In this document: positions 1 through 64,000 of the stretch, piece by piece
How the letters are laid out: every line of letters begins with the position of its first letter
Position numbering within the stretch: the stretch's first letter is position 1
Source of the DNA: a virus
Virus record (IMG/VR): IMGVR_UViG_3300020469_005214
Coordinates: 1-64,000 of that record
DNA length: 64,000 nucleotides
Strand: one strand, 5' to 3'
Position numbers and translations under genes: made by a program
Notes under the pieces: generated by a model
The model's database searches: none
The model's input: only the letters and a program-made list of their open reading frames with translations
What the model was told of the DNA's origin: nothing

Positions 1-807
1 TCCTTCAGCTTCAATTGTAGTCAACGGGGATATTAGTGTTAATGAGGTAAGACTATTTGAGAATAAAAATGCAGTAGTACCGATTGTGCTTATACCGCTT
101 GGAACAGTATAATCAGTAACACCTGATTTTGCTACGAAAGCAACTAGCTTATTGGTCGATGATTCGAGTATGGATTTGCCATCAGTATTAAAATTACTAT
201 TTGCAGGATCGATTGAAATGCCAGTCAATTGATTCATAACATGGAAGGCACTAGGTCCAATTGACGATACTGAATCACCAAGTACTACATTAGTAATATT
301 GGTACCATAAAATGCAGTACTTCCAATTGAAGTAACAGAGTTTGAAATTTTTAGTTCTCCAGTAAGCGGAGTATACACGAAAGCAGTACTTCCAATCGAG
401 GTCACACTATCGGGAATATTTACTTTAGTAAGATTTGAGCATAGACCAAATGTAGATGAATTAATAGAGGTTATAGGACAAGCTAAAATTACCTCTTTTA
501 AATTATCCAACATGTAAAATGCTCGGCTATCAATCCCAGTAACATTACTACCCACATAAACAAGTTCGGTATCAGAAGCAAATCCATAACTTCCAATTGA
601 GGTTATTCCTGTTGTTGTAATTCGTCCACCAGTAGTAAAATCTGTAGTAAAAGGAAAAGTTTGCCCTATGGCATTATCACTCATTGGCAAATTGGCTACG
701 TTCATTTTCTTAGTTTCAGTACGACTACTGTCAACCAGTGGAAAGAAGTCATTTTCAGCATTAACTGAAGTTAATTCCGTAAGTTCTGATATTTTTTTAT
801 CTGCCAT
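1..807 (-). CDS. BspA-like LRR_5 tail protein, 3' end cut by window edge
   Basis: The reading frame starts at the ATG whose complement is 805-807 and is still open at base 1, so only the first 269 codons are seen. It opens with ADKKISELTELT and a following LPMSDNA segment, the same adaptor found in the next two genes and similar to the KIS-L-P-type N-termini of many phage tail fibre proteins. After about residue 70 come 23-residue repeats of the type SVTSIGSTAFxxxxLT, which mark the BspA/LRR_5 leucine-rich fold used for surface binding. Around residues 210-250 there is a less regular segment (SNKLVAFVAKSG) typical of LRR_5 proteins. It lies 4 nt after the stop of the upstream gene, so translation is probably coupled. 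Inferred role: receptor-binding or accessory adhesin. Confidence 0.8.
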   Translation of the reverse strand, partial: MADKKISELTELTSVNAENDFFPLVDSSRTETKKMNVANLPMSDNAIGQTFPFTTDFTTGGRITTTGITSIGSYGFASDTELVYVGSNVTGIDSRAFYMLDNLKEVILACPITSINSSTFGLCSNLTKVNIPDSVTSIGSTAFVYTPLTGELKISNSVTSIGSTAFYGTNITNVVLGDSVSSIGPSAFHVMNQLTGISIDPANSNFNTDGKSILESSTNKLVAFVAKSGVTDYTVPSGISTIGTTAFLFSNSLTSLTLISPLTTIEAEG

Positions 808-811
808 AATA

Positions 812-1759
812 TTATAGATTTGGATCCTCTACCACAGTTAATCCTCCATAATCGGTACCATATCCAGTTGAATCTGTTGGAACATTAATGGTTGTGGCTG
901 AGATACCCTGAAAAACATTTGTTGATAAAGTTGGTGCATCTGCTGCAAGACAATTAATTGTAGCTAAATTTTCACAACCTCTGAATACATTAGGTGCAAT
1001 CGAAGCCACGCTACTACCAATTGTGACGGTTTCCAAAGCATTGCAGTCGTAAAATGCATGACTTCCAATAGAGGTAACGCCATTGCCAATTGTAACACTG
1101 GTGAGGCTATCACACAGATAAAAAGACATACTTCCAATCGTGATCACATTGTCTGGAATTGTAAGGCTGGTTAGACCGATGTCAGAGAAAGCATAATCAC
1201 CAATCGAGGTCACCCCGTCGCCAATCGTAACGCTAGTCAGGTTAGAGCAGAGTTCGAATGCTCTAGCACTAATCGTGGCTACACTGTTAGGGATTTTAAC
1301 ACTAGTTAGGCTTGTGCAGTAAGAGAATGCAGAACTACCAATAAAGACCACGGAGTCACCAATCGTAACACTTTCCAAATTGGTGTTTCCATAAAATGAA
1401 TCAGATCCAATCACGGTCACGCTGTTGGGAATATGTAAGTTCGTAATACTAGATCCGAAAAGTGCAGAATTTCCAATCGTAGTAACGTGATTTCCGATGT
1501 AAATACTGGCTGGCTGTCCAGTGTTATAAAATCCCATTGAATTATCAATCGTTGTTCGATTATTAGTCGTAACAACACCTGCATTTGATATGTCTATTGT
1601 ATATGGGTATGCATGTTTTTCAGCAGAATCACTCAGTGGAAAATTGGATACATTCATTTTTCTAGTTTTAGTTTGACTAGAATCTACTACTGGCAAAAGA
1701 TCATTTGCAGGATTAGCTGAAGTTAGCTCGGTTAGTTCTGATATTTTTTTGTCTTGCAT
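812..1759 (-). CDS. BspA-like LRR_5 tail-associated protein
   Basis: 315 residues. The N-terminus (QDKKISELTELTSANPAND, then LPVVDSSQTKTRKM and FPLSDSAEKH) is the adaptor shared by the three neighbouring LRR genes. Residues about 85-285 form eight or nine LRR_5 repeats of 23 residues, each with IGxxAF followed by LTSVTIPxxV. The end is a cap with APTLSTNVFQG and YGGLTVVEDP. Closely similar caps end the LRR blocks of the giant fibres at 41625-50581. No signal peptide is present, as expected for a virion protein assembled in the cytoplasm. It is second in a row of three paralogues with 4-nt gaps. Function as an interchangeable receptor-binding protein is inferred from the fold, the adaptor and the phage context. 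Confidence 0.85.
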   Translation of the reverse strand: MQDKKISELTELTSANPANDLLPVVDSSQTKTRKMNVSNFPLSDSAEKHAYPYTIDISNAGVVTTNNRTTIDNSMGFYNTGQPASIYIGNHVTTIGNSALFGSSITNLHIPNSVTVIGSDSFYGNTNLESVTIGDSVVFIGSSAFSYCTSLTSVKIPNSVATISARAFELCSNLTSVTIGDGVTSIGDYAFSDIGLTSLTIPDNVITIGSMSFYLCDSLTSVTIGNGVTSIGSHAFYDCNALETVTIGSSVASIAPNVFRGCENLATINCLAADAPTLSTNVFQGISATTINVPTDSTGYGTDYGGLTVVEDPNL

Positions 1760-1763
1760 GATA

Positions 1764-3023
1764 CTAGGGCTCTACAATTGATAAACCTCCATATAAAGTT
1801 CCATCTCCTTCTGATTGATAACTTGATGTACTACCAGCTGGGACAATAATTTGTAATAAGTTTGTACCAGTAAATGGTGTTTCACCTAAGACTGGAGCTG
1901 AAGCAGCTAAACTAGTAATAGTAACAAATGATGAGTTATTAGCATTTCTAAATGCATTGTTTCCAATACTTGTAACACCGGTACCAATAGTTGCACCTTG
2001 CATACCAGTACAGCGATAAAATGCAGCACTTCCAATTGAAGTTACCCTATTCGGAATTGTAATATTACTAAGTTCAGTGTTAGCGAAAGCAGCATTTTCA
2101 ATACCAGTGACGGTAAGAGGAAGTGAAACACCAGTTAGACTAGTGTAAGCAAATGCATAGCTTCCAATTGAGGTTATTCCAGCACCCATCGTAATACTGC
2201 TCAGTGAATGAGCGTTATAGAATCCATGACTACTAATAGAAGTTAAACTGTCGGGTAAATCAACATTGTCAAGATTTCGGGCAAAAGCGAATGCACTACT
2301 TCCAATCGAGGTCACACTATCGGAGATGGTAATACCAGTTAGGCTACTGCAGTATTCGAATGCACTACTTCCAATCGAGGTCACACTATCGGGGATAGTA
2401 ATGTTGGTTAGGCCAGTGCAGCGATAGAATGCTCTACTACCAAGAGCATTAAAACCACTATTATTTGGTAATTTTATGCCACTCAATTGGAAACAATTTT
2501 CAAATACTTCATCTGAAATTCCAGTAACGCTATCGGGAATAACGATACCAGTTAGACTCGTGCAACCTTTAAATGCTAAATCTGCAACACCAGTCACGTT
2601 CTCTCCTATAGTTACCTTCGTAAGATTTGTACAGCCTTTAAATGATTGAGTGCCAATTGCAGTTACGCTGTTAGGAATATGAACATCGGTAAGACCCGTA
2701 CAAGCAATAAATGCCTGACGTCCAAGACTAGGAACAGCACTCCCAATATAAATATCACTTAAAGTATCGTCGTCACCAAAAAAATTAGTATAAGTCATTT
2801 CTCCAGTAATTAGTAATGTTTCCACGGGAGAGAAAGTGTACTTACTACTATTAAGAGCTGTAGTAAAAGGGTACAAAAAATTTTCAGCAGAATCACTTAG
2901 TGGTAAATTACTAAATGTAATCTTCTTAGTCTCGTCCTCATCAAAATCTACAATTGGCAAAAAGTCATTTTTTCGGCTTGCCAAGGTTATTTCTTCAAGG
3001 TCTGATATTTTTTTATCTGGCAT
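1764..3023 (-). CDS. BspA-like LRR_5 tail-associated protein
   Basis: 419 residues, the longest complete member of the three-gene array. It begins PDKKISDLEEITLASRKND, then FLPIVDFDEDETKKI and LPLSDSAENF, matching the other two adaptors position by position. Residues about 90-385 hold twelve or so 23-residue LRR_5 repeats (SIGSSAFEYCSSLTGITI type). The last 35 residues are the APVLGETPF and YGGLSIVEP cap. It is the first LRR gene behind the 110-residue gene at 3041-3373 and would be translated from the same minus-strand transcript. Within it, three DNA repeats around 2290-2430 are nearly identical, which suggests recent repeat duplication. Inferred role: adhesin presented on the tail. Confidence 0.85.
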   Translation of the reverse strand: MPDKKISDLEEITLASRKNDFLPIVDFDEDETKKITFSNLPLSDSAENFLYPFTTALNSSKYTFSPVETLLITGEMTYTNFFGDDDTLSDIYIGSAVPSLGRQAFIACTGLTDVHIPNSVTAIGTQSFKGCTNLTKVTIGENVTGVADLAFKGCTSLTGIVIPDSVTGISDEVFENCFQLSGIKLPNNSGFNALGSRAFYRCTGLTNITIPDSVTSIGSSAFEYCSSLTGITISDSVTSIGSSAFAFARNLDNVDLPDSLTSISSHGFYNAHSLSSITMGAGITSIGSYAFAYTSLTGVSLPLTVTGIENAAFANTELSNITIPNRVTSIGSAAFYRCTGMQGATIGTGVTSIGNNAFRNANNSSFVTITSLAASAPVLGETPFTGTNLLQIIVPAGSTSSYQSEGDGTLYGGLSIVEP

Positions 3024-3040
3024 GATATTTTTTAATTATA

Positions 3041-3373
3041 TTATTCTAAAAGTAAATTATTAGAACTTTCAGTTAGAAGCTCGCTTCCATTTTCCAATAG
3101 TATAAAATATTCAGTCGTATCAAAAAGAGTTCTTGGTTGTAAGGGTCTAAATGCAGAATCAACAGGGGCTGTTATTTGTGCATCAAGTCCAAAAAAATTA
3201 TATTTTCTATTAAGTTCTTGAGTTATATGCGTATACATATGATCATCATTTGCATGTGATACGGGATGATCGTCAGCTAAACCAGTAATTCTAGCCTCAA
3301 AAGTTCCATCTTCAAAAAGGGTCTTATCAAAAGAACTGTGTATTTCGTCCTGTAATAATCTAATATTTTTCAT
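3041..3373 (-). CDS. Small virion-type protein with LLxE C-terminal motif
   Basis: 110 residues, not assigned to a family. The last 22 residues (FILLENGSELLTES and NNLLLE) match the extreme C-terminus of the 776-residue LamG-like protein at 35914-38244 and an internal segment near residue 2120 of the 2,392-residue tail protein. The middle is rich in charged and aromatic residues (HANDDHMYTHITQELNRKY). It is the first full gene of the leftmost minus-strand unit, 18 nt ahead of the LRR array, and sits behind a promoter-like motif and a possible 12-codon leader ORF. The shared motif and position suggest a structural or tail-assembly role. I cannot say more. Confidence 0.65.
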   Translation of the reverse strand: MKNIRLLQDEIHSSFDKTLFEDGTFEARITGLADDHPVSHANDDHMYTHITQELNRKYNFFGLDAQITAPVDSAFRPLQPRTLFDTTEYFILLENGSELLTESSNNLLLE

Positions 3374-3391
3374 AATCTTTATATATTGACT

Positions 3392-3430
3392 TTAAACCCT
3401 ATTTTTAATTAAATCCTGTAAATCCGCCAT
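3392..3430 (-). other. Possible 12-codon leader ORF
   Basis: On the minus strand, an ATG at 3430 is followed by twelve codons (MADLQDLIKNRV) and TAA, ending 18 nt before the 110-residue gene. Its ATG lies 14 nt from the first T of a TGTAATACTAGT motif, the same geometry as the real gene starts listed here. It may simply be the 5' end of a leaderless transcript rather than a functional peptide. Confidence 0.3.
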
Positions 3431-3444
3431 ATACTAGTATTACA
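3431..3444 (-). promoter_or_regulatory. Late-promoter-like motif TGTAATACTAGT
   Basis: Reads TGTAATACTAGTAT on the minus strand, with the first T 14 nt before an ATG at 3430. It fits the TGTAATAATATC family found ahead of structural genes in this window. It would drive the 110-residue gene and the LRR array. Confidence 0.45.
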
Positions 3445-3554
3445 CATTTTTGAGAAATGTAGAAATTAGCAGAGTATATATCAATACTTTCTCGTTTGGG
3501 AACTGTTGTAATTTATTTTTTATCTTAATTATTTTCACAAAATGTCACTTTAAA

Positions 3555-3567
3555 TGTAACATATGTC
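3555..3567 (+). promoter_or_regulatory. Late-promoter-like motif ahead of portal gene
   Basis: TGTAACATATGTC lies directly before the portal ATG; the first T is 13 nt upstream of the start codon. No Shine-Dalgarno sequence is present, so a leaderless transcript is plausible. The rest of 3374-3567 is AT-rich, with one weak TTGACT / TTAAAT pair at about 3387-3415 on the plus strand. Confidence 0.5.
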
Positions 3568-5547
3568 ATGGCAAAAAAAAATTATAAGACGGATAATCTT
3601 TATTTTACAGATAGGAAGAAATATTATGAGCAGCAGGAATCTGCACCAAAGAAATCAATAGGATCTGACTTTTCTAATGAAGATTATGAAAAGATGGTTG
3701 GATTCGCTGGCAGCGAATGGGTAAGCGGAGGTTTAGGACGCAGAGGAACAAACCCTCTAGGAGTTAACACTCAGTTATCGGCTAGGTTTCCGAACCTGAC
3801 GAACGGAGGAAACCTTTATAAAAATAATGGGGGCTATATTACGATTAGCGAGACTGTGTATCTTTGTCAAAAAGCTTGGGAAGAATTTCAGTTATTTAGA
3901 AATACCATCGAAGCTATGGTGGAATTCTCTATGTCTAAAATTAGATTATCATCTCCGAATAGGAGTGCTAAAAATTTTTGCGAGACTTGGTTAAAATCCA
4001 TTAACATAGATGGATTTTCAGAACAGTTTTATAGAGAATTATACAGATCTTGTAATGTTTTTCCTTATGCAATGAAAGGTACTATCAGTGCAAAAGATGT
4101 AAAAGACCTAAAAATGTATGCATCTACTGCAGAAATACCAGTAAAATATACGGTCCTAAATCCCGCTCAAGTGAGTTTATATGGTGGATTAACAACTGAT
4201 AGAAACTTTTACAAAGTTTTAAGTCCTTACGAAATTAAGAGATTGAAAAATCCGCAAACTCAAAGTGAGAAGATCTTATATCAAAAATTAAGCCCAGAAA
4301 CAAAAAAAGCGATTCAAGATAGCTCTGAGCTTTCTTTGACATCTTATATTTATGTTCCTCTAAAAGATGTAAGTTCTGCTTTTTATCAAAAACAAGATTA
4401 CGAATACTTTGCAGCGCCACTTTTTTACGGGGTTTTAGATGATATTGAATTGAAGCTTGAAATGAAAAAGGCTGATAGAAAAGTTTTAAAAACTCTTGAA
4501 AATATGATTCTTAAGGTCACTATGGGAGGTTACAAAATTGACGGTAATGAAGTACCTCCTAATCCAGAGCATTTAGCTTACATGAGAGAACTTTTCAACA
4601 ATGAATCAACTCAAAGAGTTCTTGTTGCAGATTATACTACTGAAGTTGACTATGTTATTCCAGATATTAGTAAAATTGTTGGAACTGAAAAATATGCTCA
4701 GGTAAACGAAGATATTAGAGAAGGATTACAGTCAATTTTTGGCAGTAATGAGAAATTTTCTAATCAAATGACTAAAGTCAGAGTATTTTGCCAAAGACTT
4801 AAAAGGGGTCAGTCTATTTTTAAAGAATGGCTCGAAGGAGAACTTGGAAATGTTTGTAAAGCTATGGGATACACAAAAACTCCAAAAGTAAAACTTTCTT
4901 CTATCAACCTTGAAGATCAAACTTCAATGAACAGAGTTTATACTCGAATGGCAGAACTAGGATTCTTGGTTCCAGACGAACTGAATACAGCAATTGAAGA
5001 TGGTATTCTTCCAGAAAAAGATGAAAGCCTGAAAAATCAAAGAGAATATCGTAAATTCAAAAACGATAGTCTTTATGAGCCGCAAATGAATTACAATCCA
5101 ATAGATGAAGATTTAGGTCCAGCTAGTAAAGATAAAGTAAAGCAAGAGCCAGGAAGACCAGCTGGTACTGGAGTTCCACTTAGTGAACCTAGACAAAGTA
5201 GAGTTGTTGGTGGTATTGGCGGTATCTCTCTAAAGGAGCTTCAATCTTGTCTAATAGAAATGGACAAAATTAAAGACAACGTTGTCAAAAAACTTAAGAG
5301 CAGTTATAAAGTCAAGAAACTTACAGATTCCCAAGTTGATTTTGCTAACTCAATTGCTAAAAAGGTTGTTGAAAATTATGACAAGGCACAATGGGAGAAA
5401 GCTGTTGCTTCTGTGATTAAGAACAAATCAATTGACGAGAATCAAGAGATGCAAGAAGAGATCGATAAAATTTGTGACGATTTCGAATTAGACACCTTTC
5501 TGGGGGCTTTAGTTTGGCATTCTAAAAGAGAAGCACCAAGTAATTAA
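3568..5547 (+). CDS. Portal protein
   Basis: 659 residues, a usual length for large phage portals, which form the dodecameric DNA gate at the capsid vertex. Seen: an N-terminal basic region, then a mixed alpha/beta body with FCETWLKSINIDGFSEQFYREL and VFPYAMKG segments, a long helical stem region around residues 290-320 (LKLEMKKADRKVLKTLENM), and a clip/crown-like part with DYVIPDISKIVGTEKYAQVNEDI, a pattern typical of portals of the gp20/SPP1-like groups. A Gly/Pro-rich linker (about 520-550) precedes a charged C-terminal helical tail. It is the first gene of the head module, immediately ahead of the protease. The ATG is fixed by the motif 13 nt upstream. No RBS is visible. Confidence 0.85.
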   Translation: MAKKNYKTDNLYFTDRKKYYEQQESAPKKSIGSDFSNEDYEKMVGFAGSEWVSGGLGRRGTNPLGVNTQLSARFPNLTNGGNLYKNNGGYITISETVYLCQKAWEEFQLFRNTIEAMVEFSMSKIRLSSPNRSAKNFCETWLKSINIDGFSEQFYRELYRSCNVFPYAMKGTISAKDVKDLKMYASTAEIPVKYTVLNPAQVSLYGGLTTDRNFYKVLSPYEIKRLKNPQTQSEKILYQKLSPETKKAIQDSSELSLTSYIYVPLKDVSSAFYQKQDYEYFAAPLFYGVLDDIELKLEMKKADRKVLKTLENMILKVTMGGYKIDGNEVPPNPEHLAYMRELFNNESTQRVLVADYTTEVDYVIPDISKIVGTEKYAQVNEDIREGLQSIFGSNEKFSNQMTKVRVFCQRLKRGQSIFKEWLEGELGNVCKAMGYTKTPKVKLSSINLEDQTSMNRVYTRMAELGFLVPDELNTAIEDGILPEKDESLKNQREYRKFKNDSLYEPQMNYNPIDEDLGPASKDKVKQEPGRPAGTGVPLSEPRQSRVVGGIGGISLKELQSCLIEMDKIKDNVVKKLKSSYKVKKLTDSQVDFANSIAKKVVENYDKAQWEKAVASVIKNKSIDENQEMQEEIDKICDDFELDTFLGALVWHSKREAPSN

Positions 5548-5569
5548 TTTCACTAAAATAAACAAAAAT

Positions 5570-5582
5570 TGTAATCAAATCT
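5570..5582 (+). promoter_or_regulatory. Late-promoter-like motif
   Basis: TGTAATCAAATCT, first T 13 nt before the ATG of a nine-codon ORF at 5583 and 57 nt before the protease/scaffold gene. It lies in the 79-nt gap after the portal gene. Confidence 0.4.
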
Positions 5583-5612
5583 ATGACCAAATTACAATTT
5601 AGTAATCTTTAG
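5583..5612 (+). other. Possible nine-codon leader ORF
   Basis: ATG at 5583, nine codons (MTKLQFSNL), then TAG at 5610-5612. The stop overlaps the AGGGG Shine-Dalgarno of the next gene (5611-5615), so a ribosome ending here would be well placed to restart at 5627. The ATG is 13 nt from the start of a TGTAAT motif. It may be a coupling device or chance. Confidence 0.3.
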
Positions 5613-5626
5613 GGGAAAAGTTATTA

Positions 5627-7501
5627 ATGAATAAAGATAAAATTAAAGAAGATTATCCATTTTCCACAAAAATAATTGCGGAATTCCAAGTTGTTCATCC
5701 TAAAGAGAAAGATGAGCATTTAGCACTAGCATCTTTAGACTCTCTAAAAGCGTTGCTTGATGTGCCCAAAGAGCAAATAGAAATGAATAAAGATCTCCTT
5801 TACATTTCTGCCGATTTATGGGTAGGAGGAATGGCTAATAAAAATGGACATGCAATAACAACGGAGGATACGATAGCATTAGCTAAGCAAATTCCTCACA
5901 AATATTTAAATCTTGAACACGACGAAAGTGTTGTTGTCGGCTCTCTTTTCTCCTATGGATTTAGAGAGTATGCAAACGAAAGAAACTTAATCGCAGAAGA
6001 AGACATCGAAGATTTAGATAAACCACTGGTTGCTTCTGGTGGAGGTTTCGTTTGGCGTAGTGTTAATCAAGATTTGGCTGAATTGCTCGTAGAAGCTTCT
6101 GACAAAAATTCTTTGAAATATGGTCAAGCATCATTTAGCTGGGAAGTTTATTTTAAAGAGTTCTCAATTATGGAAGGTTCAAAATTTGTAGATCAAGCAG
6201 AAATAATTGATGATGAAGATGAAATAAACAAGCGTATTCCATTCTTAAAAGATACTGGAGGTTCTGGAGAATATGAAGGTAAAGAGATTTATAGATTAGT
6301 CAAAGGTCCTAAACTATTTTTAGGAGCTGGTATAGTAGCTAATCCTGCCGCTGATGTCAAAGGCATATTGACCAGTGAAACAAAAGAAGATGTAGAAAAT
6401 ATAATGGAAGCTAAAGCCGATAGTTCTAAGGTCTCGAAACAAGTGGAGGTCTCCCTACAGAACAAGCTTGATGCTCATAGAGAAAAAGTTGGTTCAGATA
6501 AACGCAAAAAAACTACTCTTGCAAAACTTAAAGTAGTTTACAATCGTGGTATCGGAGCTTATCGCACTAATCCACAATCTGTTAGACCTACTGTTAAGTC
6601 TCCACAGCAATGGGCTCAGGCTAGAGTAAACTCATTTTTATACGTATTAAGAAACCTCAGATTTAGGAGTGGGAAACATGACACCGACCTTCTACCCACT
6701 TCACACCCTATGGCAGGTAAAGATAAAAGGAAGGCAACAATTTCACAATCAAAAAAAATAAATGTAAAGAAATATACAGCTATGAAAATTAAAAATCAAG
6801 AAGATTATAAAACTGTATTGGCTTCTGTTTGCGAAAGCGAAGAAGTTGATCATAAACTCCTTGCCGCTCTTGAAGCAAATTTCGATAAAGTAACTGCTTC
6901 TGCAATTGCCGACGCGATCCGTGATGAGAGTGCCAAGTTCGCTACTGAGAAGAAAGAACTCGAAGAAGCGAAAACAATGGCCGCAGAAGAAAAAGCTACA
7001 ATCGAAGCTGAACTTGCAGAGCTCAAGGAGAAATCCGAAGCTTCTGATAAAGAGTTGGAAGAGATCAAAGCTAAGCTTGTTGCGGAAGAACAAAGCCGCA
7101 TTTTCAGCGAGCGTATGGAAGCACTAGAAAAAGATTATGATCTTGAAGCTGATGACTCTAAAGTTATTGCCAGACAAATCAAAGATCTTGATGAAGGTGG
7201 TTACGATGCTTGGTTAGAGGATTTCAAAGTTTTTGCTAAAGAAAAGTCTAAAGACTACAAAGCACTGAAAGCCGAAGAAATGAAGAAACAAAAAGAAGAA
7301 GAAGCAGAGGCTGCAACAGCTAAAGCTTCAACTGAAGAGGCTGAAGAACAAAAAGAATCTCGTGAAAAGGAAGAGGCTGAAAAGCTTATTGCATCTGCAC
7401 AAGAAGATGTAAAACAAGAAGTAGCATCAACCCAACACGAAGAAAAAGTTTCCCTTACAGATCAGTTCAAAGACTTTGAATTGGAGCTTGCAGGCAAATA
7501 A
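5627..7501 (+). CDS. Prohead protease - DUF5824 - scaffold fusion
   Basis: 624 residues in three parts. Residues about 45-250 look like a phage prohead serine protease: LNLEHDES places a candidate catalytic His at 98, and GQASFSW a candidate Ser near 169-171. Residues about 279-352 match the phage DUF5824 pattern (VYNRGIGAYRTNP, SVRP, QWAQARVNSFL, DTDLLPTSHP). Residues about 386-624 are a Glu/Lys/Ala-rich coiled coil typical of capsid scaffolds, and the C-terminus ends FKDFELELAGK. A strong AGGGGA RBS precedes the ATG. An in-frame Met at 386 could give a separate scaffold, but its upstream sequence is a weak RBS. The gene lies between portal and capsid genes, as expected. The catalytic residues are inferred. 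Confidence 0.8.
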   Translation: MNKDKIKEDYPFSTKIIAEFQVVHPKEKDEHLALASLDSLKALLDVPKEQIEMNKDLLYISADLWVGGMANKNGHAITTEDTIALAKQIPHKYLNLEHDESVVVGSLFSYGFREYANERNLIAEEDIEDLDKPLVASGGGFVWRSVNQDLAELLVEASDKNSLKYGQASFSWEVYFKEFSIMEGSKFVDQAEIIDDEDEINKRIPFLKDTGGSGEYEGKEIYRLVKGPKLFLGAGIVANPAADVKGILTSETKEDVENIMEAKADSSKVSKQVEVSLQNKLDAHREKVGSDKRKKTTLAKLKVVYNRGIGAYRTNPQSVRPTVKSPQQWAQARVNSFLYVLRNLRFRSGKHDTDLLPTSHPMAGKDKRKATISQSKKINVKKYTAMKIKNQEDYKTVLASVCESEEVDHKLLAALEANFDKVTASAIADAIRDESAKFATEKKELEEAKTMAAEEKATIEAELAELKEKSEASDKELEEIKAKLVAEEQSRIFSERMEALEKDYDLEADDSKVIARQIKDLDEGGYDAWLEDFKVFAKEKSKDYKALKAEEMKKQKEEEAEAATAKASTEEAEEQKESREKEEAEKLIASAQEDVKQEVASTQHEEKVSLTDQFKDFELELAGK

Positions 7502-7523
7502 TTTCACATCGCAAAAAAATTAT

Positions 7524-7535
7524 TGTAATAACATC
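7524..7535 (+). promoter_or_regulatory. Late-promoter-like motif ahead of decoration gene
   Basis: TGTAATAACATC, 27 nt before the ATG at 7551. No Shine-Dalgarno follows. It may raise transcription of the two capsid genes. Confidence 0.4.
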
Positions 7536-7550
7536 TAACTAACTAAAATT

Positions 7551-8129
7551 ATGGCATACAAAGATTTAAAACTAAAACCATCACGTAATATTGCTCCCCA
7601 CGACATTCGTGGAAATTTCAGAGCAGAATTTACTGGAGAAGCTGGTGATCTTGTCAAGGTTAAAGCTTTTGACCCTGATAACGAAACTTACTACTCCCAA
7701 GGCAACGCAGTAGGTGCTTCCATTGATGGCGTCTACTCTAATCAATTCCAATCTCCTTGGACAGTCGAAAAAGCTGTTGAAGGTGACCGCAGTAGCGTGG
7801 TACTTGGTATCACACTAGAAGGAACTGCAGTAACTGACAACCACGGAAACAAAATTGACGGTTTCAACCAGCGTTTCGCTGATGAAAACGGCTTTGTTGC
7901 TTCTGGCAAGCCAATCCAAATCGCTACTCGCGGTAACTTCTGGGTTAGCAGTGCTTGCATTAGCGGTACAGCTCTTCCAGGAAAAGCTCTCGCAGTTGGA
8001 CCAACAGCAGGTGGGTTCAAAGTTGTTGACCCAAATCTTGCAGCAACAACTGGTGATTTCATCGTAGGAAAAGTTCTTTCTTCTGCTGGAACCCGTCAAG
8101 GCGACGTTAACATTGAATTAACCCTCTAA
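7551..8129 (+). CDS. Probable capsid decoration protein
   Basis: 192 residues, beta-rich and with no cysteine apart from one near the middle. The sequence runs as short strands with Gly turns (GEAGDLVKVKAFD, KPIQIATRGNFWV, GDFIVGKVLSSAG). PIQIATRG and DFIVGKVL are patterns typical of small decoration/head-fibre-type proteins that bind the capsid surface. It sits directly between the protease/scaffold gene and the major capsid gene, the usual place for a decoration or head-stabilising protein. The codon usage is richer in G and C at third positions than in flanking genes, as in the capsid gene, which suggests high expression. The family assignment rests on position and beta-rich character. Confidence 0.7.
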   Translation: MAYKDLKLKPSRNIAPHDIRGNFRAEFTGEAGDLVKVKAFDPDNETYYSQGNAVGASIDGVYSNQFQSPWTVEKAVEGDRSSVVLGITLEGTAVTDNHGNKIDGFNQRFADENGFVASGKPIQIATRGNFWVSSACISGTALPGKALAVGPTAGGFKVVDPNLAATTGDFIVGKVLSSAGTRQGDVNIELTL

Positions 8130-8150
8130 CCAGAAACGGAGTCACTTAAT

Positions 8151-9302
8151 ATGAAAATTAAATTAAAAGAAAAAACTGAACACATCGAACTCGTCAAAGC
8201 AATGGGGTCTCGTGACAACGAAGCATCTCGTGAAGCAATGAGAGTATTCGCTAATCTTGTCGGTCCTCTTGCTAAGAAAGTACTTGATGAAACAAACGCA
8301 ATCGATGGTTTCTATGACACGCTTTCTGTTGGTGAGTATGAGCCTCGCACTATCCCCCTTGATGACTATCATAACATATCTAATGCAGATTATGTTCGTG
8401 TATCGTTCTCAAGCCGTCCAGGAGATCTTGCTTACAATCAACTTACTGGTGCAGACGACGTCGCTTTCAGCACTGCTTTCATTAGTTCCGCAATTGCGTA
8501 CTATAAGAAGTATCTAAAAGCTGGTCGTATCAACCACGCTGAGAATGGTATCCGCAAAATGATCAATGAAGTTCGCTTCAAGATGAAACGCCAAGGTATC
8601 CAGCCTATCCTAGATTCACTTGCAAATTCGACAACTAACGGTGGCAAACACCTTATCCGTTCGAATACAGCAGGTCAACTTGGTCTTGATGACTTCAATC
8701 GTCTTCAAACAATGGCTGCCCGTATCTTAAGCTCTGGTCTTGGTGATACACCAGCAGGCATCGACAATAGCACTCGTGCAGTCGATACTCTGGTAATGTC
8801 TCCTGAAATGGTGGAAGAGATTCGTGCAATTGCTTATCAGCCAATGAATACTCGCGGTGTACCTGACAGCAGTGAATCAACAGCAGTTGGTGCTCCTGAA
8901 AGCGTTCGTGAAGCAGTATATGCTGCTGGCGGTATTCCTTCCATCTACGGAACTGAAATTATCCAGCTTAACGAAATGGGTATTGGACAAGACTTCAATA
9001 CTATCTTCGATACTCTTGCTGGTTCTACAGTATACCCTGATGCTGGTTTGAAATTCGACGAAGGTAGCTCAACTACTGCGTTTGCTGGTTCGACTGAAGA
9101 GTTCGTTCTAGGTATCTCTCGCAAAGTTGACGTTAATGGCCTTCTCAAGGTTGAGATCGCAGACGGTGAAACTGGTGCAAACTTCAATGTTTCTCCTGAT
9201 GATCAGTTCGTTGCTCGTGAGGGCAAGACTGGTATGTTCGGTGAAGCTGAAGTTGGTTACCTTGCAGTAGAGCCTCGCAATCTGTTCGGTCTTATCGTCT
9301 AA
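8151..9302 (+). CDS. Major capsid protein
   Basis: 383 residues, the expected size for an HK97-fold capsid subunit. Seen: a helical N-terminus, a central region with helices and loops (TLVMSPEMVEEIRAIAYQ), and a C-terminal run GKTGMFGEAEVGYLAVEPR then LFGLIV, a pattern common at the end of phage capsid proteins where the last strand carries EPR. It is preceded by protease/scaffold and decoration genes and followed by a strong terminator. Arg codons are mostly CGT/CGC rather than the AGA that dominates the portal and tail genes, a sign of selection for heavy translation. The start has a weak GGAG upstream (about 8139). Confidence 0.85.
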   Translation: MKIKLKEKTEHIELVKAMGSRDNEASREAMRVFANLVGPLAKKVLDETNAIDGFYDTLSVGEYEPRTIPLDDYHNISNADYVRVSFSSRPGDLAYNQLTGADDVAFSTAFISSAIAYYKKYLKAGRINHAENGIRKMINEVRFKMKRQGIQPILDSLANSTTNGGKHLIRSNTAGQLGLDDFNRLQTMAARILSSGLGDTPAGIDNSTRAVDTLVMSPEMVEEIRAIAYQPMNTRGVPDSSESTAVGAPESVREAVYAAGGIPSIYGTEIIQLNEMGIGQDFNTIFDTLAGSTVYPDAGLKFDEGSSTTAFAGSTEEFVLGISRKVDVNGLLKVEIADGETGANFNVSPDDQFVAREGKTGMFGEAEVGYLAVEPRNLFGLIV

Positions 9303-9323
9303 TCGATATCCAATATATTTACA

Positions 9324-9352
9324 AAAGCCCGCTCTTAGGAGTGGGCTTTTTT
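9324..9352 (+). terminator. Rho-independent terminator after capsid gene
   Basis: The arms AAAGCCCGCTC and GAGTGGGCTTT pair over 11 positions (one G-T) around a TTAG loop and are followed by a T run. It closes the protease-decoration-capsid unit. Confidence 0.9.
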
Positions 9353-9432
9353 ATTGTCTATTCACAAGCAAGAGCGTCAATAAATTTCACAAAAGGGTGT
9401 TTTAACTGTAAAGAGGGGGTGAAAGGTAAATT

Positions 9433-9753
9433 ATGAAAATAAATGGAAGATTAGGAGATAGTGAGCTTAACAAAGCTCTAGGAAATACAACAAAAATTTT
9501 AGATTGCTCTGGAGCAGTAGATTATGCATGTAAGATTGCTAAAATGGACGTAGATTCATTATATAGGCATGGCATGGCTCAATATGGCATAAGACCCAAT
9601 AATCGTATCAAAGGTCGTCCAAGCTTCGAGAAGCGCTGTGTAGACGCCTTCAGAAAAGAAATAGGTCAAAAGATTACTGAGGTTGGACAAAGAAAAAAAC
9701 TGACCAAGAAAAAGCAAGCAGAATTAGAAAAAATCTTAGCTAAAGGTAAATAA
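9433..9753 (+). CDS. Unknown basic protein, head-tail region
   Basis: 106 residues, not assigned. The N-terminal half is small and helical with Cys at about 25 and 33; the C-terminal half is strongly basic (QRKKLTKKKQAELEKILAKGK). An excellent RBS (GAGGGGGTGAAAGG, about 9412-9425) precedes the ATG. It is the first gene after the capsid terminator and 8 nt ahead of the next gene. Its position suggests a small head-completion or DNA-contacting protein, but nothing in the sequence proves it. Confidence 0.6.
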   Translation: MKINGRLGDSELNKALGNTTKILDCSGAVDYACKIAKMDVDSLYRHGMAQYGIRPNNRIKGRPSFEKRCVDAFRKEIGQKITEVGQRKKLTKKKQAELEKILAKGK

Positions 9754-9761
9754 AAAGCTTT

Positions 9762-10235
9762 ATGGCAAAAATAACTTATGTACACGAGGCAAAGGGCTAT
9801 GAGATTGATTTAGACCTTTATGAGTTTGAAGTAGCAACAGACAAAGACTATAATAGCTACTGTGCAGAGTTTGGTTTAGAGACTGAAAAGATTATCGCAG
9901 AAGACAGTCAAGAAAAAATTGACGAGATTTACAGTAAATATAAAGACACTGTAAATATGAGTTACAGCGAGTTAAAAAGATGGTCAGAGAGTCCATGTAG
10001 TAAAATCGCTAGTTTATCTCGTGCACCGATTGAAAGAAATTTAAGATTGCTATCTAAGAAGAAAAGTGAGTGGACAATGAGTGATGTTAAATCTGCTAAC
10101 AGAACAATAAGTTTTGTATCTAGAATGAAAGGTATGGAACAAGGAAAGAAAAAGAAAATTAAAGAAGGTGGGCGAGAAATTGTTTGTCCTTCTAAAAGAG
10201 ATGTTAGCTTAATGAACTGGGCTTTTAAGCCTTAA
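9762..10235 (+). CDS. Unknown protein, head-tail region
   Basis: 157 residues, not recognised. The first half is acidic with Tyr (VHEAKGYEIDLDLYEFE). The second half is basic and helical, with a run GKKKKIKEGG and the ending PSKRDVSLMNWAFKP. The closing NWAFKP type of ending is familiar from small phage proteins but does not indicate a function. It follows the 106-residue gene by 8 nt and probably shares its message. The lower-scoring internal ATGs leave the first Met as the best start. Confidence 0.6.
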   Translation: MAKITYVHEAKGYEIDLDLYEFEVATDKDYNSYCAEFGLETEKIIAEDSQEKIDEIYSKYKDTVNMSYSELKRWSESPCSKIASLSRAPIERNLRLLSKKKSEWTMSDVKSANRTISFVSRMKGMEQGKKKKIKEGGREIVCPSKRDVSLMNWAFKP

Positions 10236-10289
10236 ATTGAAAACATTAAACAACTAATAGTGAGAAGCTTCTCCATGTTTGCCTTTTTG

Positions 10290-10302
10290 TGTAATAATAA
10301 TC
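10290..10302 (+). promoter_or_regulatory. Late-promoter-like motif
   Basis: TGTAATAATAATC directly abuts the ATG at 10303; the first T is 13 nt upstream. No Shine-Dalgarno is present. It helps decide the start of the next gene. Confidence 0.55.
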
Positions 10303-10758
10303 ATGGCAGAACTTCAACCAATTTCAGGCGTAGCCTACGAAATACATCAAGAACTGGACGAACCAACTACTCCCACAACTGGTAGTATTTTTTATTGGTT
10401 AGAATCGAACGTCGGAAAGTTAAATAATAAAATTTCAACATTCTATTGTTACGAGTCTGGTGATTATTCTCCGCAACTTGGAGAAGATGAAAAAGGTATA
10501 TTGAAGGCTTTATATTATTCGTTTTATTATAAAAGCAAAGCTAGGAACGCTTTAGCGACTACCAGCAGTAATAATATTTTGTCTCTAAGAGACGATCAAT
10601 CTTCTGTTACGTTTGTCCAGCCCAAACAGGTAGCAAAAGCCTATAGTGATTTAGCTAAAGAATCGGAAATAGAAGCAGATGGTTTAGCAAATTCTTGGAA
10701 ACATAATAGGAGTGGACCAAGAGATCCAAAAACGAGCTGGACTGGACACTGGCAATAA
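10303..10758 (+). CDS. Probable head-tail connector protein
   Basis: 151 residues starting MAELQPISG. An upstream in-frame TTG at 10279 would add eight residues (MPFCVIII), but these are encoded by the TGTAATAATAATC motif, so the ATG at 10303 is the better start. The protein has an N-terminal mixed region and a helical middle (KGILKALYYSFYYKSKARNAL), then a polar tail ending TSWTGHWQ. It lies third after the capsid gene and overlaps the next gene as TAATG. Size and place fit the small adaptor/connector proteins between portal and tail; no sequence family is certain. Confidence 0.6.
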   Translation: MAELQPISGVAYEIHQELDEPTTPTTGSIFYWLESNVGKLNNKISTFYCYESGDYSPQLGEDEKGILKALYYSFYYKSKARNALATTSSNNILSLRDDQSSVTFVQPKQVAKAYSDLAKESEIEADGLANSWKHNRSGPRDPKTSWTGHWQ

Positions 10759-11213
10759 TGGGCTATTTAACAGAACAGCAAGAATTATCAGTAAATGAAG
10801 CGTTTTCGAAGCTTCATTATGAATTCGCCACAAGGAATCCCTTTTATGCAATTTCTGAGGGCACTAAAACAGTAGTCACTCATAAACCAGATCATAATGC
10901 TTTTTATCAAAACTCTCCCACTAACAGTGTAGTTACTACTACAAAACAGAGTGGGTTATTTTATGCTAGAACATCTTTCCTTAATGGAACTGAAAACTTT
11001 TATAAACTAAATTTTGGAGGCAACTCAGAGCCGTTGCCAGAAACCTCACAAACAATATTGAAAGTTATTACAGATTCGACAGGAAACTCGCTATTAGAAA
11101 ATGCAGATAGGATAGAGTGGGATGGAAATCATTATCGCCGTAGATCAGAATCTTCAAAACATGGTCTATTAAAAGACAGTTTTTATAGATTCTACTTCGA
11201 AGAGATAAGATAA
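10758..11213 (+). CDS. Unknown head-tail junction protein
   Basis: 151 residues, not recognised. The start codon overlaps the stop of the previous gene (TAATG), which indicates coupled translation and probably a joint function. The protein is polar and mixed alpha/beta, with NSVVTTTKQSGLFYART and FYKLNFGGNSE segments and a basic C-terminus (HYRRRSESSKHG). Similar-sized proteins at this place in siphoviruses include head-closure and stopper proteins. That role is inferred from gene order only. Confidence 0.55.
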   Translation: MGYLTEQQELSVNEAFSKLHYEFATRNPFYAISEGTKTVVTHKPDHNAFYQNSPTNSVVTTTKQSGLFYARTSFLNGTENFYKLNFGGNSEPLPETSQTILKVITDSTGNSLLENADRIEWDGNHYRRRSESSKHGLLKDSFYRFYFEEIR

Positions 11214-11239
11214 CAAAGTTCTCCAGATACACGGTTTTG

Positions 11240-11252
11240 TGTAATAATATCT
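11240..11252 (+). promoter_or_regulatory. Late-promoter-like motif
   Basis: TGTAATAATATCT abuts the ATG at 11253, with the first T 13 nt upstream and no Shine-Dalgarno. It is one of the two clearest copies of the motif. Confidence 0.55.
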
Positions 11253-11828
11253 ATGCCGATTTTTAAAAGAAGAATAGACGCTAAGATTCAGAAGGGTTTG
11301 GCGGGTCAAAAAGCTAAAAACTTTATGAGGCGCAAGGCTGAGAGAAGGGTAAATACTGCCAAAGAACAGCTAGATAATGACATTGATTCTGATTTTGTAT
11401 CTAAAAAAATTGAAGGAGATCCAGAAACTATTGGTTATTTTGGTTTTCAGGCAGGAGATTTACCAGTAGAAGAATTAAAGCGAGTTATGGACAATAGGAT
11501 TGGAATGGGTTCTAATAGCAGCGTAAGAACTAGAAAGACCGCATCTGCGAGGCAAGCCACATATACATTTCAAGTAAAATTTCCCACTTCTAAAGATATT
11601 TATTCAGAATTTGTTTTAAATCTTCCTTGGGTATCAAAAACTTGGGTTGAAGCAGTTGAGAGAGGATTGGGTAACTTAGAAAAAAGATTTTCTTTTAGAC
11701 CAGGCAAAGGTCGTTCACAATTCGGTGTTCAGCTCAAAGGAGATGTTCCAAATGCAATCACACCATTGAAAGACGAGGGATATATTGAAAGAATTAGAAG
11801 GTATTTCTCGGAAAATTTATCAAACTAA
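11253..11828 (+). CDS. Probable tail-completion (HK97 gp10-like) protein
   Basis: 191 residues. It begins with a strongly basic helical region (FKRRIDAKIQKGLAGQKAKNFMRRKAERRV), followed by a beta-rich middle (ATYTFQVKFPTSK) and a C-terminal basic segment. The general plan resembles HK97 gp10-type tail-completion or minor tail proteins, which act between connector and tail tube. It lies just before the gene for a 283-residue protein and two genes before the tail-tube gene. The assignment is tentative and rests on position and composition. Confidence 0.5.
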   Translation: MPIFKRRIDAKIQKGLAGQKAKNFMRRKAERRVNTAKEQLDNDIDSDFVSKKIEGDPETIGYFGFQAGDLPVEELKRVMDNRIGMGSNSSVRTRKTASARQATYTFQVKFPTSKDIYSEFVLNLPWVSKTWVEAVERGLGNLEKRFSFRPGKGRSQFGVQLKGDVPNAITPLKDEGYIERIRRYFSENLSN

Positions 11829-11834
11829 TTAATT

Positions 11835-12686
11835 ATGAATCCACAATTTAAACATAAATTAGGTTCAAGCCTAGCCTTCTTTTTAGAACACAAGGTTCTT
11901 AACAAAGGTCAAGCTTATACAAATGTAAGCGGTGATCTTTATGATTCTGATCAAATACCCTTTAATGGATTTACTTTTTCATCTAGTTCTGACGCCCAAT
12001 GGGTTTATGATTCATCTGTTTCGGGAGCGATTATTCCTAATGGGATCAATCATACAGAGGTAATATCAGGTGAGACAGTTAATACCTTTACTAACAGAGC
12101 TAGTGGAGTCAATTTAAACTTTCTCAATGGAGGAGCATATCATTCTGGACTTTCTTCACCATCAGCAGCTTATGCAAAAAAAGATTTAAACTTTTATTTC
12201 AGAAACGAAAAAGATGTAGAGTTATTTATGGAAAAATCTTTTAACTCTGAAGACCCTATCGATCCAATTACAGGATCAAATGATCTGAAGATTAATGCCC
12301 CTTGTGTTATCTTAAGTTATAAAGACAGCAAAAATAATCCGTTTGCTTTGGGCGGAATGGACGAAAATGAGTCAAATTATCAAGCCGTTGTAATTTCAGA
12401 TGACCCTTATCTGATGGATGGAGCATTAAGCATTTTTGAAGACTTATCTCAAACTTGCTTCCCAATCATAGATTTTGAAGACATACCTTTCAATATTTAC
12501 GGAGATTTGAAAAATGGTGAATTTAATTACACTGGTTTGTCTTCAAAATACTCAGATCCAATACAAAAAGCAAACGTAGATAGAGTTATATCTAATACTA
12601 CATCAATTTCATCTAAAGGTGCGGATAACTTTTATTTAGGTTATGCAGAATTTAGATTGTTATCTTACAGATTTCCAAGACTTTAA
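11835..12686 (+). CDS. Unknown tail protein (possible tail terminator region)
   Basis: 283 residues, not recognised. Ser/Asn/Gly-rich and beta-rich, with an N-terminal helix (KHKLGSSLAFFLEHKVLN) followed by many short strands and turns (NGFTFSSSSDAQW, NGINHTEVISGETV). It begins 6 nt after the preceding gene, so it is probably translated from the same message. It precedes the tail-tube gene, where phages commonly place a tail terminator or a second tail-tube-like protein. I find no motif to choose between these. Confidence 0.55.
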   Translation: MNPQFKHKLGSSLAFFLEHKVLNKGQAYTNVSGDLYDSDQIPFNGFTFSSSSDAQWVYDSSVSGAIIPNGINHTEVISGETVNTFTNRASGVNLNFLNGGAYHSGLSSPSAAYAKKDLNFYFRNEKDVELFMEKSFNSEDPIDPITGSNDLKINAPCVILSYKDSKNNPFALGGMDENESNYQAVVISDDPYLMDGALSIFEDLSQTCFPIIDFEDIPFNIYGDLKNGEFNYTGLSSKYSDPIQKANVDRVISNTTSISSKGADNFYLGYAEFRLLSYRFPRL

Positions 12687-12708
12687 TTTCTCATTTAATA
12701 AAAAAATT

Positions 12709-12720
12709 TGTAATATAAAA
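12709..12720 (+). promoter_or_regulatory. Late-promoter-like motif
   Basis: TGTAATATAAAA, 38 nt before the tail-tube ATG at 12747. The distance is longer than in the leaderless-like cases, and the leader has no clear Shine-Dalgarno. Confidence 0.35.
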
Positions 12721-12746
12721 TACAACCCTCAAACATTTTTTAAATT

Positions 12747-13817
12747 ATGGCAAGAACACAAGTAAAATACGGATCAGCTGGACTTTTTGTTGGTCCCACT
12801 CCTTCAACAGGCTCTCATGCCGCTGGCTTAACGCAATTACACCGTGTCCAATCTATCAGTGACACTTTTGACCTCCCTTTGGAGGATGTTAATCAATTTG
12901 GTACCACGGCTGCTGTAGACAGAGTGGTAAACACGTCTCCTACTCCAACAATGGAGTTTACATATTTTGCATCTGATGGGCATAACGAAAAAGCCTTGGG
13001 AATACCTACCGATGGCGCTACATCTATTGTCAGTACGCTTTTGGACGGAAGCGAAGATGACAAGAATTATTTCTCACTATTTACAAGACAAGGAACAGAT
13101 GCCGCTGGAACTACTGTTACTGATGAAGATTTTGTTGTGGGTATCGGTAATGGATTCATTTCTTCTTATGCTGTTTCTGCAGCAGTTGGAGGTTTCATGG
13201 AAGCGAGTGTTTCTGTAGAAGGATCAAACTATCAAGTTACAGCAGCTAATGGTACTCCTTTAGTCCCTGCAGTTAATCCATCTGATGGAACTCCTAGTAC
13301 TGAAACTTATACAATGCCTGTTCCATCCACTGGAACTAGCGCAATGCCAACAGTTATCAAAAAAGGTGATGTAACATTTGCTGGACTTCCAAGCACTTTG
13401 TTGGGTGTAGATCTTAGTGAAGCGAGTGTTCAATCATTCTCAGTTTCTGTTGATTTACCTCGTGAAGCACTGGAAAAACTTGGTACTGACTTCGTATTTT
13501 CTCGTCCACTTCAAACTCCTATTACTGCAACCGTATCTTTGGATTTCGCAGTAACCGATCTAGTTACTGGTAGCCTTGCGAATCTTTTCACTAGCTGTCA
13601 AGCAACTGATTTTGATTTTGAAATTCATGCAAACCCATGTGTAGGTTCAACAAAATCACACACATTTGCGGTTATAGTTAAAAAAGCATTCTTTGAAAGT
13701 CAAAATACTTCTATAGATATTGGTTCTGACAGAAACGGCTCAGTAAGTTTCTCAGTTCCAATTGGAGCAGCTAATGATACTGATAGAGGTATTTTTATAA
13801 GCGGAAGTGCTTCTTAA
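12747..13817 (+). CDS. Major tail tube protein
   Basis: 356 residues, Ser/Thr/Gly/Val-rich and beta-dominated, with typical tube features: an N-terminal strand with YGSAGLFVGPTP, a loop and linker region (PADGTPSTET type, about 180-200), and a second half with SFSVSVDLPREALEKLGTDF followed by PITATVSLDFAVTDLV. The pattern of long strands separated by an LG turn recurs in two later genes (21578 and 22438), which look like distal paralogues. It lies directly ahead of the tape measure gene and is followed by a strong terminator, as expected for an abundant tail protein. Codon usage leans to CGT for Arg. Confidence 0.75.
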   Translation: MARTQVKYGSAGLFVGPTPSTGSHAAGLTQLHRVQSISDTFDLPLEDVNQFGTTAAVDRVVNTSPTPTMEFTYFASDGHNEKALGIPTDGATSIVSTLLDGSEDDKNYFSLFTRQGTDAAGTTVTDEDFVVGIGNGFISSYAVSAAVGGFMEASVSVEGSNYQVTAANGTPLVPAVNPSDGTPSTETYTMPVPSTGTSAMPTVIKKGDVTFAGLPSTLLGVDLSEASVQSFSVSVDLPREALEKLGTDFVFSRPLQTPITATVSLDFAVTDLVTGSLANLFTSCQATDFDFEIHANPCVGSTKSHTFAVIVKKAFFESQNTSIDIGSDRNGSVSFSVPIGAANDTDRGIFISGSAS

Positions 13818-13846
13818 TAATTAAAATCTTAGTAAAATATATTATT

Positions 13847-13877
13847 AAATCCCACTGGAAACGGTGGGATTTTTTTT
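13847..13877 (+). terminator. Rho-independent terminator after tail tube gene
   Basis: AAATCCCACTG and CGGTGGGATTT pair across a GAAA tetraloop, with one T-G pair, followed by seven T residues. It separates the tube gene from the tape measure. Confidence 0.92.
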
Positions 13878-13896
13878 CACTTTGTTTTGTATTTGA

Positions 13897-13908
13897 TGTA
13901 ATAATATC
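13897..13908 (+). promoter_or_regulatory. Late-promoter-like motif ahead of tape measure
   Basis: TGTAATAATATC, 19 nt before the ATG at 13916. It lies after the terminator, so a fresh start of transcription is needed here. A weak ATAGG RBS lies between. Confidence 0.5.
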
Positions 13909-13915
13909 ATAGGTT

Positions 13916-16900
13916 ATGGCTCAAAGCGACTTAGATATTATAGTAGGAGCAGATACGCGGAATTTGAATAAAAAGGTCGATTCTGCTGTCCGCAGGATTG
14001 AACGTAGAGGCGTTAATTTAGACACTAAAAAAGGTCAGTTAGCCTTGGGTCGTATTACTGGGAAGGCTGATGAGTTTACTAAGTCTCTAGAAGCTTCTAA
14101 TGCCCGTGTTATTGCGTTCGGAGCCTCTGTTGCAGTTATTGAAGGGGTAAGAAGGTCTTTCACAAAATTAGTAACTACAATCGTAGAGGTTGAACAACAA
14201 CTTACTTCTATTAATAGTATTTTAGGTCAATCCAATAATACAATAAATCAGTTTGGAAGTAGCCTGTTTGATGTTGCAAAACAAACTGGACAGTCTTTTC
14301 AACAAGTAGCCCAAACTGCTCAAGAATTTGCCCGTCAAGGTTTGTCAGTGGAGCAAACATTGCAACGTACTAGTGATGCCTTAATTCTTACTCGATTAAC
14401 AACTTTAAAAACTGACGAAGCAGTTGCTGCACTTACGGCGACTATTAATGGTTTCCAAAGGGAAGCCCTAACATCTACTGAAGTTATTAATAAGCTTCGT
14501 GCTGTTGAAACATCTTTTGCTGTTTCTTCAGATGATTTGGCTAGTGCTTTGGCTCGTTCTGCTTCTGTGGCTCAAGGTGCTGGTGTTTCTTTTGATGAAC
14601 TCTTGGGTGTTATAACGGCTATCAAGCAGAGAACTGGTCTTGGTGGAGCAACTATAGGTCAAGGTCTAAAAACTGTTTTTACTAGATTAAATTTACCAAC
14701 TCGTGTTGCCGAATTAAAAAACTTAAATGTTGAAATTGATGAAAACGCAAATGGATTTGAAAAGTTACGTCAAGTAGCGATTGCTTACAAGGCAGCGCAA
14801 AATGCTAATAACCAAGGCTTGGCTACTCAAATTGGAGTTGTAGCTGCTGGTCAGTTTCAAATTTCCAAGTTATCTGCCGCATTCGACGATTTGGCTAATT
14901 CATACAGTATATCTGATGCTGCAGCAGAAAGAGCAACCCTAGCTACTAATGAAGCTAATAAAGCAAATGAACAATATAATGACACTATTGCAGGAGTTAG
15001 CAAACAAATTAGTGCTAATATTGGAGCAATTTTCAATAGTGTTGGACAAAAAGGAACTTCTGATGCGATTAAAAATCTTGTTACAAATATCAACTCCATT
15101 TTAGAGGCTTTTCAAGGAAATAAGGTCTCTGGAAGTAGTGCGTTCGTTAGTATTTTAAATGATGCTATTATAGGGGCCAAAAATTTCGGATTTTTACGTG
15201 ATGCCGCAGAAGGCTTCGCAAAAGTTTTAACTGGGCCTGGACTTGTTGCTGCTGCTGCTGTTATTAAAAATCTGTTTGCTAACACATTGGCTCAGGGTGG
15301 TAAGTCTTTACTTTCATTAACTGGAGTTGATAAGCGTCAAAAAAATAGAGAACAGAATCAGACTGCTGTTTTAAGTCTTTTAAGACAAGGTACTGCTGAA
15401 GAACAGAAGCAGTTTGCTTTGGCTACTGCGCAAGAAGCAAAAGAAAAAATTATTCTTACAATTTTGCAAAGACAGCTTGCTGTTCAACAAGCTCAAGAGT
15501 TACAAGAAATTAGAACAGCAGATGCCATAAGAAGAAAGGGATTGGTTATATCATCTACTGATGCTGGAGTTATTAGTACAAGGCGTTCAATGGGTGCTGT
15601 ACTTAAAGGACGTGGAGTAGCTGCTAGAGCAGAGGGATCAATACCAGATGCAATTATTAGAGAACAAAATGCTATTGATAGAAATGTAGGAGGAGCAACA
15701 TCTAAAGCAAGAGTCCAAGTTATTGACAAATTTAATTATGGAGGAGGTAAAAGGGGTCCAGCAGTTGTTAATAGTGATGAGCTTATTATACCTACCAAAT
15801 CTGGAGACATTGTCCTAAATAAGGACATGATGAATAAAAAAGGATCTAATTTCGCTGCAGGAAGTGCGAGGGAAATAAGAATAAAAGGTAAACTAGAAGC
15901 TGGACAAGCATTAAGCAACAAAGATAAAGAATGGCTTAGAGCAAATGCTGGTAACAATCCAGCAGGAGCATCTAATAGATTTCAAAATAAAATTTTACCT
16001 GCTACTGCTAGTGCTATTATCAGAGGTGGAGGCTCAAATATTTATGCTGATAATACTATTGGAGCTGTTAGAACGGCTAGATTTCAAGAAAGGAATCAAG
16101 CTAGAAATCCCGTAGGCAGACCAACTAACAGGGAATCTATCAGAAGAAGACTAATAAGTAGAGGAGCTTCAGGACAGTTTGAAGCCCTTAGAAGTTCAAG
16201 TAACCCAGAGACAAGATTTGAAGGTATGCGGGTTGGAGGATTCGCAGGATTTGCAAGGAGACAAGATAGTCTTGATAGAGCCGATGCTTTAAACCAACAA
16301 GCTAGAGATATGAGGGTGCAACAAGCTAGAGATCAAAAAGCACAACAAATACGAGCGGAAAGAAGAGCACGACAACAAACAGCATTCCAAGAACAAGAAA
16401 TCTTCGATTCAGACCAAAGAGCAAGGTTTAGAGGTGATTTAGATATAGACCAGAACACTAGGTTCTCAAAAAGAGAAAAAGCGATATTCCAAGATCAAGC
16501 TTTTGACACAGAAATGGATCGAGAGCTAAATAGAAGAGGCATCAAAGCAGGAAGTGAGAATGCTAAAAAATTTGCAAACACTCCAGAAGGCAAAAAACTG
16601 TCACAAAATGTTAAAGAACGAGTTCGGACTACTGTCTCTAATAGATTTTTCGAAATAGACTCACAGGTAGCTGATCAGCAAGTTAAAGGAGCTCAATTAG
16701 CAATAGATAAGCAGGCACGTAGTGGAAAATTAGGAAAATTAGGTATACCAAGTTTTAGAGGCCTAGAGAAACAGTTTGCGCAAGACAAAACGCTGACTCC
16801 TCTGGCGAAACAAAGATTGCAATCGGATATTCAGAACAGGAGATTACAAAGAAATGAATCTCTATCCCAAAAGGGGTTTATAGGCAGTTTTGCTTTGAGT

Positions 16901-19645
16901 ATGGCTTCTCCATTGGCAGGACGTGTAGCTAAAGGTGTAACAGGTAGCGAAAGAGCTGGATCTGCTGTAGAGGGCGGACTTCAAGGAGCTGCAACGGGAC
17001 TTGCTCTTGGAGCAATGTTCGGACCAAAAGGGGCTCTAGTTGGAGGTTTAGGAGGTCTTGCATTTGGAGCTGGTTCAGCTTTACTTGACAAAGGTCCTAC
17101 AAGAGCAGAAGAGTTAAAAGAAATATTTGAAAATGTTAGAGAAGAAAATGTAAATAGTGCAAATGCTATTAATAGCTTTTTGCAATCCGAGTCTTTAATT
17201 GGAGATTTATTATCTTCTGGAGATTTTGATACAAGAAAAATATCAAGATTAAGAACTGATGCACTTAAAAATTTAAGGCAAACCAACAAAGAGGGAGAAA
17301 GACTATTAACTGATGCACAGGTTTCAAGAATAACTTCTGCAAGACCAGAGGATAGAAATGAAATAGCTGGCGAATTGCAGAGAGAACTAACTGCAAGAAC
17401 AAATATAGCTGGAGCGAATGCTGAGTTAGCAAAAATTTTACAACAGACAACAGGATCGAGACTAGATTTCGATGATTCTGCTGTTTCGAGACTCGCTCAA
17501 TCGCAGTCGGGAGTAACTTCTTTTGGAGGAGCTTTTGTAGCTGGAAGTGCAAGGACAGTAAGAACTGCCACTCCTTTCAGCGAATTAAACCGACCAGGCA
17601 GCGTTGTAGATGGTAAGACGTTAGAACAGGGCGGAAAACAATTCCAAGCATTGATATCTAATATTTTGGGTCGTGTTGATCTTGGAGAATTTGCGAAGTC
17701 TGCAAAAGCAGCGGAAGTTCCTTTGTCTAATTTTGTAAAAACTTTACAAGATGACTTGGGGTCTGGAAATGTTGATAGAATAAGTGAAACTTTTGAAAAA
17801 TTGGGATTTAACATAAACGATCTGGATGAAGAATTTAGATCAACAATTGGTGCTGTAAGCGGATTAGGTAAAGCTTTAGCGGCAAGTCTTGGAGAAGGGC
17901 AAATATTTAGCAACCTTATTCAACAGAACGCGCTACAAGCGGCAAGAGTAAGTTTGACAACTAATCAGGCTAGATTTGGACAAGCACAATTATCTGCTTT
18001 TCAAGCAAGAAGAAGTTTTAATGATGTAATTGGATTGCAAAGTCAATTATCTACTGCAACTGGTTTTAATAGAAGACGGAGCGCTCTAGAAATATCTGGT
18101 TCTAAATTCGGAATAACAGACTCACAAAGAGATAAGAACTTTTTAGCATCACAACAATTGGCTAGAGACAAAGCAGATGAAACAACAAAGGTTAATAGAC
18201 GTGAAATTTTTACTGACGCAAGAGAACAATTTGAAAAATTTATAGCTAAACCTCTTTCTGAGGGTGCTGAAATTGATAATGATAAATTGGCTTTAACTTT
18301 AATTAAATTGAGAGATGGCATTGATGATTTGACAGAACTAAAATCCATAAGAAATGAGTTAAAAGAAATTTTTAAAAATACTAAAGATTCAAAAGTGATT
18401 CTGGATGGTATACTCTTAGATACCGCCAAAGGTATTGCTCTTGAAAATGTTGCAGCGGCTGATAGGAAGGAAAATATAAAAATAAATCAAAATCAAGAAA
18501 CTGCTCTTAGAGAATTAAAACAGTCATCAGAAAGAATAGCTCAAATCGAAAGAGAGTTGGGTCAAACTATTCCAAGCGTATTAGGAACAGACGATGAAAG
18601 CATTGCTGGCAAGGTCAGAGCTGCTTCAGGCTTTACAAGTACACAAGGGTTCAACACAGTGTTACAAAACGAAGCTAGTCAAATTAGAGAGGGTCTTATT
18701 GCTGCTTTACAGGCAAGAGGTGGAGATGGAGAATTTCTTATACCTCAGTTTCAACAAGGTGCGATTTTAAATAACTTTGATAGAAGTATTAGAAGCACCA
18801 GAGATAGCTCACAAGTATCTCCTTTTGATGTTCCTGGAAGAGCTAATATAGCTTTAGATAGTGTAGCAACAAGATTTGGTTCTTTGGTAGATAACCCAGC
18901 ATTCGCTGCTTTAAGAAAAGAAATAGATTCAAGAGGCGGGGATATTGCTGACATTAGAACCACCTTGCCTGGAACCTTACCACAGGACTTTATTGCTAAA
19001 AGAGAATTTTTTGATAGAGATGGAAACCCAAATCCATTCGTTGTTCCTGAAACTCCAAATATAGAAGCTAAATCAGAACAAGATCCAGCTGTAGCTGAAT
19101 CATTTAAAATTCTTAAAGACGAAATAGTAAATACGGTTAGCGCATTTACAGGTCTTAGAACTGAAATTGAATCTAATGATTTTCTTAGAGCTATAGTAGA
19201 GAGAATTAGTGAAGGAATAGGCTCAAATCAGTTAGTTGGAGAAAAACTACAAGAAACAATAAGCTTACTCCAAGATTATCTAAATATAACACGAGATGGT
19301 AATACAAGCGCTTCTACTAGGACAGCTCTTGAACAAAATGTTTTTCCAGAAAATTACCAGATGAATCCATTACCACTTGGATCAGAATCTACTCCATTAG
19401 ATATGGGAATACTTGTAGAAAAACTTGGCGGCGAGATTGATCCTTTAGCTGAAGCCGTGAACACGCTTAGTACAAATATTAATGCAGGTATTGAGACTAG
19501 ATTAGAAACAAATAATATTTTCACGATAAATTTTGAGGGATTAGAACAAAATTTTGCAAATACTCAAGACTTGATAGACGAACTTTCTTTTAGGCTTGAT
19601 AAAATAGAATCAGAATTACGGGGTGACGTTATAACACCCGATTAA
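13916..19645 (+). CDS. Tail tape measure protein
   Basis: 1,909 residues. Tape measure length sets tail length; at about 1.5 A per residue this suggests a tail near 290 nm (an estimate). Residues about 60-330 form a TP901-type core with repeated helical segments (QQVAQTAQEFARQGLSVEQ, LARSASVAQGAGVSFDEL). Residues about 603-640 show a PAVVNSDELIIPTKSGDIV segment often seen in tape measures. Residues about 1020-1057 form a Gly-rich hydrophobic stretch (ALGAMFGPKGALVGGLGG) able to enter a membrane. The rest is coiled coil and Gln/Arg-rich. Codon usage changes from mixed CGT/AGA before about 15600 to almost only AGA after it. Confidence 0.92.
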   Translation: MAQSDLDIIVGADTRNLNKKVDSAVRRIERRGVNLDTKKGQLALGRITGKADEFTKSLEASNARVIAFGASVAVIEGVRRSFTKLVTTIVEVEQQLTSINSILGQSNNTINQFGSSLFDVAKQTGQSFQQVAQTAQEFARQGLSVEQTLQRTSDALILTRLTTLKTDEAVAALTATINGFQREALTSTEVINKLRAVETSFAVSSDDLASALARSASVAQGAGVSFDELLGVITAIKQRTGLGGATIGQGLKTVFTRLNLPTRVAELKNLNVEIDENANGFEKLRQVAIAYKAAQNANNQGLATQIGVVAAGQFQISKLSAAFDDLANSYSISDAAAERATLATNEANKANEQYNDTIAGVSKQISANIGAIFNSVGQKGTSDAIKNLVTNINSILEAFQGNKVSGSSAFVSILNDAIIGAKNFGFLRDAAEGFAKVLTGPGLVAAAAVIKNLFANTLAQGGKSLLSLTGVDKRQKNREQNQTAVLSLLRQGTAEEQKQFALATAQEAKEKIILTILQRQLAVQQAQELQEIRTADAIRRKGLVISSTDAGVISTRRSMGAVLKGRGVAARAEGSIPDAIIREQNAIDRNVGGATSKARVQVIDKFNYGGGKRGPAVVNSDELIIPTKSGDIVLNKDMMNKKGSNFAAGSAREIRIKGKLEAGQALSNKDKEWLRANAGNNPAGASNRFQNKILPATASAIIRGGGSNIYADNTIGAVRTARFQERNQARNPVGRPTNRESIRRRLISRGASGQFEALRSSSNPETRFEGMRVGGFAGFARRQDSLDRADALNQQARDMRVQQARDQKAQQIRAERRARQQTAFQEQEIFDSDQRARFRGDLDIDQNTRFSKREKAIFQDQAFDTEMDRELNRRGIKAGSENAKKFANTPEGKKLSQNVKERVRTTVSNRFFEIDSQVADQQVKGAQLAIDKQARSGKLGKLGIPSFRGLEKQFAQDKTLTPLAKQRLQSDIQNRRLQRNESLSQKGFIGSFALSMASPLAGRVAKGVTGSERAGSAVEGGLQGAATGLALGAMFGPKGALVGGLGGLAFGAGSALLDKGPTRAEELKEIFENVREENVNSANAINSFLQSESLIGDLLSSGDFDTRKISRLRTDALKNLRQTNKEGERLLTDAQVSRITSARPEDRNEIAGELQRELTARTNIAGANAELAKILQQTTGSRLDFDDSAVSRLAQSQSGVTSFGGAFVAGSARTVRTATPFSELNRPGSVVDGKTLEQGGKQFQALISNILGRVDLGEFAKSAKAAEVPLSNFVKTLQDDLGSGNVDRISETFEKLGFNINDLDEEFRSTIGAVSGLGKALAASLGEGQIFSNLIQQNALQAARVSLTTNQARFGQAQLSAFQARRSFNDVIGLQSQLSTATGFNRRRSALEISGSKFGITDSQRDKNFLASQQLARDKADETTKVNRREIFTDAREQFEKFIAKPLSEGAEIDNDKLALTLIKLRDGIDDLTELKSIRNELKEIFKNTKDSKVILDGILLDTAKGIALENVAAADRKENIKINQNQETALRELKQSSERIAQIERELGQTIPSVLGTDDESIAGKVRAASGFTSTQGFNTVLQNEASQIREGLIAALQARGGDGEFLIPQFQQGAILNNFDRSIRSTRDSSQVSPFDVPGRANIALDSVATRFGSLVDNPAFAALRKEIDSRGGDIADIRTTLPGTLPQDFIAKREFFDRDGNPNPFVVPETPNIEAKSEQDPAVAESFKILKDEIVNTVSAFTGLRTEIESNDFLRAIVERISEGIGSNQLVGEKLQETISLLQDYLNITRDGNTSASTRTALEQNVFPENYQMNPLPLGSESTPLDMGILVEKLGGEIDPLAEAVNTLSTNINAGIETRLETNNIFTINFEGLEQNFANTQDLIDELSFRLDKIESELRGDVITPD

Positions 19646-19667
19646 TTTCTCAATTTATCTTTTTAGA

Positions 19668-19679
19668 TGTAATATTACC
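19668..19679 (+). promoter_or_regulatory. Late-promoter-like motif
   Basis: TGTAATATTACC, 25 nt before the ATG at 19693. Its 3' end runs into the hairpin that covers the next gene's RBS. Confidence 0.35.
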
Positions 19680-19693
19680 CTGTAGGCAGGGTA
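19676..19693 (+). promoter_or_regulatory. Hairpin covering RBS and start codon
   Basis: TACCCTG at 19676-19682 pairs perfectly with CAGGGTA at 19687-19693 around a TAGG loop. The 3' arm contains the AGGG Shine-Dalgarno and the A of the ATG of the 72-residue gene, so folding would hide the ribosome site. No T run follows, so this is not a terminator. Confidence 0.55.
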
Positions 19694-19911
19694 TGGAAGA
19701 AAAGGATTATTTGTATTATAGTTTTTTGGGTAAACGGTGTATTAAATACATGTTTAAACAATATTTGTATCATCTAGAAGATTTACTTGATAAAAAGTCA
19801 ATTTCTATTGATGATTATGAAGAGGCTAGACAAAGAATTCTAGATATTGGCAATGATCAAGCCAGATTTTTTGAAGATCAGGCTGGTAATTATTTTAAAA
19901 TTAACAGGTAA
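19693..19911 (+). CDS. Small acidic tail-module protein
   Basis: 72 residues, not recognised. Rich in Tyr, Asp and Lys; helical (YLYHLEDLLDKKSISIDDYEEARQRIL). The start codon is covered by a perfect 7-bp hairpin that includes its AGGG RBS, so its yield may be kept low or controlled. It ends 9 nt before the next gene. In many siphoviruses small assembly-helper proteins lie near the tape measure. That use is only a guess here. Confidence 0.55.
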   Translation: MEEKDYLYYSFLGKRCIKYMFKQYLYHLEDLLDKKSISIDDYEEARQRILDIGNDQARFFEDQAGNYFKINR

Positions 19912-19920
19912 AGGGGATTT

Positions 19921-20667
19921 ATGAAAAAATTATACACATTTAAAGGAAAGATAGGGGAAGAAACTTTTGATTTTGGTCTTAAAAAACCAAATCGAGTTGA
20001 GATGGAAGATTTAGAAATTTTTCAAGCTGCGATTAAGTCAAAACTTATGAACATGGGGGTTCAAACAAGGGCGGCTGTTGATAAGTATTATATGGACAAT
20101 TGTGATGGAGCTATGACTAAGGGTGACGAATATGAAATTACTAAGTTGCGTCAAGAGCTTGTGAAGAAAGAAGAAGAATTGCTTACTAGTGTTGGTGATG
20201 AAAATAAAGAGGCTAGGATTAAACTGTACGAAGAAATCAATAAATTGTCTGACAAGATCAGAAATTTTAATGAATATTATTCGGCTATTTATGATGATAC
20301 TGTTGAGACCAAGGCTCGTAATAAGGCAATTGATTATGCTTTTCTAAACTTTTCTTTAATTGGAGAAGACTTTTTATTTGATTCAGATAATGAACATCCA
20401 CAGAAAAGGATGATAGAACAGTTTGAACAGATGGAACAAAAGCAAGAAGGCGAAAATGAAGCTGACTGGTCTGACATTCATAATAAATTAATTTTTCTAT
20501 TCACTTTGTGGTTTATGGGAATTGCAGAAACCGAAAAAGATTTTGAAGGATTTTACAAAGAAAACTTTGGAAAAAAGATTGAAGAAAAAATCGAAGAAAA
20601 AGAAATAGAAAAAGAAATAGAAAAAGAAGCAGAAGCAGAAAAAAAAGAAAAAGATAGCGAGAAGTAA
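19921..20667 (+). CDS. Putative tail assembly protein with charged tail
   Basis: 248 residues, not placed in a family. It begins with a beta-type segment (KLYTFKGKIGEETFDFGLKK), continues as helices with a coiled coil (TKLRQELVKKEEELL), has a Trp-containing helix (KLIFLFTLWFMG), and ends in about 40 residues of nearly pure Glu/Lys/Ile/Ala. The start FKGKIGEETFDFGLKKP is like that of tail assembly chaperones. A clear AAAGGGGA RBS precedes the ATG. The stop overlaps the next start (TAATG). A chaperone-type -1 frameshift fusion with the next gene was considered and ruled out, because the new frame meets TAG at 20655. Confidence 0.5.
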   Translation: MKKLYTFKGKIGEETFDFGLKKPNRVEMEDLEIFQAAIKSKLMNMGVQTRAAVDKYYMDNCDGAMTKGDEYEITKLRQELVKKEEELLTSVGDENKEARIKLYEEINKLSDKIRNFNEYYSAIYDDTVETKARNKAIDYAFLNFSLIGEDFLFDSDNEHPQKRMIEQFEQMEQKQEGENEADWSDIHNKLIFLFTLWFMGIAETEKDFEGFYKENFGKKIEEKIEEKEIEKEIEKEAEAEKKEKDSEK

Positions 20668-21566
20668 TGAATGAAGATTCTATTCTTCGAAGCGGGCTTT
20701 CGGAAATATTAAAAGGTTATTCTTATAGTGTTGAGAATAATTTTTACATAAAACACATGGCTTTGGATGATCATGTGGATTACGAAAGAGTGTATTCTTT
20801 TTTCTACGAGCGATTAAAAAAAAGGGGCGTAGAAGCTTCTGAAGTTTTAATTGAAAGAGCTATTGCTCAGGATTTGTGGTCAGATGAGAAAGATAAAAAA
20901 ATTAAAGATTTGTCTGAATTATGTGAACAACTAACATTAACTATTCAGAAATCACTGGCAGAAGACATGAAGAATCATGCCAAAAAAGAGCTGCAAAATA
21001 ATCAAAAAGAGCATGATAATTTAATGGCACAAAAATATGCAATTACATCAAGCTCAATAGAAAGCATTACCAATAATAGAATGCATGAATATTATATTGT
21101 GAATTCTTTGTATTTGGATAAAGATCTTAATCAAAAAAAATTTAATGAAAAAGATTTTGATGAAATAGAGCCAGAAGAGTTATCTAAAATTAATAAGAGC
21201 TATAATAAGTGCACCGAAAAATTAAACGATTCAAATATTAGAAAAATATCTATCAAAGACTTTTTTCAAAGTTCTTGGAATTTATCAAAAAATCCATATT
21301 ATTACTTTGGAAAACCTATTAGTGATATTACGTATTTTCAAACAAGATTGGCTACAAGTGCGAATATGTTTGCAAATATTTTTAAAAACTATCCAGGTAT
21401 TGAATCTGAAGATCCAGACGAGATAATTGAGTTTGCACAAATGAGGTATGAAGCCCAAAAGAATGAGGGCAAAAATAGAAGTTTTACAGGAGCTGATACT
21501 GAAAAATTAAGAAGAGCTGGCATTAATGTACCTGACAGGTCTGCACAATTCAATAATGCTCGATAA
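20667..21566 (+). CDS. Putative tail assembly partner, unknown family
   Basis: 299 residues, mostly helical and charged, with no membrane segment. Notable pieces: an N-terminal ERVYSFFYERLKKRG region, a coiled coil at about 90-115 (AKKELQNNQKEHDNL), a Tyr-rich middle (PYYYFGKPISDITYF) and a C-terminus with RRAGINVPDRSAQF. Translation is coupled to the preceding gene by TAATG, which suggests that the two act together, perhaps as tail chaperones placed after the tape measure instead of before it. Function is inferred from position only. Confidence 0.5.
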   Translation: MNEDSILRSGLSEILKGYSYSVENNFYIKHMALDDHVDYERVYSFFYERLKKRGVEASEVLIERAIAQDLWSDEKDKKIKDLSELCEQLTLTIQKSLAEDMKNHAKKELQNNQKEHDNLMAQKYAITSSSIESITNNRMHEYYIVNSLYLDKDLNQKKFNEKDFDEIEPEELSKINKSYNKCTEKLNDSNIRKISIKDFFQSSWNLSKNPYYYFGKPISDITYFQTRLATSANMFANIFKNYPGIESEDPDEIIEFAQMRYEAQKNEGKNRSFTGADTEKLRRAGINVPDRSAQFNNAR

Positions 21567-21569
21567 AAG

Positions 21570-21582
21570 TGTAATAAATGTC
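21570..21582 (+). promoter_or_regulatory. Late-promoter-like motif
   Basis: TGTAATAAATGTC begins 4 nt after the previous stop. Its first T is 8 nt from the ATG at 21578 and 17 nt from the ATG at 21587. If it is a promoter, the second ATG is the likely start of the next gene. Confidence 0.35.
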
Positions 21583-22441
21583 AGGTATGAGGTTTTTTAG
21601 AAACAAAGATATTTGTGTAAGATTAGAAGGCGATTCAATTAAAGGGGCGAACTCTTTTTCTTTCGATTCTGCTTATTCGGCTCCTAAAATAGAAGTTATT
21701 GGCAGGGGAAGCACTCGACAATATCAAGGAAAAAATGAAGCTGGAGGGTCTATATCGGCCTTAATATTAGATGATGGAAGTTATTTACATAACAGATTTA
21801 TGTCTGCGAGTGGAATTATAACTGGTGGGTTTGTGGGGGCTACTGATAATTCTACACCAGAAAGACTTACCGTTGGTTTTAACTTTAATTCGGGTTATAT
21901 TAGTAACTATACCTTAAATGGAGGTGTCGGAAGTCCACCATCTGATTCGATTGAATTTGTTGTTTATGGAGAAGTATCGGGTGATAACCAACCGATTGAT
22001 GCACAAGATAATATAGGAGAGTCAGGAATTAAAAATAAATCTATTATTATTGAAGGTCTCGACACATTAGAATCGCAATTCATTCAGTCTTTTACTTATT
22101 CAATCTCGACAAATTGGAAGCCGTCTTACGTTATGGGAAGACATTTACCAATTGATGTTTCTAGAGTAGAAGGATACACGGTTTCTTTAGATTTAGATAT
22201 CATAGCGGGTACTGGCAATAAACAAAGTGTTTTAAACGATTTTGAAGAAACATTTGTAAGTGGATCAAGTGATTTAGAAATTAAATTCGGCGACTGTCGT
22301 GAAATAACTGGATATAGAATGCCAAGGGCTAGAATAGAATCGGAAACACTAAATTCAAGCGTAAACGGATTTTTAGAAGGAAACATTCGTTTCCAAACAG
22401 TTATTAACAATTTAGAGGAATTATTGCCTATATCATCATGA
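21578..22441 (+). CDS. Tube-like distal tail protein
   Basis: 287 residues (284 if the second Met at 21587 is used, which the overlapping promoter-like motif favours). Beta-rich. It has a first half with SFSFDSAYSAPKIEVIGRG and RLTVGFNFNSGYISNY, and a second half with QSFTYSISTNWKPSYVMGR followed by VSLDLDIIAG. The second-half layout matches the strand-LG-strand unit of the tail-tube protein at 12747, so this may be a tube-fold protein that closes or continues the distal tail. It overlaps the next gene by 4 nt. Confidence 0.6.
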   Translation: MSGMRFFRNKDICVRLEGDSIKGANSFSFDSAYSAPKIEVIGRGSTRQYQGKNEAGGSISALILDDGSYLHNRFMSASGIITGGFVGATDNSTPERLTVGFNFNSGYISNYTLNGGVGSPPSDSIEFVVYGEVSGDNQPIDAQDNIGESGIKNKSIIIEGLDTLESQFIQSFTYSISTNWKPSYVMGRHLPIDVSRVEGYTVSLDLDIIAGTGNKQSVLNDFEETFVSGSSDLEIKFGDCREITGYRMPRARIESETLNSSVNGFLEGNIRFQTVINNLEELLPISS

Positions 22442-23223
22442 GCTATATAAATTATAAAGATGTTAAGATAACATACGGCTCTGATGAAGTATTGTGTAGA
22501 GATCTCACAATGGATTGTTCTAACTCTTTAGAAGACAGTAAAACTCGTGCGGCAAATAAAACTGGAGTAGTTTATGGAACTGAAAGACCTGTTACCAGAA
22601 TAAATTTGAACTATTTAATAGGATCGGGCGGAGACCCTTTTTACAAAGATTTTGAAGAAATTTTTAACGGAAATGCAAATATTTCAGAATTTGAGAGCCA
22701 AACATTATTAATTGGTTCTAGTGAGTTTACTGGATTATATCCAGAAAGCCTGTCTATTTCTGCGAGTGAAAATTCATTTTTCAATGCTAGTGTTAATTTA
22801 GTTGCTTATTCAATTATAACTGGTCAATTATTAGCGGACGAATCACCCAATAGTGAGGTTTTTGAAGCTGATATCGATATTGGTCATTCTGCTAATAGTC
22901 CATTAGTTGGAGCAACTGGAACATCTATAACCTTAAATTGTTCTATACAACAAAATCCTATATATTTATTAGGAAGCAGTGGCGCACCAGGTTTTGTTGA
23001 TATTATATCGCGAAGAAAAGAGTGTAACGTTAATGCTTCTGGTTTTAGCAATTTTGTTGAAATTAACGGGGGCGAAGATGTTGAAATTTCTCTTACTGTT
23101 AATTCTTTGAATGGAGAACCACTACAAGATTATGGATTTACTGGAAAAGTCCAATCAACCAATATGTCTTTGAGCGCTGGAGATGTCGCGTCCGTAGATA
23201 TGTCATTAGTTAGCTTTATATAA
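22438..23223 (+). CDS. Tube-like distal tail protein
   Basis: 261 residues, beta-rich, with start and stop tightly packed between neighbours (4-nt overlap before, none after). ITLNCSIQQNPIYLLGSSG followed by a strand pair recalls the unit seen in the gene before it and in the tail-tube protein. N-terminal sequence SYINYKDVKITYGSDEVLCRD and a mid-part SEFTGLYPESLSISASENS suggest a jelly-roll or tube fold. Best guess: a distal-tail ring protein. The paralogy is a by-eye comparison, not a computed alignment. Confidence 0.55.
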   Translation: MSYINYKDVKITYGSDEVLCRDLTMDCSNSLEDSKTRAANKTGVVYGTERPVTRINLNYLIGSGGDPFYKDFEEIFNGNANISEFESQTLLIGSSEFTGLYPESLSISASENSFFNASVNLVAYSIITGQLLADESPNSEVFEADIDIGHSANSPLVGATGTSITLNCSIQQNPIYLLGSSGAPGFVDIISRRKECNVNASGFSNFVEINGGEDVEISLTVNSLNGEPLQDYGFTGKVQSTNMSLSAGDVASVDMSLVSFI

Positions 23224-24882
23224 ATGGACTTCGATAAAACAACAGTATTAGGATCTAGTACTCAGTATGAGTATTTCGGATCAAATTTATATAATTACAG
23301 AAAAATAAAAACTGTAAGTCTTGAAGGTTTTTTGATTGATGAAGGCGTTATAGAGGGTGATTCAGAGGACAACAAAGACATTATTGATGGTTTTTTAGAC
23401 ACGACAACGATTCAGGAGTTTACAGTTAATGGAACGGCTTTTGGTACGGGTAAGTTAGTAGACATTTCTTTTTCTGATGAAGGTGTTAGTCCAGGCTTAA
23501 AACAAGTTTCAGCTACTATAGAAGTTTATGAAGGTGGAATAGATCCTGATTCAGGAGGTGGAGGTGGATCATCTGAGGGATTACAATCTGTATTAATAGA
23601 TGAAGCAAGTGAAGCAAATTTTTTAGTAAGTTTAGATGAAGTGTTTTCTTTTAATGAAACGGCTTCTAATAAAAGCTTTAATTATTCAGTTAATATTAAT
23701 TATCAAGATGACGAAAGCAATGATCCATTGCTCCTGTCTAAAACCTTGGCACAAGCCTTAATTGACGAGGCTCTGGCTAATCAATTAATTGACGGTTACA
23801 ATGAAGATGCAACTACATATAAAAAATATTGTTCGGAAAGTATCGATGAAATATCCAAGTCATATTCTTTATCGCATCAATATAACTTTGTTGACGCATT
23901 AAGTTCGGGATCAACTGATTCAACATCGGAAATTTCTGTTGCTATAAATCAAAACGGAATAACAACTGTATCAGAAAAGGGCGTCGTTCGTTTTATTGCT
24001 CCGAGTGACGAAAGCTCATTAGGCACACTTAACACTGAAACACAAGCCTTAATTGATTCATCTTTTACAAGATGTCAAACTGAATTTAATATTTTTATAG
24101 CAGATGAGGAGCCTACCGCTTATAGTTCACCTGCAAGTCTTGTTGATAAAAAAATATCAGTAATTCGAGAAATAGATGAAAGAAATTTAACCATTAATTA
24201 TACGGTTAATTATTCTAACGACATATCTATTGAAAGCACTTATAATTGGTCGTATAATCATGAAATAAAAAAATCAGAAGGCTTTTATGTAATATCTGAA
24301 AGAGGACAGATAGTTGGAGATGGCAAGCCGTTGCCTATTGGTTCAGAGTGTTCTATTGAAAAAGCCAAATCAGCTTTTAACGATACAATTAAAGGCGGGA
24401 TTGAAGGCAGAATAGATAGTGTATTGAGAAGTAATACAATAGAATTCAGGGAAATACATCTTATAAATGAAGATACTAATTTTTCTGAAATAGACGGAAC
24501 CATCACTTATAATTTTTCTTATTCAAGTGAATCTAGAGAGGGCACCGACAAAATCACTAATAAAAATACCGTCACACATTCTTATCCAGTTGATTTGAAA
24601 AATAATTTTAATATATTAAAAGATATGTCGATTTCTCAAAAATTAGATTTAGCCACTATAGGTAAAACCACATTAAGGATGGAATTAAGAGGCGAAAAAG
24701 AAGTTACATTTTCAGAATATAGAGGTTTTATTAATACAACTATTTCAAAGTTTATACCAACAGAAGAATTTGTTCACATTTCTTCTTCACCAAAAATATC
24801 TTTTACCCCTAAAAAAAACTCAATGACATTCAGTGTTGAGTGGAATTGGCTAAGGGAGGTAGCCGACATAGATGTCATCTGA
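23224..24882 (+). CDS. Two-domain distal tail protein with Gly/Ser linker
   Basis: 552 residues. Residues 1-108 form a compact beta domain (YRKIKTVSLEGFLIDEG). A Gly/Ser linker (GGGGGSSEG, about 115-123) joins it to a long beta-rich part of repeated units, each with a strand of the type NYTVNYSNDISIESTYNW, ending MTFSVEWNWLREVADIDVI. The next gene has the same plan. It starts directly at the stop of the preceding gene and overlaps the next by 11 nt. It is probably part of the distal tail or baseplate-like tip. No enzymatic motif is seen. Confidence 0.6.
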   Translation: MDFDKTTVLGSSTQYEYFGSNLYNYRKIKTVSLEGFLIDEGVIEGDSEDNKDIIDGFLDTTTIQEFTVNGTAFGTGKLVDISFSDEGVSPGLKQVSATIEVYEGGIDPDSGGGGGSSEGLQSVLIDEASEANFLVSLDEVFSFNETASNKSFNYSVNINYQDDESNDPLLLSKTLAQALIDEALANQLIDGYNEDATTYKKYCSESIDEISKSYSLSHQYNFVDALSSGSTDSTSEISVAINQNGITTVSEKGVVRFIAPSDESSLGTLNTETQALIDSSFTRCQTEFNIFIADEEPTAYSSPASLVDKKISVIREIDERNLTINYTVNYSNDISIESTYNWSYNHEIKKSEGFYVISERGQIVGDGKPLPIGSECSIEKAKSAFNDTIKGGIEGRIDSVLRSNTIEFREIHLINEDTNFSEIDGTITYNFSYSSESREGTDKITNKNTVTHSYPVDLKNNFNILKDMSISQKLDLATIGKTTLRMELRGEKEVTFSEYRGFINTTISKFIPTEEFVHISSSPKISFTPKKNSMTFSVEWNWLREVADIDVI

Positions 24883-26563
24883 TACAACAGAAATTCCAGA
24901 ACCAAACATTTCTATTACCCAAACTCCTATTTTTTATAATAAAAAATGGGGATTTTCAGAAACTATAACTCTGACTGGAAAAATTATTGATCCTACTGGA
25001 TACTTAGGGTTATTGGAGGCACAAAACACCATTTTGTCAACTTATGGAATAACAGATGGAGCTTTAATAATAGGAGAGATTGAACGAACTAATGTTTTTT
25101 TACAAAGTGTCGATTTTGCTCCTTCAAATTTTTTATCCAATATTGATTATACTGTAGTGTTAGTATGCTATCCCAATGATAAGTTTACATCGGCAGGAAT
25201 AATTAATCCTATAAACACATGGAATTTTTCAGAAACCAGAGAGAGGGTTTTGACAGTCACACATACTGTTTCTGCGGCTGGAATAAATGATGCAGGTTTA
25301 GATGAAACAGGATTTGATAATGCTCGTGAATTTGTTCAAGCTTTAGTTTATCCAGCAAGTACTGCAGCAATTCCAGCAAATTTTTCAAAATGCTTTCAGG
25401 AACAAGATGAAAGTGGAGGATCAAGTGAGGGTGGTGGATCATCAGGGTCAGAAGATCCACCTATAAGTTCAAGCTCCGAGTTTGTGTTAATAAGTCAAGC
25501 AGAAAATATAAACAGAGTTAATGGAACATATTCTATTACAGAGGTTTATGAGATTGACTTGCTTGACCCTAGTAGTAAATCTAAAATGACTTTTACCATT
25601 AGTGTAGATGAACCAGTTCAGGGTTTTCATAAGGCTTCTATATCTGGAACAATTACTGGCGGAATAAATACAACAATGACAGAACTAGAGACAATTTTTG
25701 ATACTGTAGATTTTAAACAAAAAATAGAAGACTCTCACAGCATAACACTGAATGAAACCCCAATTACAAAAACAAAAAAACTAAATGATAAAGCCCAATC
25801 TATATCCTTTAGTTTTGAATTTGACGATGCGGTAACTAATATTGATGACGATACATTAATATTAGACTTGTCTTTAAATGAAAGTAAAGGGGAAGATAAA
25901 ATAAAAAAATATACTTTACGCGGAACTTTAAAAGGAAGATCAGATTTAACAGACAGATTCTCTCTTATTGAAAGCGCTTATAATGAAAAGATAGATATTT
26001 ATAAAAGCGAGAATGTGTTCGCACTTTTTTCTAATTATTATGATATTGACGATGTTAGCAAGAATTATACTTCAGCTAGTGTTACAAAAAATAAATTTAA
26101 GGGAGAAATAAATTTTTCTGTTAGTGCAACAAATGAAGATCCTCCGCCACATGAAAAATTTGAAAAATTTGATCATACTGTTAATATAGAATATCCATTT
26201 TATAGAGCAAAACCCTATGCACTAGTTGGTGAAGTATTTTTAAAAGCTAACAGCGACACAGAGCAATACGTTCTTCAGAATTTAGAATACTTTGAAAGGG
26301 GCAAATTATCAATTAATGGTACTGCGGTAATTAGAGATGATGTTGATCTAGACGAAGGAATAGGTTTAGTTAATGATGAAGTTATATCTATTGCAAGTGA
26401 ATTTCTATCAGGAGATGAAGTGTTAAATGTAAAACAAATAGAATCAAAACCGAGTTTTGGAAAAAAAATTACATTTAGATATTCTTGGGACTATTCTGAA
26501 AGACCAATCAACATTATCGAAGATCTGTCCCTTGTTAATATGTCCAGTCAAAGCGGTCTTTAA
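24872..26563 (+). CDS. Two-domain distal tail protein, paralogue of the preceding gene
   Basis: 563 residues with the same architecture as its neighbour: a beta domain (residues about 1-185) with KWGFSETITLTGKIID, a Gly/Ser/Pro linker (about 190-210), and repeated beta units, ending KKITFRYSWDYSERPINIIED. The C-terminal MTF/ITF strand with an aromatic pair corresponds to the end of the 552-residue protein. It overlaps the previous gene by 11 nt and ends 8 nt before the convergent minus-strand block. Likely role: tail tip component. This is inferred from architecture and gene order. Confidence 0.6.
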   Translation: MSSDTTEIPEPNISITQTPIFYNKKWGFSETITLTGKIIDPTGYLGLLEAQNTILSTYGITDGALIIGEIERTNVFLQSVDFAPSNFLSNIDYTVVLVCYPNDKFTSAGIINPINTWNFSETRERVLTVTHTVSAAGINDAGLDETGFDNAREFVQALVYPASTAAIPANFSKCFQEQDESGGSSEGGGSSGSEDPPISSSSEFVLISQAENINRVNGTYSITEVYEIDLLDPSSKSKMTFTISVDEPVQGFHKASISGTITGGINTTMTELETIFDTVDFKQKIEDSHSITLNETPITKTKKLNDKAQSISFSFEFDDAVTNIDDDTLILDLSLNESKGEDKIKKYTLRGTLKGRSDLTDRFSLIESAYNEKIDIYKSENVFALFSNYYDIDDVSKNYTSASVTKNKFKGEINFSVSATNEDPPPHEKFEKFDHTVNIEYPFYRAKPYALVGEVFLKANSDTEQYVLQNLEYFERGKLSINGTAVIRDDVDLDEGIGLVNDEVISIASEFLSGDEVLNVKQIESKPSFGKKITFRYSWDYSERPINIIEDLSLVNMSSQSGL

Positions 26564-26571
26564 GTTAAATA

Positions 26572-27540
26572 TTATGACTCCTCTTCGTCTCTTTCAAGGA
26601 GATCAAGAGATGATAAAGTTTCTTGAGCCAACAAAGATAATTCTTCGGATTCAATCTTTCCTTCTTGGAATTTTTGTGTTTCATCAGAAATTGACCAATT
26701 TTTTCTATTTATCTTCATTTCAGTTTGATCATTATTAAAATCAACTTCTGAAATAAAGCCAAAGCCAGAAAGTGGTGTTTCTAATAGATTGTTGGTTGGT
26801 GAAAAAATAAGGTTAAGGGAAAACAAGCTTGATAAACCAGCGAATTCGATGATTCCTACTGGAAAACCAGGTCCGTTTGTAGTATAGCCCTTTCCAATAG
26901 AGAATGCTTTGACGAGATATGTTCCATCTTTTAGATTTAAAATACGTGTGGTATCTATTGTAAGATTAGGTCCACTATGTATTTGCCCAGTCATTCTTTC
27001 GTAGTTTTCTGTAAATTGTGGAAAGGTTGTGGTTCTAGTTATAAAAGTATTAATAATTGGAACCGGTACGGGTGGCACGGTCAGACCGACAGGAAAAAAT
27101 ATAATTTTCAGAGATACAATGAGAACACTTAATTTGAGCTGTCTAAACTGAAATGTAAGATCTTGAATATTACGACTAGAAGCTTTTACATAATTTGCTA
27201 TATCAAATCTTTCTACCTCGCCTTCTTTTTCGTAATAAAGCTCTGTGGTTCTGCCGTCTACTTCTGCTAGTCTTGTTTGTTTTGCTTCTTCTAACTCTTC
27301 TCCTTCTAACCCCTCTTCTACTCCTCCCACTTCTTTCACTGCTTGACTTTTACAAGCCTGAAAAAGAAAACTATTCATAAAATATAGATTTCCTATTTTA
27401 GGTTTTTGATCTAAAGTTTCCCAGAGTGTACCGTCAAAATTAATGGGCTGACTTTTTCTTTTTTTATTGAAAATTTCATCAAAATATTCTTCAGTACCCG
27501 GTGTATGAAAGTTAGCGATACTTGGTGTTTCTTCGTGCAT
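26572..27540 (-). CDS. Unknown tail-region protein
   Basis: 322 residues, last gene of the minus-strand block. It has an acidic helical segment (GVEEGLEGEELEEAKQTR), one strongly hydrophobic stretch at about 137-160 (LSVLIVSLKIIFFPVGL then PPVPVPI) that could cross a membrane or be buried, a beta-rich second half, and an acidic end (LLERDEEES). It begins 1 nt after the stop of the 301-residue gene. Not assigned. The hydrophobic stretch is unusual for a virion protein, which is worth noting. Confidence 0.55.
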   Translation of the reverse strand: MHEETPSIANFHTPGTEEYFDEIFNKKRKSQPINFDGTLWETLDQKPKIGNLYFMNSFLFQACKSQAVKEVGGVEEGLEGEELEEAKQTRLAEVDGRTTELYYEKEGEVERFDIANYVKASSRNIQDLTFQFRQLKLSVLIVSLKIIFFPVGLTVPPVPVPIINTFITRTTTFPQFTENYERMTGQIHSGPNLTIDTTRILNLKDGTYLVKAFSIGKGYTTNGPGFPVGIIEFAGLSSLFSLNLIFSPTNNLLETPLSGFGFISEVDFNNDQTEMKINRKNWSISDETQKFQEGKIESEELSLLAQETLSSLDLLERDEEES

Positions 27541-27541
27541 A

Positions 27542-28447
27542 TTATTCGCCGCCTCCTTCGCCGCCTGATTCTGTTTTGTTGAAATAATTTGAACTTAACT
27601 GACCAGGTCTAAATTGTTTAGAAATATTAAGAACTGGGAGTTCATTAGAAAGACCATGAGTTACTTCAAGATGACTACCAATACAGCCGACTATATACAT
27701 ATAAGGTATAGCAGTCTCGCTAGCATCATACATGATCAGGCTGCCAGGGTCTGTAAATATATCTTTGCTTAAATATCCAAGTAATACATATGCTTTTCTT
27801 TGAACATTTTCTATGTTTAGCTCCTCTGCGGTAGGTTCTTCGCCTGTAGGCATAAAAATAAACTTTTCTTCGTCATCTAATTCAAAATTAAAAAGATATG
27901 AAGAAGGAAAAGTAGGCCAACCCAATAACTTTTCATCTCCTTGGGCAAAATCAGTGCGTTCTGATTCTTCTCCAGGAATAAATCCTACCCCATTGCCATT
28001 AACAGGCCCATAAACAATTGCAGCTGAACGAATGTCTAAATTTGCATGTAAATCTAATTCTAAATATATATAGTCTCTTTTCTGAGGATCATCGTCCCAT
28101 CTAGGTGTAAAATCTATTCCCAAACCTTTAATATGAAAGGCTTCGTATGGAGCAGTCCTTGCTTCTGGCGTAACTTCTTGATCAAAGCTGGGATCTGCAA
28201 TAACCTCTGTAACTTCTACTCCAGCGTCTGTTGCATATAAGATAGATGCCTCTTCTGCCTCTTTTTGTTTTGCTGTCATGAACATTCGAGAAGATATTCT
28301 TAAATCTTGTTCTGTGCCATCTTCGCCTCCACCTAAAACAATGTCAGAACCAAGTGGTCTATATCTTTTAGTAGCGATTCTAATACTACTCCTTTCTTCA
28401 ATTTGAATGGTTTGCGTTCCAGTTTTTATAATTCTAAATCCTGACAT
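27542..28447 (-). CDS. Unknown tail-region protein
   Basis: 301 residues, beta-rich, not recognised. An N-terminal SGFRIIKTGTQTIQIEERSS is followed by acidic loops, a central region with DYIYLELDLHANLDIRSAA (a strand pair that could lie in a receptor or baseplate protein), and a Gly/Glu-rich end (SGGEGGGE). It sits 2 nt after the 2,392-residue gene and 1 nt before the 322-residue gene, so the three are one unit. No catalytic motif seen. Confidence 0.55.
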   Translation of the reverse strand: MSGFRIIKTGTQTIQIEERSSIRIATKRYRPLGSDIVLGGGEDGTEQDLRISSRMFMTAKQKEAEEASILYATDAGVEVTEVIADPSFDQEVTPEARTAPYEAFHIKGLGIDFTPRWDDDPQKRDYIYLELDLHANLDIRSAAIVYGPVNGNGVGFIPGEESERTDFAQGDEKLLGWPTFPSSYLFNFELDDEEKFIFMPTGEEPTAEELNIENVQRKAYVLLGYLSKDIFTDPGSLIMYDASETAIPYMYIVGCIGSHLEVTHGLSNELPVLNISKQFRPGQLSSNYFNKTESGGEGGGE

Positions 28448-28449
28448 AA

Positions 28450-31400
28450 TTATTTGTCTCCATGTATTGGTATTCTATACCCAGTTAAATTTATTCCCGT
28501 AATTACTAATTCAGCAACATCAGGTTCATTGTTTGTATCACTGTAATCTATTAAATCACTAGGAACGTAATCAATGTATGTATTAAATTGACTTGGGAAA
28601 GTACCCATATTTGTAAAACCTTGATCATAAATAGAAGTTACGGTACCAGCAGGAATATTGTCTCTAAAATTAATGAATTTGAAAAATCTTCCAGTAAATA
28701 ATTCAAATGTACCAGTAAAGGTTTTAATTCCAGTAAATATATTAATTGCACCAGTAATTTCTCCAGTATAATCTACCTGATAGATACCAGTGTTATCAAC
28801 CGTTTCTATAGCTCTACCAGTAAAGAGCCCGTAACCAGTTAATGACTGATGAATATCTTTACCACCAGTAAAAGTATTTGATTGAAATGTAGGTTTTCCA
28901 CCGCTTCCGAAAGAATTAACTTGTATTGAATTGCCAAGTTCTCCTAGTCTATTCGCAAAAATTTGTAATGTGTCGATATCGACTATTGATGATGTAAATC
29001 CTGAATCACCACTATTAATAACATTAGACAACCCAGTTATATCATTAAATAAATTTGGTAGTGCATTGCCTGTACTATTTATAAAACCATTATTTCCAAG
29101 TATTATTCTATCACCTATAACTGGACTGTTGTAATTTAATATTATTTGAGCATTAATATATCCAGTAGGAGTAGAACCAAATACCTCCAGCTCTATTCCT
29201 TCTAATTTTATATTATCAGAGTCTTCAGTTAAAAGTCCATTTTGATTCTGGAGCAACATTTTTCCTGCCAAAAGAACAGATTCAGATCTAAAAAAGTCAA
29301 AACTACCACTTCCATCATTTATAAATCCAGTCTCTGAGCCGCTGATTGTTGCGAAGCTGTTAATTCCGCTTTGTAGTGCCTTAACATTTCCAATACCAGT
29401 AAATCTAGTAGAGCCTTCAAGATCTATAAATACTTGTTCATCAGTTGCTATATCAGACAAATTATTTACTTCATTTACCTCCACTTCAAAATTTCCAAAT
29501 CCAGTAACTAATTCTACAACCGGTATTTCATTAAGTAATTTGCTAGTGCCTGTATCGTAGAATAATCCAGTAATATTTCCAGAAACCACCCCAACCCCAC
29601 TTATAGTGTCAATATAATTGGCGAAAAAATCAGTAGCATAAATTTGCTGTCCATCATGGAAAAACTCTGAATTTATAACTCCAGTTTTACGCTCGCTTAC
29701 AGCCAAGATTCCAGAAGGGCTCGTACCTACATGCATACCAGTTAGACTTCCAGTAACTTGAACTTCTAAATCTCCAGAATAAGTGGCATCGAACAAAGTA
29801 ATGTCTTGCGATCCACTTCGCTCAAATGTATACTCAGTTGGTCCATATAAATTAACTTCGTCAAATATAACTGTTCCACTTTGTGATTCGCAGCCCTCTA
29901 CTCCAGTAATAATACTAAAGCCACTATATAATAATCTATAATATCTATAATCTATTTCGTTATCAAATACAAAGCCAGTTCTAAAACTAATGCTTGGTTC
30001 AACTGCTGAATTTGATTCTGCACTCTCATCTTCATCTATTATATCAGAAAGTGAAGTAATAGAGATGTCGCTAAAAAACAAAGAGGCTGTATCAATAGGA
30101 TAGACTGCAACTTCATCGGTAATTTCGAAAGTAGCTTGTGGCTCTAATGGAGCCGTAAATGATCCCTTAAAATACACGTTGTTTGATGGAAATATGTTTT
30201 GACCTTCAAAGCCTGTAAAAAATCCACTATATGATATGGTTTGCACTTTGGCTTGGTCACGTTCTGTCTCCAACTCTATGGCTCCATCCGTTTCACATTT
30301 TACAAAACCAGTATGTACATAATCTGCATCAGTTGGAACTTTTCCACTATTAAGAGGGTGACCAGCTGGTACCTCTATTTGTTGAAAATCTCTACACCCA
30401 CTACAATCTTGTCCTTGATCTTGAGTGATTTGGAAAATATTGCCAAATGAGTCAACACCACTATCAATAACGATAGTTCTCGTCCTTCTGACTATTTCTC
30501 TATTAGCTAGAGGACATTCAGCCAAAATATCTGGCGTTTCAGGGGGTCCATCTTCTTCCTCTTTTGGTTTTACTATCGTATAACCATTGACGAAACCAAG
30601 TAGAGAACCAGAATAATTCCCACTATATTCATATCGAATAGAGTGCTCATTAAAATCTGACACATCTATTCCCGATGGAAATTCAATTCCAGTAAATGCA
30701 CTGGTGCCAGAATTTAGAAAACTTATACCATTAGATTGTATTGTATTTAAAAATGCTCCATCAGTTCCAGATTGAATTACGTGATCAATTGAATTTATAC
30801 TTATAAAATCGACTCCATTTTTTTCATTGTCAACCCTTAATTCAGAACCTTCTCTGAATTCTATTGGGTCTGTATTGATTTCAAATCCGTCACTTATGAT
30901 TTCATGAGTATCTAGGCTATAATCAAAATCTTTTAACATTAGATTTTTCCAACGCTGACCGTTATCACTACCCTGAAATGCTATTGAAAGTGGCATTGAA
31001 TACTGATATTTGCTACTAGGTACTCCATATGTATTTTCAAACTCAATTTTATAATTGCCCATATCTCCAAAAATAAGAGACTCTATTGTTAAAAAGTTAG
31101 GAGTAAGAGCAGTAGCTTTTAATAATGGTCCATTGTAAAAGTCTCCACTTGTATCTCCTGCAAATTCAGAAATTCCAGTTTTAAACTGCTGCCATATACC
31201 TCTCTTATTTACCCCTAATGAGAAATCATTATAATAACCATTAAGTAAATAAGCTAATTCAACTGCGTTACTAAATGTACTATGACTATTACCAAATCTG
31301 TCATAATAAAAATTATTATCCAAATTATAAATATCAGGAAAGCCAGTTCCATAAGCCTCTAAATACGCACCAGAGTAATCAAAATTGTATGGACTAAACT

Positions 31401-34400
31401 GCAAATAGTCACCAATATTTAATTTATTCAGCGTTATTGATCCACTATAAAGAGCCCCAGAAACTATATTTGATTTAGGGCCATCCTGACCACCACCAGC
31501 ATCACCACCACCACCACCAGCACCGGCAGCATCTGCACCTGGACAACCTGGCGGTGGTTCGCATAAGTTATTATCATCATCATCATCATCAGTATCCTCA
31601 TCTTCTTTTTTACTAAGTTCACTTAATAAATCTAAATTACAAATAAAACCAACGTCTTTCCAGTCTGCTTTTGGCTTATTATTTTCTCCAACAAAAAGTG
31701 GATCAGAAGAAGTAATCGTTTCTTGATATTTAAGGGAAAAACCAACTCCTTGAGCTATATTATATGGGATTCCAGTTGTGTCATATTGAATATATGCCAT
31801 ATCTTGAACAAAGTCTTGCTTTATATCTCTAGTTACAGGAATTAAGCCACTACCACCTGAGTAGAATACGTATGATTCTCCCCAAGGACCGCCACCGTCT
31901 TCAGACAAGTATTCGCTCCGACTTAATTGCGACTGTTCGAAAGAAATAATCTTACCTGAAACACTGGGACTTTCATCTATATATCCTCCTTCTACTTTGC
32001 TAATAAAGCCGTCATTCCAAAATAGTAAAGCCGTCCAAGGAACTAGTCTACTTTTGTTTCCCCAACCATCAAAAACTACTACCTCTAATTTATCTTCAGG
32101 AAAAATTTCGCCATCATATCTCCAAACATATTCTGGACTAGAATTTCCAGTTGTTTCAGAAAGATAAGGCCATGTCATAGTATCAAATATAAAATTATTA
32201 TAAGCAGTGCCAAATCCAAGTATTGAGGAGCCTCTATTAGAGGCATTGCTCAGAAAACCATTACCTTCGGTAGATATATTAAAAATAGGAGGAACAAATG
32301 GTTTTGAAAAAACTCCTACAGACAAACTGTTAGAGTTTTCATCATATTCACTATTATTTGGTAATGGCTTGGCGTTCCAAGCCCTTAATACTCTCTTGTC
32401 ATCAACTACTACCAGCTCTATACTTGAATATACAACAGGGCTACCAAATGCTTCAATTTCATCTATTCTATCTTGATAAGAAACAACAAATTCTCCACGC
32501 CCATGCCAACTACTGGTAACCCTAAATACTTGATTATCATCAGTACTTAAATTTGTTATGTTATAATCAGCACCTGCTGCAGTCGTAATTTTACCGCCTA
32601 CTACGTATACCGAATAAGGGGGCTGATGAGAATACCACATTATATTTCTGGCGGGTGATACAATAATTTCGTCGTTTCGTAGTATTGCAAAATCATCATC
32701 TACAAAATTAGGTTCACCACCTCTTGTAGTTTTTGCTCTAATTTCTAACTGTTTAATATAAAGAGAGCTTGGAGGTCGATAATTTTGTTGTGAATATTCA
32801 GCATCTTCAAGAAATAATTCAGGCAAATAATCATTTAAATCTTGATTATCGATGTCCAATATTGCTTTTATATCAAGATTAGCGAAACCCTTAGTAACTA
32901 CCGTACTAATCAGATTACTGAAATTCGCTGAGTTAACATCACTCATATTTATCCATTGAGCGTTGCATTCGGATACTAAAGAATTTAAAAAGGATTCAAA
33001 ATGAGGTTGTAGTTCTATTGGATCACCAAATTGATCTTTAGTAGTAGTAAAAAAAATAGTTTGGATTTCTTTGGTTGATAAGATCGATAAAGCACTTCCT
33101 TTAATAGACGGACTAGAAGTATCCTGTTCGTCTGTAAACGCACATAAAACAACCTTCCTGTCGTTATAACCATCAAATCCACCAGCATTATCTATATCTA
33201 CAATTGCGTGAGCCAATTCTTCCTTGCCCCCACCAATATTTATGTAATCAGTGATATTATTTAACACGGCTTGGAACTCTTCATAAGAGCTTGGATTAAA
33301 CACCATATCCGTATCTGCATACTCATTTAAAATACCAGCGAAGTAACCTGGGCCGCTATAATAATCATATGAATAAATTGCTGCATTAATTATTCGAAAA
33401 TTAAAAAGTTCAGATGCAGCTATAGCAGCAGAGCAATTTCTTATATTGTCATTCATAGAGCCAGATCTATCAAATAAAAATATGATGTCCAAATCGTCAG
33501 AAATTACCTCTTCTGTGCCTGAATCATCTACAAGTCTTACTTTACTATCGCCCGTCAAATTATTTAAATTAAAGTTACTTAAGTCTGAAATTCCATGATG
33601 ATAATCATGTGCTGGATTTACGAATCCAGTTATAGCATCATCATCTTTGTAATAAATACCAGTATAAGTCATTTCCCCTTGAAAAGTACCACTTATAATC
33701 GCACGACCTGTTCCGTCTTGTAATGTCGTTGTTCTTTCAATATTTGCGTTTGGTGGCAACAAATCTTCAACTCTTTCTTCAGTAATTCCAGAGACTACCT
33801 GATCTCCAGAAATACTTCTACTAAAAAAAGGATCAATATTCATACTGAAAGTATCTATTAAATCTGGCATACCTGTAGGCAATATTATGGCACTTGAAAG
33901 TGAAGTTTCAACTGACACCTCTCCAGTATTTGATAATAAATATGTATGAAAAATATCTCCAGATAACATGCCTGTAGATCCATTAGTATTTGCAAAATAT
34001 ATAGGATCTCCACTTACAAAATTTACATCAAAAAAGTCAAATTCTCCAGTTATTCCAGTATTTAAAGTTGAATCAACATCAAGAAGTCCAGAAGCTAAAT
34101 AAACTTCTCCAGAAACTGATGGAGTTCCAGTTACAGTAACTGATGAAGCAAAAGAAACTACATATCCACTTAAATTAACTGGGGCAAAAACACAAAAATC
34201 ATTAAAATTAACAGACGCTTCTCTCTGTCCGCCATCAACATACGGTTCTCCGCTGTAAGGAACATATTGAATGTCTCCAGTTACTAATTGATCGCCGATA
34301 TTTGATCCAGAAACCTTAATTACATAATTACCAGAAGGTCTGAAATAATTATCAAAAAAGTATTGTTCAAATATATTTTTAAATGAAATATTACCGCTTA

Positions 34401-35628
34401 TTGATAAATCTAAAGTTCCTCTAAATTTATCTTCATAATAAATCCCATAAGTTTTTGCTCTCAATGTCACTGGTTTGAAAAAGGGGATAGTATTTATTAG
34501 AAGACCTCCAGTTATTTCTCCCGTTCTTTCTCCTGAAATGAGTCCTGACCCAATATAAGTGTATAAACTTGTATCAACCTGAAAAGTATCCGCTGGGGCT
34601 AACCATCTTTGTTGAGCACCATCAATCATGTTAATATTTTGAAGGTTAAAGAATTCAGGTATTCTTTTGATTTGATCTACATAAGCATTATCTGAAGGTG
34701 AATAACCAGCAGAAAATGTCGTAATACCTGATAAAGGATTTGAGGCTGCAGTGTTTGTAGATGTATTGTAATAATCGTATACAGGAATTTGCAAAGCCTG
34801 AATTTGATCTATTATATCTTGCTCAAAAACACCTGCGCCGTCTTCACCAAAATCAAAGGTGCTAGTGTCACTGTCTCTTAATAAAAATACTTTCCTATCT
34901 CTACTGCTTTGCCTATTGAGAGCTTGCTGTAACCATTTGAATTTTTTTGTGCCGTTGCTCCCACCCACATTAAGTCCTGTTGCCAAAAAGCCAGTCAAAT
35001 ATGCTCTTCCAGTTTCGGTTTCAGCATCTACAAAAGGATTGTTTCGAAATGCCAGAACTAAAGGAATTATGTTAACTGAACCTCTTAAACCACTAAAAAA
35101 AGTGTTTGCGAAATTAGAAAAACCACCACCGAACGCACTCGTTCCTCTGGTAACCAATACCGTACTTTGACCAGAAAATGTATTTGTAGGAGACTCTCCA
35201 GTTTCTGCATCATATCCTCCAGTTAAGGTTCCTTCTGAAAATCCAGAATATCGGAGACCTCCGACTAAAATAGTAGCCATACTATTGTCAATATCTCCAG
35301 AAAATTCAAGACCAGTCCAAGTATAATAATCATGATTTCTTAAACTTCTATCGAAATCAGTGCGCCAAACGCTATTAATACCAATTTCTTCTTTTCTAAA
35401 TTCTAAACTTTCAGAAGGTGGATCTTCTGGATAAAATTTATTAACAGGATCAATATAATAGCTACCAACGTTAGTTTCTAAATCGTACAAAAGATTACTA
35501 GAAACCCTATTGCCAATATTGAAAAAATCTGGAAGATCAAAGTTTGATAAAGGCAGATTGGTTTCTACATCCAAAATATCTCCAGTAGATAGGTCATATC
35601 TTCCAGTTGATGTATAATAATCTGACAT
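28450..35628 (-). CDS. Giant tail protein with von Willebrand A domain
   Basis: 2,392 residues. A vWA domain spans about 710-930: LDIIFLFDRSGSMND has the MIDAS pattern DxSGS at residue 720, followed by a conserved-looking GGKEELAHAIVDID and CAFTDEQD strand. vWA domains bind proteins or glycans through a metal ion. The rest is beta-rich, with many short strands ending in SG/TG (GYDAETGESP, TGEVSVETS) and a disordered Asp/Gly linker at about 1336-1385. A segment near 2120 (LLQNQNGLLTEDSDNIKLE) matches C-termini of two other proteins. A discoidin-like stretch (AFQGSDNGQRWKNL) lies near 1545-1560. Likely role: tail fibre or tip adhesin. Confidence 0.85.
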   Translation of the reverse strand: MSDYYTSTGRYDLSTGDILDVETNLPLSNFDLPDFFNIGNRVSSNLLYDLETNVGSYYIDPVNKFYPEDPPSESLEFRKEEIGINSVWRTDFDRSLRNHDYYTWTGLEFSGDIDNSMATILVGGLRYSGFSEGTLTGGYDAETGESPTNTFSGQSTVLVTRGTSAFGGGFSNFANTFFSGLRGSVNIIPLVLAFRNNPFVDAETETGRAYLTGFLATGLNVGGSNGTKKFKWLQQALNRQSSRDRKVFLLRDSDTSTFDFGEDGAGVFEQDIIDQIQALQIPVYDYYNTSTNTAASNPLSGITTFSAGYSPSDNAYVDQIKRIPEFFNLQNINMIDGAQQRWLAPADTFQVDTSLYTYIGSGLISGERTGEITGGLLINTIPFFKPVTLRAKTYGIYYEDKFRGTLDLSISGNISFKNIFEQYFFDNYFRPSGNYVIKVSGSNIGDQLVTGDIQYVPYSGEPYVDGGQREASVNFNDFCVFAPVNLSGYVVSFASSVTVTGTPSVSGEVYLASGLLDVDSTLNTGITGEFDFFDVNFVSGDPIYFANTNGSTGMLSGDIFHTYLLSNTGEVSVETSLSSAIILPTGMPDLIDTFSMNIDPFFSRSISGDQVVSGITEERVEDLLPPNANIERTTTLQDGTGRAIISGTFQGEMTYTGIYYKDDDAITGFVNPAHDYHHGISDLSNFNLNNLTGDSKVRLVDDSGTEEVISDDLDIIFLFDRSGSMNDNIRNCSAAIAASELFNFRIINAAIYSYDYYSGPGYFAGILNEYADTDMVFNPSSYEEFQAVLNNITDYINIGGGKEELAHAIVDIDNAGGFDGYNDRKVVLCAFTDEQDTSSPSIKGSALSILSTKEIQTIFFTTTKDQFGDPIELQPHFESFLNSLVSECNAQWINMSDVNSANFSNLISTVVTKGFANLDIKAILDIDNQDLNDYLPELFLEDAEYSQQNYRPPSSLYIKQLEIRAKTTRGGEPNFVDDDFAILRNDEIIVSPARNIMWYSHQPPYSVYVVGGKITTAAGADYNITNLSTDDNQVFRVTSSWHGRGEFVVSYQDRIDEIEAFGSPVVYSSIELVVVDDKRVLRAWNAKPLPNNSEYDENSNSLSVGVFSKPFVPPIFNISTEGNGFLSNASNRGSSILGFGTAYNNFIFDTMTWPYLSETTGNSSPEYVWRYDGEIFPEDKLEVVVFDGWGNKSRLVPWTALLFWNDGFISKVEGGYIDESPSVSGKIISFEQSQLSRSEYLSEDGGGPWGESYVFYSGGSGLIPVTRDIKQDFVQDMAYIQYDTTGIPYNIAQGVGFSLKYQETITSSDPLFVGENNKPKADWKDVGFICNLDLLSELSKKEDEDTDDDDDDNNLCEPPPGCPGADAAGAGGGGGDAGGGQDGPKSNIVSGALYSGSITLNKLNIGDYLQFSPYNFDYSGAYLEAYGTGFPDIYNLDNNFYYDRFGNSHSTFSNAVELAYLLNGYYNDFSLGVNKRGIWQQFKTGISEFAGDTSGDFYNGPLLKATALTPNFLTIESLIFGDMGNYKIEFENTYGVPSSKYQYSMPLSIAFQGSDNGQRWKNLMLKDFDYSLDTHEIISDGFEINTDPIEFREGSELRVDNEKNGVDFISINSIDHVIQSGTDGAFLNTIQSNGISFLNSGTSAFTGIEFPSGIDVSDFNEHSIRYEYSGNYSGSLLGFVNGYTIVKPKEEEDGPPETPDILAECPLANREIVRRTRTIVIDSGVDSFGNIFQITQDQGQDCSGCRDFQQIEVPAGHPLNSGKVPTDADYVHTGFVKCETDGAIELETERDQAKVQTISYSGFFTGFEGQNIFPSNNVYFKGSFTAPLEPQATFEITDEVAVYPIDTASLFFSDISITSLSDIIDEDESAESNSAVEPSISFRTGFVFDNEIDYRYYRLLYSGFSIITGVEGCESQSGTVIFDEVNLYGPTEYTFERSGSQDITLFDATYSGDLEVQVTGSLTGMHVGTSPSGILAVSERKTGVINSEFFHDGQQIYATDFFANYIDTISGVGVVSGNITGLFYDTGTSKLLNEIPVVELVTGFGNFEVEVNEVNNLSDIATDEQVFIDLEGSTRFTGIGNVKALQSGINSFATISGSETGFINDGSGSFDFFRSESVLLAGKMLLQNQNGLLTEDSDNIKLEGIELEVFGSTPTGYINAQIILNYNSPVIGDRIILGNNGFINSTGNALPNLFNDITGLSNVINSGDSGFTSSIVDIDTLQIFANRLGELGNSIQVNSFGSGGKPTFQSNTFTGGKDIHQSLTGYGLFTGRAIETVDNTGIYQVDYTGEITGAINIFTGIKTFTGTFELFTGRFFKFINFRDNIPAGTVTSIYDQGFTNMGTFPSQFNTYIDYVPSDLIDYSDTNNEPDVAELVITGINLTGYRIPIHGDK

Positions 35629-35841
35629 TTAAATATGTTGTAATATATTGTTTTTATATCGCTTCTGAATTGCATGTTTTCTGCAACTAGAGCAACCACC
35701 CTGAATACCTAATTCTTTAATGTATTGTTTATGAAGATCTTTGAACTTTTCTGGTAATTCTCCTTCTTTAAGTCCAAAAAAAATATTTACAATTTCATTA
35801 ACATCTGTTTGCACCCCTTTATCCCTAATAATCCTTCTCAT
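35629..35841 (-). CDS. Small CxxC protein preceding giant tail gene
   Basis: 70 residues. The C-terminal half contains GGCSSCRKHAIQKRYKNN, a CxxC pair with basic residues as seen in small phage proteins that may bind zinc or DNA. It begins the minus-strand block, and a TGTAATATTCCC motif sits 14 nt ahead of its ATG. Its stop is adjacent to the start of the 2,392-residue gene. Possible roles are tail assembly or regulation; nothing decides between them. Confidence 0.6.
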   Translation of the reverse strand: MRRIIRDKGVQTDVNEIVNIFFGLKEGELPEKFKDLHKQYIKELGIQGGCSSCRKHAIQKRYKNNILQHI

Positions 35842-35843
35842 AA

Positions 35844-35855
35844 GGGAATATTACA
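35844..35855 (-). promoter_or_regulatory. Late-promoter-like motif, minus strand
   Basis: TGTAATATTCCC on the minus strand, first T at 35855, 14 nt before the ATG at 35841. It shows the same spacing as the plus-strand copies and marks the start of the minus-strand tail block. Confidence 0.5.
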
Positions 35856-35899
35856 GTTTTTTTAACGAAAAGAGAAATTTCTTAACCATAGATAAAATG

Positions 35900-35911
35900 T
35901 GTAATAATGTC
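35900..35911 (+). promoter_or_regulatory. Late-promoter-like motif
   Basis: TGTAATAATGTC, first T 14 nt before the ATG at 35914, with no Shine-Dalgarno. It forms a divergent arrangement with the minus-strand copy at 35844-35855. Confidence 0.5.
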
Positions 35912-35913
35912 GT

Positions 35914-38244
35914 ATGGCAAAGGATTTTTTGGAGTTTTATAGGAGCAAAGGTAATAATTTGTCGGATATCGATATATATTATGATTTTGACACTGGAAAT
36001 CTTGAAGAAGTACCTGTTGGTGGCTTCTTTATGGCAGGTAATACTGAAAGACCCATAGTTTACAATAAAAATTCAGAAATAACACAATATAATTCCAACG
36101 CTATTGGCGAAAATTTTTCTGGATTTTACGACGAAGAAGGTAGCGGTAATCTTAATAAATCTTCTCCTGGAGAAGCAAGTTATTTAAAAGTTTTTGATGG
36201 AAGTAATTTATCTGGCGCTTCAAACTGGACTTTTCTAATTACTACAAATAAGTCTGGAACTAATAATGGTCTTATTTTTAGCAGTTTATCAGGCGACAAA
36301 GGTTTTAATATAGGCTTTAATGATACTCATAACTTTTATCTTGAGTCGCCTTCTGGAGTATTTGTTTCAGAATTGAATTATGCTAGCTATAATGGACTAT
36401 TTTTAAGTAAAAATGCATCAAACTTTAATATAGGTAGATATAATTTTGATAAAAAGAAATTTGATTTCGAAAGTTTTAGGATGGATGGAGTTTCTCATGG
36501 TGAAAATTGGTTTATTGGCGGAACACCAAATGAACAAATATTAGAATCAAGTTTTAGCGGTATAATAGATAATTTTGTTTATTTTAATAAAAAAATAAAT
36601 AATACTAAATTAAATAGCGTATTTTCTGGAGTTCTTACTGTGGATCAAAGTTCTTTGGGCTTTATTGATTTAACTGGAAAACGTGTTACCACAACTGGAT
36701 TTGTTGAATCTGGAATTAGAAATATTTTTGAAGAATCTGCCGATATTTCTGGAAGATTTTCCGTTTTGAAAGAAACCATACCTTTTAATAGTAATATAAT
36801 AAAAACTGGACACATTAATGATCTTTGTGGAAATAGAGAGCCACTTTATGGAAGCGGAAACAAAATTGGCGTAAAAAAAGGAAACTTTTTCATTGAATAT
36901 AGCGGTAATTTTACCGAGTCAACATCTTCTGTAACAAATAATAACACAAGCGGCTCTATCTTTGTAACTAGACAATTACTTACTGGTTTTGAAAGCCAAG
37001 TAACTTTAAGCACTGGAGACTTTGTAAATCTAATATTTCAATACAACTGTCTAAACGAGTGCGGAAATGTTGAACCCATATTTTCATTTGAAAGTGGGAC
37101 TGGAATTGTAAGTGGTTTTAACTTTATACCTTTAAGCGGTCTTGTGAGTGGTATTGATTCTACCACGATTGAAACTGGAACTTTAAAAGAAGTGTCCGTG
37201 CATGATATTATTGATCAATCTTGTGGATTTCATATTGATAGTGGTTATGTTGATCAATACGGATTTGACTCGATTTTTATTAATAAATATATGCGTCCTA
37301 ATGCTTTAAATCAGTCTTTAGTTTCTTCTGGAGATCTAAATTTAAATAATCTAGTAGAATATAATAATACTAAAAGGTTTTTTAACATTCCACAAAAAGA
37401 TTTAGACAATAACTTTTTTGCATTCTATAGCGGACATCTACAGGTATCAGGAGAAAATTATGATATAAGGGATAATAATAAAATTACTGGACATGGATTA
37501 AATTCTTCTGGCGCTTTTACTTACGGAAATTTATCTGTATTAAAAATTAGAAACGTTAGCGATACATACACTTTATCAGGAGAAACTTCATTGTTATTTA
37601 CTGGAGAAAAAAATACTTTACACACAATCTTAACTGGTTCTGGATCGAATCATACTCTATCAGAAATTGCCGATGACGGTGTTACTAGTTTTGTTTTTGG
37701 CGGGCTAACATATAATACTGTAGGCAGTATTGTAAATAATAAGATTGTATGGGATACTGAAGATAATAGTGTTATATATGTTATTTCTTGGGATAATTCA
37801 AAATGGATTCAAACTATATCCGCTGTTCCAGGTCTAGAAAATACTGTACACACTGATGATACAAAATATCCTTGGAGAAATGCAGGTGGAGGATTACAAA
37901 GCAATTTTAGTAATCTTGTAGGGTTGTCAGCCGAAGAATTCAAGGCTATGGAATTTAATGATAATTTTCAAATTAATAGCGGAGATAATCATTATTTAAG
38001 TTTTAATAAATTTTTTGAAAAAAGCTCAATGGTATTCTCAAATGGGGAAAAAATGTTACATGGTTCTGAGTATTTAGAGACAGCAAATAACAAAAGGTTA
38101 AGATCTGGGATATTCGAAGTAAAAGGAGATTCTTTTGGGGCTATAAACGAATTTTTTGATAAAAACATTTTGGGCAACAATATCTTGTTACAAGATGGTA
38201 ACAATGTCTTAACTCAAAGCACTGATAACTTATCCTTAGAATAG
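35914..38244 (+). CDS. LamG-like tail protein
   Basis: 776 residues. Residues about 90-240 resemble a LamG/concanavalin-like jelly roll (ASYLKVFDGSNLSGASNWTFLI, GLIFSSLSGDKGFNIGF, GIIDNFVYFNKKINNTKL), a fold that binds sugars. The remainder is beta-rich, with Ser/Gly turns (TGFESQVTLSTGD). The C-terminus NNILLQDGNNVLTQSTDNL-SLE is the motif shared with the 110-residue protein at 3041 and the 2,392-residue protein. The start is fixed by the motif 14 nt upstream. Likely role: tail fibre or tip component. LamG assignment is from pattern only. Confidence 0.65.
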   Translation: MAKDFLEFYRSKGNNLSDIDIYYDFDTGNLEEVPVGGFFMAGNTERPIVYNKNSEITQYNSNAIGENFSGFYDEEGSGNLNKSSPGEASYLKVFDGSNLSGASNWTFLITTNKSGTNNGLIFSSLSGDKGFNIGFNDTHNFYLESPSGVFVSELNYASYNGLFLSKNASNFNIGRYNFDKKKFDFESFRMDGVSHGENWFIGGTPNEQILESSFSGIIDNFVYFNKKINNTKLNSVFSGVLTVDQSSLGFIDLTGKRVTTTGFVESGIRNIFEESADISGRFSVLKETIPFNSNIIKTGHINDLCGNREPLYGSGNKIGVKKGNFFIEYSGNFTESTSSVTNNNTSGSIFVTRQLLTGFESQVTLSTGDFVNLIFQYNCLNECGNVEPIFSFESGTGIVSGFNFIPLSGLVSGIDSTTIETGTLKEVSVHDIIDQSCGFHIDSGYVDQYGFDSIFINKYMRPNALNQSLVSSGDLNLNNLVEYNNTKRFFNIPQKDLDNNFFAFYSGHLQVSGENYDIRDNNKITGHGLNSSGAFTYGNLSVLKIRNVSDTYTLSGETSLLFTGEKNTLHTILTGSGSNHTLSEIADDGVTSFVFGGLTYNTVGSIVNNKIVWDTEDNSVIYVISWDNSKWIQTISAVPGLENTVHTDDTKYPWRNAGGGLQSNFSNLVGLSAEEFKAMEFNDNFQINSGDNHYLSFNKFFEKSSMVFSNGEKMLHGSEYLETANNKRLRSGIFEVKGDSFGAINEFFDKNILGNNILLQDGNNVLTQSTDNLSLE

Positions 38245-38267
38245 CTTTGATTGAAAAAATAATAGTG

Positions 38268-38289
38268 TATAATATAATATAATATAATA
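38268..38289 (+). repeat. TATAA tandem repeat directly before hub-like gene
   Basis: Four perfect TATAA units and a partial fifth fill the 22 nt before the ATG at 38290. The repeat contains several -10-like TATAAT elements, so a change in copy number could alter promoter position or spacing. A TGTATAAT just upstream is a weak relative of the late motif. Confidence 0.6.
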
Positions 38290-41200
38290 ATGAAAGAAAT
38301 AAAAGCAGAATCAATACAAATTGATGGAGCAAGTGAGATATTTGGAGGTAAAATATATAACGCTTCATTTACAAATAATTTTTCAGATTCACCATCTGCC
38401 TTCACTATAAACGTTGTCAATGAAACAGGTGAATATGATATTCCAGATTTAGATGCCAGATCTATTAAAGAACTTTACGAAATAACTATAGGAGAAACGT
38501 TGTTTGGGCAATATAGCTTGGTTAAGACGCGTACAAGTGTAAACAAATCGGGTAAAGTATTGGAATTAACTTTCTTTGACATTACTATGAATTTTGACAA
38601 AATTTTTATTGGATTACACAAAAAACATGGAATTATACCAAGATCTGAACCAAAGGGGGGTGAAAGACTAAAAAGCTATAGTAAAGAAGATACAATGCTT
38701 TCATTAAATGGTATAGGCGCTGAAGGAGGTGGTGAAGAAGGAGACCTAAGACCAATGTATCATATTCAGCTTAATGAACAGGAGGAAATTACACCTTTAA
38801 TTATATTGGGCAGAGAATTTCATCCTTGTGATACAAATCGAGATGGATATCTAAATCTTGACGAAGATATATTTAAAGTAGACGGATGTGACCCATGTCC
38901 AACTTGCCCAGAAGATAAATATGATGGAAGTTTAGATCGTCAAAGATGTTTAGATTTAGAGTGTAGTGAAATTTTTGAAGTTAGATATAACTTTAAGGCA
39001 TTAATTGATGCAATTACCGAGTTTTTTGAAAAATCAAAGATAAATATAGTATTAGATCCAGAAGGTATACCAGAAATAAATGAACTATATTTTGCAGATT
39101 ACGAAGGAACTTTAAGGGAAGTTTTAAAAAGATGGGGGGCAGACTTTTCTTTTAACTTTTATGTAGAGAATCTTGGTGACGAGCCTACTCTTAAATTTGC
39201 GGACACCAGTGTTGAAACAGATATTATTGGTAAAAAAGAGTTGGAACAAGAAGATATTATAAGTTTTGAAGAAACACAAAGTGTCGAAAATACTCAAAAT
39301 ATTGGAACTATATCTCTTTATAAACAGGGCGGAGAAAGAAAAATTTACGATTGTTCTACAAGTGTTAAGTTAGATTTAAAGCCCATGCACTTAACAGACT
39401 TATATAATGATACGGATGATGCTCTTCTCGGTAGACAAGTTAAAGGTAACGACTTTGTATCTTTTGAAGATTTGGAAGTTTCGGTCGCTCTTACTAAATA
39501 TAGTACGGCTATACGAGAGCAATTTTGGTATGGATACATTTATGGAGCAGACGGGGGTAGACCTGGGATTACGTGCCTACAATACGTAGGACCACCCGAT
39601 ACAACAAGCTCATCTAGTGGAGAAGAAGCGCCTGAATTTTCATTGCCAGTAGAGCGCCAGGGTGGACTGGGCGAAAGATCTAAAGGTATAACCGAATCAG
39701 AAGGAATAGACGAATTAAATGAAGAAGATCTATGCGAAATAGCAAGAAATAGAGGAATACTTCAGCTTGGTGAAATGAAACTATTGGCGTTCTTTTTTCC
39801 TACTGGTATTGACGGTGAAGAACCAGAGATATATCATAACAGGGGCACCGAGTTTAATGGTGGAATGGAAGGCGTGATACCAGACTTAAATAATAAAGCG
39901 TGTAATTTGATTAAAGATGCGTGGAATCCTAGCGCAGAAGAATTAGATTTTTTTAGTCAAGTTCCGCTTTTTGGGGGTATTGATCTTAAATTTGATCCAG
40001 AAGATCCAGATAAATCACGCGATACATTTACTGTTGAATCGTTTAGTAGGGGATACTTCGTATTAGCTTCTAGAAAAGAGGAAATGTTGGAAAAGATTAT
40101 AGACAATGAAAAAAGATTAGGTAATGAGTTTATAGGAAAATATTTTGCAACAGAAATACACCCTCAAGATAATATAAATGTTTGTGGATATGACAAATAC
40201 GGACGAAAAGATTATAGCAGAAAAAATATTACTATAAAAGGAGGAGGAGAATTTTATAATTACAATGACGGAGACACTTCAAAATTTTTAGAAAGTCCCC
40301 TATTTTCTTTTGGTCACAGCAAGGGATCAAAAATCGGACAATTGCAAGACAGACTTAAAGGCAAAGAAAAGATTACAATATTACAAGATGGGCAAGACCC
40401 TTTTGATGAGGGAATAATAATACAGAAAACTGGAAACACATTTTTTCCAGAAGAGGGTGCTACAAATGATATAAAGAAATTTATAAGCATTTATGAAAGA
40501 AAAAGAATGCAGATAATACCTTTAGACCCAGTAACTCTTAGTACCTTTATAGCAAAATTTGCTCCAGAACATGTTAATGATGCAAATGTTAAAATGTTTG
40601 CTTTTTATCCAGATGATTTTAGTGATGGATTTGATATTGAAAGAGACATAATTCATCCATCAATAAAAGTAAATGCTACAGACAGTAGAGGTAGAGATGT
40701 ATCCTCTGGTTGTTACGGAGACTGCGAAAATGACAAAGAATGTTTTGAAGGAGAAAAAAATCCAGAAAGACTTGCAAAGCTAGAGGCAAAGATGAGCGAT
40801 TTGGTGCCCAATTCTACTCATTTTAGAGCTGTTCGAAGGGAAATACAGGGGGATAATTGTGTGAACGGCATATGTCAAGACAAAAATGCTTGTACCAGCA
40901 ACGAAAGCTGCGAATCTTTTGAAAGCTTTGATGGAGAAACCTTTTCTGAATATGAATGTGTAAATGGTGAATGTATTGAAAAATTAGGTTTACAGTCATC
41001 AATTACTACAAGACTAGATATAAATGGATTCAAAATTTTTGCCCCACCGCACGGATTTGCAGTGCCATCAGGTAGAAGAATTTTTATTCCTAGTATAGAA
41101 ACTTTTGAGCCTAGAAGTTATAGGTCTATTTTAGAATATCAAAAAAGAGTCGAAGTTTTTATTCCTAAAGTAGAACACATGATTCAAGATAATATAGAAA

Positions 41201-41625
41201 AGTTTGACAGTAGTTTTGCTAAATTTAACGTGAATTTATATCAAATTCCTATCGACGACTTGAATTTATTTTATAGAGAAGGCTTGGCTACTCAAACATG
41301 TAGACCTAGTGACGAATTACTAGAAAAATTACATGAAGACTTTAACCAGAACTTATCATACAACCTTACAGATCCGCGTAAAAATATAAGAGTATCTATT
41401 GTTGGAATTTCTGAAAAATTATCTGATCCAGAAATAATCACTAAGGGTTTAGAATCTTTTAATATCAATTTGTCATCAGATGGAGTCACTTCAAGTTATG
41501 TTTTTGGTAATAAAATTATGCAACCAATTCCTATAGATGTAACAAGAAGACTAATAGATATATTACAAAGAAGAACTAATAGTCATTTAAATTATACTCA
41601 ATCTGTAAAAGGGCTAATAAATTAA
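38290..41625 (+). CDS. Cysteine-rich tail hub-like protein with EF-hand loop
   Basis: 1,111 residues. The first 130 residues and the part around 230-330 look like tail hub material (ALIDAITEFFEKSKINIVLD, REVLKRWGADFSFNFYVEN). At residues 181-192 DTNRDGYLNLDE is a textbook EF-hand/dockerin calcium loop, followed by Cys pairs (CDPCPTCPED). A second Cys cluster at about 804-897 has nine cysteines in EGF-like spacing (DNCVNGICQDKNACTSNESC). The C-terminal third is mixed alpha/beta. The stop overlaps the start of the next gene. Disulfides and calcium would stabilise it outside the cell. Likely a baseplate hub or fibre-attachment protein. Confidence 0.65.
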   Translation: MKEIKAESIQIDGASEIFGGKIYNASFTNNFSDSPSAFTINVVNETGEYDIPDLDARSIKELYEITIGETLFGQYSLVKTRTSVNKSGKVLELTFFDITMNFDKIFIGLHKKHGIIPRSEPKGGERLKSYSKEDTMLSLNGIGAEGGGEEGDLRPMYHIQLNEQEEITPLIILGREFHPCDTNRDGYLNLDEDIFKVDGCDPCPTCPEDKYDGSLDRQRCLDLECSEIFEVRYNFKALIDAITEFFEKSKINIVLDPEGIPEINELYFADYEGTLREVLKRWGADFSFNFYVENLGDEPTLKFADTSVETDIIGKKELEQEDIISFEETQSVENTQNIGTISLYKQGGERKIYDCSTSVKLDLKPMHLTDLYNDTDDALLGRQVKGNDFVSFEDLEVSVALTKYSTAIREQFWYGYIYGADGGRPGITCLQYVGPPDTTSSSSGEEAPEFSLPVERQGGLGERSKGITESEGIDELNEEDLCEIARNRGILQLGEMKLLAFFFPTGIDGEEPEIYHNRGTEFNGGMEGVIPDLNNKACNLIKDAWNPSAEELDFFSQVPLFGGIDLKFDPEDPDKSRDTFTVESFSRGYFVLASRKEEMLEKIIDNEKRLGNEFIGKYFATEIHPQDNINVCGYDKYGRKDYSRKNITIKGGGEFYNYNDGDTSKFLESPLFSFGHSKGSKIGQLQDRLKGKEKITILQDGQDPFDEGIIIQKTGNTFFPEEGATNDIKKFISIYERKRMQIIPLDPVTLSTFIAKFAPEHVNDANVKMFAFYPDDFSDGFDIERDIIHPSIKVNATDSRGRDVSSGCYGDCENDKECFEGEKNPERLAKLEAKMSDLVPNSTHFRAVRREIQGDNCVNGICQDKNACTSNESCESFESFDGETFSEYECVNGECIEKLGLQSSITTRLDINGFKIFAPPHGFAVPSGRRIFIPSIETFEPRSYRSILEYQKRVEVFIPKVEHMIQDNIEKFDSSFAKFNVNLYQIPIDDLNLFYREGLATQTCRPSDELLEKLHEDFNQNLSYNLTDPRKNIRVSIVGISEKLSDPEIITKGLESFNINLSSDGVTSSYVFGNKIMQPIPIDVTRRLIDILQRRTNSHLNYTQSVKGLIN

Positions 41626-44600
41626 TGATATTAAGTGGCAAAAATTTTAGAAGCATTGCAGATCAAACTGGTGATTTTAGTTATGCTTTTACCGTTCAAA
41701 CCAAAAGTAAATTTTCGGATATTCATGTTGGTTTAACTGGGGAATATAATATAGACTATAGGTTTCTTAGTGGTAAAATTTTTGATAGAAATACAGGCTT
41801 TGTAGATAGTTATTCTAATAATGATAATTTCATTATTTCTGGAAATTTAAAGAATCATCAACACGAATATTTTATAAACGGAATTCCAAAGGTTGTAGGA
41901 GAAACCGTGCCGTCTGGAAAAATATCTGGAATTTTTGCTATCAATGAAGAAGCAGAAAATATTGGTTTTAATTTTTTTGGACAAGTCCCCTCTCATTCAA
42001 TCACTACAAGCTCTGATAAGTTAGTATTTGGTGAAACGTTAACAGGATTTATAAATAATAGTAATCCCGATCTTTCTTTTACGGTATTTAGCGGAGAATT
42101 AATTAATTCAGATATTCCAGCAGTTTTTGCTATAGATACTTTTCAACAAGTAACAGGATCAGGCATTACAGGTGGAGCAAAATTTCTTTTAACACCAACA
42201 GAATCAGAAACTTTAAGCGGAGTAGCTAGTTTATTATTTCATACGAATTTTGGTGAAATAAATTTTGATTATAATTTGACTGGAGGAAATTTACCTACCG
42301 TTATAAGGGATAGTTCTTATTTAGATTTACTGACTTTTATTAATGATTTTGATGGAGAAACTGGTTCTATTGTTGTTACGAGCTTTTTTGCTAATTATGA
42401 TGGTGCAGAAATAAGTGTTACTCTTGGGCATCTTTCTGGAGAAACTGGCGAAATATTTAGAGATAAAGATTTTACTAGAGATTTCGTTAGTACCGAGGAT
42501 ACTTTTGTTAGCGGAACGAATGCAGTTCCTATTTTTAAGACTGGTTTGGTTTCTGGTTTAGACGCTTCTGGGCTTTTGCAAACTGGTTTAGGGTCAGGGT
42601 TTTTAACTGGTTTTACTAATGCTACTGGACAAATAATTAATGATTTTGAATTGGTTTTAACTGGTTTAGGAAAAGGATTTGTTGATACTGACATAAATTT
42701 GGCAGGAATTAAAGATACTCGCTTTTCTGGTTTCGTTCCTTTTGGAACAAGTGTAATTTCAGGTATAGTCAATAACATTACCGGTACTGGAACTTTTAAC
42801 GAACAGGAACTTACTGGAATGATTAGAACTGGTGTAGGTCAAATTGGATTTGATCCACTTGATCACTTACCATCGGGTGAAATAAATCTTCCACCGAGTG
42901 CATATAATACAACACTTAAAAATAAATTTTTGGCGTTTAGTGGAGAAATCACTGGATTTTATGATTTAATTGGAAGTGGATTTGCTGGATTTATTGTAGA
43001 AACTGGTATATTTGATCAAAATTTCTCTGGAAATGTTAAAAGAGGCGTTTATAATTTTGAAAAAGAATATGATACATTTATTACTGGTTTTGAAAACTTA
43101 TTTGGACCAGACACTGTTGGAGAAATAGTTAGTGGAATACTTCCTGAAACTAGTGGATCGGGCTTTTATATAACTGGAAATTTAAGTGTGAAGGAAGATG
43201 GTGCGTGTATAGAAGAAAGCCCAGTATTTTCAGTTTCAGGAAAAACCGCAGATTTTCCTTATAACTTTAATGTAGCTAATTTATTATTATCCTTTTACAA
43301 AGTAAACCCAGCCTTTACTGGATGTATCATGACTGTGCAAAGGGCTTTTGATGGCGAAACTAAAGATATTTATTTTTATAATAATTATATCAATGTTGCA
43401 AATATACAACAGTTTGCAAAAAGCGGGGAGGTTTTTGTCACCGAGTGGAAAGACCAGTCTTTAAATAAAAATAATTATGTTCCAGATATAGCTGATAGAC
43501 CAAGAATATTAACTAGTAATGGAGTTTTTGACTCTGGTATACATTTTGATCGAAGCTTATTAAAAACAAATAATCCTTTGGGTTTTATTGATGGAGCGGG
43601 TTATACAATTGAATTTAGCGGAGGTAATGTTGGATATTCTGGGGGTTCTTACTATAATCCATCTATAGATATTGGAAATTTAAATGTAGGATGGCAGATT
43701 GATTTCTCTGATGAAGTAACAAGTGTATCTAAGGGCAAAAATCTTGTTATTCCTACAGTTGTTTTTGATACAAGTTTGTTTATAGACGCGATTACAACAG
43801 ATAAAAAAATATTTTTAGGAACTAAACTTTCTGATATTCATATCTTTCCTTTTAATACTGATATTAGGGGCGGATCTAATTTCCTCTTTGACACAACAAC
43901 AGGTGCATACACACCCGATACATTCCCATTCTCTTTGGATATCGATGCTGAATGTGAGTCAATCCTAGTAAAAAATGAAGATTCAGATAGCGAGGTCGTA
44001 GGAAATCCACAGACAACTGCGGATATTATCTTTGAACTAAATGGGGATGGAACAGAGTATATTGTGAAGAAATGTTCTACAAATTTAGTTGGTGATGTAG
44101 TAATTTATAGCACTCATTTAGATACGACGCAATCAGCAAGCACTTTACCTGTTACTGTGATTGGGGTAGCCGCATTCTTAAACTGTTCTAATATAACTAG
44201 CGTTACCCTTCCTAACAGCCTGACCTCGATTGAAGGTAGTGCATTCCTAAACTGCGCTGGCCTGACCAGCATTACGATCCCCAACAACGTGACTTCGATT
44301 GGCGACTCTGCATTCGGTGGATGTTCTGGCCTAACAAGCGTTACGATTCCCGACAGTGTTACCTCGATTGGAGATTTTGCATTCAGAAATTGCACCAGTC
44401 TGACAAGCATTACGGTCCCCGATAGCATGACCCAGATTAGAGATGGTGTGTTTAAAAACTGCACAAACCTAGCCAGCATTACCATCCCCGACAGTGTTTT
44501 TTTAATTGGTGATCATGCTTTCAGTAGCTGCGATAGCCTAACCAGTATTATCATTCCCGATAGCGTGACATTAATTGGTGATCATGCTTTCAGTAGCTGC

Positions 44601-46127
44601 GATAGCCTAACCAGTATTATCATTCCTGACGGTGTGACCCGGATTAATGTTAGTACATTCAATGGTTGCGGTAGCCTAACCAGCATTACGATTCCCGAAG
44701 GTGTGACCCGGATTAGAGCTGGTGCATTCAATGGCTGCAGAAGTATAACCAGCATTACTATTCCTAGCACTGTAAATCAGATTGATTTCTCGGCATTCGC
44801 AAATTTAGATAGTGCCACTGCACTCATCTTCTTGGGTACAGAAGCTCCAAATTTGAAAACTTTGCCAGATGGTGAACAATTTATTAATGGAGTTCTTATT
44901 AGTGCGTTCGGTTCTGTAGAAAATCCTGATAATCCATCAATAATTGTTCAAGTGCCAGATGGAGTCGACAGTGCTGGCATCCCCATTTATGAAAGCTATA
45001 TATCCAAAGCTAAGGGTGGAGATGGTGTAAGTAAGTATGGAGGATTAGAGGTTCAGGTACAAGCATCGTTAAATTCTTTAACATTTTTGTTAAATAGCAC
45101 TGGCACTGGGTATATTATGCATCGTTGCGATCCTATTGCTGTGGGATCAATAACAATTCCCAGTACCTTCAATGGCTTACCAGTGACCGAACTTTCAAAT
45201 ATTGCGTTCTATCTCTGCACTAATATAACTAGTGTTACGATCCCCGATAGCGTGACCGAGATTAGGGATGGTGCATTCTATCAAGCCTCTGGACTGACCA
45301 GCGTTAACATCCCCGACGGTGTTACCTATATTCGAGATTTTACATTCTGGGAATGTTCAAGTTTAGATAACATAACAATCTCCAATAATGTGACTTCAAT
45401 TGGAAGGCTGGCATTCGCAGACTGCACTAGCCTAAGCAACATCACGATTGGGAACAGTGTGACCCTGATTGACGATCGGGCATTCTTGAAGTGCACTAGC
45501 CTAGCCAGCATTACACTCCCTGACAGTGTGGTCACAATTGGTAGATCACTCCTAACCGCTGCAAGTGTATTCGCTGGTTGCAGTAGCTTGACCAGTATTA
45601 ATATTCCCGATGGCGTGAGGACGATTCAAGCTGGTACATTCTCTAATTGCACTAGCCTGACCAGTGTCACGATTCCCGACAGCGTGACCTTGATTGGAAG
45701 ATTGGCATTCAATACTTGCACAAGTCTTACTAGCGTCACGATTGGCAACAGTGTGACCACGATTGACCAATCCGCATTCTCTAATTGCACTAGCCTGGAC
45801 AATATTACGTTACCTGATAATTTGAGACAAATTAACGAAAGTGCATTCGCTGGTTGCAGTAGCCTGACTAGCATTACCATTCCTGACAGTGTGAGCTCTA
45901 TTAAACAAAGTGCATTCCGAAACTGCATTAGCCTAGCAACAATCACAATCCTCGGTTTAAGGGCTCCTTCTCTATTAAAGACCGTTAATGCAGGTTATGA
46001 AGTCGACCAAAGAGAGACTTCAGTATTTGCAGATGTTGGAACCAGATTTGTTAATATGCAGGTAGGAGTAACTAATATTGATGAGGGTGGCGTATTTTAT
46101 GGAAGCCTACAAATAGTATATGTATAA
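41625..46127 (+). CDS. Giant tail fibre with arabinofuranosidase-B-like segment and two LRR_5 blocks
   Basis: 1,500 residues. Residues 1 to about 550 are strand-turn repeats rich in SG/TG (GLTGEYNIDYRFLSGKIFD). Residues about 553-665 match the AbfB-type pattern often seen in phage tails (VQRAFDGETKDIYFY, VFVTEWKDQSLNK, DRPRIL), probably a beta fold kept for binding. LRR_5 block 1 spans about 798-1147, starting IIFELNGDGTEYIVKKC; block 2 spans about 1149-1500, starting LTFLLNSTGTGYIMHRC. Repeats are 23 residues (SIGDSAFGGCSGLTSVTIP). A 56-nt exact tandem repeat sits at 44502-44626. The ATG overlaps the stop of the preceding gene (TTAATGA). Receptor-binding role is inferred. Confidence 0.85.
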   Translation: MILSGKNFRSIADQTGDFSYAFTVQTKSKFSDIHVGLTGEYNIDYRFLSGKIFDRNTGFVDSYSNNDNFIISGNLKNHQHEYFINGIPKVVGETVPSGKISGIFAINEEAENIGFNFFGQVPSHSITTSSDKLVFGETLTGFINNSNPDLSFTVFSGELINSDIPAVFAIDTFQQVTGSGITGGAKFLLTPTESETLSGVASLLFHTNFGEINFDYNLTGGNLPTVIRDSSYLDLLTFINDFDGETGSIVVTSFFANYDGAEISVTLGHLSGETGEIFRDKDFTRDFVSTEDTFVSGTNAVPIFKTGLVSGLDASGLLQTGLGSGFLTGFTNATGQIINDFELVLTGLGKGFVDTDINLAGIKDTRFSGFVPFGTSVISGIVNNITGTGTFNEQELTGMIRTGVGQIGFDPLDHLPSGEINLPPSAYNTTLKNKFLAFSGEITGFYDLIGSGFAGFIVETGIFDQNFSGNVKRGVYNFEKEYDTFITGFENLFGPDTVGEIVSGILPETSGSGFYITGNLSVKEDGACIEESPVFSVSGKTADFPYNFNVANLLLSFYKVNPAFTGCIMTVQRAFDGETKDIYFYNNYINVANIQQFAKSGEVFVTEWKDQSLNKNNYVPDIADRPRILTSNGVFDSGIHFDRSLLKTNNPLGFIDGAGYTIEFSGGNVGYSGGSYYNPSIDIGNLNVGWQIDFSDEVTSVSKGKNLVIPTVVFDTSLFIDAITTDKKIFLGTKLSDIHIFPFNTDIRGGSNFLFDTTTGAYTPDTFPFSLDIDAECESILVKNEDSDSEVVGNPQTTADIIFELNGDGTEYIVKKCSTNLVGDVVIYSTHLDTTQSASTLPVTVIGVAAFLNCSNITSVTLPNSLTSIEGSAFLNCAGLTSITIPNNVTSIGDSAFGGCSGLTSVTIPDSVTSIGDFAFRNCTSLTSITVPDSMTQIRDGVFKNCTNLASITIPDSVFLIGDHAFSSCDSLTSIIIPDSVTLIGDHAFSSCDSLTSIIIPDGVTRINVSTFNGCGSLTSITIPEGVTRIRAGAFNGCRSITSITIPSTVNQIDFSAFANLDSATALIFLGTEAPNLKTLPDGEQFINGVLISAFGSVENPDNPSIIVQVPDGVDSAGIPIYESYISKAKGGDGVSKYGGLEVQVQASLNSLTFLLNSTGTGYIMHRCDPIAVGSITIPSTFNGLPVTELSNIAFYLCTNITSVTIPDSVTEIRDGAFYQASGLTSVNIPDGVTYIRDFTFWECSSLDNITISNNVTSIGRLAFADCTSLSNITIGNSVTLIDDRAFLKCTSLASITLPDSVVTIGRSLLTAASVFAGCSSLTSINIPDGVRTIQAGTFSNCTSLTSVTIPDSVTLIGRLAFNTCTSLTSVTIGNSVTTIDQSAFSNCTSLDNITLPDNLRQINESAFAGCSSLTSITIPDSVSSIKQSAFRNCISLATITILGLRAPSLLKTVNAGYEVDQRETSVFADVGTRFVNMQVGVTNIDEGGVFYGSLQIVYV
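44502..44626 (+). repeat. Exact tandem duplication of an LRR repeat unit
   Basis: Two copies of a 69-nt unit starting TTAATTGGTGATCATGC at 44502 and 44571 are identical for the first 56 nt (44502-44557 and 44571-44626). Neighbouring repeats differ at many positions, so this is a recent duplication, and it adds exactly one 23-residue LRR unit. Confidence 0.9.
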
Positions 46128-46180
46128 GGGTAAAAAATAATTAATCGATTAAACTATAAAAATTTAAAAAAATATAAAAA

Positions 46181-49100
46181 ATGAGCGTGAATACAAATGC
46201 AACTGTAGGGGACTGGGCGGTTTTTGCACCAGAATATGATTCAGAAAGTGGTATATCTATTATACCTTCTTATAACCCATATTTAAAAATATATCAAACG
46301 CAGTCGCAAACTTTAACTGGGACTTGTTATGCAGGAATAGGTGCGGTTGGAAATTTAGTTGCTATGGGAATGCAAGATATACTTAATGGCGGCCCAGATA
46401 CTGCTACATTTTACGACCCGAAAAATGACATTCTTAAACAACACCCTTTAAGTTTTAATAAGGGGCTTGGTGGCGTTGCTGGAGTTGGAGACTTTGCAGT
46501 TTTTGAGGTAGAGGATTATGGTTCTACGAAGCTTATAGCTCATTGTTTTAACCCAACAACAGAAGAGGGTTTTGAATTGCAGTATACTGGCAATTACGAT
46601 CCGCTGTCTAGTCCTAATCCATTTGCAGGTGTTGCGACAGTAGGGGACTTTGCGGTTTACGCTCCACAAAATTCGCCCCAAATTATGGCGGTCAATCCAA
46701 TTACTCAATCTGTCCGACAAGTGACACACGGTCAGCCCCGAATAAGTGCAGATGATGGTGCACTTGCCCCGTACTTCTTTGCAGGACCAGCTGTTGTTGG
46801 GGACTGGGCGGTGATGGCTGGACTAACTGGAAACGTAGTTTGTTATAATCCGACCACAAATGAATTGTATACACATACGGAAGAATTACCTCTAAAAGAA
46901 GCAACATCTGCTCAAAGAGCGGGATCGTTTACCGCAAGATTTGGCAGCCCAACTAAAGTTGGAAATTTTGCAGTTTTCCCGCCAAGCAGGGGAAATACTA
47001 TTTTGGCATTTAATCCTATAACTAGAACTCAAAAAACTTTAAATTTTGATTTTGAAGATTTTCAGTCCTCTGATTCTACAGCTTTAATTACACCTGAAAA
47101 CAATAATTGGTTCGGCGGTGCATCTACATTAGCATTAAACGTGAGCGGAGAATTAAAAGAAATGGCTATATTTCCGCCGTCTGCTGCCCTATCACCACTA
47201 GCTTATGACCCAGTAGAAAATGTATATCACAAGTTTAATGCAGAAACAAATATGCGATATCTTGTATCTGCAGCTGTAAATGGGGAATGTATAGTACACT
47301 ACCCAAATATGGCAGATCTAATTTTTAAAACCGCACCTGATCGTTCTAAATATTTTGCAACTATAAAGGGGGTTGAATCTAATTATGATAGTACAAGATA
47401 TTTTAGAGATGGATCTGAGTTACTCTTTGAACTAAATGAAGATGGTACGGCTTACACATTAATTAGTTGTGGAGTGGGATATGTAGGATCTTTAGATATT
47501 CCTGATACCTACGATAGTTTACCAGTTACTTCGATTGAGTTTGGTGCATTTTTTGGATGTAATCAATTAACAAGCGTTACGATTCCTAGTAGTATAACTT
47601 CAATGGGTGTTGCTGCTTTTCAAGACTGTATTAGTCTAGAAACAGTAGATATAGCTGAAGGTATAACAACCATTCCACTATACGCATTCTTTAATTGCTT
47701 AAACTTAAATAATATTACAATTCCCACTAGTGTGACTAGAGTCAGAGGTTTTGCATTTAAAGGATGTATAAGTTTGTCTCTAATTAATGAGATAATCTCA
47801 GGAATAACCTCGATTGAAGATGGTACGTTTCAAGGATGTACTTCAATACAATCTGTTTTGATTCCTGATAACATAACTTCAATTGGAGCTAAGGTATTCG
47901 AAAATTGTTCTGGATTAGTCAGCATTGATATTTGCGAATACGTAACAAAAATTGGATCTCATACATTTGAAAGAAGCGGGTTGAGACAAATTACTATCCC
48001 AGATGGAGTGACTGAAATTGAATGTAAATTATTCAATGAATGTAGTGAACTTACCACCGTTACAATTCCAGACAGTGTGACCGCAATTGGGGAAGCTTCG
48101 TTTAGAAACTGCATAAATATGCTTAACATAGAGATTCCTAGTAACCTGACTTCTATTGAAAGTTATGCATTCTTTGGATGTAGCAAAATAGAACAAATAA
48201 TTCTTCCCAGTACCTTGATCTCAATTCAAAGTAGAGCATTTAAAAATTGCACAGCCTTGACTGCTATAAGAATCCCTGATAGCGTAACAACAATAAATGC
48301 ACAAGCATTCATGGGCTGCACTAGTCTGAGTTCTATAATATCTAAGGCAACATCTGCTCCAGTTTCAAACATACTACCAGTAGGTATTCAAGAAGAGGTT
48401 TTTAAGAATGTTTTAACCACAGAAATCATAATCCCAGTTGGTGCTACAGCGAGCTATCAAACGGCAGGCGATGGAACCTTATATGCAGGCTTAACAATAG
48501 TAGAACTGAGCATTTCATCTTCCCTTGAATTTACTTTAAACGATGCTGGAACAGCATATTCCATGTCTAACTGTCCGCAAACAGCTGTCGGAGATATAGT
48601 AGTTCCCAGTACTCATTTAGATTTAGCGCAATCATCAAGCACTTTGCCCGTGACCGCAATTGGAGATGATGCATTCCGTTATTGCTATGACATTACCACT
48701 ATTACGATTCCAGATAGTGTTACTGATATTGGAAAATCTGCATTCCGAGGCTGCGGAATGACCAGTATTACGCTTGGAAACAGCGTGACCGCAATTGGAG
48801 ATGATGGATTCCGTTATTGCACCAGCCTGACAAGCATTAACATCCCAGACAGTGTTACCTCGATTGGAGATTTTGCATTCGAAATCTGCTATAAGCTAAC
48901 TAGCATTACGATTGGAAACAGCGTGACCTCGATTGGAGAAGAAGCTTTTCGTAACTGCGATAGTCTAACCAGCATTACCATTCCCGACAGTGTCACCTCA
49001 ATTGGAGAAAGGGCATTTCAAGACTGCTCTAATTTGGAGAGTGCCACGTTATCTAATAATAGTTCTTTTTTAAGGGTTTCCAATATGCTGTTCCTGAATT

Positions 49101-50581
49101 GTCGTAAGCTAGACAGTATTACGATTGGAAACAGCGTGACCTCGATTGGCGAGAATGCATTTACAAATTGCCCATTACTTAGCGCCATTGTGATTCCTGA
49201 TAGTGTAACTTCTATTGAAAAACGAGCATTTTACTTGAACCAGCAATTTTCCTCAACCTATACAGGGTTTGGTTTAACAAGTATCACACTATCTAATAGT
49301 TTGACCTCCATTGGAGAGGAGGCATTCATAAATCAGAGGTTCTTTACGTCCATTACAATTCCTGCCACTTTGACTAATTTAAGTAGTCTTGCATTCAAAG
49401 CATGTGGCTCTCTGTTGTCAATCGTATTCCTTGGGGATTCTGCTCCAGTTGTTGATTTTGTACCAGTTGACTCTAGATTCCCAGCTTCAACAACACAATC
49501 TCCGTTTGACCAATTCTTTTTTATACCGAAAGCAAGTACATATCAAAGCTTATCTATTTATAATAGATCCAGTTCTGACGTTAGAAGTACTACAGTATTG
49601 ACCGTACCAGAAGGAGCAATTCCCAGTTATGTAAGTACAGCAAATGGTGGTGGAGATGGATCTACAACATATGGAGGTCTAGAAGTTGTATCAGTAGCTG
49701 GGGTGTCTGACATAACCTTTACCTTAAACGATGATGGAACAGCATATACTATAACTGATTGTCTTAGAACAGCTGCTGGAGCTTTAACTATTCCTAGCAC
49801 CCATTTAGATACAGCGCAATCAGCAAGCACTTTACCTGTTACTGTAATTGGAGAGGATGCATTTAATAATTGCAGTTTCCTGAGCAGTGTTATAATTCCC
49901 AGTAGCGTGACCAAGATTATAAAGGGTGCATTCCGTCAGTGCAATAGCTTGATCAGCATTACGATTCCAAACAGTGTGACTGAGATTGGACTTTATGCAT
50001 TCGATAACTGCCCTGGCCTAACCAGTATTACCATCCCCGACAGCGTTACTGAGCTTGGGACATTTACCACGACGAGTGGCTCAATTGCGCGTGGTGCTGT
50101 CTTTACAGATTGCCGATCTTTGGTTAGTGTTACGCTTGGTAGCGGCATAACTAGACTCGAAAGTGGCATGTTTCGCGATTGTATAAGTCTGACAAGCATT
50201 ACGATTCCTAGTAACATAACTTATCTCGGAACTGGTGTATTCACAGGCTGCTCCAGTCTAACTAGCCTGATCATACCTAATAGCGTAACCTCAGAAATAA
50301 GAGAGATAGTCGTAAACTGCACAGACTTAACTAGTATTACGATTGGTACTGGAGTACCGACAGTACGACAACCGTTCTTTGCAAATCCTAATCTAACTAC
50401 AATTAACTTTCTTCCTACATCAGCCCCACAAATATTATCATCTGCTCTTTTTACAGATATAGGAACCACAAGCATTAATGTTCCCGTAGGAGCACTTTCA
50501 AGCTATATAGACATAGCAAATGGTGGAGATGGATCTACCAAATATGGAGGTCTAACAGTTGTAGAGGATGCAACTTTATAA
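46181..50581 (+). CDS. Giant tail protein: beta-propeller-like head with three LRR_5 blocks
   Basis: 1,466 residues. The first about 395 residues hold seven or eight repeats, each beginning VGDWAVFAP, VGNLVAM or VGDFAVY, at spacings near 50 residues, like blades of a beta-propeller. Then come three LRR_5 blocks at about 411-777, 780-1168 and 1174-1466, each opening with a FELN/FTLND-GTAY cap and closing with a YGGL or YAGL cap (GDGSTTYGGLEVV). Repeats read SIGDFAFEICYKLTSITIG. There is no late motif or strong RBS upstream (46128-46180 is A/T only). The stop overlaps the convergent gene by 6 nt. Likely role: the largest receptor-binding fibre; the propeller and LRR folds are both typical binders. 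Confidence 0.85.
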   Translation: MSVNTNATVGDWAVFAPEYDSESGISIIPSYNPYLKIYQTQSQTLTGTCYAGIGAVGNLVAMGMQDILNGGPDTATFYDPKNDILKQHPLSFNKGLGGVAGVGDFAVFEVEDYGSTKLIAHCFNPTTEEGFELQYTGNYDPLSSPNPFAGVATVGDFAVYAPQNSPQIMAVNPITQSVRQVTHGQPRISADDGALAPYFFAGPAVVGDWAVMAGLTGNVVCYNPTTNELYTHTEELPLKEATSAQRAGSFTARFGSPTKVGNFAVFPPSRGNTILAFNPITRTQKTLNFDFEDFQSSDSTALITPENNNWFGGASTLALNVSGELKEMAIFPPSAALSPLAYDPVENVYHKFNAETNMRYLVSAAVNGECIVHYPNMADLIFKTAPDRSKYFATIKGVESNYDSTRYFRDGSELLFELNEDGTAYTLISCGVGYVGSLDIPDTYDSLPVTSIEFGAFFGCNQLTSVTIPSSITSMGVAAFQDCISLETVDIAEGITTIPLYAFFNCLNLNNITIPTSVTRVRGFAFKGCISLSLINEIISGITSIEDGTFQGCTSIQSVLIPDNITSIGAKVFENCSGLVSIDICEYVTKIGSHTFERSGLRQITIPDGVTEIECKLFNECSELTTVTIPDSVTAIGEASFRNCINMLNIEIPSNLTSIESYAFFGCSKIEQIILPSTLISIQSRAFKNCTALTAIRIPDSVTTINAQAFMGCTSLSSIISKATSAPVSNILPVGIQEEVFKNVLTTEIIIPVGATASYQTAGDGTLYAGLTIVELSISSSLEFTLNDAGTAYSMSNCPQTAVGDIVVPSTHLDLAQSSSTLPVTAIGDDAFRYCYDITTITIPDSVTDIGKSAFRGCGMTSITLGNSVTAIGDDGFRYCTSLTSINIPDSVTSIGDFAFEICYKLTSITIGNSVTSIGEEAFRNCDSLTSITIPDSVTSIGERAFQDCSNLESATLSNNSSFLRVSNMLFLNCRKLDSITIGNSVTSIGENAFTNCPLLSAIVIPDSVTSIEKRAFYLNQQFSSTYTGFGLTSITLSNSLTSIGEEAFINQRFFTSITIPATLTNLSSLAFKACGSLLSIVFLGDSAPVVDFVPVDSRFPASTTQSPFDQFFFIPKASTYQSLSIYNRSSSDVRSTTVLTVPEGAIPSYVSTANGGGDGSTTYGGLEVVSVAGVSDITFTLNDDGTAYTITDCLRTAAGALTIPSTHLDTAQSASTLPVTVIGEDAFNNCSFLSSVIIPSSVTKIIKGAFRQCNSLISITIPNSVTEIGLYAFDNCPGLTSITIPDSVTELGTFTTTSGSIARGAVFTDCRSLVSVTLGSGITRLESGMFRDCISLTSITIPSNITYLGTGVFTGCSSLTSLIIPNSVTSEIREIVVNCTDLTSITIGTGVPTVRQPFFANPNLTTINFLPTSAPQILSSALFTDIGTTSINVPVGALSSYIDIANGGDGSTKYGGLTVVEDATL

Positions 50582-50947
50582 CTTTCCCTCTTCTTTTAGA
50601 GTTTGTCTTATTTTCGTCGCACTAATGCTATGAATATCTTTGCCTAAATCATGCTCTGTAAAAGTATAGCCGACTCCTCTACCGTAGCTGATATCTACAA
50701 TATTCGGTACAACAACAATAATATATTCCTTATTAAAAGTATAACCCTCTTCTGACAGGCCCTTTTTAATATTGTTCGTAACCGTAAGAGGATCGAACGG
50801 ATTGTTATCATTTTCTTCCGCAAGCCTTATCATGATACAAACTTGCCCAGTCTTAGATAAAGCCCTTTTAAACAGCTCTGTGTGCCCTTTATGCCAAGGT
50901 TGCCAGCGACCCAGCATCTGCACTGTAGGTTTTTTATAATCAAACAT
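50576..50947 (-). CDS. Nucleotidyltransferase (HxGH type)
   Basis: 123 residues. GRWQPWHKGH at about 13-22 is the HxGH nucleotide-binding motif of the cytidylyltransferase/NMNAT superfamily, and SATKIRQTL near the end is the ISxTxxR partner motif. The usual reaction joins a nucleotide to a phosphate-carrying substrate with release of pyrophosphate. The substrate cannot be read from sequence. It overlaps the APS-kinase-like gene by 8 nt and lies two genes from an HldE-like nucleotidyltransferase, so the three may form one activated-metabolite route. It is the last gene of the minus-strand right-arm run. Confidence 0.8.
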   Translation of the reverse strand: MFDYKKPTVQMLGRWQPWHKGHTELFKRALSKTGQVCIMIRLAEENDNNPFDPLTVTNNIKKGLSEEGYTFNKEYIIVVVPNIVDISYGRGVGYTFTEHDLGKDIHSISATKIRQTLKEEGKL

Positions 50948-51356
50948 TATTAATTTCAGTTAATATTTTATAAGCGTTATTATCTAGCCACTCCGTTACT
51001 TTATAATCATAGTTGCTAGGTATTTCAAATATTCTGTTTGTATCTTCATATCTACCCTCATTTATGGTATTCATCCATATACTGAAATCAGCATTAAAAT
51101 GTTTACGAGCTTCCTCAGTGGGACAAACAAAATCTGCTACAGCTATCTTATTTGCCTTTACTATTCCGTCGGATAAATATTTCATACGATTGGCTTGTCG
51201 TATTCTGCCTTCCATTGAGAAGTCCCAGTCGTTGTATTCTTTACGTATTTCGTCGGCATTAAGCCAAACTCCATTTAATAGTTTAGAAAGCTCTTCTGCC
51301 AATGTTGATTTTCCACTTCCGGGAAGTCCAAATACCAATACTTTAAGTTTGTTCAT
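50940..51356 (-). CDS. P-loop kinase, APS-kinase-like
   Basis: 138 residues. GLPGSGKST (10-18) is a perfect Walker A loop. NADEIRKEYNDWDFSMEGRIRQA resembles the adenylylsulfate kinase pattern for binding the nucleotide substrate (LDGDxxR type), so a small kinase of the APS kinase group is likely. It overlaps the genes on both sides (8 and 14 nt), which points to a coordinated pathway with the two nucleotidyltransferases. The real substrate (a sulfonucleotide, a sugar or a nucleotide) is open. Confidence 0.75.
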   Translation of the reverse strand: MNKLKVLVFGLPGSGKSTLAEELSKLLNGVWLNADEIRKEYNDWDFSMEGRIRQANRMKYLSDGIVKANKIAVADFVCPTEEARKHFNADFSIWMNTINEGRYEDTNRIFEIPSNYDYKVTEWLDNNAYKILTEINNV

Positions 51357-51768
51357 ATTTTCTTAAAATCCAACTACTACTATTTTTTTTGTCTTCCCCA
51401 CCGACTCCAAAAATAAAATCGACATCATCAAAAATCATTTCAGGAATGTTTTCACTTGTCCTATCACCACCATTAGCAAAAATTATTTGAGCAAATGGAA
51501 ACAACATTTTAACATTTTTTATTGCTTCAATTGCTGTATCATCTTGATCGTTAAATAAAATACAACCATCAACATACCTAATCGCAGATAATATTTCGTG
51601 TCGTTCTTTTTCTGGTAAAAAGTTTTTGCCCTTCTTGCGACAAAGCCAATCATCAGAATTTATTCCGACAATAAGTTTATCGCCAAGTTTACTTGCATAT
51701 TTTAAATAAGCAAGGTGGCCAGAATGCAATGGATCAAATCCACCAGTAACTAATACAACCTTTTCCAC
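51343..51768 (-). CDS. Cytidylyltransferase, HldE C-domain-like
   Basis: 141 residues. GGFDPLHSGHLAYLKYAS is the HxGH motif of the family that includes HldE (ADP-heptose synthesis) and glycerol-3-phosphate cytidylyltransferase. VGINSDDWLCRKKGKNF and FLPEKERHEILSAIRYVDG are characteristic of the HldE nucleotidyltransferase half. The expected reaction attaches an ADP/CMP to a phosphosugar. Together with the GT9-type glycosyltransferase pieces at 54493-57580, which in bacteria use ADP-heptose-like donors, it may supply a sugar donor for the phage. It overlaps the kinase gene by 14 nt. Confidence 0.8.
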   Translation of the reverse strand: MEKVVLVTGGFDPLHSGHLAYLKYASKLGDKLIVGINSDDWLCRKKGKNFLPEKERHEILSAIRYVDGCILFNDQDDTAIEAIKNVKMLFPFAQIIFANGGDRTSENIPEMIFDDVDFIFGVGGEDKKNSSSWILRKYEQT

Positions 51769-51769
51769 T

Positions 51770-52192
51770 TTATAAGGTAACTTCTTTTCTATCTATAATA
51801 ACTTTTCTATTAGCCAATTGTTCATCAGCTATCTCATTTTTAGATTTGCCAAAGTAAGTTACAGCGTAATTGTTTTTTACAAGAAATGTATTAACGTTGG
51901 TGCCATCTAGTGTAACCAATTCACCTAAAATTCTACCATATTTGCCCCTACTACCATCAGTCTTTGTTTGAAGCACAATACTAGAACCGATAGGACAAAA
52001 ATCTAAAACTTTAGACTTAGCCAAATTGCCAAATATTTTTTCAACCTTATCCCTAGTTCTGCTCTCTGGAGTATCTATACCATAAAGACGAATGCGTTGT
52101 TTTTTAAGCCATACATTAAATCCTAAATCTATATCTACATCGACAGTATCACCATCGATAACCTTAACTACTATTGCTTTATATTCGTACAT
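51770..52192 (-). CDS. Thermonuclease-like (SNase) nuclease
   Basis: 140 residues from MYEYKAIVVKVIDGD. A start 13 codons further up (52231) would overlap the preceding gene by 29 nt, so 52192 is preferred. Staphylococcal-nuclease motifs are present: VVKVIDGDTVDVDIDLG, RIRLYGIDTPES (Arg and Asp in the active site), and SRGKYGRILGEL (second Arg). This fold cuts DNA or RNA near its ends and often needs calcium. There is no signal peptide, so it acts in the cell. Possible roles: host DNA breakdown or nucleotide recycling. Confidence 0.82.
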   Translation of the reverse strand: MYEYKAIVVKVIDGDTVDVDIDLGFNVWLKKQRIRLYGIDTPESRTRDKVEKIFGNLAKSKVLDFCPIGSSIVLQTKTDGSRGKYGRILGELVTLDGTNVNTFLVKNNYAVTYFGKSKNEIADEQLANRKVIIDRKEVTL

Positions 52193-52202
52193 ATTTTTTA
52201 AT

Positions 52203-52385
52203 TTATTTTTGTTGAGACTCTTCCCAACCAAAACCTACTTTATGCGATAAAACAAACCATAACCATCCGCGATAAACGTAAGCATATCCTCTTTCTTCAA
52301 GTTCGTCTTCAAATTCAAATTCTGCTCTATACCAAGGTAGCCATTCAAATTCAGTTATATCTAAAACGTACTTTCCTATTATCAT
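52203..52385 (-). CDS. Small Trp/Tyr-rich protein
   Basis: 60 residues, not recognised. Very rich in Trp, Tyr, Phe and Glu (EWLPWYRAEFEFEDELEERG, then RGWLWFVLSHK). It lies 4 nt after the gene for the 69-residue membrane protein and 10 nt ahead of the nuclease gene. Small acidic aromatic proteins of this sort are common among phage takeover genes, but no function is known. Confidence 0.45.
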   Translation of the reverse strand: MIIGKYVLDITEFEWLPWYRAEFEFEDELEERGYAYVYRGWLWFVLSHKVGFGWEESQQK

Positions 52386-52389
52386 GATT

Positions 52390-52599
52390 CTAATCAGTTG
52401 TTTTTGCTAAACCCATTGACATTAATACTAGAAACAAACCTCCAGCAAAATACATCAACATTGTTTTCCAAAAGTCCTTATTCTTCCAAAATGTCATTGA
52501 ACCATACGAGGCAGATTGCGTACAACAACTGTTTATTCGTTTATTCTGCCTATCAACGATTTCGCCTTCTTTGCGTTCTCTCTGTTTCCAATTAGCCAT
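52390..52599 (-). CDS. Small membrane protein
   Basis: 69 residues with one likely membrane segment near the C-terminus (MLMYFAGGLFLVLMSMGL). The N-terminal half is basic and contains Cys-Cys. The ATG overlaps the stop of the 60-residue gene (TAATG). It is one of three small membrane proteins in this run. Holin, antiholin or membrane-bound takeover protein are possibilities, none supported by further motifs. Confidence 0.5.
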   Translation of the reverse strand: MANWKQRERKEGEIVDRQNKRINSCCTQSASYGSMTFWKNKDFWKTMLMYFAGGLFLVLMSMGLAKTTD

Positions 52600-52781
52600 T
52601 ACAATAGATCTATAGTTTTATTATAAATTATTTTGTGAACCTCTTCTAAGGCTTTTCTACGACTTACAATAGCATTAACGACTTTTTCTTCTGTTTCGTG
52701 TTTATGTTTCTGATATTGATATGCACAATCACTCAAAAGCATTTTTAATACTATGTCAATTTTATTTTCTATTTCGTCCAT
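52599..52781 (-). CDS. Small charged protein
   Basis: 60 residues, helical and charged (ALEEVHKIIYNKTIDLL), one Cys. It is coupled to the following membrane-protein gene by TAATG and begins 2 nt after the 70-residue gene's stop. Unknown. Confidence 0.45.
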   Translation of the reverse strand: MDEIENKIDIVLKMLLSDCAYQYQKHKHETEEKVVNAIVSRRKALEEVHKIIYNKTIDLL

Positions 52782-52783
52782 TG

Positions 52784-52996
52784 CTAAAATGTTTTTTTTC
52801 TAAATTCATCAACAGTTAAAACTTTTCGTTTCTTTACTTTGTTGTTCGTTGATTTTTGTCTTAAAAAACTAATGTAGTTTAATATTGTGTTTGTAAATAC
52901 TGCAAAAAAGATTCCGTTGGTTGTATTGAAACAAGCAACAACAAAAGAAATTGCAATTAATAAAATTATCGTGATGTTTGTTATTTTGTTTTTCAT
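52784..52996 (-). CDS. Small two-helix membrane protein
   Basis: 70 residues. The first 45 residues contain two hydrophobic stretches (ITIILLIAISFVVACFNTT and IFFAVFTNTILNYISFL), then a basic C-terminus (KKRKVLTVDEFRKKTF), as expected of an inner membrane protein with a cytoplasmic tail. It overlaps the next upstream gene by 4 nt. Holin is possible from size and layout, but no lysis gene lies nearby. Confidence 0.45.
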   Translation of the reverse strand: MKNKITNITIILLIAISFVVACFNTTNGIFFAVFTNTILNYISFLRQKSTNNKVKKRKVLTVDEFRKKTF

Positions 52997-53316
52997 TTTC
53001 TATTGAATAATTGGAAACTTACAATTGAGATAAAAAATATTATTGGGAAATATTTCATATTGAGTCCTATCAAGCTAACAAAAAAAGATGTCCAAACATT
53101 AAAGCAAATGGGACATCTTATTAGTCCAGATAATGTAAAGTCAGACCACAATATTCTAATATCCTTGTGAAGAAAAATATAATTTTCAGCTTGGTCTACG
53201 CTATCAAAATTTTGTCTAAAAACAGTATTTACTACATGTACCTTAAAGTCTGTTAAGAAAAAGGCACAAAGCACTAAAAAGCTTAAACAACTTAAATTTA
53301 TGACATCTATTATCAT
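52993..53316 (-). CDS. Membrane protein with CPIC motif
   Basis: 107 residues with two or three hydrophobic segments (LSCLSFLVLCAFFL near the start, and FPIIFFISIVSFQLF near the end) and RCPICFNVWTSFF between them. A CPxC followed by aromatic residues next to a membrane segment is seen in small phage and bacterial membrane proteins of unknown function. It overlaps the neighbours by 4 nt on both sides, so it belongs to the operon. Confidence 0.5.
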   Translation of the reverse strand: MIIDVINLSCLSFLVLCAFFLTDFKVHVVNTVFRQNFDSVDQAENYIFLHKDIRILWSDFTLSGLIRCPICFNVWTSFFVSLIGLNMKYFPIIFFISIVSFQLFNRK

Positions 53317-54164
53317 TTCTTATATTCATTAATTAACCCAACTAGCTCAAGTATTTTTTTCTTATTGATTTCATGCCAATCGGAATAATTCGCCCAGTCA
53401 GAATATTCATCCTCTTTAAGCCAAGCACTCTTTTTGTCTTCTTTGACCTGATTGCGCAGAAAAGTTTTAAAACTGTCAAACTCTGAAATTTTAAGAATGG
53501 ATTTAACCTTGTTCTTTAGAGTTACATCGGGTCCAGTTGGAGCATCGCCCGAACGTTTGGGCTCATCTTCTTTTGGAGCGTCACCGATTTCATCTTTACC
53601 AAGATAAGGTATGTTGAAGTAAGCTTTTACAGCACGAATCAAAGACCGATTTTCACTCATTGCCGCAAGATAATATTTTGTAAAGCTCTTACAGTTGTTG
53701 AAGTGAGTATCTGCAATGCCAGAGGTTAGCTGACCATTTTGCCATACAATCTCGCAGGAAAGCCCGCAATAGCCTTGATCGGCGGCTCCTAGGGGAATGT
53801 ACCTAAGTGAGGTGAAACCTTCTTTATGAAGCAAATCTTTGAAAAACTGAAGCAACAAAACCTCTACTCCTGAATTTTCATCCTTACATTTAAATTTAGG
53901 ATTTTCTTGTAAATATTTTTCCCAATCAAATTTATTCAAACGCGTTGGGGCTGTAGTAATTGCTTGCTTTGTAGTTTTTTCCATATTTTCTTTTGTGGGT
54001 AAAGAAGAATCTGTTATTCTTGTTGAAGCTAACTCAACAATATTTTTACCACTGTCTTTGAGCCAAATTTCATAAATCTCATTGGCCAGAGGAATCACAT
54101 TGCCAGCTCCAGATTCTTTTATATATTTTTTAAGATCGTAATATTCTTTTTTCTTTTTAGCCAT
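53313..54164 (-). CDS. Possible recombination/annealing protein
   Basis: 283 residues. The middle segment CKSFTKYYLAAMSENRSLIRAVKAYFNIP resembles the ENRAxxRAVRxxL motif of phage single-strand annealing and Rad52/ERF-type proteins, in a helix after a beta region (GLSCEIVWQNGQLTSGIADTHF). Basic N-terminal (KKKKEYYDLKKYIKES) and a C-terminal helix with DWANYSDWHEINKKK follow. If correct, it would anneal or protect DNA together with the SSB at 57666. The family call is tentative. It starts 1 nt after the 102-residue gene. Confidence 0.4.
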   Translation of the reverse strand: MAKKKKEYYDLKKYIKESGAGNVIPLANEIYEIWLKDSGKNIVELASTRITDSSLPTKENMEKTTKQAITTAPTRLNKFDWEKYLQENPKFKCKDENSGVEVLLLQFFKDLLHKEGFTSLRYIPLGAADQGYCGLSCEIVWQNGQLTSGIADTHFNNCKSFTKYYLAAMSENRSLIRAVKAYFNIPYLGKDEIGDAPKEDEPKRSGDAPTGPDVTLKNKVKSILKISEFDSFKTFLRNQVKEDKKSAWLKEDEYSDWANYSDWHEINKKKILELVGLINEYKK

Positions 54165-54165
54165 T

Positions 54166-54474
54166 TTAAGTCTCTAATAGTTGTTTAATTTCTTTTTGAG
54201 TTAAAAAGTGAAATTCATAATAATAACCGCTCATTTCTTCGAGCCCATCGTTAATCATTTCTTCGATGTTGTTTTGTTCAGTTTCACCATCGGTTTCATC
54301 AACCTGCAAATCCAATACGTGATGATTGAGTTCTCGAATTTTTACTAAGCAAGGATAATCTTCTGGCTCTTCGTCAAAAAAACCAGCATTCATATTACTA
54401 CTTTCGGCATCTTGAATAAGCATTTCTTTTAGCTTTTCAAATTCTTCAGGATTTTTTAATATTGATGATTGCAT
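54166..54474 (-). CDS. Acidic unknown protein
   Basis: 102 residues, about a quarter Asp/Glu (FFDEEPEDYPCLVKIREL, VDETDGETEQNNIEEM). It starts 18 nt after the glycosyltransferase fragment and ends 1 nt before the next gene. A small acidic protein could mimic DNA or bind a partner. Not recognised. Confidence 0.5.
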   Translation of the reverse strand: MQSSILKNPEEFEKLKEMLIQDAESSNMNAGFFDEEPEDYPCLVKIRELNHHVLDLQVDETDGETEQNNIEEMINDGLEEMSGYYYEFHFLTQKEIKQLLET

Positions 54475-54492
54475 AATTATTTATTATTTAAA

Positions 54493-55632
54493 TTAGGATA
54501 TGATTCTAAAATGCTGTATTTCTTTGAAAAAGTCAAGACTTTTTTCTGCAATTTCTAAAACATTTTGATTTGGATCTTCTAATGGACGATTATTTTTCCA
54601 ATCTTCTTTGCTCATATAAATTTTTCCGTCACTCAAAAGATATTTGTAACTTTTATATTTAGCACCTTCTGGAATTTCAATATCAACATCTTCAAATTTA
54701 TACATATAAACATTATCAATATCCAAAGCTCTAAACCTAATGTCTTTAATGTTTTCTTTGTCGTCTGACCACAATTTAGTTGGGATTCCAATCTTTCGCA
54801 ATCTTTTAATATACTCTAAATCAGAATTCATGTCAACCTTAAAATTGATCTCTTGTATATTACTTTTAAATTTTTGATATAAATCTAATGAAGTCTCTTT
54901 ATCGGTAATAATTGTAGCCTGAAATAGTGATAAATTTTTACAAAGCATCTCTTCGTTAAGTTCATAGTCGCATCTTATTACTGGAACTTTTCCCTTAATA
55001 GATTGGGGATTAACTGCTACATTGGGAACTATTTCAATTACCTGATGTCCATAAGAAGATCCAATATAAATGGTTTCTGATTCAATTTGTTCTATACCTA
55101 ATTTTTCAAAAACTGCATTAATAACTTCTTCTGGTTTTATATAATTAATGGTTTTGGGCGATTCTTGAGCTGAAAATGATGGGTTTTTGCCGTTTCTATG
55201 TGATTCAATCAATTTAGCGTGTTTCCTAAAATGGGGTCCATGATTAATGGCAGTCGTTGGACCATAAAGAGCAACGGTTGGAACATCATGTAGTCCTGCA
55301 AGATGAACGGCAAAACTATCATTTCCTAAATGTAGTTTAGAATTTCGCAAAACATAAAAAGTTTGATTTATATTGAGCTGATTTATCAAATTTACACAAT
55401 GTGGATATTGTTTGCAATCACGACCAATGTGTAAAATTTCATAGCCCATTTCTTTTAATTTAGGAGCTATGGTATCTAAAACATCTAGATAATAATCATA
55501 GTTTTTACTCTCCATTCCAGACGAAGTTTGAATGGTAATGTATTTCGATGGTACTGGATAAAAATCTTCATCTGGAACCAGCTTGTTAATTTTAAATCCA
55601 GTCGAGAGCGAATATCTTTCTAGTAAGTTCAT
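54493..55632 (-). CDS. GT9-type glycosyltransferase C-terminal half with unknown extension
   Basis: 379 residues. Residues about 30-130 match the second domain of GT9 (heptosyltransferase-type) enzymes: YITIQTSSGMESKNYDYYL, a helix-strand pair ending EILHIGRDC, then LRNSKLHLGNDSFAVHLAG and PTVALYGPT, the donor-binding pattern of this family. The GT9 first domain is missing here and is found at the end of the preceding ORF (residues about 523-615), so the enzyme seems split over two genes. The last about 180 residues are a different, unassigned domain. Probable role: sugar transfer in a glycan-modifying module. Confidence 0.7.
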   Translation of the reverse strand: MNLLERYSLSTGFKINKLVPDEDFYPVPSKYITIQTSSGMESKNYDYYLDVLDTIAPKLKEMGYEILHIGRDCKQYPHCVNLINQLNINQTFYVLRNSKLHLGNDSFAVHLAGLHDVPTVALYGPTTAINHGPHFRKHAKLIESHRNGKNPSFSAQESPKTINYIKPEEVINAVFEKLGIEQIESETIYIGSSYGHQVIEIVPNVAVNPQSIKGKVPVIRCDYELNEEMLCKNLSLFQATIITDKETSLDLYQKFKSNIQEINFKVDMNSDLEYIKRLRKIGIPTKLWSDDKENIKDIRFRALDIDNVYMYKFEDVDIEIPEGAKYKSYKYLLSDGKIYMSKEDWKNNRPLEDPNQNVLEIAEKSLDFFKEIQHFRIIS

Positions 55633-55663
55633 ATAAATATAATGTTTCTTTTAATTAAAATTC

Positions 55664-57580
55664 CTAAGACTTAGATTCAACTAACATTTCTGGCTGATTA
55701 TTGCTAAGATAGTTTAGATGCTTTTGAGTGTCAACAGCAGGCATAACAAAAACTCCCAAGCCCTTTTCCTTACTTGCTCCGATTACATACATTTCTTGTT
55801 CTAGCATAGGATTAAATGGTATCATATTATCAACAAAGGCACAACCTTTAAATATATTGAAATATTGAGGGTCCGTTACAATATTGATATTATGATCTGG
55901 ATAAGAATCTCTGCATGATTGAAGTAATGATAAGCAAATAATACAGTCTCCAACAGACTCTTTAATTACAAAAAATAAATCTTCTTTACCATTATTAAGA
56001 AGCGAATCTTCGAAATTTACCTCTTTTTCTTGAACCTCTTTAGCAGATATTTGTTTAAAAATTGAAATAATGCTATCTTTAGGTTCTCCATTTGATAATC
56101 TATCAAGCCAATGTTTCATTCCCTCTTTGTCTGGATTTTGCGTATCTAAAAAGCCAGAGTAAAGATTTTTTATAAAATCTTCTTTATCTAAAGAAGTATT
56201 GGGTGCAAAGGACGGGTTTGGATTTTTGGTATCATCAAATCTAACATTGGAATAATCTACTTTTGACATGCTGTCAAAAATATTTGACCATTGTTTGGCA
56301 ACCACCTTTGAATCAAACTTTTTAATTGCCCATTCTCTGCCTTGTTGCCCAATCTTTTTTCTCTTAGATTTGTCCATTTGTTCAATTTTGCGAATAAACT
56401 TAACACAATCTTGAACAGAAGGTTCAGCTTTAATAAAACCACTATTACATTCAGATGTCTCTACGTATTTTATTTCTGTTACTTGTGGGCACTCTAGATA
56501 TGTTGAGCCACAAGAATAACCTATCGTTGCTAAAGGCAAAGCATTTAATAAACTTTCTGCACAATGATATTCGAAACCTCCAGAAGTAAAAACACTTAGA
56601 GCACAGTCACTTATACCATAGATATACTTCATTTCATCATCACTAACTCCATTACCTATAGATGCGGAATCTTGACATTTTTTACCGTTGCAAAATCTAC
56701 AATCTTGTTGTTCACCATTATATGGTTTGATTTCAAATTGCTTACACTTGTGACAAACATAGGTTGTTAAAACATCAGACATTTCTAGTCCATTTTCTTT
56801 AATAAGTCTAGCTAAGGGCCAACCTTCGGTCCAAGAAGTATGAATTGCCAATCGCACCCTTTTGCTTCTCGGATATTGTTTTTTATAAGAAGCAAGGGCT
56901 TTAAGAAGAGTATCAAATTTTTTTCTTAATTGATTCCTACCAACGAAATTAATTAAAATATCATCTTGAGGAATTTCAAACTTATTGCGTAAATCTCTTT
57001 TTGCATCATCAGATATCGGTTCATACTGATCTACCTCAATTGCCGCTGGAATGGTGCCAATGTTATAATTTGTTTCAATTTCTTGTTTTGATAGACCATC
57101 TTTTAGAGCTTTTTCCCCAAAAGGCGACCAAGAATAAGTATGACAATTTTTAGCAAGCTCGTAAGATTCTGGAAGCAGGGCTAAAGAATCAAAAGTTATA
57201 TGAGAAATTAAATTAACTTTCTTAGACCATTCTTTGTTTGTGTAATAATCTAAAGGTGCCGCCCATAAATCATCAGATATACAGACGATATCTGGCTTAT
57301 GTTCCTTTATAAAGCTTTCTAGTTTTATTGCACCATAAGCGGCTAATCTGCCGTAATGAGGGTCTTGCTTGTACCTATTTTGTTCCTGTGGGTCTGCTGA
57401 AAGTGCAGGCACACTTTTCCAAGGATACATTTCCAATTTTGAGTCTCCCTCCAAGGTGCCTTGACACAAATGAATTATCTCATATTTGCCATACCATTCT
57501 TTAAAAAGTGCTTTTGTATTTCGGCTAAGCCCAGTTTTAAGCCAGAGTGAGTTACTAACCCATAAGATTCTTTTAGACAT
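55664..57580 (-). CDS. GT4 glycosyltransferase fused to DUF4214 and a GT9 N-terminal domain
   Basis: 638 residues in four parts. Residues 1-260 and 300-430 form a GT4-type GT-B enzyme (NFVGRNQLRKKFDTLLKAL, FTSGGFEYHCAESLL with Glu 327 in the donor site). A four-Cys zinc-ribbon-like insert (Cys 266, 269, 284, 287) sits between the halves. Residues about 453-515 match DUF4214 (FIKNLYSGFLDTQNPDKEG, MKHWLDRLS). Residues about 523-615 resemble the first domain of GT9 (FFVIKESVGDCIICLSLLQ, INIVTDP). The next gene carries the missing GT9 half after a 31-nt gap. It lies after the SSB terminator. Likely role: making or altering a surface or virion glycan. Confidence 0.75.
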   Translation of the reverse strand: MSKRILWVSNSLWLKTGLSRNTKALFKEWYGKYEIIHLCQGTLEGDSKLEMYPWKSVPALSADPQEQNRYKQDPHYGRLAAYGAIKLESFIKEHKPDIVCISDDLWAAPLDYYTNKEWSKKVNLISHITFDSLALLPESYELAKNCHTYSWSPFGEKALKDGLSKQEIETNYNIGTIPAAIEVDQYEPISDDAKRDLRNKFEIPQDDILINFVGRNQLRKKFDTLLKALASYKKQYPRSKRVRLAIHTSWTEGWPLARLIKENGLEMSDVLTTYVCHKCKQFEIKPYNGEQQDCRFCNGKKCQDSASIGNGVSDDEMKYIYGISDCALSVFTSGGFEYHCAESLLNALPLATIGYSCGSTYLECPQVTEIKYVETSECNSGFIKAEPSVQDCVKFIRKIEQMDKSKRKKIGQQGREWAIKKFDSKVVAKQWSNIFDSMSKVDYSNVRFDDTKNPNPSFAPNTSLDKEDFIKNLYSGFLDTQNPDKEGMKHWLDRLSNGEPKDSIISIFKQISAKEVQEKEVNFEDSLLNNGKEDLFFVIKESVGDCIICLSLLQSCRDSYPDHNINIVTDPQYFNIFKGCAFVDNMIPFNPMLEQEMYVIGASKEKGLGVFVMPAVDTQKHLNYLSNNQPEMLVESKS

Positions 57581-57615
57581 ACATTAGTATCACGAAATAA
57601 AACAAAAATACAATA

Positions 57616-57643
57616 AAAAAATCCCGCCATTTCTGACGGGATT
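57616..57643 (-). terminator. Rho-independent terminator after ssb
   Basis: On the minus strand AATCCCGTC and GGCGGGATT pair around an AGAAAT loop and are followed by a T run. It lies between ssb and the glycosyltransferase, so ssb can be made separately. Confidence 0.9.
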
Positions 57644-57665
57644 GAAATTAAATTATCTTACTAAT

Positions 57666-58334
57666 TTAAAAAGGAAGATCTTCGTCTGCATCAGAAGATT
57701 CATCTTCTTCAACGGCAACAAACTCTTCTTTGTCTTCAGAAACTTCCTGATAAGATGGTTTTTCATCTCCTTCAAATTGTTCAAAGAACTCTTCTGTCTT
57801 GCCCCATAAAAAGTCTTCCACCTCGGAGAAATCCCAAGTCTCTTTTCCTTTTACGGTTCTCTTTGAAGGCTGAGGAAGTCCATTGGGAGTATCTCTTGTA
57901 TAATACCAACCAACCCTCTCTCCTTCTTGCTCGATGATCATTACTGGTTTTCCTTCCTCACCTTTGCGTGTTGAAGGGAAGATAGTCACTTCTACAGTCT
58001 TTGAAACATCGATATTAGGAGCTGACTTACAAAAGGAATCTCTAAGAGAAGAGTTCCAAGGAAGATTAAGGTTAAAAATTTCATCACCGTCTTGAAACTT
58101 AATGACAATTGATTCAATAATTAATCCTCCTATTTCTTTGCGCTTGACTTCTCCTCCAATAATGTATCCATCTACACTATTGAAGAAAACCTCATACACG
58201 CTCTTGCCTTCGTTTTTGCCTTGAGTGATCTTACGCTCTTTGGCTCCGTCTGTTCCTTCGGGAACGCGAAGGGAAATTTTGCCGTTTGTTACGCCAAGAA
58301 ATTTCCCGCTATTTGTGTCTCTATTTAGTCCCAT
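57666..58334 (-). CDS. ssb: Single-stranded DNA-binding protein
   Basis: 222 residues. The N-terminal about 150 residues are beta-rich (GKISLRVPEG, VYEVFFNSVDGYIIGGEV, TVEVTIFPSTRKGE), consistent with an OB fold. The C-terminal about 50 residues are acidic and disordered and end DADEDLPF, the classic tip by which SSB recruits other proteins. SSB protects single-stranded DNA during replication and recombination. It has its own terminator downstream and a 118-nt leader region upstream, which suggests separate control. The OB fold is inferred; the tip is direct. Confidence 0.8.
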   Translation of the reverse strand: MGLNRDTNSGKFLGVTNGKISLRVPEGTDGAKERKITQGKNEGKSVYEVFFNSVDGYIIGGEVKRKEIGGLIIESIVIKFQDGDEIFNLNLPWNSSLRDSFCKSAPNIDVSKTVEVTIFPSTRKGEEGKPVMIIEQEGERVGWYYTRDTPNGLPQPSKRTVKGKETWDFSEVEDFLWGKTEEFFEQFEGDEKPSYQEVSEDKEEFVAVEEDESSDADEDLPF

Positions 58335-58357
58335 AATTTATGTTTTTTTTGTGTTAG

Positions 58358-58377
58358 ATACTCCATAATTAGAGTAT
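58358..58377 (-). promoter_or_regulatory. Leader region of ssb with inverted repeat
   Basis: ATACTC (58358-58363) and GAGTAT (58372-58377) can pair around an 8-nt loop, just upstream of ssb on the minus strand. Further up, TTGATA (58411-58416) and CATAAA (58388-58393), 17 nt apart, could be a weak promoter, and TGTAATATATAT lies between them. All three signals are weak. Confidence 0.35.
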
Positions 58378-58452
58378 TTTAAATTTATTTATGCTATATA
58401 TATTACAGTTTATCAAGTCTTGTGTGAGAATAATATAAGACTTTGCTGTAAC

Positions 58453-58848
58453 TTAATTATCCGTAAGATCGCTAAAACTTATAAAATCATTTTCAAGTGT
58501 TTTGGGTCTATCTTTATGATGTTTATATCCTTTTTGTTTCTCAAAGTTTTTAAAAAACTTTTTTTGTTCAGGGTCATATCCCATTTTAGATCTTCTTTCT
58601 TCACTTAATTCTTTGGAATAATCAAGAACATCCCCATAGGTTCCTTTCATTTTTCCAGTTTTATCGACAAACCTCTTTTTATCGAATGCATCAATTTTAG
58701 AAGAACCCTCTCTATTGAATTTGGGCTTTTCCCACATTCTTTCCCATTTCACACCATTTTTTACATACTCGTGAGTTTCGTTCATTGATTGAACAAGCTC
58801 AACAATGTCTTTTGGATTTTCTGGGTTTATATAGGTGTATACAGGCAT
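58453..58848 (-). CDS. FmdB-like protein without zinc cysteines
   Basis: 131 residues. The first 40 (MPVYTYINPENPKDIVELV, then QSMNETHEYV and WERMWEKPKFN) follow the layout of FmdB-type zinc-ribbon regulators, MPxYxY then EQSM then RxW, but the Cys pairs of that family are absent. The rest is basic and unassigned (KKFFKNFEKQKGYKHHKDRPK). It begins directly after the 74-residue gene's stop. FmdB-like proteins are common in phages with no known job; this one could not bind zinc in the usual way. Confidence 0.6.
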   Translation of the reverse strand: MPVYTYINPENPKDIVELVQSMNETHEYVKNGVKWERMWEKPKFNREGSSKIDAFDKKRFVDKTGKMKGTYGDVLDYSKELSEERRSKMGYDPEQKKFFKNFEKQKGYKHHKDRPKTLENDFISFSDLTDN

Positions 58849-59073
58849 CTAACTTTCGTTTTCTTGTTCAGGTTTTTTACTAAAATATCTATCAATAGTG
58901 TCAATTTGTGAATCTAAGCCTTCAATATTTTGAATTTTTTTCTCAATTTCTACTCCAATATCAGCGTGATCGCCAATAGCTACAGAATTATTCAAGAATA
59001 CTTCAAGGTCACTAATTTCAATATCTCGCTGACCAATTAGTTTTGATTTTATTGCTTGTATATAATTTGCCAT
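58849..59073 (-). CDS. Small helical protein
   Basis: 74 residues, helical, with IQAIKSKLIGQRDIEISDLEV and a coiled-coil-like IEKKIQNIEGLDSQIDTIDRYF. It is 20 nt after the dUTPase gene and directly joined to the FmdB-like gene. Unknown. Confidence 0.55.
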   Translation of the reverse strand: MANYIQAIKSKLIGQRDIEISDLEVFLNNSVAIGDHADIGVEIEKKIQNIEGLDSQIDTIDRYFSKKPEQENES

Positions 59074-59093
59074 TTTTTTATAAGTGTTGATTT

Positions 59094-59648
59094 TTAAGCA
59101 CCTGAGCTACCAAAACCATCAGAACCACGATCACTATCATCAAGTTCACTAACTTCAATAACCTTAGCTGAGCTTACTGGTAAAACTACCAATTGGGCAA
59201 TTTTATCTCCAGCTTCAAAAATAATCTTTCCATTGCGAACAAGCCTATTTTGACTTTCATCTTTAATGAACCCTTCGGGATAGACCATAATTACGTTTAA
59301 TTCTCCAGTATAACCTTCATCTATAACTCCAGCCTTGATTTCAATGCCACGAGATGCTAGACCACTTTTCTCTTTAATAAAACCAACATGACCTTTAGGT
59401 ATTTGAACTGCAACTCCAGTTGATACTAACTTTCTTTGCTGTTTTTGAATTTCAAATGCTTCAAGAGTAAATAAATCCAAACCAGCATCGCTGTTGTGTG
59501 CTCTAACTGGAATAATTGCATTGTCTTTTAACTTCTTCGCTTTTATAGAAGAAGCACTTATTGATGGTTTAGAGGACTTAGCTGTTACTTTTTCAGACTT
59601 TGTATTCTTCGAAACTGTTTTTTTAGTTACTGTTTTTTTAGTTGCCAT
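59094..59648 (-). CDS. dut: dUTP diphosphatase with basic N-terminal extension
   Basis: 184 residues. All five motifs of trimeric dUTPase are present: HNSDAGLDL (51-59), KSGLASRG (94-101), GVIDEGYTGEL (107-117), GDKIAQL (147-153) and RGSDGFGSSG (174-183). The enzyme splits dUTP to dUMP and pyrophosphate, keeping uracil out of DNA and supplying dTTP synthesis. The first 34 residues are Lys/Thr/Ser-rich (ATKKTVTKKTVSKNTKSEK) and not part of the family; they may bind DNA. The start overlaps the stop of a 46-residue ORF (TAATG). Confidence 0.93.
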   Translation of the reverse strand: MATKKTVTKKTVSKNTKSEKVTAKSSKPSISASSIKAKKLKDNAIIPVRAHNSDAGLDLFTLEAFEIQKQQRKLVSTGVAVQIPKGHVGFIKEKSGLASRGIEIKAGVIDEGYTGELNVIMVYPEGFIKDESQNRLVRNGKIIFEAGDKIAQLVVLPVSSAKVIEVSELDDSDRGSDGFGSSGA

Positions 59649-59788
59649 TATGTTTTCTTATATGTTTTTTTTAATAATTTGTAGCGACTCTTAGCGGATA
59701 GATATTCTTTGAGCTTTTTTGTGCCAGAATCATAGCTAACTGAAAAGCCAGCTATTTCTCTCAACTCTTTCGCCCTTGTACCTCTCAT
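59648..59788 (-). CDS. Small basic protein, coupled to dUTPase
   Basis: 46 residues. The ATG lies 1 nt after the stop of the 66-residue gene, and its TAA overlaps the ATG of the dUTPase gene, so it fills the gap exactly. The protein is basic, with MRGTRAKELREIAGFSVS and KSRYKLLKKTYKKT. It is too short for many gene finders. The tight packing on both sides is the main support. Its function is not known. Confidence 0.6.
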   Translation of the reverse strand: MRGTRAKELREIAGFSVSYDSGTKKLKEYLSAKSRYKLLKKTYKKT

Positions 59789-59789
59789 G

Positions 59790-59990
59790 CTATGAAATTT
59801 TACTAACTGAATTTACGTGATATTTTACTTCTCCACGCTCTCCAGAATATTTATCGAAAGTCACATATGACTTGCCAACATTCTTGATCCGACCGACGAA
59901 TTTCTCTTCGCCACTTTTATTTCCAATAGTAACGGTATTGAAACGACCTTTGCTTTTTGTTTTGATTCCTTTTATTGCTGTATTTTTCAT
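59790..59990 (-). CDS. Small basic beta-rich protein
   Basis: 66 residues, Lys/Gly-rich and beta-like (KSKGRFNTVTIGNKSGEEK, then VGRIKNVGKSYVTFDKY). The layout resembles a small barrel but no family is certain. It is 1 nt ahead of the 46-residue gene and 32 nt after the glycosyltransferase gene. Possibly nucleic-acid binding. Confidence 0.5.
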   Translation of the reverse strand: MKNTAIKGIKTKSKGRFNTVTIGNKSGEEKFVGRIKNVGKSYVTFDKYSGERGEVKYHVNSVSKIS

Positions 59991-60022
59991 ATTTTTTTAT
60001 ATTTTTAATTTTATTACTATAC

Positions 60023-61117
60023 TTATAAAATATTTTCTAGTATTTTATCAGCCATCTTCTCATAAGAAAACTCATTTGTCAAGTTATTTTTTTTATTTTT
60101 TGACTTTAATGCATTTTTTATTTGTTTTACCATATCTTCTTCTTCAAAGTCATAAATATTTCCAGCATTAAAGGGTGCCTGACTGTTAAAAAACATTCCG
60201 TCGTCTGCAGAAATTTTACCACTAGAATTTACAATCCAACAATTATCTTCATTAGCCCATTCTTTTATACCAGAATTGTGGTGAACTACTGCCTTTTTGC
60301 CGATTCCAGCCATATGAAAAGATGGCAGAGACCAACTTTCGCCACCAGAGCCATCAACCACAACGTCTGCTATATTATAGCATTTGTTTAATTCGATTAA
60401 TTGTGGAAAATGTCCCATTAAAACAAAATTATCTGGGAGCTTACCACCACAAGCCTCTTGAATTACCTGAAGATTTATTGCATTACATCTCTCAGGATTT
60501 TGTTGATCGTAAAAAGGATTAAAGACATGTAGATGTATTTTGAACTTAGAATTATTTCCCCAATTTTCCGACAATAATTTGATCATCTTAGCTGTCCGCT
60601 TACGGTGCTCAAATTTACCAGCTAATGCAATAACGGTAGGATTGTCTTGGTAAGGTTCTACTTCTACAGGTTTAAATGCAAGAGAATTGTATCCAAGCGG
60701 AATGGTAGAGATATTTTTTACACCGTATTCTTTTCCAACGTTTTCAGTAAAACTACAGGGAGAAAAAACCTTTTCAAAGTTGTTTAAAATATTTTTTTCG
60801 GTTTTTGTCATTTGATCAACTTCGTGAAAAAAGTATAGAAAATTGTTTTTTCCTACTGATTCAAAACTACCATTTATATGCCAAAGTTTTAAACTTGGAT
60901 CGCTTGATTTAAATTCTGATTGAGCTTTGCCACAACAGTGATGAAGCCATTTTGTGAAATCTTCAGGAAGAAGCCCGTCAAAAGAAGATATGTCTGGATT
61001 ACCAATTAAAAAAATATTTGGCTCTAACTTTTTCAAAAAGAACTCATAGAGCATATTTGTTGAAACCTGTCCGAGGCTTGTAGGATTAATTGGAACTTGT
61101 AAGTTGAATTGAGTCAT
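60023..61117 (-). CDS. GT4-type glycosyltransferase
   Basis: 364 residues. A GT-B enzyme: KWLHHCCGKAQSEF and FSPCSFTENVGKEYG in the first domain; PTVIALAGKFEHRKRTAKM and DGSGGESWSLPSFHMAG in the second, where Glu of GGESW sits at the donor site. It transfers a sugar from an activated donor, and the target is unknown. It is part of the same minus-strand run as the two other glycosyltransferase genes and the HldE-like enzyme. It begins 30 nt after the sigma-factor gene. Confidence 0.78.
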   Translation of the reverse strand: MTQFNLQVPINPTSLGQVSTNMLYEFFLKKLEPNIFLIGNPDISSFDGLLPEDFTKWLHHCCGKAQSEFKSSDPSLKLWHINGSFESVGKNNFLYFFHEVDQMTKTEKNILNNFEKVFSPCSFTENVGKEYGVKNISTIPLGYNSLAFKPVEVEPYQDNPTVIALAGKFEHRKRTAKMIKLLSENWGNNSKFKIHLHVFNPFYDQQNPERCNAINLQVIQEACGGKLPDNFVLMGHFPQLIELNKCYNIADVVVDGSGGESWSLPSFHMAGIGKKAVVHHNSGIKEWANEDNCWIVNSSGKISADDGMFFNSQAPFNAGNIYDFEEEDMVKQIKNALKSKNKKNNLTNEFSYEKMADKILENIL

Positions 61118-61147
61118 ATTTTTAATGTTTTAATTAATGTTTTCTTG

Positions 61148-61687
61148 TTAACACATTTCTTTTGTTAAAATTTTCTTAAATCTATTGATTTGGCGATTAT
61201 ATTTTTGTCTAACCCATTCATAGCTATATTTACCATCAAATAGGTCTTCGATTTCTTTTAAAGTATGACCCTCTAATCTTTTGATTAATATAAATCTATC
61301 CTCTTTATCAGAAATATTGTCTTTAACGTATTTATAAATCTCTTCCATATCAGAATTATAATCCTCATTTCCATCCCAATCATTTATTTCTGACGTTTTT
61401 TTACTGCGAGACATGTAGTTGTGACAAGTCCAAAAGGTTTTATTACCCAACCAAGTATTAAATTGACCCTTTTCGGCTTTATATTCTTTTGCTACTTCAT
61501 AAAAAAAGGTCATAGGATTTTGTTCTAAATCTCTAACTTCCATTATGTTATGAAATTTTCTTGCTTTTTGATGAAATATACCAGAATGCCTATTTTGAAG
61601 TTCTTCTAGACAGCCAGAAACTTCAATATTTTCCTTAATATTAGAAGTCAATTCTGTATCTGAAAGCTTAGAGATCTCTGGAATCAT
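61148..61687 (-). CDS. Phage sigma-70-family-like sigma factor
   Basis: 179 residues, about the size of a phage or ECF sigma factor. Residues about 25-97 look like region 2 (CLEELQNRHSGIFHQKARKF, KGQFNTWLGNKTFWTCHNYM), which melts the -10 DNA. Residues about 118-172 look like region 4 (RFILIKRLEGHTLKEIEDLF, SYEWVRQKYNRQINRFKK), a helix-turn-helix. Regions 1 and 3 are absent. It would direct host RNA polymerase to phage promoters, and the TGTAATAATATC motif ahead of structural genes is the best candidate target. A perfect 9-bp palindrome lies just upstream. It may correspond to T4 gp55 in role. Confidence 0.75.
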   Translation of the reverse strand: MIPEISKLSDTELTSNIKENIEVSGCLEELQNRHSGIFHQKARKFHNIMEVRDLEQNPMTFFYEVAKEYKAEKGQFNTWLGNKTFWTCHNYMSRSKKTSEINDWDGNEDYNSDMEEIYKYVKDNISDKEDRFILIKRLEGHTLKEIEDLFDGKYSYEWVRQKYNRQINRFKKILTKEMC

Positions 61688-61700
61688 GCACTAGTATCTA

Positions 61701-61720
61701 TTGAATTATAAATAATTCAA
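61701..61720 (-). promoter_or_regulatory. Perfect palindrome upstream of sigma-factor gene
   Basis: TTGAATTAT and ATAATTCAA form a perfect 9-bp inverted repeat with a 2-nt centre, 13 nt before the sigma-factor ATG (61687). It touches the stop of the preceding gene and could be an operator. A TTGAAT / GATACT promoter-like pair overlaps it on the minus strand. No T run follows. Confidence 0.55.
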
Positions 61721-62152
61721 CTATTTTTTTAACTCGTCAAGATGAGTATGAGGATCTTTTCCGTTTGGGTATCTTTCAATTACTTCGGCGGTTTTTTTGT
61801 TTAACTCTTGAATCCATCCATCTTTTACTTTGGGTGGTCTATCATCTGTAAATTTTTCATTTATCATCGAATCTCTCATAACTGCAAGACAAGATAAAGC
61901 TTTTGTAATGTGAGACAGTCCGCTGTCTGGATCAATATCCTCTCCTTCCCACCAAGCCATCAAATGCCTCATCGCGGCATCGTAATAAATCGAAGCCTTA
62001 ACTCCAATTACTCTATAATTGTGTCTTCCGTATTTTCTATCTCCCTCTAACATGGCGAGTCCCATTTCCATTAATACTGGTGCTGAAACTGTTGACATAG
62101 GAACCTTTTTACATCCAACGGCATCTTTAGGGTTTGAATCTTTAATAATCAT
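61721..62152 (-). CDS. dATP/dGTP diphosphohydrolase-like protein (DUF5664, MazZ-like)
   Basis: 143 residues. The pattern NPKDAVGCKKVPMSTV at the start, then EGDRKYGRHNYR and YYDAAMRHLMAWWEGEDIDPDSG, with SHITKALSCLAVMRDS, is the DUF5664 family that includes MazZ of cyanophage S-2L. MazZ removes two phosphates from dATP and dGTP in making the Z base; other phages carry it without PurZ. PurZ and DatZ are not seen in this window, so a role in nucleotide pool control is as likely. First gene of the minus-strand run, expressed from the promoter at 62159-62189. Confidence 0.75.
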   Translation of the reverse strand: MIIKDSNPKDAVGCKKVPMSTVSAPVLMEMGLAMLEGDRKYGRHNYRVIGVKASIYYDAAMRHLMAWWEGEDIDPDSGLSHITKALSCLAVMRDSMINEKFTDDRPPKVKDGWIQELNKKTAEVIERYPNGKDPHTHLDELKK

Positions 62153-62158
62153 ATTTAC

Positions 62159-62189
62159 AATATATAAACTATATTTTTAATTATGTCAA
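62159..62189 (-). promoter_or_regulatory. Early promoter, minus strand (divergent pair)
   Basis: On the minus strand TTGACA (62184-62189) and TATATA (62161-62166) are 17 nt apart, with a second possible -10, TATATT (62159-62164), at a 19-nt spacing. The ATG at 62152 lies 8 nt after the TATATA -10, at about +1 to +2, so the message may be leaderless. Confidence 0.7.
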
Positions 62190-62213
62190 GTATTTAAAAC
62201 GTTTACTTGACAT
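62183..62213. repeat. 10-bp inverted repeat between divergent promoters
   Basis: ATGTCAAGTA (62183-62192) and TACTTGACAT (62204-62213) are perfect inverted copies centred at 62198. They contain the -35 boxes of both divergent promoters. A repressor or activator bound here could control both arms at once. Confidence 0.7.
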
Positions 62214-62235
62214 TAAACCCCTCTTACTATATATT
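62207..62235 (+). promoter_or_regulatory. Early promoter, plus strand (divergent pair)
   Basis: TTGACA (62207-62212), a 17-nt spacer, and TATATT (62230-62235). The ATG at 62243 lies 7 nt after the -10 box, near +1, with no Shine-Dalgarno, so translation from a leaderless message is likely. Confidence 0.75.
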
Positions 62236-62242
62236 GTTTGAT

Positions 62243-62440
62243 ATGAAAATAAAAGGACAAGTAATTATTCACTTTAACATATTGGATTTAGACAATATTA
62301 CATCTGCAATTATGTGGGGAGATGACTTAAGTTCAGATGAAATAAAAAAAATATCAGAACACTTATCTTCTAAGAAAAAAATTATACAACAATCTCAAGT
62401 AATAGAAGATATGAAAAAGAAATATGAAGAAAAATATTAA
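62243..62440 (+). CDS. Small early protein
   Basis: 65 residues from MKIKGQVIIHF. An upstream TTG at 62207 would add 12 residues, but it is the -35 box of the promoter, so the ATG is the start. Beta-helix layout (VIIHFNILDLDNITSAIMW, then SEHLSSKKKIIQQSQ). It overlaps the next gene by 17 nt. It might be a small regulator, but no motif shows this. Confidence 0.65.
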   Translation: MKIKGQVIIHFNILDLDNITSAIMWGDDLSSDEIKKISEHLSSKKKIIQQSQVIEDMKKKYEEKY

Positions 62441-62789
62441 AAATATTCCAAGGAAACCCTTAAGCGATTCTTTTAAGGGGATATGGATACCTAGGGCTGT
62501 ATGTCTAAATATAAGCCTGACTAATACGGAACAAAAATTAATGGGAGTTATTTATGCACTTTCTCAAACATCGGAAGCTCGTAAATATGGAGGATGTTTT
62601 GCTACAAATTCATATCTTGCAACTATTATGTCAACTAGCAAGGGTTCCATAGCAAAAATGCTTTCAGATTTAAGAAATAAGAAACAAATAAAAACCATTG
62701 ATAGTCAACACTCTATGAATGACAAAATAAGAGTTATACAAATTATAAGTTGTGTGAAAGACTTTAAAAAGGGGTTTAATGTAGGATGA
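62424..62789 (+). CDS. Winged-helix (HTH_36-like) replication or regulatory protein
   Basis: 121 residues. FKGIWIPRAVCLNISLTNT followed by EQKLMGVIYALSQTSE, then GCFATNSYLATIM and GSIAKMLSDLRNKKQIKTI, is the layout of HTH_36-type winged helices found in phage and plasmid replication initiators (like the Rep N-terminal domain), with YLATIMSTSKGSIAKML as the DNA-reading helix-turn-helix. It overlaps the preceding gene by 17 nt. A repeat-rich, AT-rich noncoding stretch begins inside its 3' end and could be its binding site. Replication initiator or transcription regulator: both fit. Confidence 0.6.
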   Translation: MKKNIKNIPRKPLSDSFKGIWIPRAVCLNISLTNTEQKLMGVIYALSQTSEARKYGGCFATNSYLATIMSTSKGSIAKMLSDLRNKKQIKTIDSQHSMNDKIRVIQIISCVKDFKKGFNVG

Positions 62790-62902
62790 TAGGGGGTTTA
62801 ATGTGTAGTAAACAAGTATTTAATAATATTAAACCATATAATATAGATATAGAAAGTATTATATTACATATAATACTAATATTCTTCGTTCCTCAGAATA
62901 TT
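62771..62902 (+). repeat. Repeat-rich candidate origin or control region
   Basis: GGGGTTTAATGT occurs at 62771-62782 and 62793-62804, 22 nt apart, with an inverted partial copy ATTAAACC at 62828-62835. Further on, AGTATTATAT (62855-62864) and ATATAATACT (62868-62877) form a perfect 10-bp palindrome, and AATATTC (62878-62884) and GAATATT (62896-62902) form another. The first direct repeat lies inside the end of the winged-helix gene. Such a layout suits a replication origin or operator. Confidence 0.5.
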
Positions 62903-62924
62903 AAAATTAGTTTGAATTTAATGC

Positions 62925-62953
62925 TTGACTTATATTTTAAAACGAGTTATTAT
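62925..62953 (+). promoter_or_regulatory. Early promoter
   Basis: TTGACT (62925-62930), 17-nt spacer, TATTAT (62948-62953). The ATG at 62962 lies 8 nt after the -10 box, close to +1, so a leaderless start is likely. No Shine-Dalgarno. Confidence 0.65.
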
Positions 62954-62961
62954 CACAAATA

Positions 62962-63309
62962 ATGAAAAGAAATAGTTACTTATTATTTGAAGATGAATTC
63001 TACGACCAGTTTTCTGCAGATTCTGGAATTATCGCATTCTTCTCGTCAATGAAAAACTCAAAAGACCCAATAAAAGAGTTTGACGATGCCTTTGATTTCT
63101 GGGTTGAGCATCAGAAGAATACAGTTCAAAAAATTATTGAGGTTTCGTTAGATGTAAATAAAAACCCACAAAAGTATTCAAGAGAATACCAAGAAGTATA
63201 TGGAACCTTAGAGGTAGAAGACTATCACGAGGTTTCAAGCAAAGCTTTAAGAACTTTGAAAACTAAAATAAAGAATCAATTTGAAGAATTTTTGAAAAGA
63301 ACACAATAA
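62962..63309 (+). CDS. Unknown early protein
   Basis: 115 residues, acidic at first (LLFEDEFYDQFSADSG) then helical and basic, ending TKIKNQFEEFLKRTQ. No motif seen. It is read from the promoter at 62925-62953 and followed after 8 nt by the next gene. It may be a host-takeover protein, a guess from its position. Confidence 0.6.
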   Translation: MKRNSYLLFEDEFYDQFSADSGIIAFFSSMKNSKDPIKEFDDAFDFWVEHQKNTVQKIIEVSLDVNKNPQKYSREYQEVYGTLEVEDYHEVSSKALRTLKTKIKNQFEEFLKRTQ

Positions 63310-63317
63310 GCAAATTT

Positions 63318-63680
63318 ATGAATAAGATAGATATAGAAAAAATTAACAGACTTAAATCTCATAAAGATTTTTATCAATCCATGATAAATCAATTTTATAG
63401 CGAAGCCTTAGAGTTATATGATGGAAACGAAGATATTTTTATGGATTATTTTATGAATGATCTACAAAGTTTAGACGAAATCATAGATATTAAAAAAAAC
63501 AATGATGATGTTTCTGTTAGATTAACTCCAGTTACAAAACATAAAAATGGAGATATTTCATACACGTTTGAATATACTGAAAATTTTAAAGATAAACTAA
63601 TTGAAAACGGTATAGAAAACCCAACTGAAGAAGACATTGGGGAGCATATTCTAAAAAAAATAAAAAGCTTTCTAGATTAA
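63318..63680 (+). CDS. Unknown early protein
   Basis: 120 residues, helical and acidic (YDGNEDIFMDYFMNDLQSLDE), with a beta segment in the middle (VSVRLTPVTKHKNGDISYTF) and a terminal helix. It lies 8 nt after the preceding gene and 3 nt ahead of the glycosyltransferase start. Not recognised. Confidence 0.6.
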   Translation: MNKIDIEKINRLKSHKDFYQSMINQFYSEALELYDGNEDIFMDYFMNDLQSLDEIIDIKKNNDDVSVRLTPVTKHKNGDISYTFEYTENFKDKLIENGIENPTEEDIGEHILKKIKSFLD

Positions 63681-63683
63681 TTT

Positions 63684-64000
63684 ATGACTAAAATATCACT
63701 AGCTACATCTGCATTCAACATTGTTAAGAATGACTTTGACATTGAAGATGCTATTCAAAATTGGTCTCATTATGTTGATGAAATAGTTATTGCTACTATT
63801 CCAAGTGAAGACAATACGAGTGAATTACTTAATCAAATCAAAAATCAGTCTAAAATTGAAGTTAAAATTGTCGAGCTTGATGATTCTACTGACGTCGTTG
63901 GGTGGGATGGAAGAATTAAAAATGCGGCACACCAAGGATCAAGCCACGACATTGTTGTTCAAGTCGATCTTGACGAAAGAATGGGCGGTCAAACCGATGT
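63684..64000 (+). CDS. GT2-type glycosyltransferase, 3' end cut by window edge
   Basis: The first 105 codons only. ISLATSAFNIVKNDFDIEDAI is the nucleotide-binding start of a GT-A fold, VDEIVIATIPSEDNTSEL follows, and VQVDLDERM places the DxD-like metal site at about 97-99. GT2 enzymes transfer sugars from nucleotide donors. It begins 3 nt after the preceding stop. This is the fourth glycosyltransferase-type gene in the right arm, on the opposite strand from the other three. Confidence 0.75.
   Translation, partial: MTKISLATSAFNIVKNDFDIEDAIQNWSHYVDEIVIATIPSEDNTSELLNQIKNQSKIEVKIVELDDSTDVVGWDGRIKNAAHQGSSHDIVVQVDLDERMGGQTD

Follow-up and report, generated by a model that had tools for sequence, protein, structure and literature searches.

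Ahead of its late-type genes this uncultured phage carries a motif that is near certainly a promoter element; it forms the -10 part of TTTC[A/T]C-N16-TGTAATA, a promoter type specific to the phage. Two boxes at a fixed spacing, conserved in relatives and set in a recurrent geometry to ATG codons, are found in a genome that also carries genes for sigma-like proteins. The best overall explanation, and in our judgement a likely one, is that the host RNA polymerase (RNAP) together with a phage ECF-like sigma factor reads these two-box promoters, and that the resulting messages are leaderless or have short leaders. Sequence alone yields a transcription programme for an uncultured-phage lineage: it separates two classes of promoter, points to a candidate for the late sigma and fixes gene starts exactly. 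The promoter map also brought to light a GTG-start gene that had been missed, as well as two gene stubs. If the explanation is true, promoter-proximal genes in this phage lineage, whether early or late, would as a rule be initiated without a leader, which would make it a natural system in which to study translation without Shine-Dalgarno (SD) sequences in phages and the relation between -10-only and two-box promoters.

The window, the whole stretch of 64,000 nucleotides, makes up the beginning of a virus record that is 141,669 bp long and has an A+T content of 65%. Genes for a tape-measure protein, a terminase, a helicase, a DNA polymerase III-type polymerase and a ribonucleotide reductase identify the record as a tailed phage; no named relative was found among phage collections queried with the giant protein and both sigma candidates. 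A simple codon-based caller placed 159 genes across the whole record. Throughout, d is the distance in nucleotides from the first T of TGTAAT to the start codon.

Late-type promoters in the window

The sites in the window are as follows; the label 'late' is taken from gene content only.

3433..3466, minus strand: late-type promoter, -10 element TGTAATACTAGT (3444-3433), upstream TTTCTA; ATG 3430, d = 14
3533..3566, plus strand: late-type promoter, TTTCAC-N16-TGTAACATATGT; ATG 3568, d = 13
5548..5581, plus strand: late-type promoter, TTTCAC-N16-TGTAATCAAATC; ATG 5583, d = 13 (gene stub), then gene 5627
7502..7535, plus strand: late-type promoter, TTTCAC-N16-TGTAATAACATC; ATG 7551, d = 27, short leader
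9385..9418, plus strand: late-type promoter, TTTCAC-N16-TGTAAAGAGGGG; ATG 9433, d = 26, short leader, SD-like GGGGGTGAAAGG
10268..10301, plus strand: late-type promoter, CTTCTC-N16-TGTAATAATAAT; ATG 10303, d = 13
11218..11251, plus strand: late-type promoter, GTTCTC-N16-TGTAATAATATC; ATG 11253, d = 13
12687..12720, plus strand: late-type promoter, TTTCTC-N16-TGTAATATAAAA; ATG 12747, d = 38
13875..13908, plus strand: late-type promoter, TTTCAC-N16-TGTAATAATATC; ATG 13916 (tape measure), d = 19
19646..19679, plus strand: late-type promoter, TTTCTC-N16-TGTAATATTACC; ATG 19693, d = 25
21548..21581, plus strand: weak late-type site, ATTCAA-N16-TGTAATAAATGT, poor upstream box; ATG 21587, d = 17
35844..35877, minus strand: late-type promoter, TTTCTC-N16-TGTAATATTCCC; ATG 35841, d = 14
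35878..35911, plus strand: divergent late-type promoter, TTTCTT-N16-TGTAATAATGTC; ATG 35914, d = 14

The original prediction had placed the motif 13 or 14 nt before an ATG in seven cases, and all seven are correct (minus 3430, minus 35841 and 35914 at 14 nt; 3568, 5583, 10303 and 11253 at 13 nt), as are the farther copies that it listed before 7551, 12747, 13916, 19693 and 21587 (d = 27, 38, 19, 25 and 17); the farther copy assigned to 5627 is the 5583 copy, and its placement is likewise right. Gene 9433, which had been counted as free of the motif, carries a late-type copy at d = 26. About one third of the late-type sites lie at a longer spacing that corresponds to a short leader (7551, 9433, 12747, 13916, 19693).

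When 21 sites are aligned on TGTAAT, 15 of them show an upstream TTTC[A/T]C box, within one mismatch, that is separated from the motif by a spacer of exactly 16 bp (about 0.3 expected), and at most 2 sites have it at any other spacer; the 9433 site, set in register, is a sixteenth with this box. Such a second box at rigid spacing defines a two-box promoter. The original prediction had drawn an analogy to the -10-only late promoters of T4, which does not fit a box that is fixed in its spacing and conserved like the -10 block. Late-type sites that do not have a good upstream box occur in this phage as well (120709, 68624). Besides this box and the 9433 copy, the original prediction had overlooked a GTG-start late-type site at 93056 and the +1 geometry of the early promoters, both described below. 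The divergent promoters of 35841 and 35914 adjoin at 35872-35883, where their -35 boxes meet in the palindromic sequence GAGAAATTTCTT, an arrangement that is kept in relatives.

Enrichment at gene starts

An untrained positional scan of the 141,669-bp record for 5- and 6-mers at a preferred distance from starts ranked TGTAAT at d = 13-14 first among about 8,000 6-mers (10 occurrences against 0.16 expected, Poisson 2e-15). The other leading signal was CTTGAC 35-36 nt before starts (8 against 0.11 expected), and these two are the top untrained positional signals of the genome. In a held-out test, a matrix built from the window sites of the original prediction was run on the 78 kb outside the window; in this unseen region, 64001-141669, 8 matches fall precisely 13-14 nt before a start, where 0.18 were expected, and the starts include 68147, 72226, 78282, 83912, 120709 and 128588. 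The enrichment at starts beyond chance that had been claimed from the window is thus borne out both by the unsupervised k-mer test and by the held-out matrix test.

Conservation in relatives

Among 11 ortholog promoter pairs the -35 hexamer is 98% and the -10 block 100% identical, whereas spacer identity is 69% overall and 36-64% at the centre. The comparison covered the sites before 3568, 5583, 7551, 10303, 11253, 12747, 13916, 35841 and 35914. The minus-strand promoter at 3433..3466 is kept in two relatives (L016 and L017), each with an ORF from the same ATG; in L017 this ATG opens a 25-codon ORF with synonymous changes and an unchanged distance to the motif. The ATG at 5583 likewise stands at the same distance from the motif in L016 and L018, where it opens a gene of about 135 aa. 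Since both ATGs open longer ORFs in relatives, those at 13-14 nt are real starts. In the window itself, the 9-codon ORF at 5583, in the stretch 5570-5627, is a stub, the rest of the gene having been lost here and being intact in L016 and L018. On the minus strand, ahead of the minus-strand gene 3373, the stretch 3392-3430 holds a 12-codon ORF, MADLQDLIKNRV, which a short deletion has cut, given the 25-codon version in relatives.

A genome search for both boxes led to a site at 93043, and 13 nt on from it stands a GTG codon, at 93056. This codon opens the ORF of a 144-aa SprT-like metallopeptidase (L004:9056-9490, record 93056-93490) that the gene caller had missed and that was found only through its promoter.

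Early promoters and the predicted leaderless layout

The second class of promoters resembles that of the host, and three examples lie near the end of the window.

62161..62189, minus strand: early-type promoter, TTGACA-N17-TATATA; ATG 62152, +1 geometry
62207..62235, plus strand: early-type promoter, TTGACA-N17-TATATT; ATG 62243, +1 geometry
62925..62953, plus strand: early-type promoter, TTGACT-N17-TATTAT; ATG 62962, +1 geometry

In these promoters TTGAC stands 34-37 nt and a TATAAT-like box 12-14 nt before the ATG; with the A of the ATG counted as +1, these are the standard places of the -35 and -10 elements. A TA-like box about 12 bp before the start is regarded as marking a gene as leaderless (PMC3160421). 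A -10-like box at this distance is found in both classes, with d = 13-14 in the late one and the -35 element 34-37 nt upstream in the early one. Leaderlessness had been put forward as a trait of late messages; since the early genes share the +1 geometry, the layout appears to be general and no late speciality. The placement of the promoter elements implies leaderless messages, as had been proposed, and argues strongly that the start codon lies at or next to +1. In phiEco32 the motif tAATGTATAtA is found 6-8 nt before the start (PMC4281155), and by that spacing +1 here could fall 1-3 nt inside the ATG.

Sigma factor candidates and the polymerase

The prime candidate for a sigma factor is a protein of 231 aa encoded outside the window, at 121936-122631 of the record (L005:17936-18631). 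It matches Pfam Sigma70_r2 at 25.6 bits (cut-off 24; orthologs 27.8 and 25.3). Its matches among solved structures are weak and mostly ECF sigmas, the best at E 0.018 by sequence, and Foldseek likewise returns mostly ECF sigmas (best E 2.5e-3 by fold) for a predicted structure of low confidence (pLDDT 65.6). The predicted helical C-terminus beyond region 2 aligns along an ECF sigma; region 4 has no Pfam match. Only two genes separate it from the large terminase downstream, and its position ahead of the terminase is kept in distant phages. Between its sigma-like parts the protein has conserved cysteines, possibly a zinc knuckle.

A second candidate is encoded in the window.

61148..61687, minus strand: weakly sigma-like ORF of 179 aa, in an early-type operon

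The 61148 protein matches PHROG 1740 at E=0.028 and is 25% identical to a clear ECF sigma in G005, a 164-kb distant relative; it has no significant Pfam sigma match, and its predicted structure is poor (pLDDT 49).

It is probable that the late promoters are read by the host polymerase with a phage sigma, for which the 121936 protein is the prime candidate. The reading in which a phage polymerase serves these promoters was rejected, as a search for a multisubunit RNAP gave no Rpb1 or Rpb2 match, with controls found in 14 of 14 genomes, although very diverged phiKZ-type subunits could escape the models; a search for a T7-type polymerase gave no match, but its control was likewise unmatched. Distant phages with a sigma of the 121936 family lack the TTTC[A/T]C box, so that this sigma need not read it. 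Alternatively, the 61148 protein or an activator could read that box.

The motif in distant phages

Most of the distant phages were fetched by a protein search with the 121936 candidate, through homologs of about 30-37% identity, and the link between sigma and motif is therefore one of co-occurrence in phages mostly retrieved through the sigma itself. Four further contigs, fetched from genome bins by the terminase alone, carry both a 34-38% identical sigma homolog and the motif. Across 549 ORFs of distant phages, GTGTA precedes the first ATG by 13 nt in 17 cases and by 14 nt in 11, and at any other distance in at most 5. None of these GTGTA sites has an upstream TTTC[A/T]C box, which is confined to the window's clade. 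In G005 the GTGTA and TTGAC positions recur in an unsupervised scan; an AAACA signal 27-28 nt before its starts looked like A-rich noise and was set aside.

A scan of all viral contigs for TTTCWC-N15-GTGTAATA-N6-ATG gave 9 matches, most of them attributable to chance and none accompanied by the sigma; this pattern was too restrictive, because no site of this phage fits it exactly. The terminase did not point to a host, as it led to four unrelated bins including Flavobacteriaceae, Halobacteriovorax and Verrucomicrobiales, and a count of leaderless promoters in the four bins gave no clear winner.

We tentatively suggest, as an idea with slightly less than an even chance of being right, that these contigs represent a diverse, undescribed lineage of tailed phages. 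In it an ECF-like sigma with a cysteine insert would read a late promoter with a TGTA core and with +1 at the start codon, and late (and early) messages would be leaderless as a rule. In one clade the -10-only promoter would be paired with a -35 box at rigid 16-bp spacing, and the lineage would span the step from a T4-like to a two-box promoter.

Proposed mechanism and alternatives

From the promoters, their geometry and the gene content we infer the transcription start, the timing and the choice of the reading sigma. Host RNA polymerase carrying a phage ECF-like sigma, with the 121936 protein as prime candidate, would read TTTC[A/T]C-N16-TGTAATA. Some 15 genes have their start codon 13-14 nt from the first T of TGTAAT, at the expected place of +1, and their transcripts would therefore begin at the start codon or within 1-2 nt of it and be leaderless; the remaining late-type genes would have leaders of roughly 5-25 nt. 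Early genes would be transcribed from TTGAC-N17-TATAAT promoters of a host-like kind, whose +1 geometry is the same. The late switch would thus be marked by the promoter sequence, not by the leader.

That the motif is a promoter element, as the original prediction proposed, is near certain. The 65% A+T genome does offer many AT-rich matches to the eye (222 at three mismatches in the window), but the held-out, unsupervised and comparative tests are all so far beyond chance that this negligible possibility is already refuted. A signal in the mRNA that binds the ribosome or marks the start would account for the fixed 13-14 nt to the ATG in a genome that has no overall SD enrichment; yet the motif is found at none of the 73 starts that follow a preceding gene at a distance of under 30 nt, against 12 of 85 other starts (Fisher 5e-4), and an element missing from tightly packed operon-internal starts behaves as a promoter, unlike a ribosome signal. 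The motif is moreover linked to an upstream second box at a fixed spacing of 16 bp, some sites stand 17-38 nt from starts, and in early genes a textbook sigma-70 promoter takes its place at the same geometry. The translational reading was dropped on account of the operon-internal starts and the fixed upstream box, and we regard it as very improbable. A contrast between motif genes and genes with SD sequences, part of the original prediction, fails because SD-like matches are at background across the genome (13.3% against 11.8% in shuffled sequence; by class, 1 of 12 late, 0 of 16 early and 14 of 70 operon-internal starts).

For the factor that reads the promoter there are two rival readings. 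The two-box form could be read by the 61148 protein, made early, or by an alternative host sigma, leaving the 121936 protein to the -10-only sites. An early TTGACA promoter does precede the operon of the 61148 gene, the ECF homolog in G005 sits in a similarly early-driven operon, the restriction of the TTTC[A/T]C box to one clade would suit this division of labour, and 120709 and 68624 would provide the -10-only sites; but the protein has neither a significant Pfam sigma match nor a good model, no TTTC[A/T]C class is visible in G005 alongside its ECF relative, and a host sigma is unable to explain why motif and phage sigma are conserved together across diverse contigs. We therefore hold this reading to be unlikely, if worth keeping in mind. 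The likeness of gp55 to sigma is confined to domain 2, and a T4-type late promoter, a -10-only element served by a gp55-like factor, a co-activator and a sliding clamp, comes to mind for the distant relatives, in which GTGTAATA precedes the ATG by 13-14 nt and nothing upstream is conserved, as in T4 (PMC2988020). This phage, however, has a second box at a rigid 16-bp spacing that is conserved in relatives, and in the 121936 protein region 2 is followed by a C-terminal part, predicted to be helical, whose alignment runs along an ECF sigma, which makes the T4-type reading distinctly improbable. An ECF-like phage sigma on two-box promoters remains the preferred explanation.

Comparison with known systems

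The closest parallel is the Kuravirus group (phiEco32, SU10 and 7-11), in which sigma-36 serves middle and late promoters with the motif quoted above (PMC4281155, PMC4331800). In both systems an ECF-type phage sigma, here a candidate, acts or would act on the host polymerase, early genes have promoters of the host sigma-70 type, and this phage likewise encodes a sigma-like protein and has a recurrent non-host promoter motif before structural genes. A TGTATA-like -10 element is a further common feature, in the form of TGTAATA and TGTATAATA in the family described here. The group's motif is reported without a -35 part, in contrast to TTTC[A/T]C-N16 in this phage, and those phiEco32 motif copies that were checked stand far ahead of the gene that follows, out of the +1 geometry seen here. 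The sigma is also not recognisably homologous to phiEco32 gp36 (hhalign probability 0.3%, 11 columns); profile comparison found no homology for either candidate, and 'works like' is for that reason better supported than 'member of'.

T4 late promoters consist of TATAAATA, read with gp55, gp33 and gp45, without a -35 sequence (PMC2988020). T4 resembles this phage in having an AT-rich element at the -10 position of late-type genes, and the distant relatives, too, have no -35 element; but TATAAATA is absent at -10 here, where the core is TGTAATA or GTGTA, the window's clade has a -35 box, and the candidate sigma extends past region 2. We know of no leaderless layout in T4.

Bacterial ECF promoters hold a spacing of 16-17 bp, as in the Bacillus subtilis SigW promoter TGAAAC-N16,17-CGTA (PMC2375139), and share with this phage two boxes, the rigid 16-17 bp spacing and a -10 of the [C/T]GTA type, although the -35 sequence is different. 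The TA-led leaderless genes of Deinococcus-Thermus and Actinobacteria (PMC3160421, PMC12340547) also have a -10 box directly before the start codon; here, however, the layout occurs in a low-GC phage and together with a second, phage-specific promoter class. Late promoters of the phiKZ family (TATG with +1 at the G; AACA-6N-TA/G in AR9; PMC5312081) are likewise short phage-specific elements, but they are read by a phage multisubunit polymerase, and none was found in this phage.

Further features of the record

A 70-nt Rfam match to tmRNA at 106032-106101 of the record (L005:2032-2101) spans both ends of the model, while ARAGORN reports nothing there. Behind the late-type promoter of 83912, record 83912-84265 encodes a small lipoprotein-like protein with signal-peptidase-like motifs (Pfam S26 at E=0.04 only). 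The minus-strand gene 28450-35628 encodes a protein of 2392 aa that has no Pfam match and is about 60% identical in relatives. Two giant proteins of 1500 and 1466 aa, encoded at 41625-50581, consist largely of BspA-type leucine-rich repeats (LRR_5), and a further LRR_5 protein is encoded elsewhere in the record.
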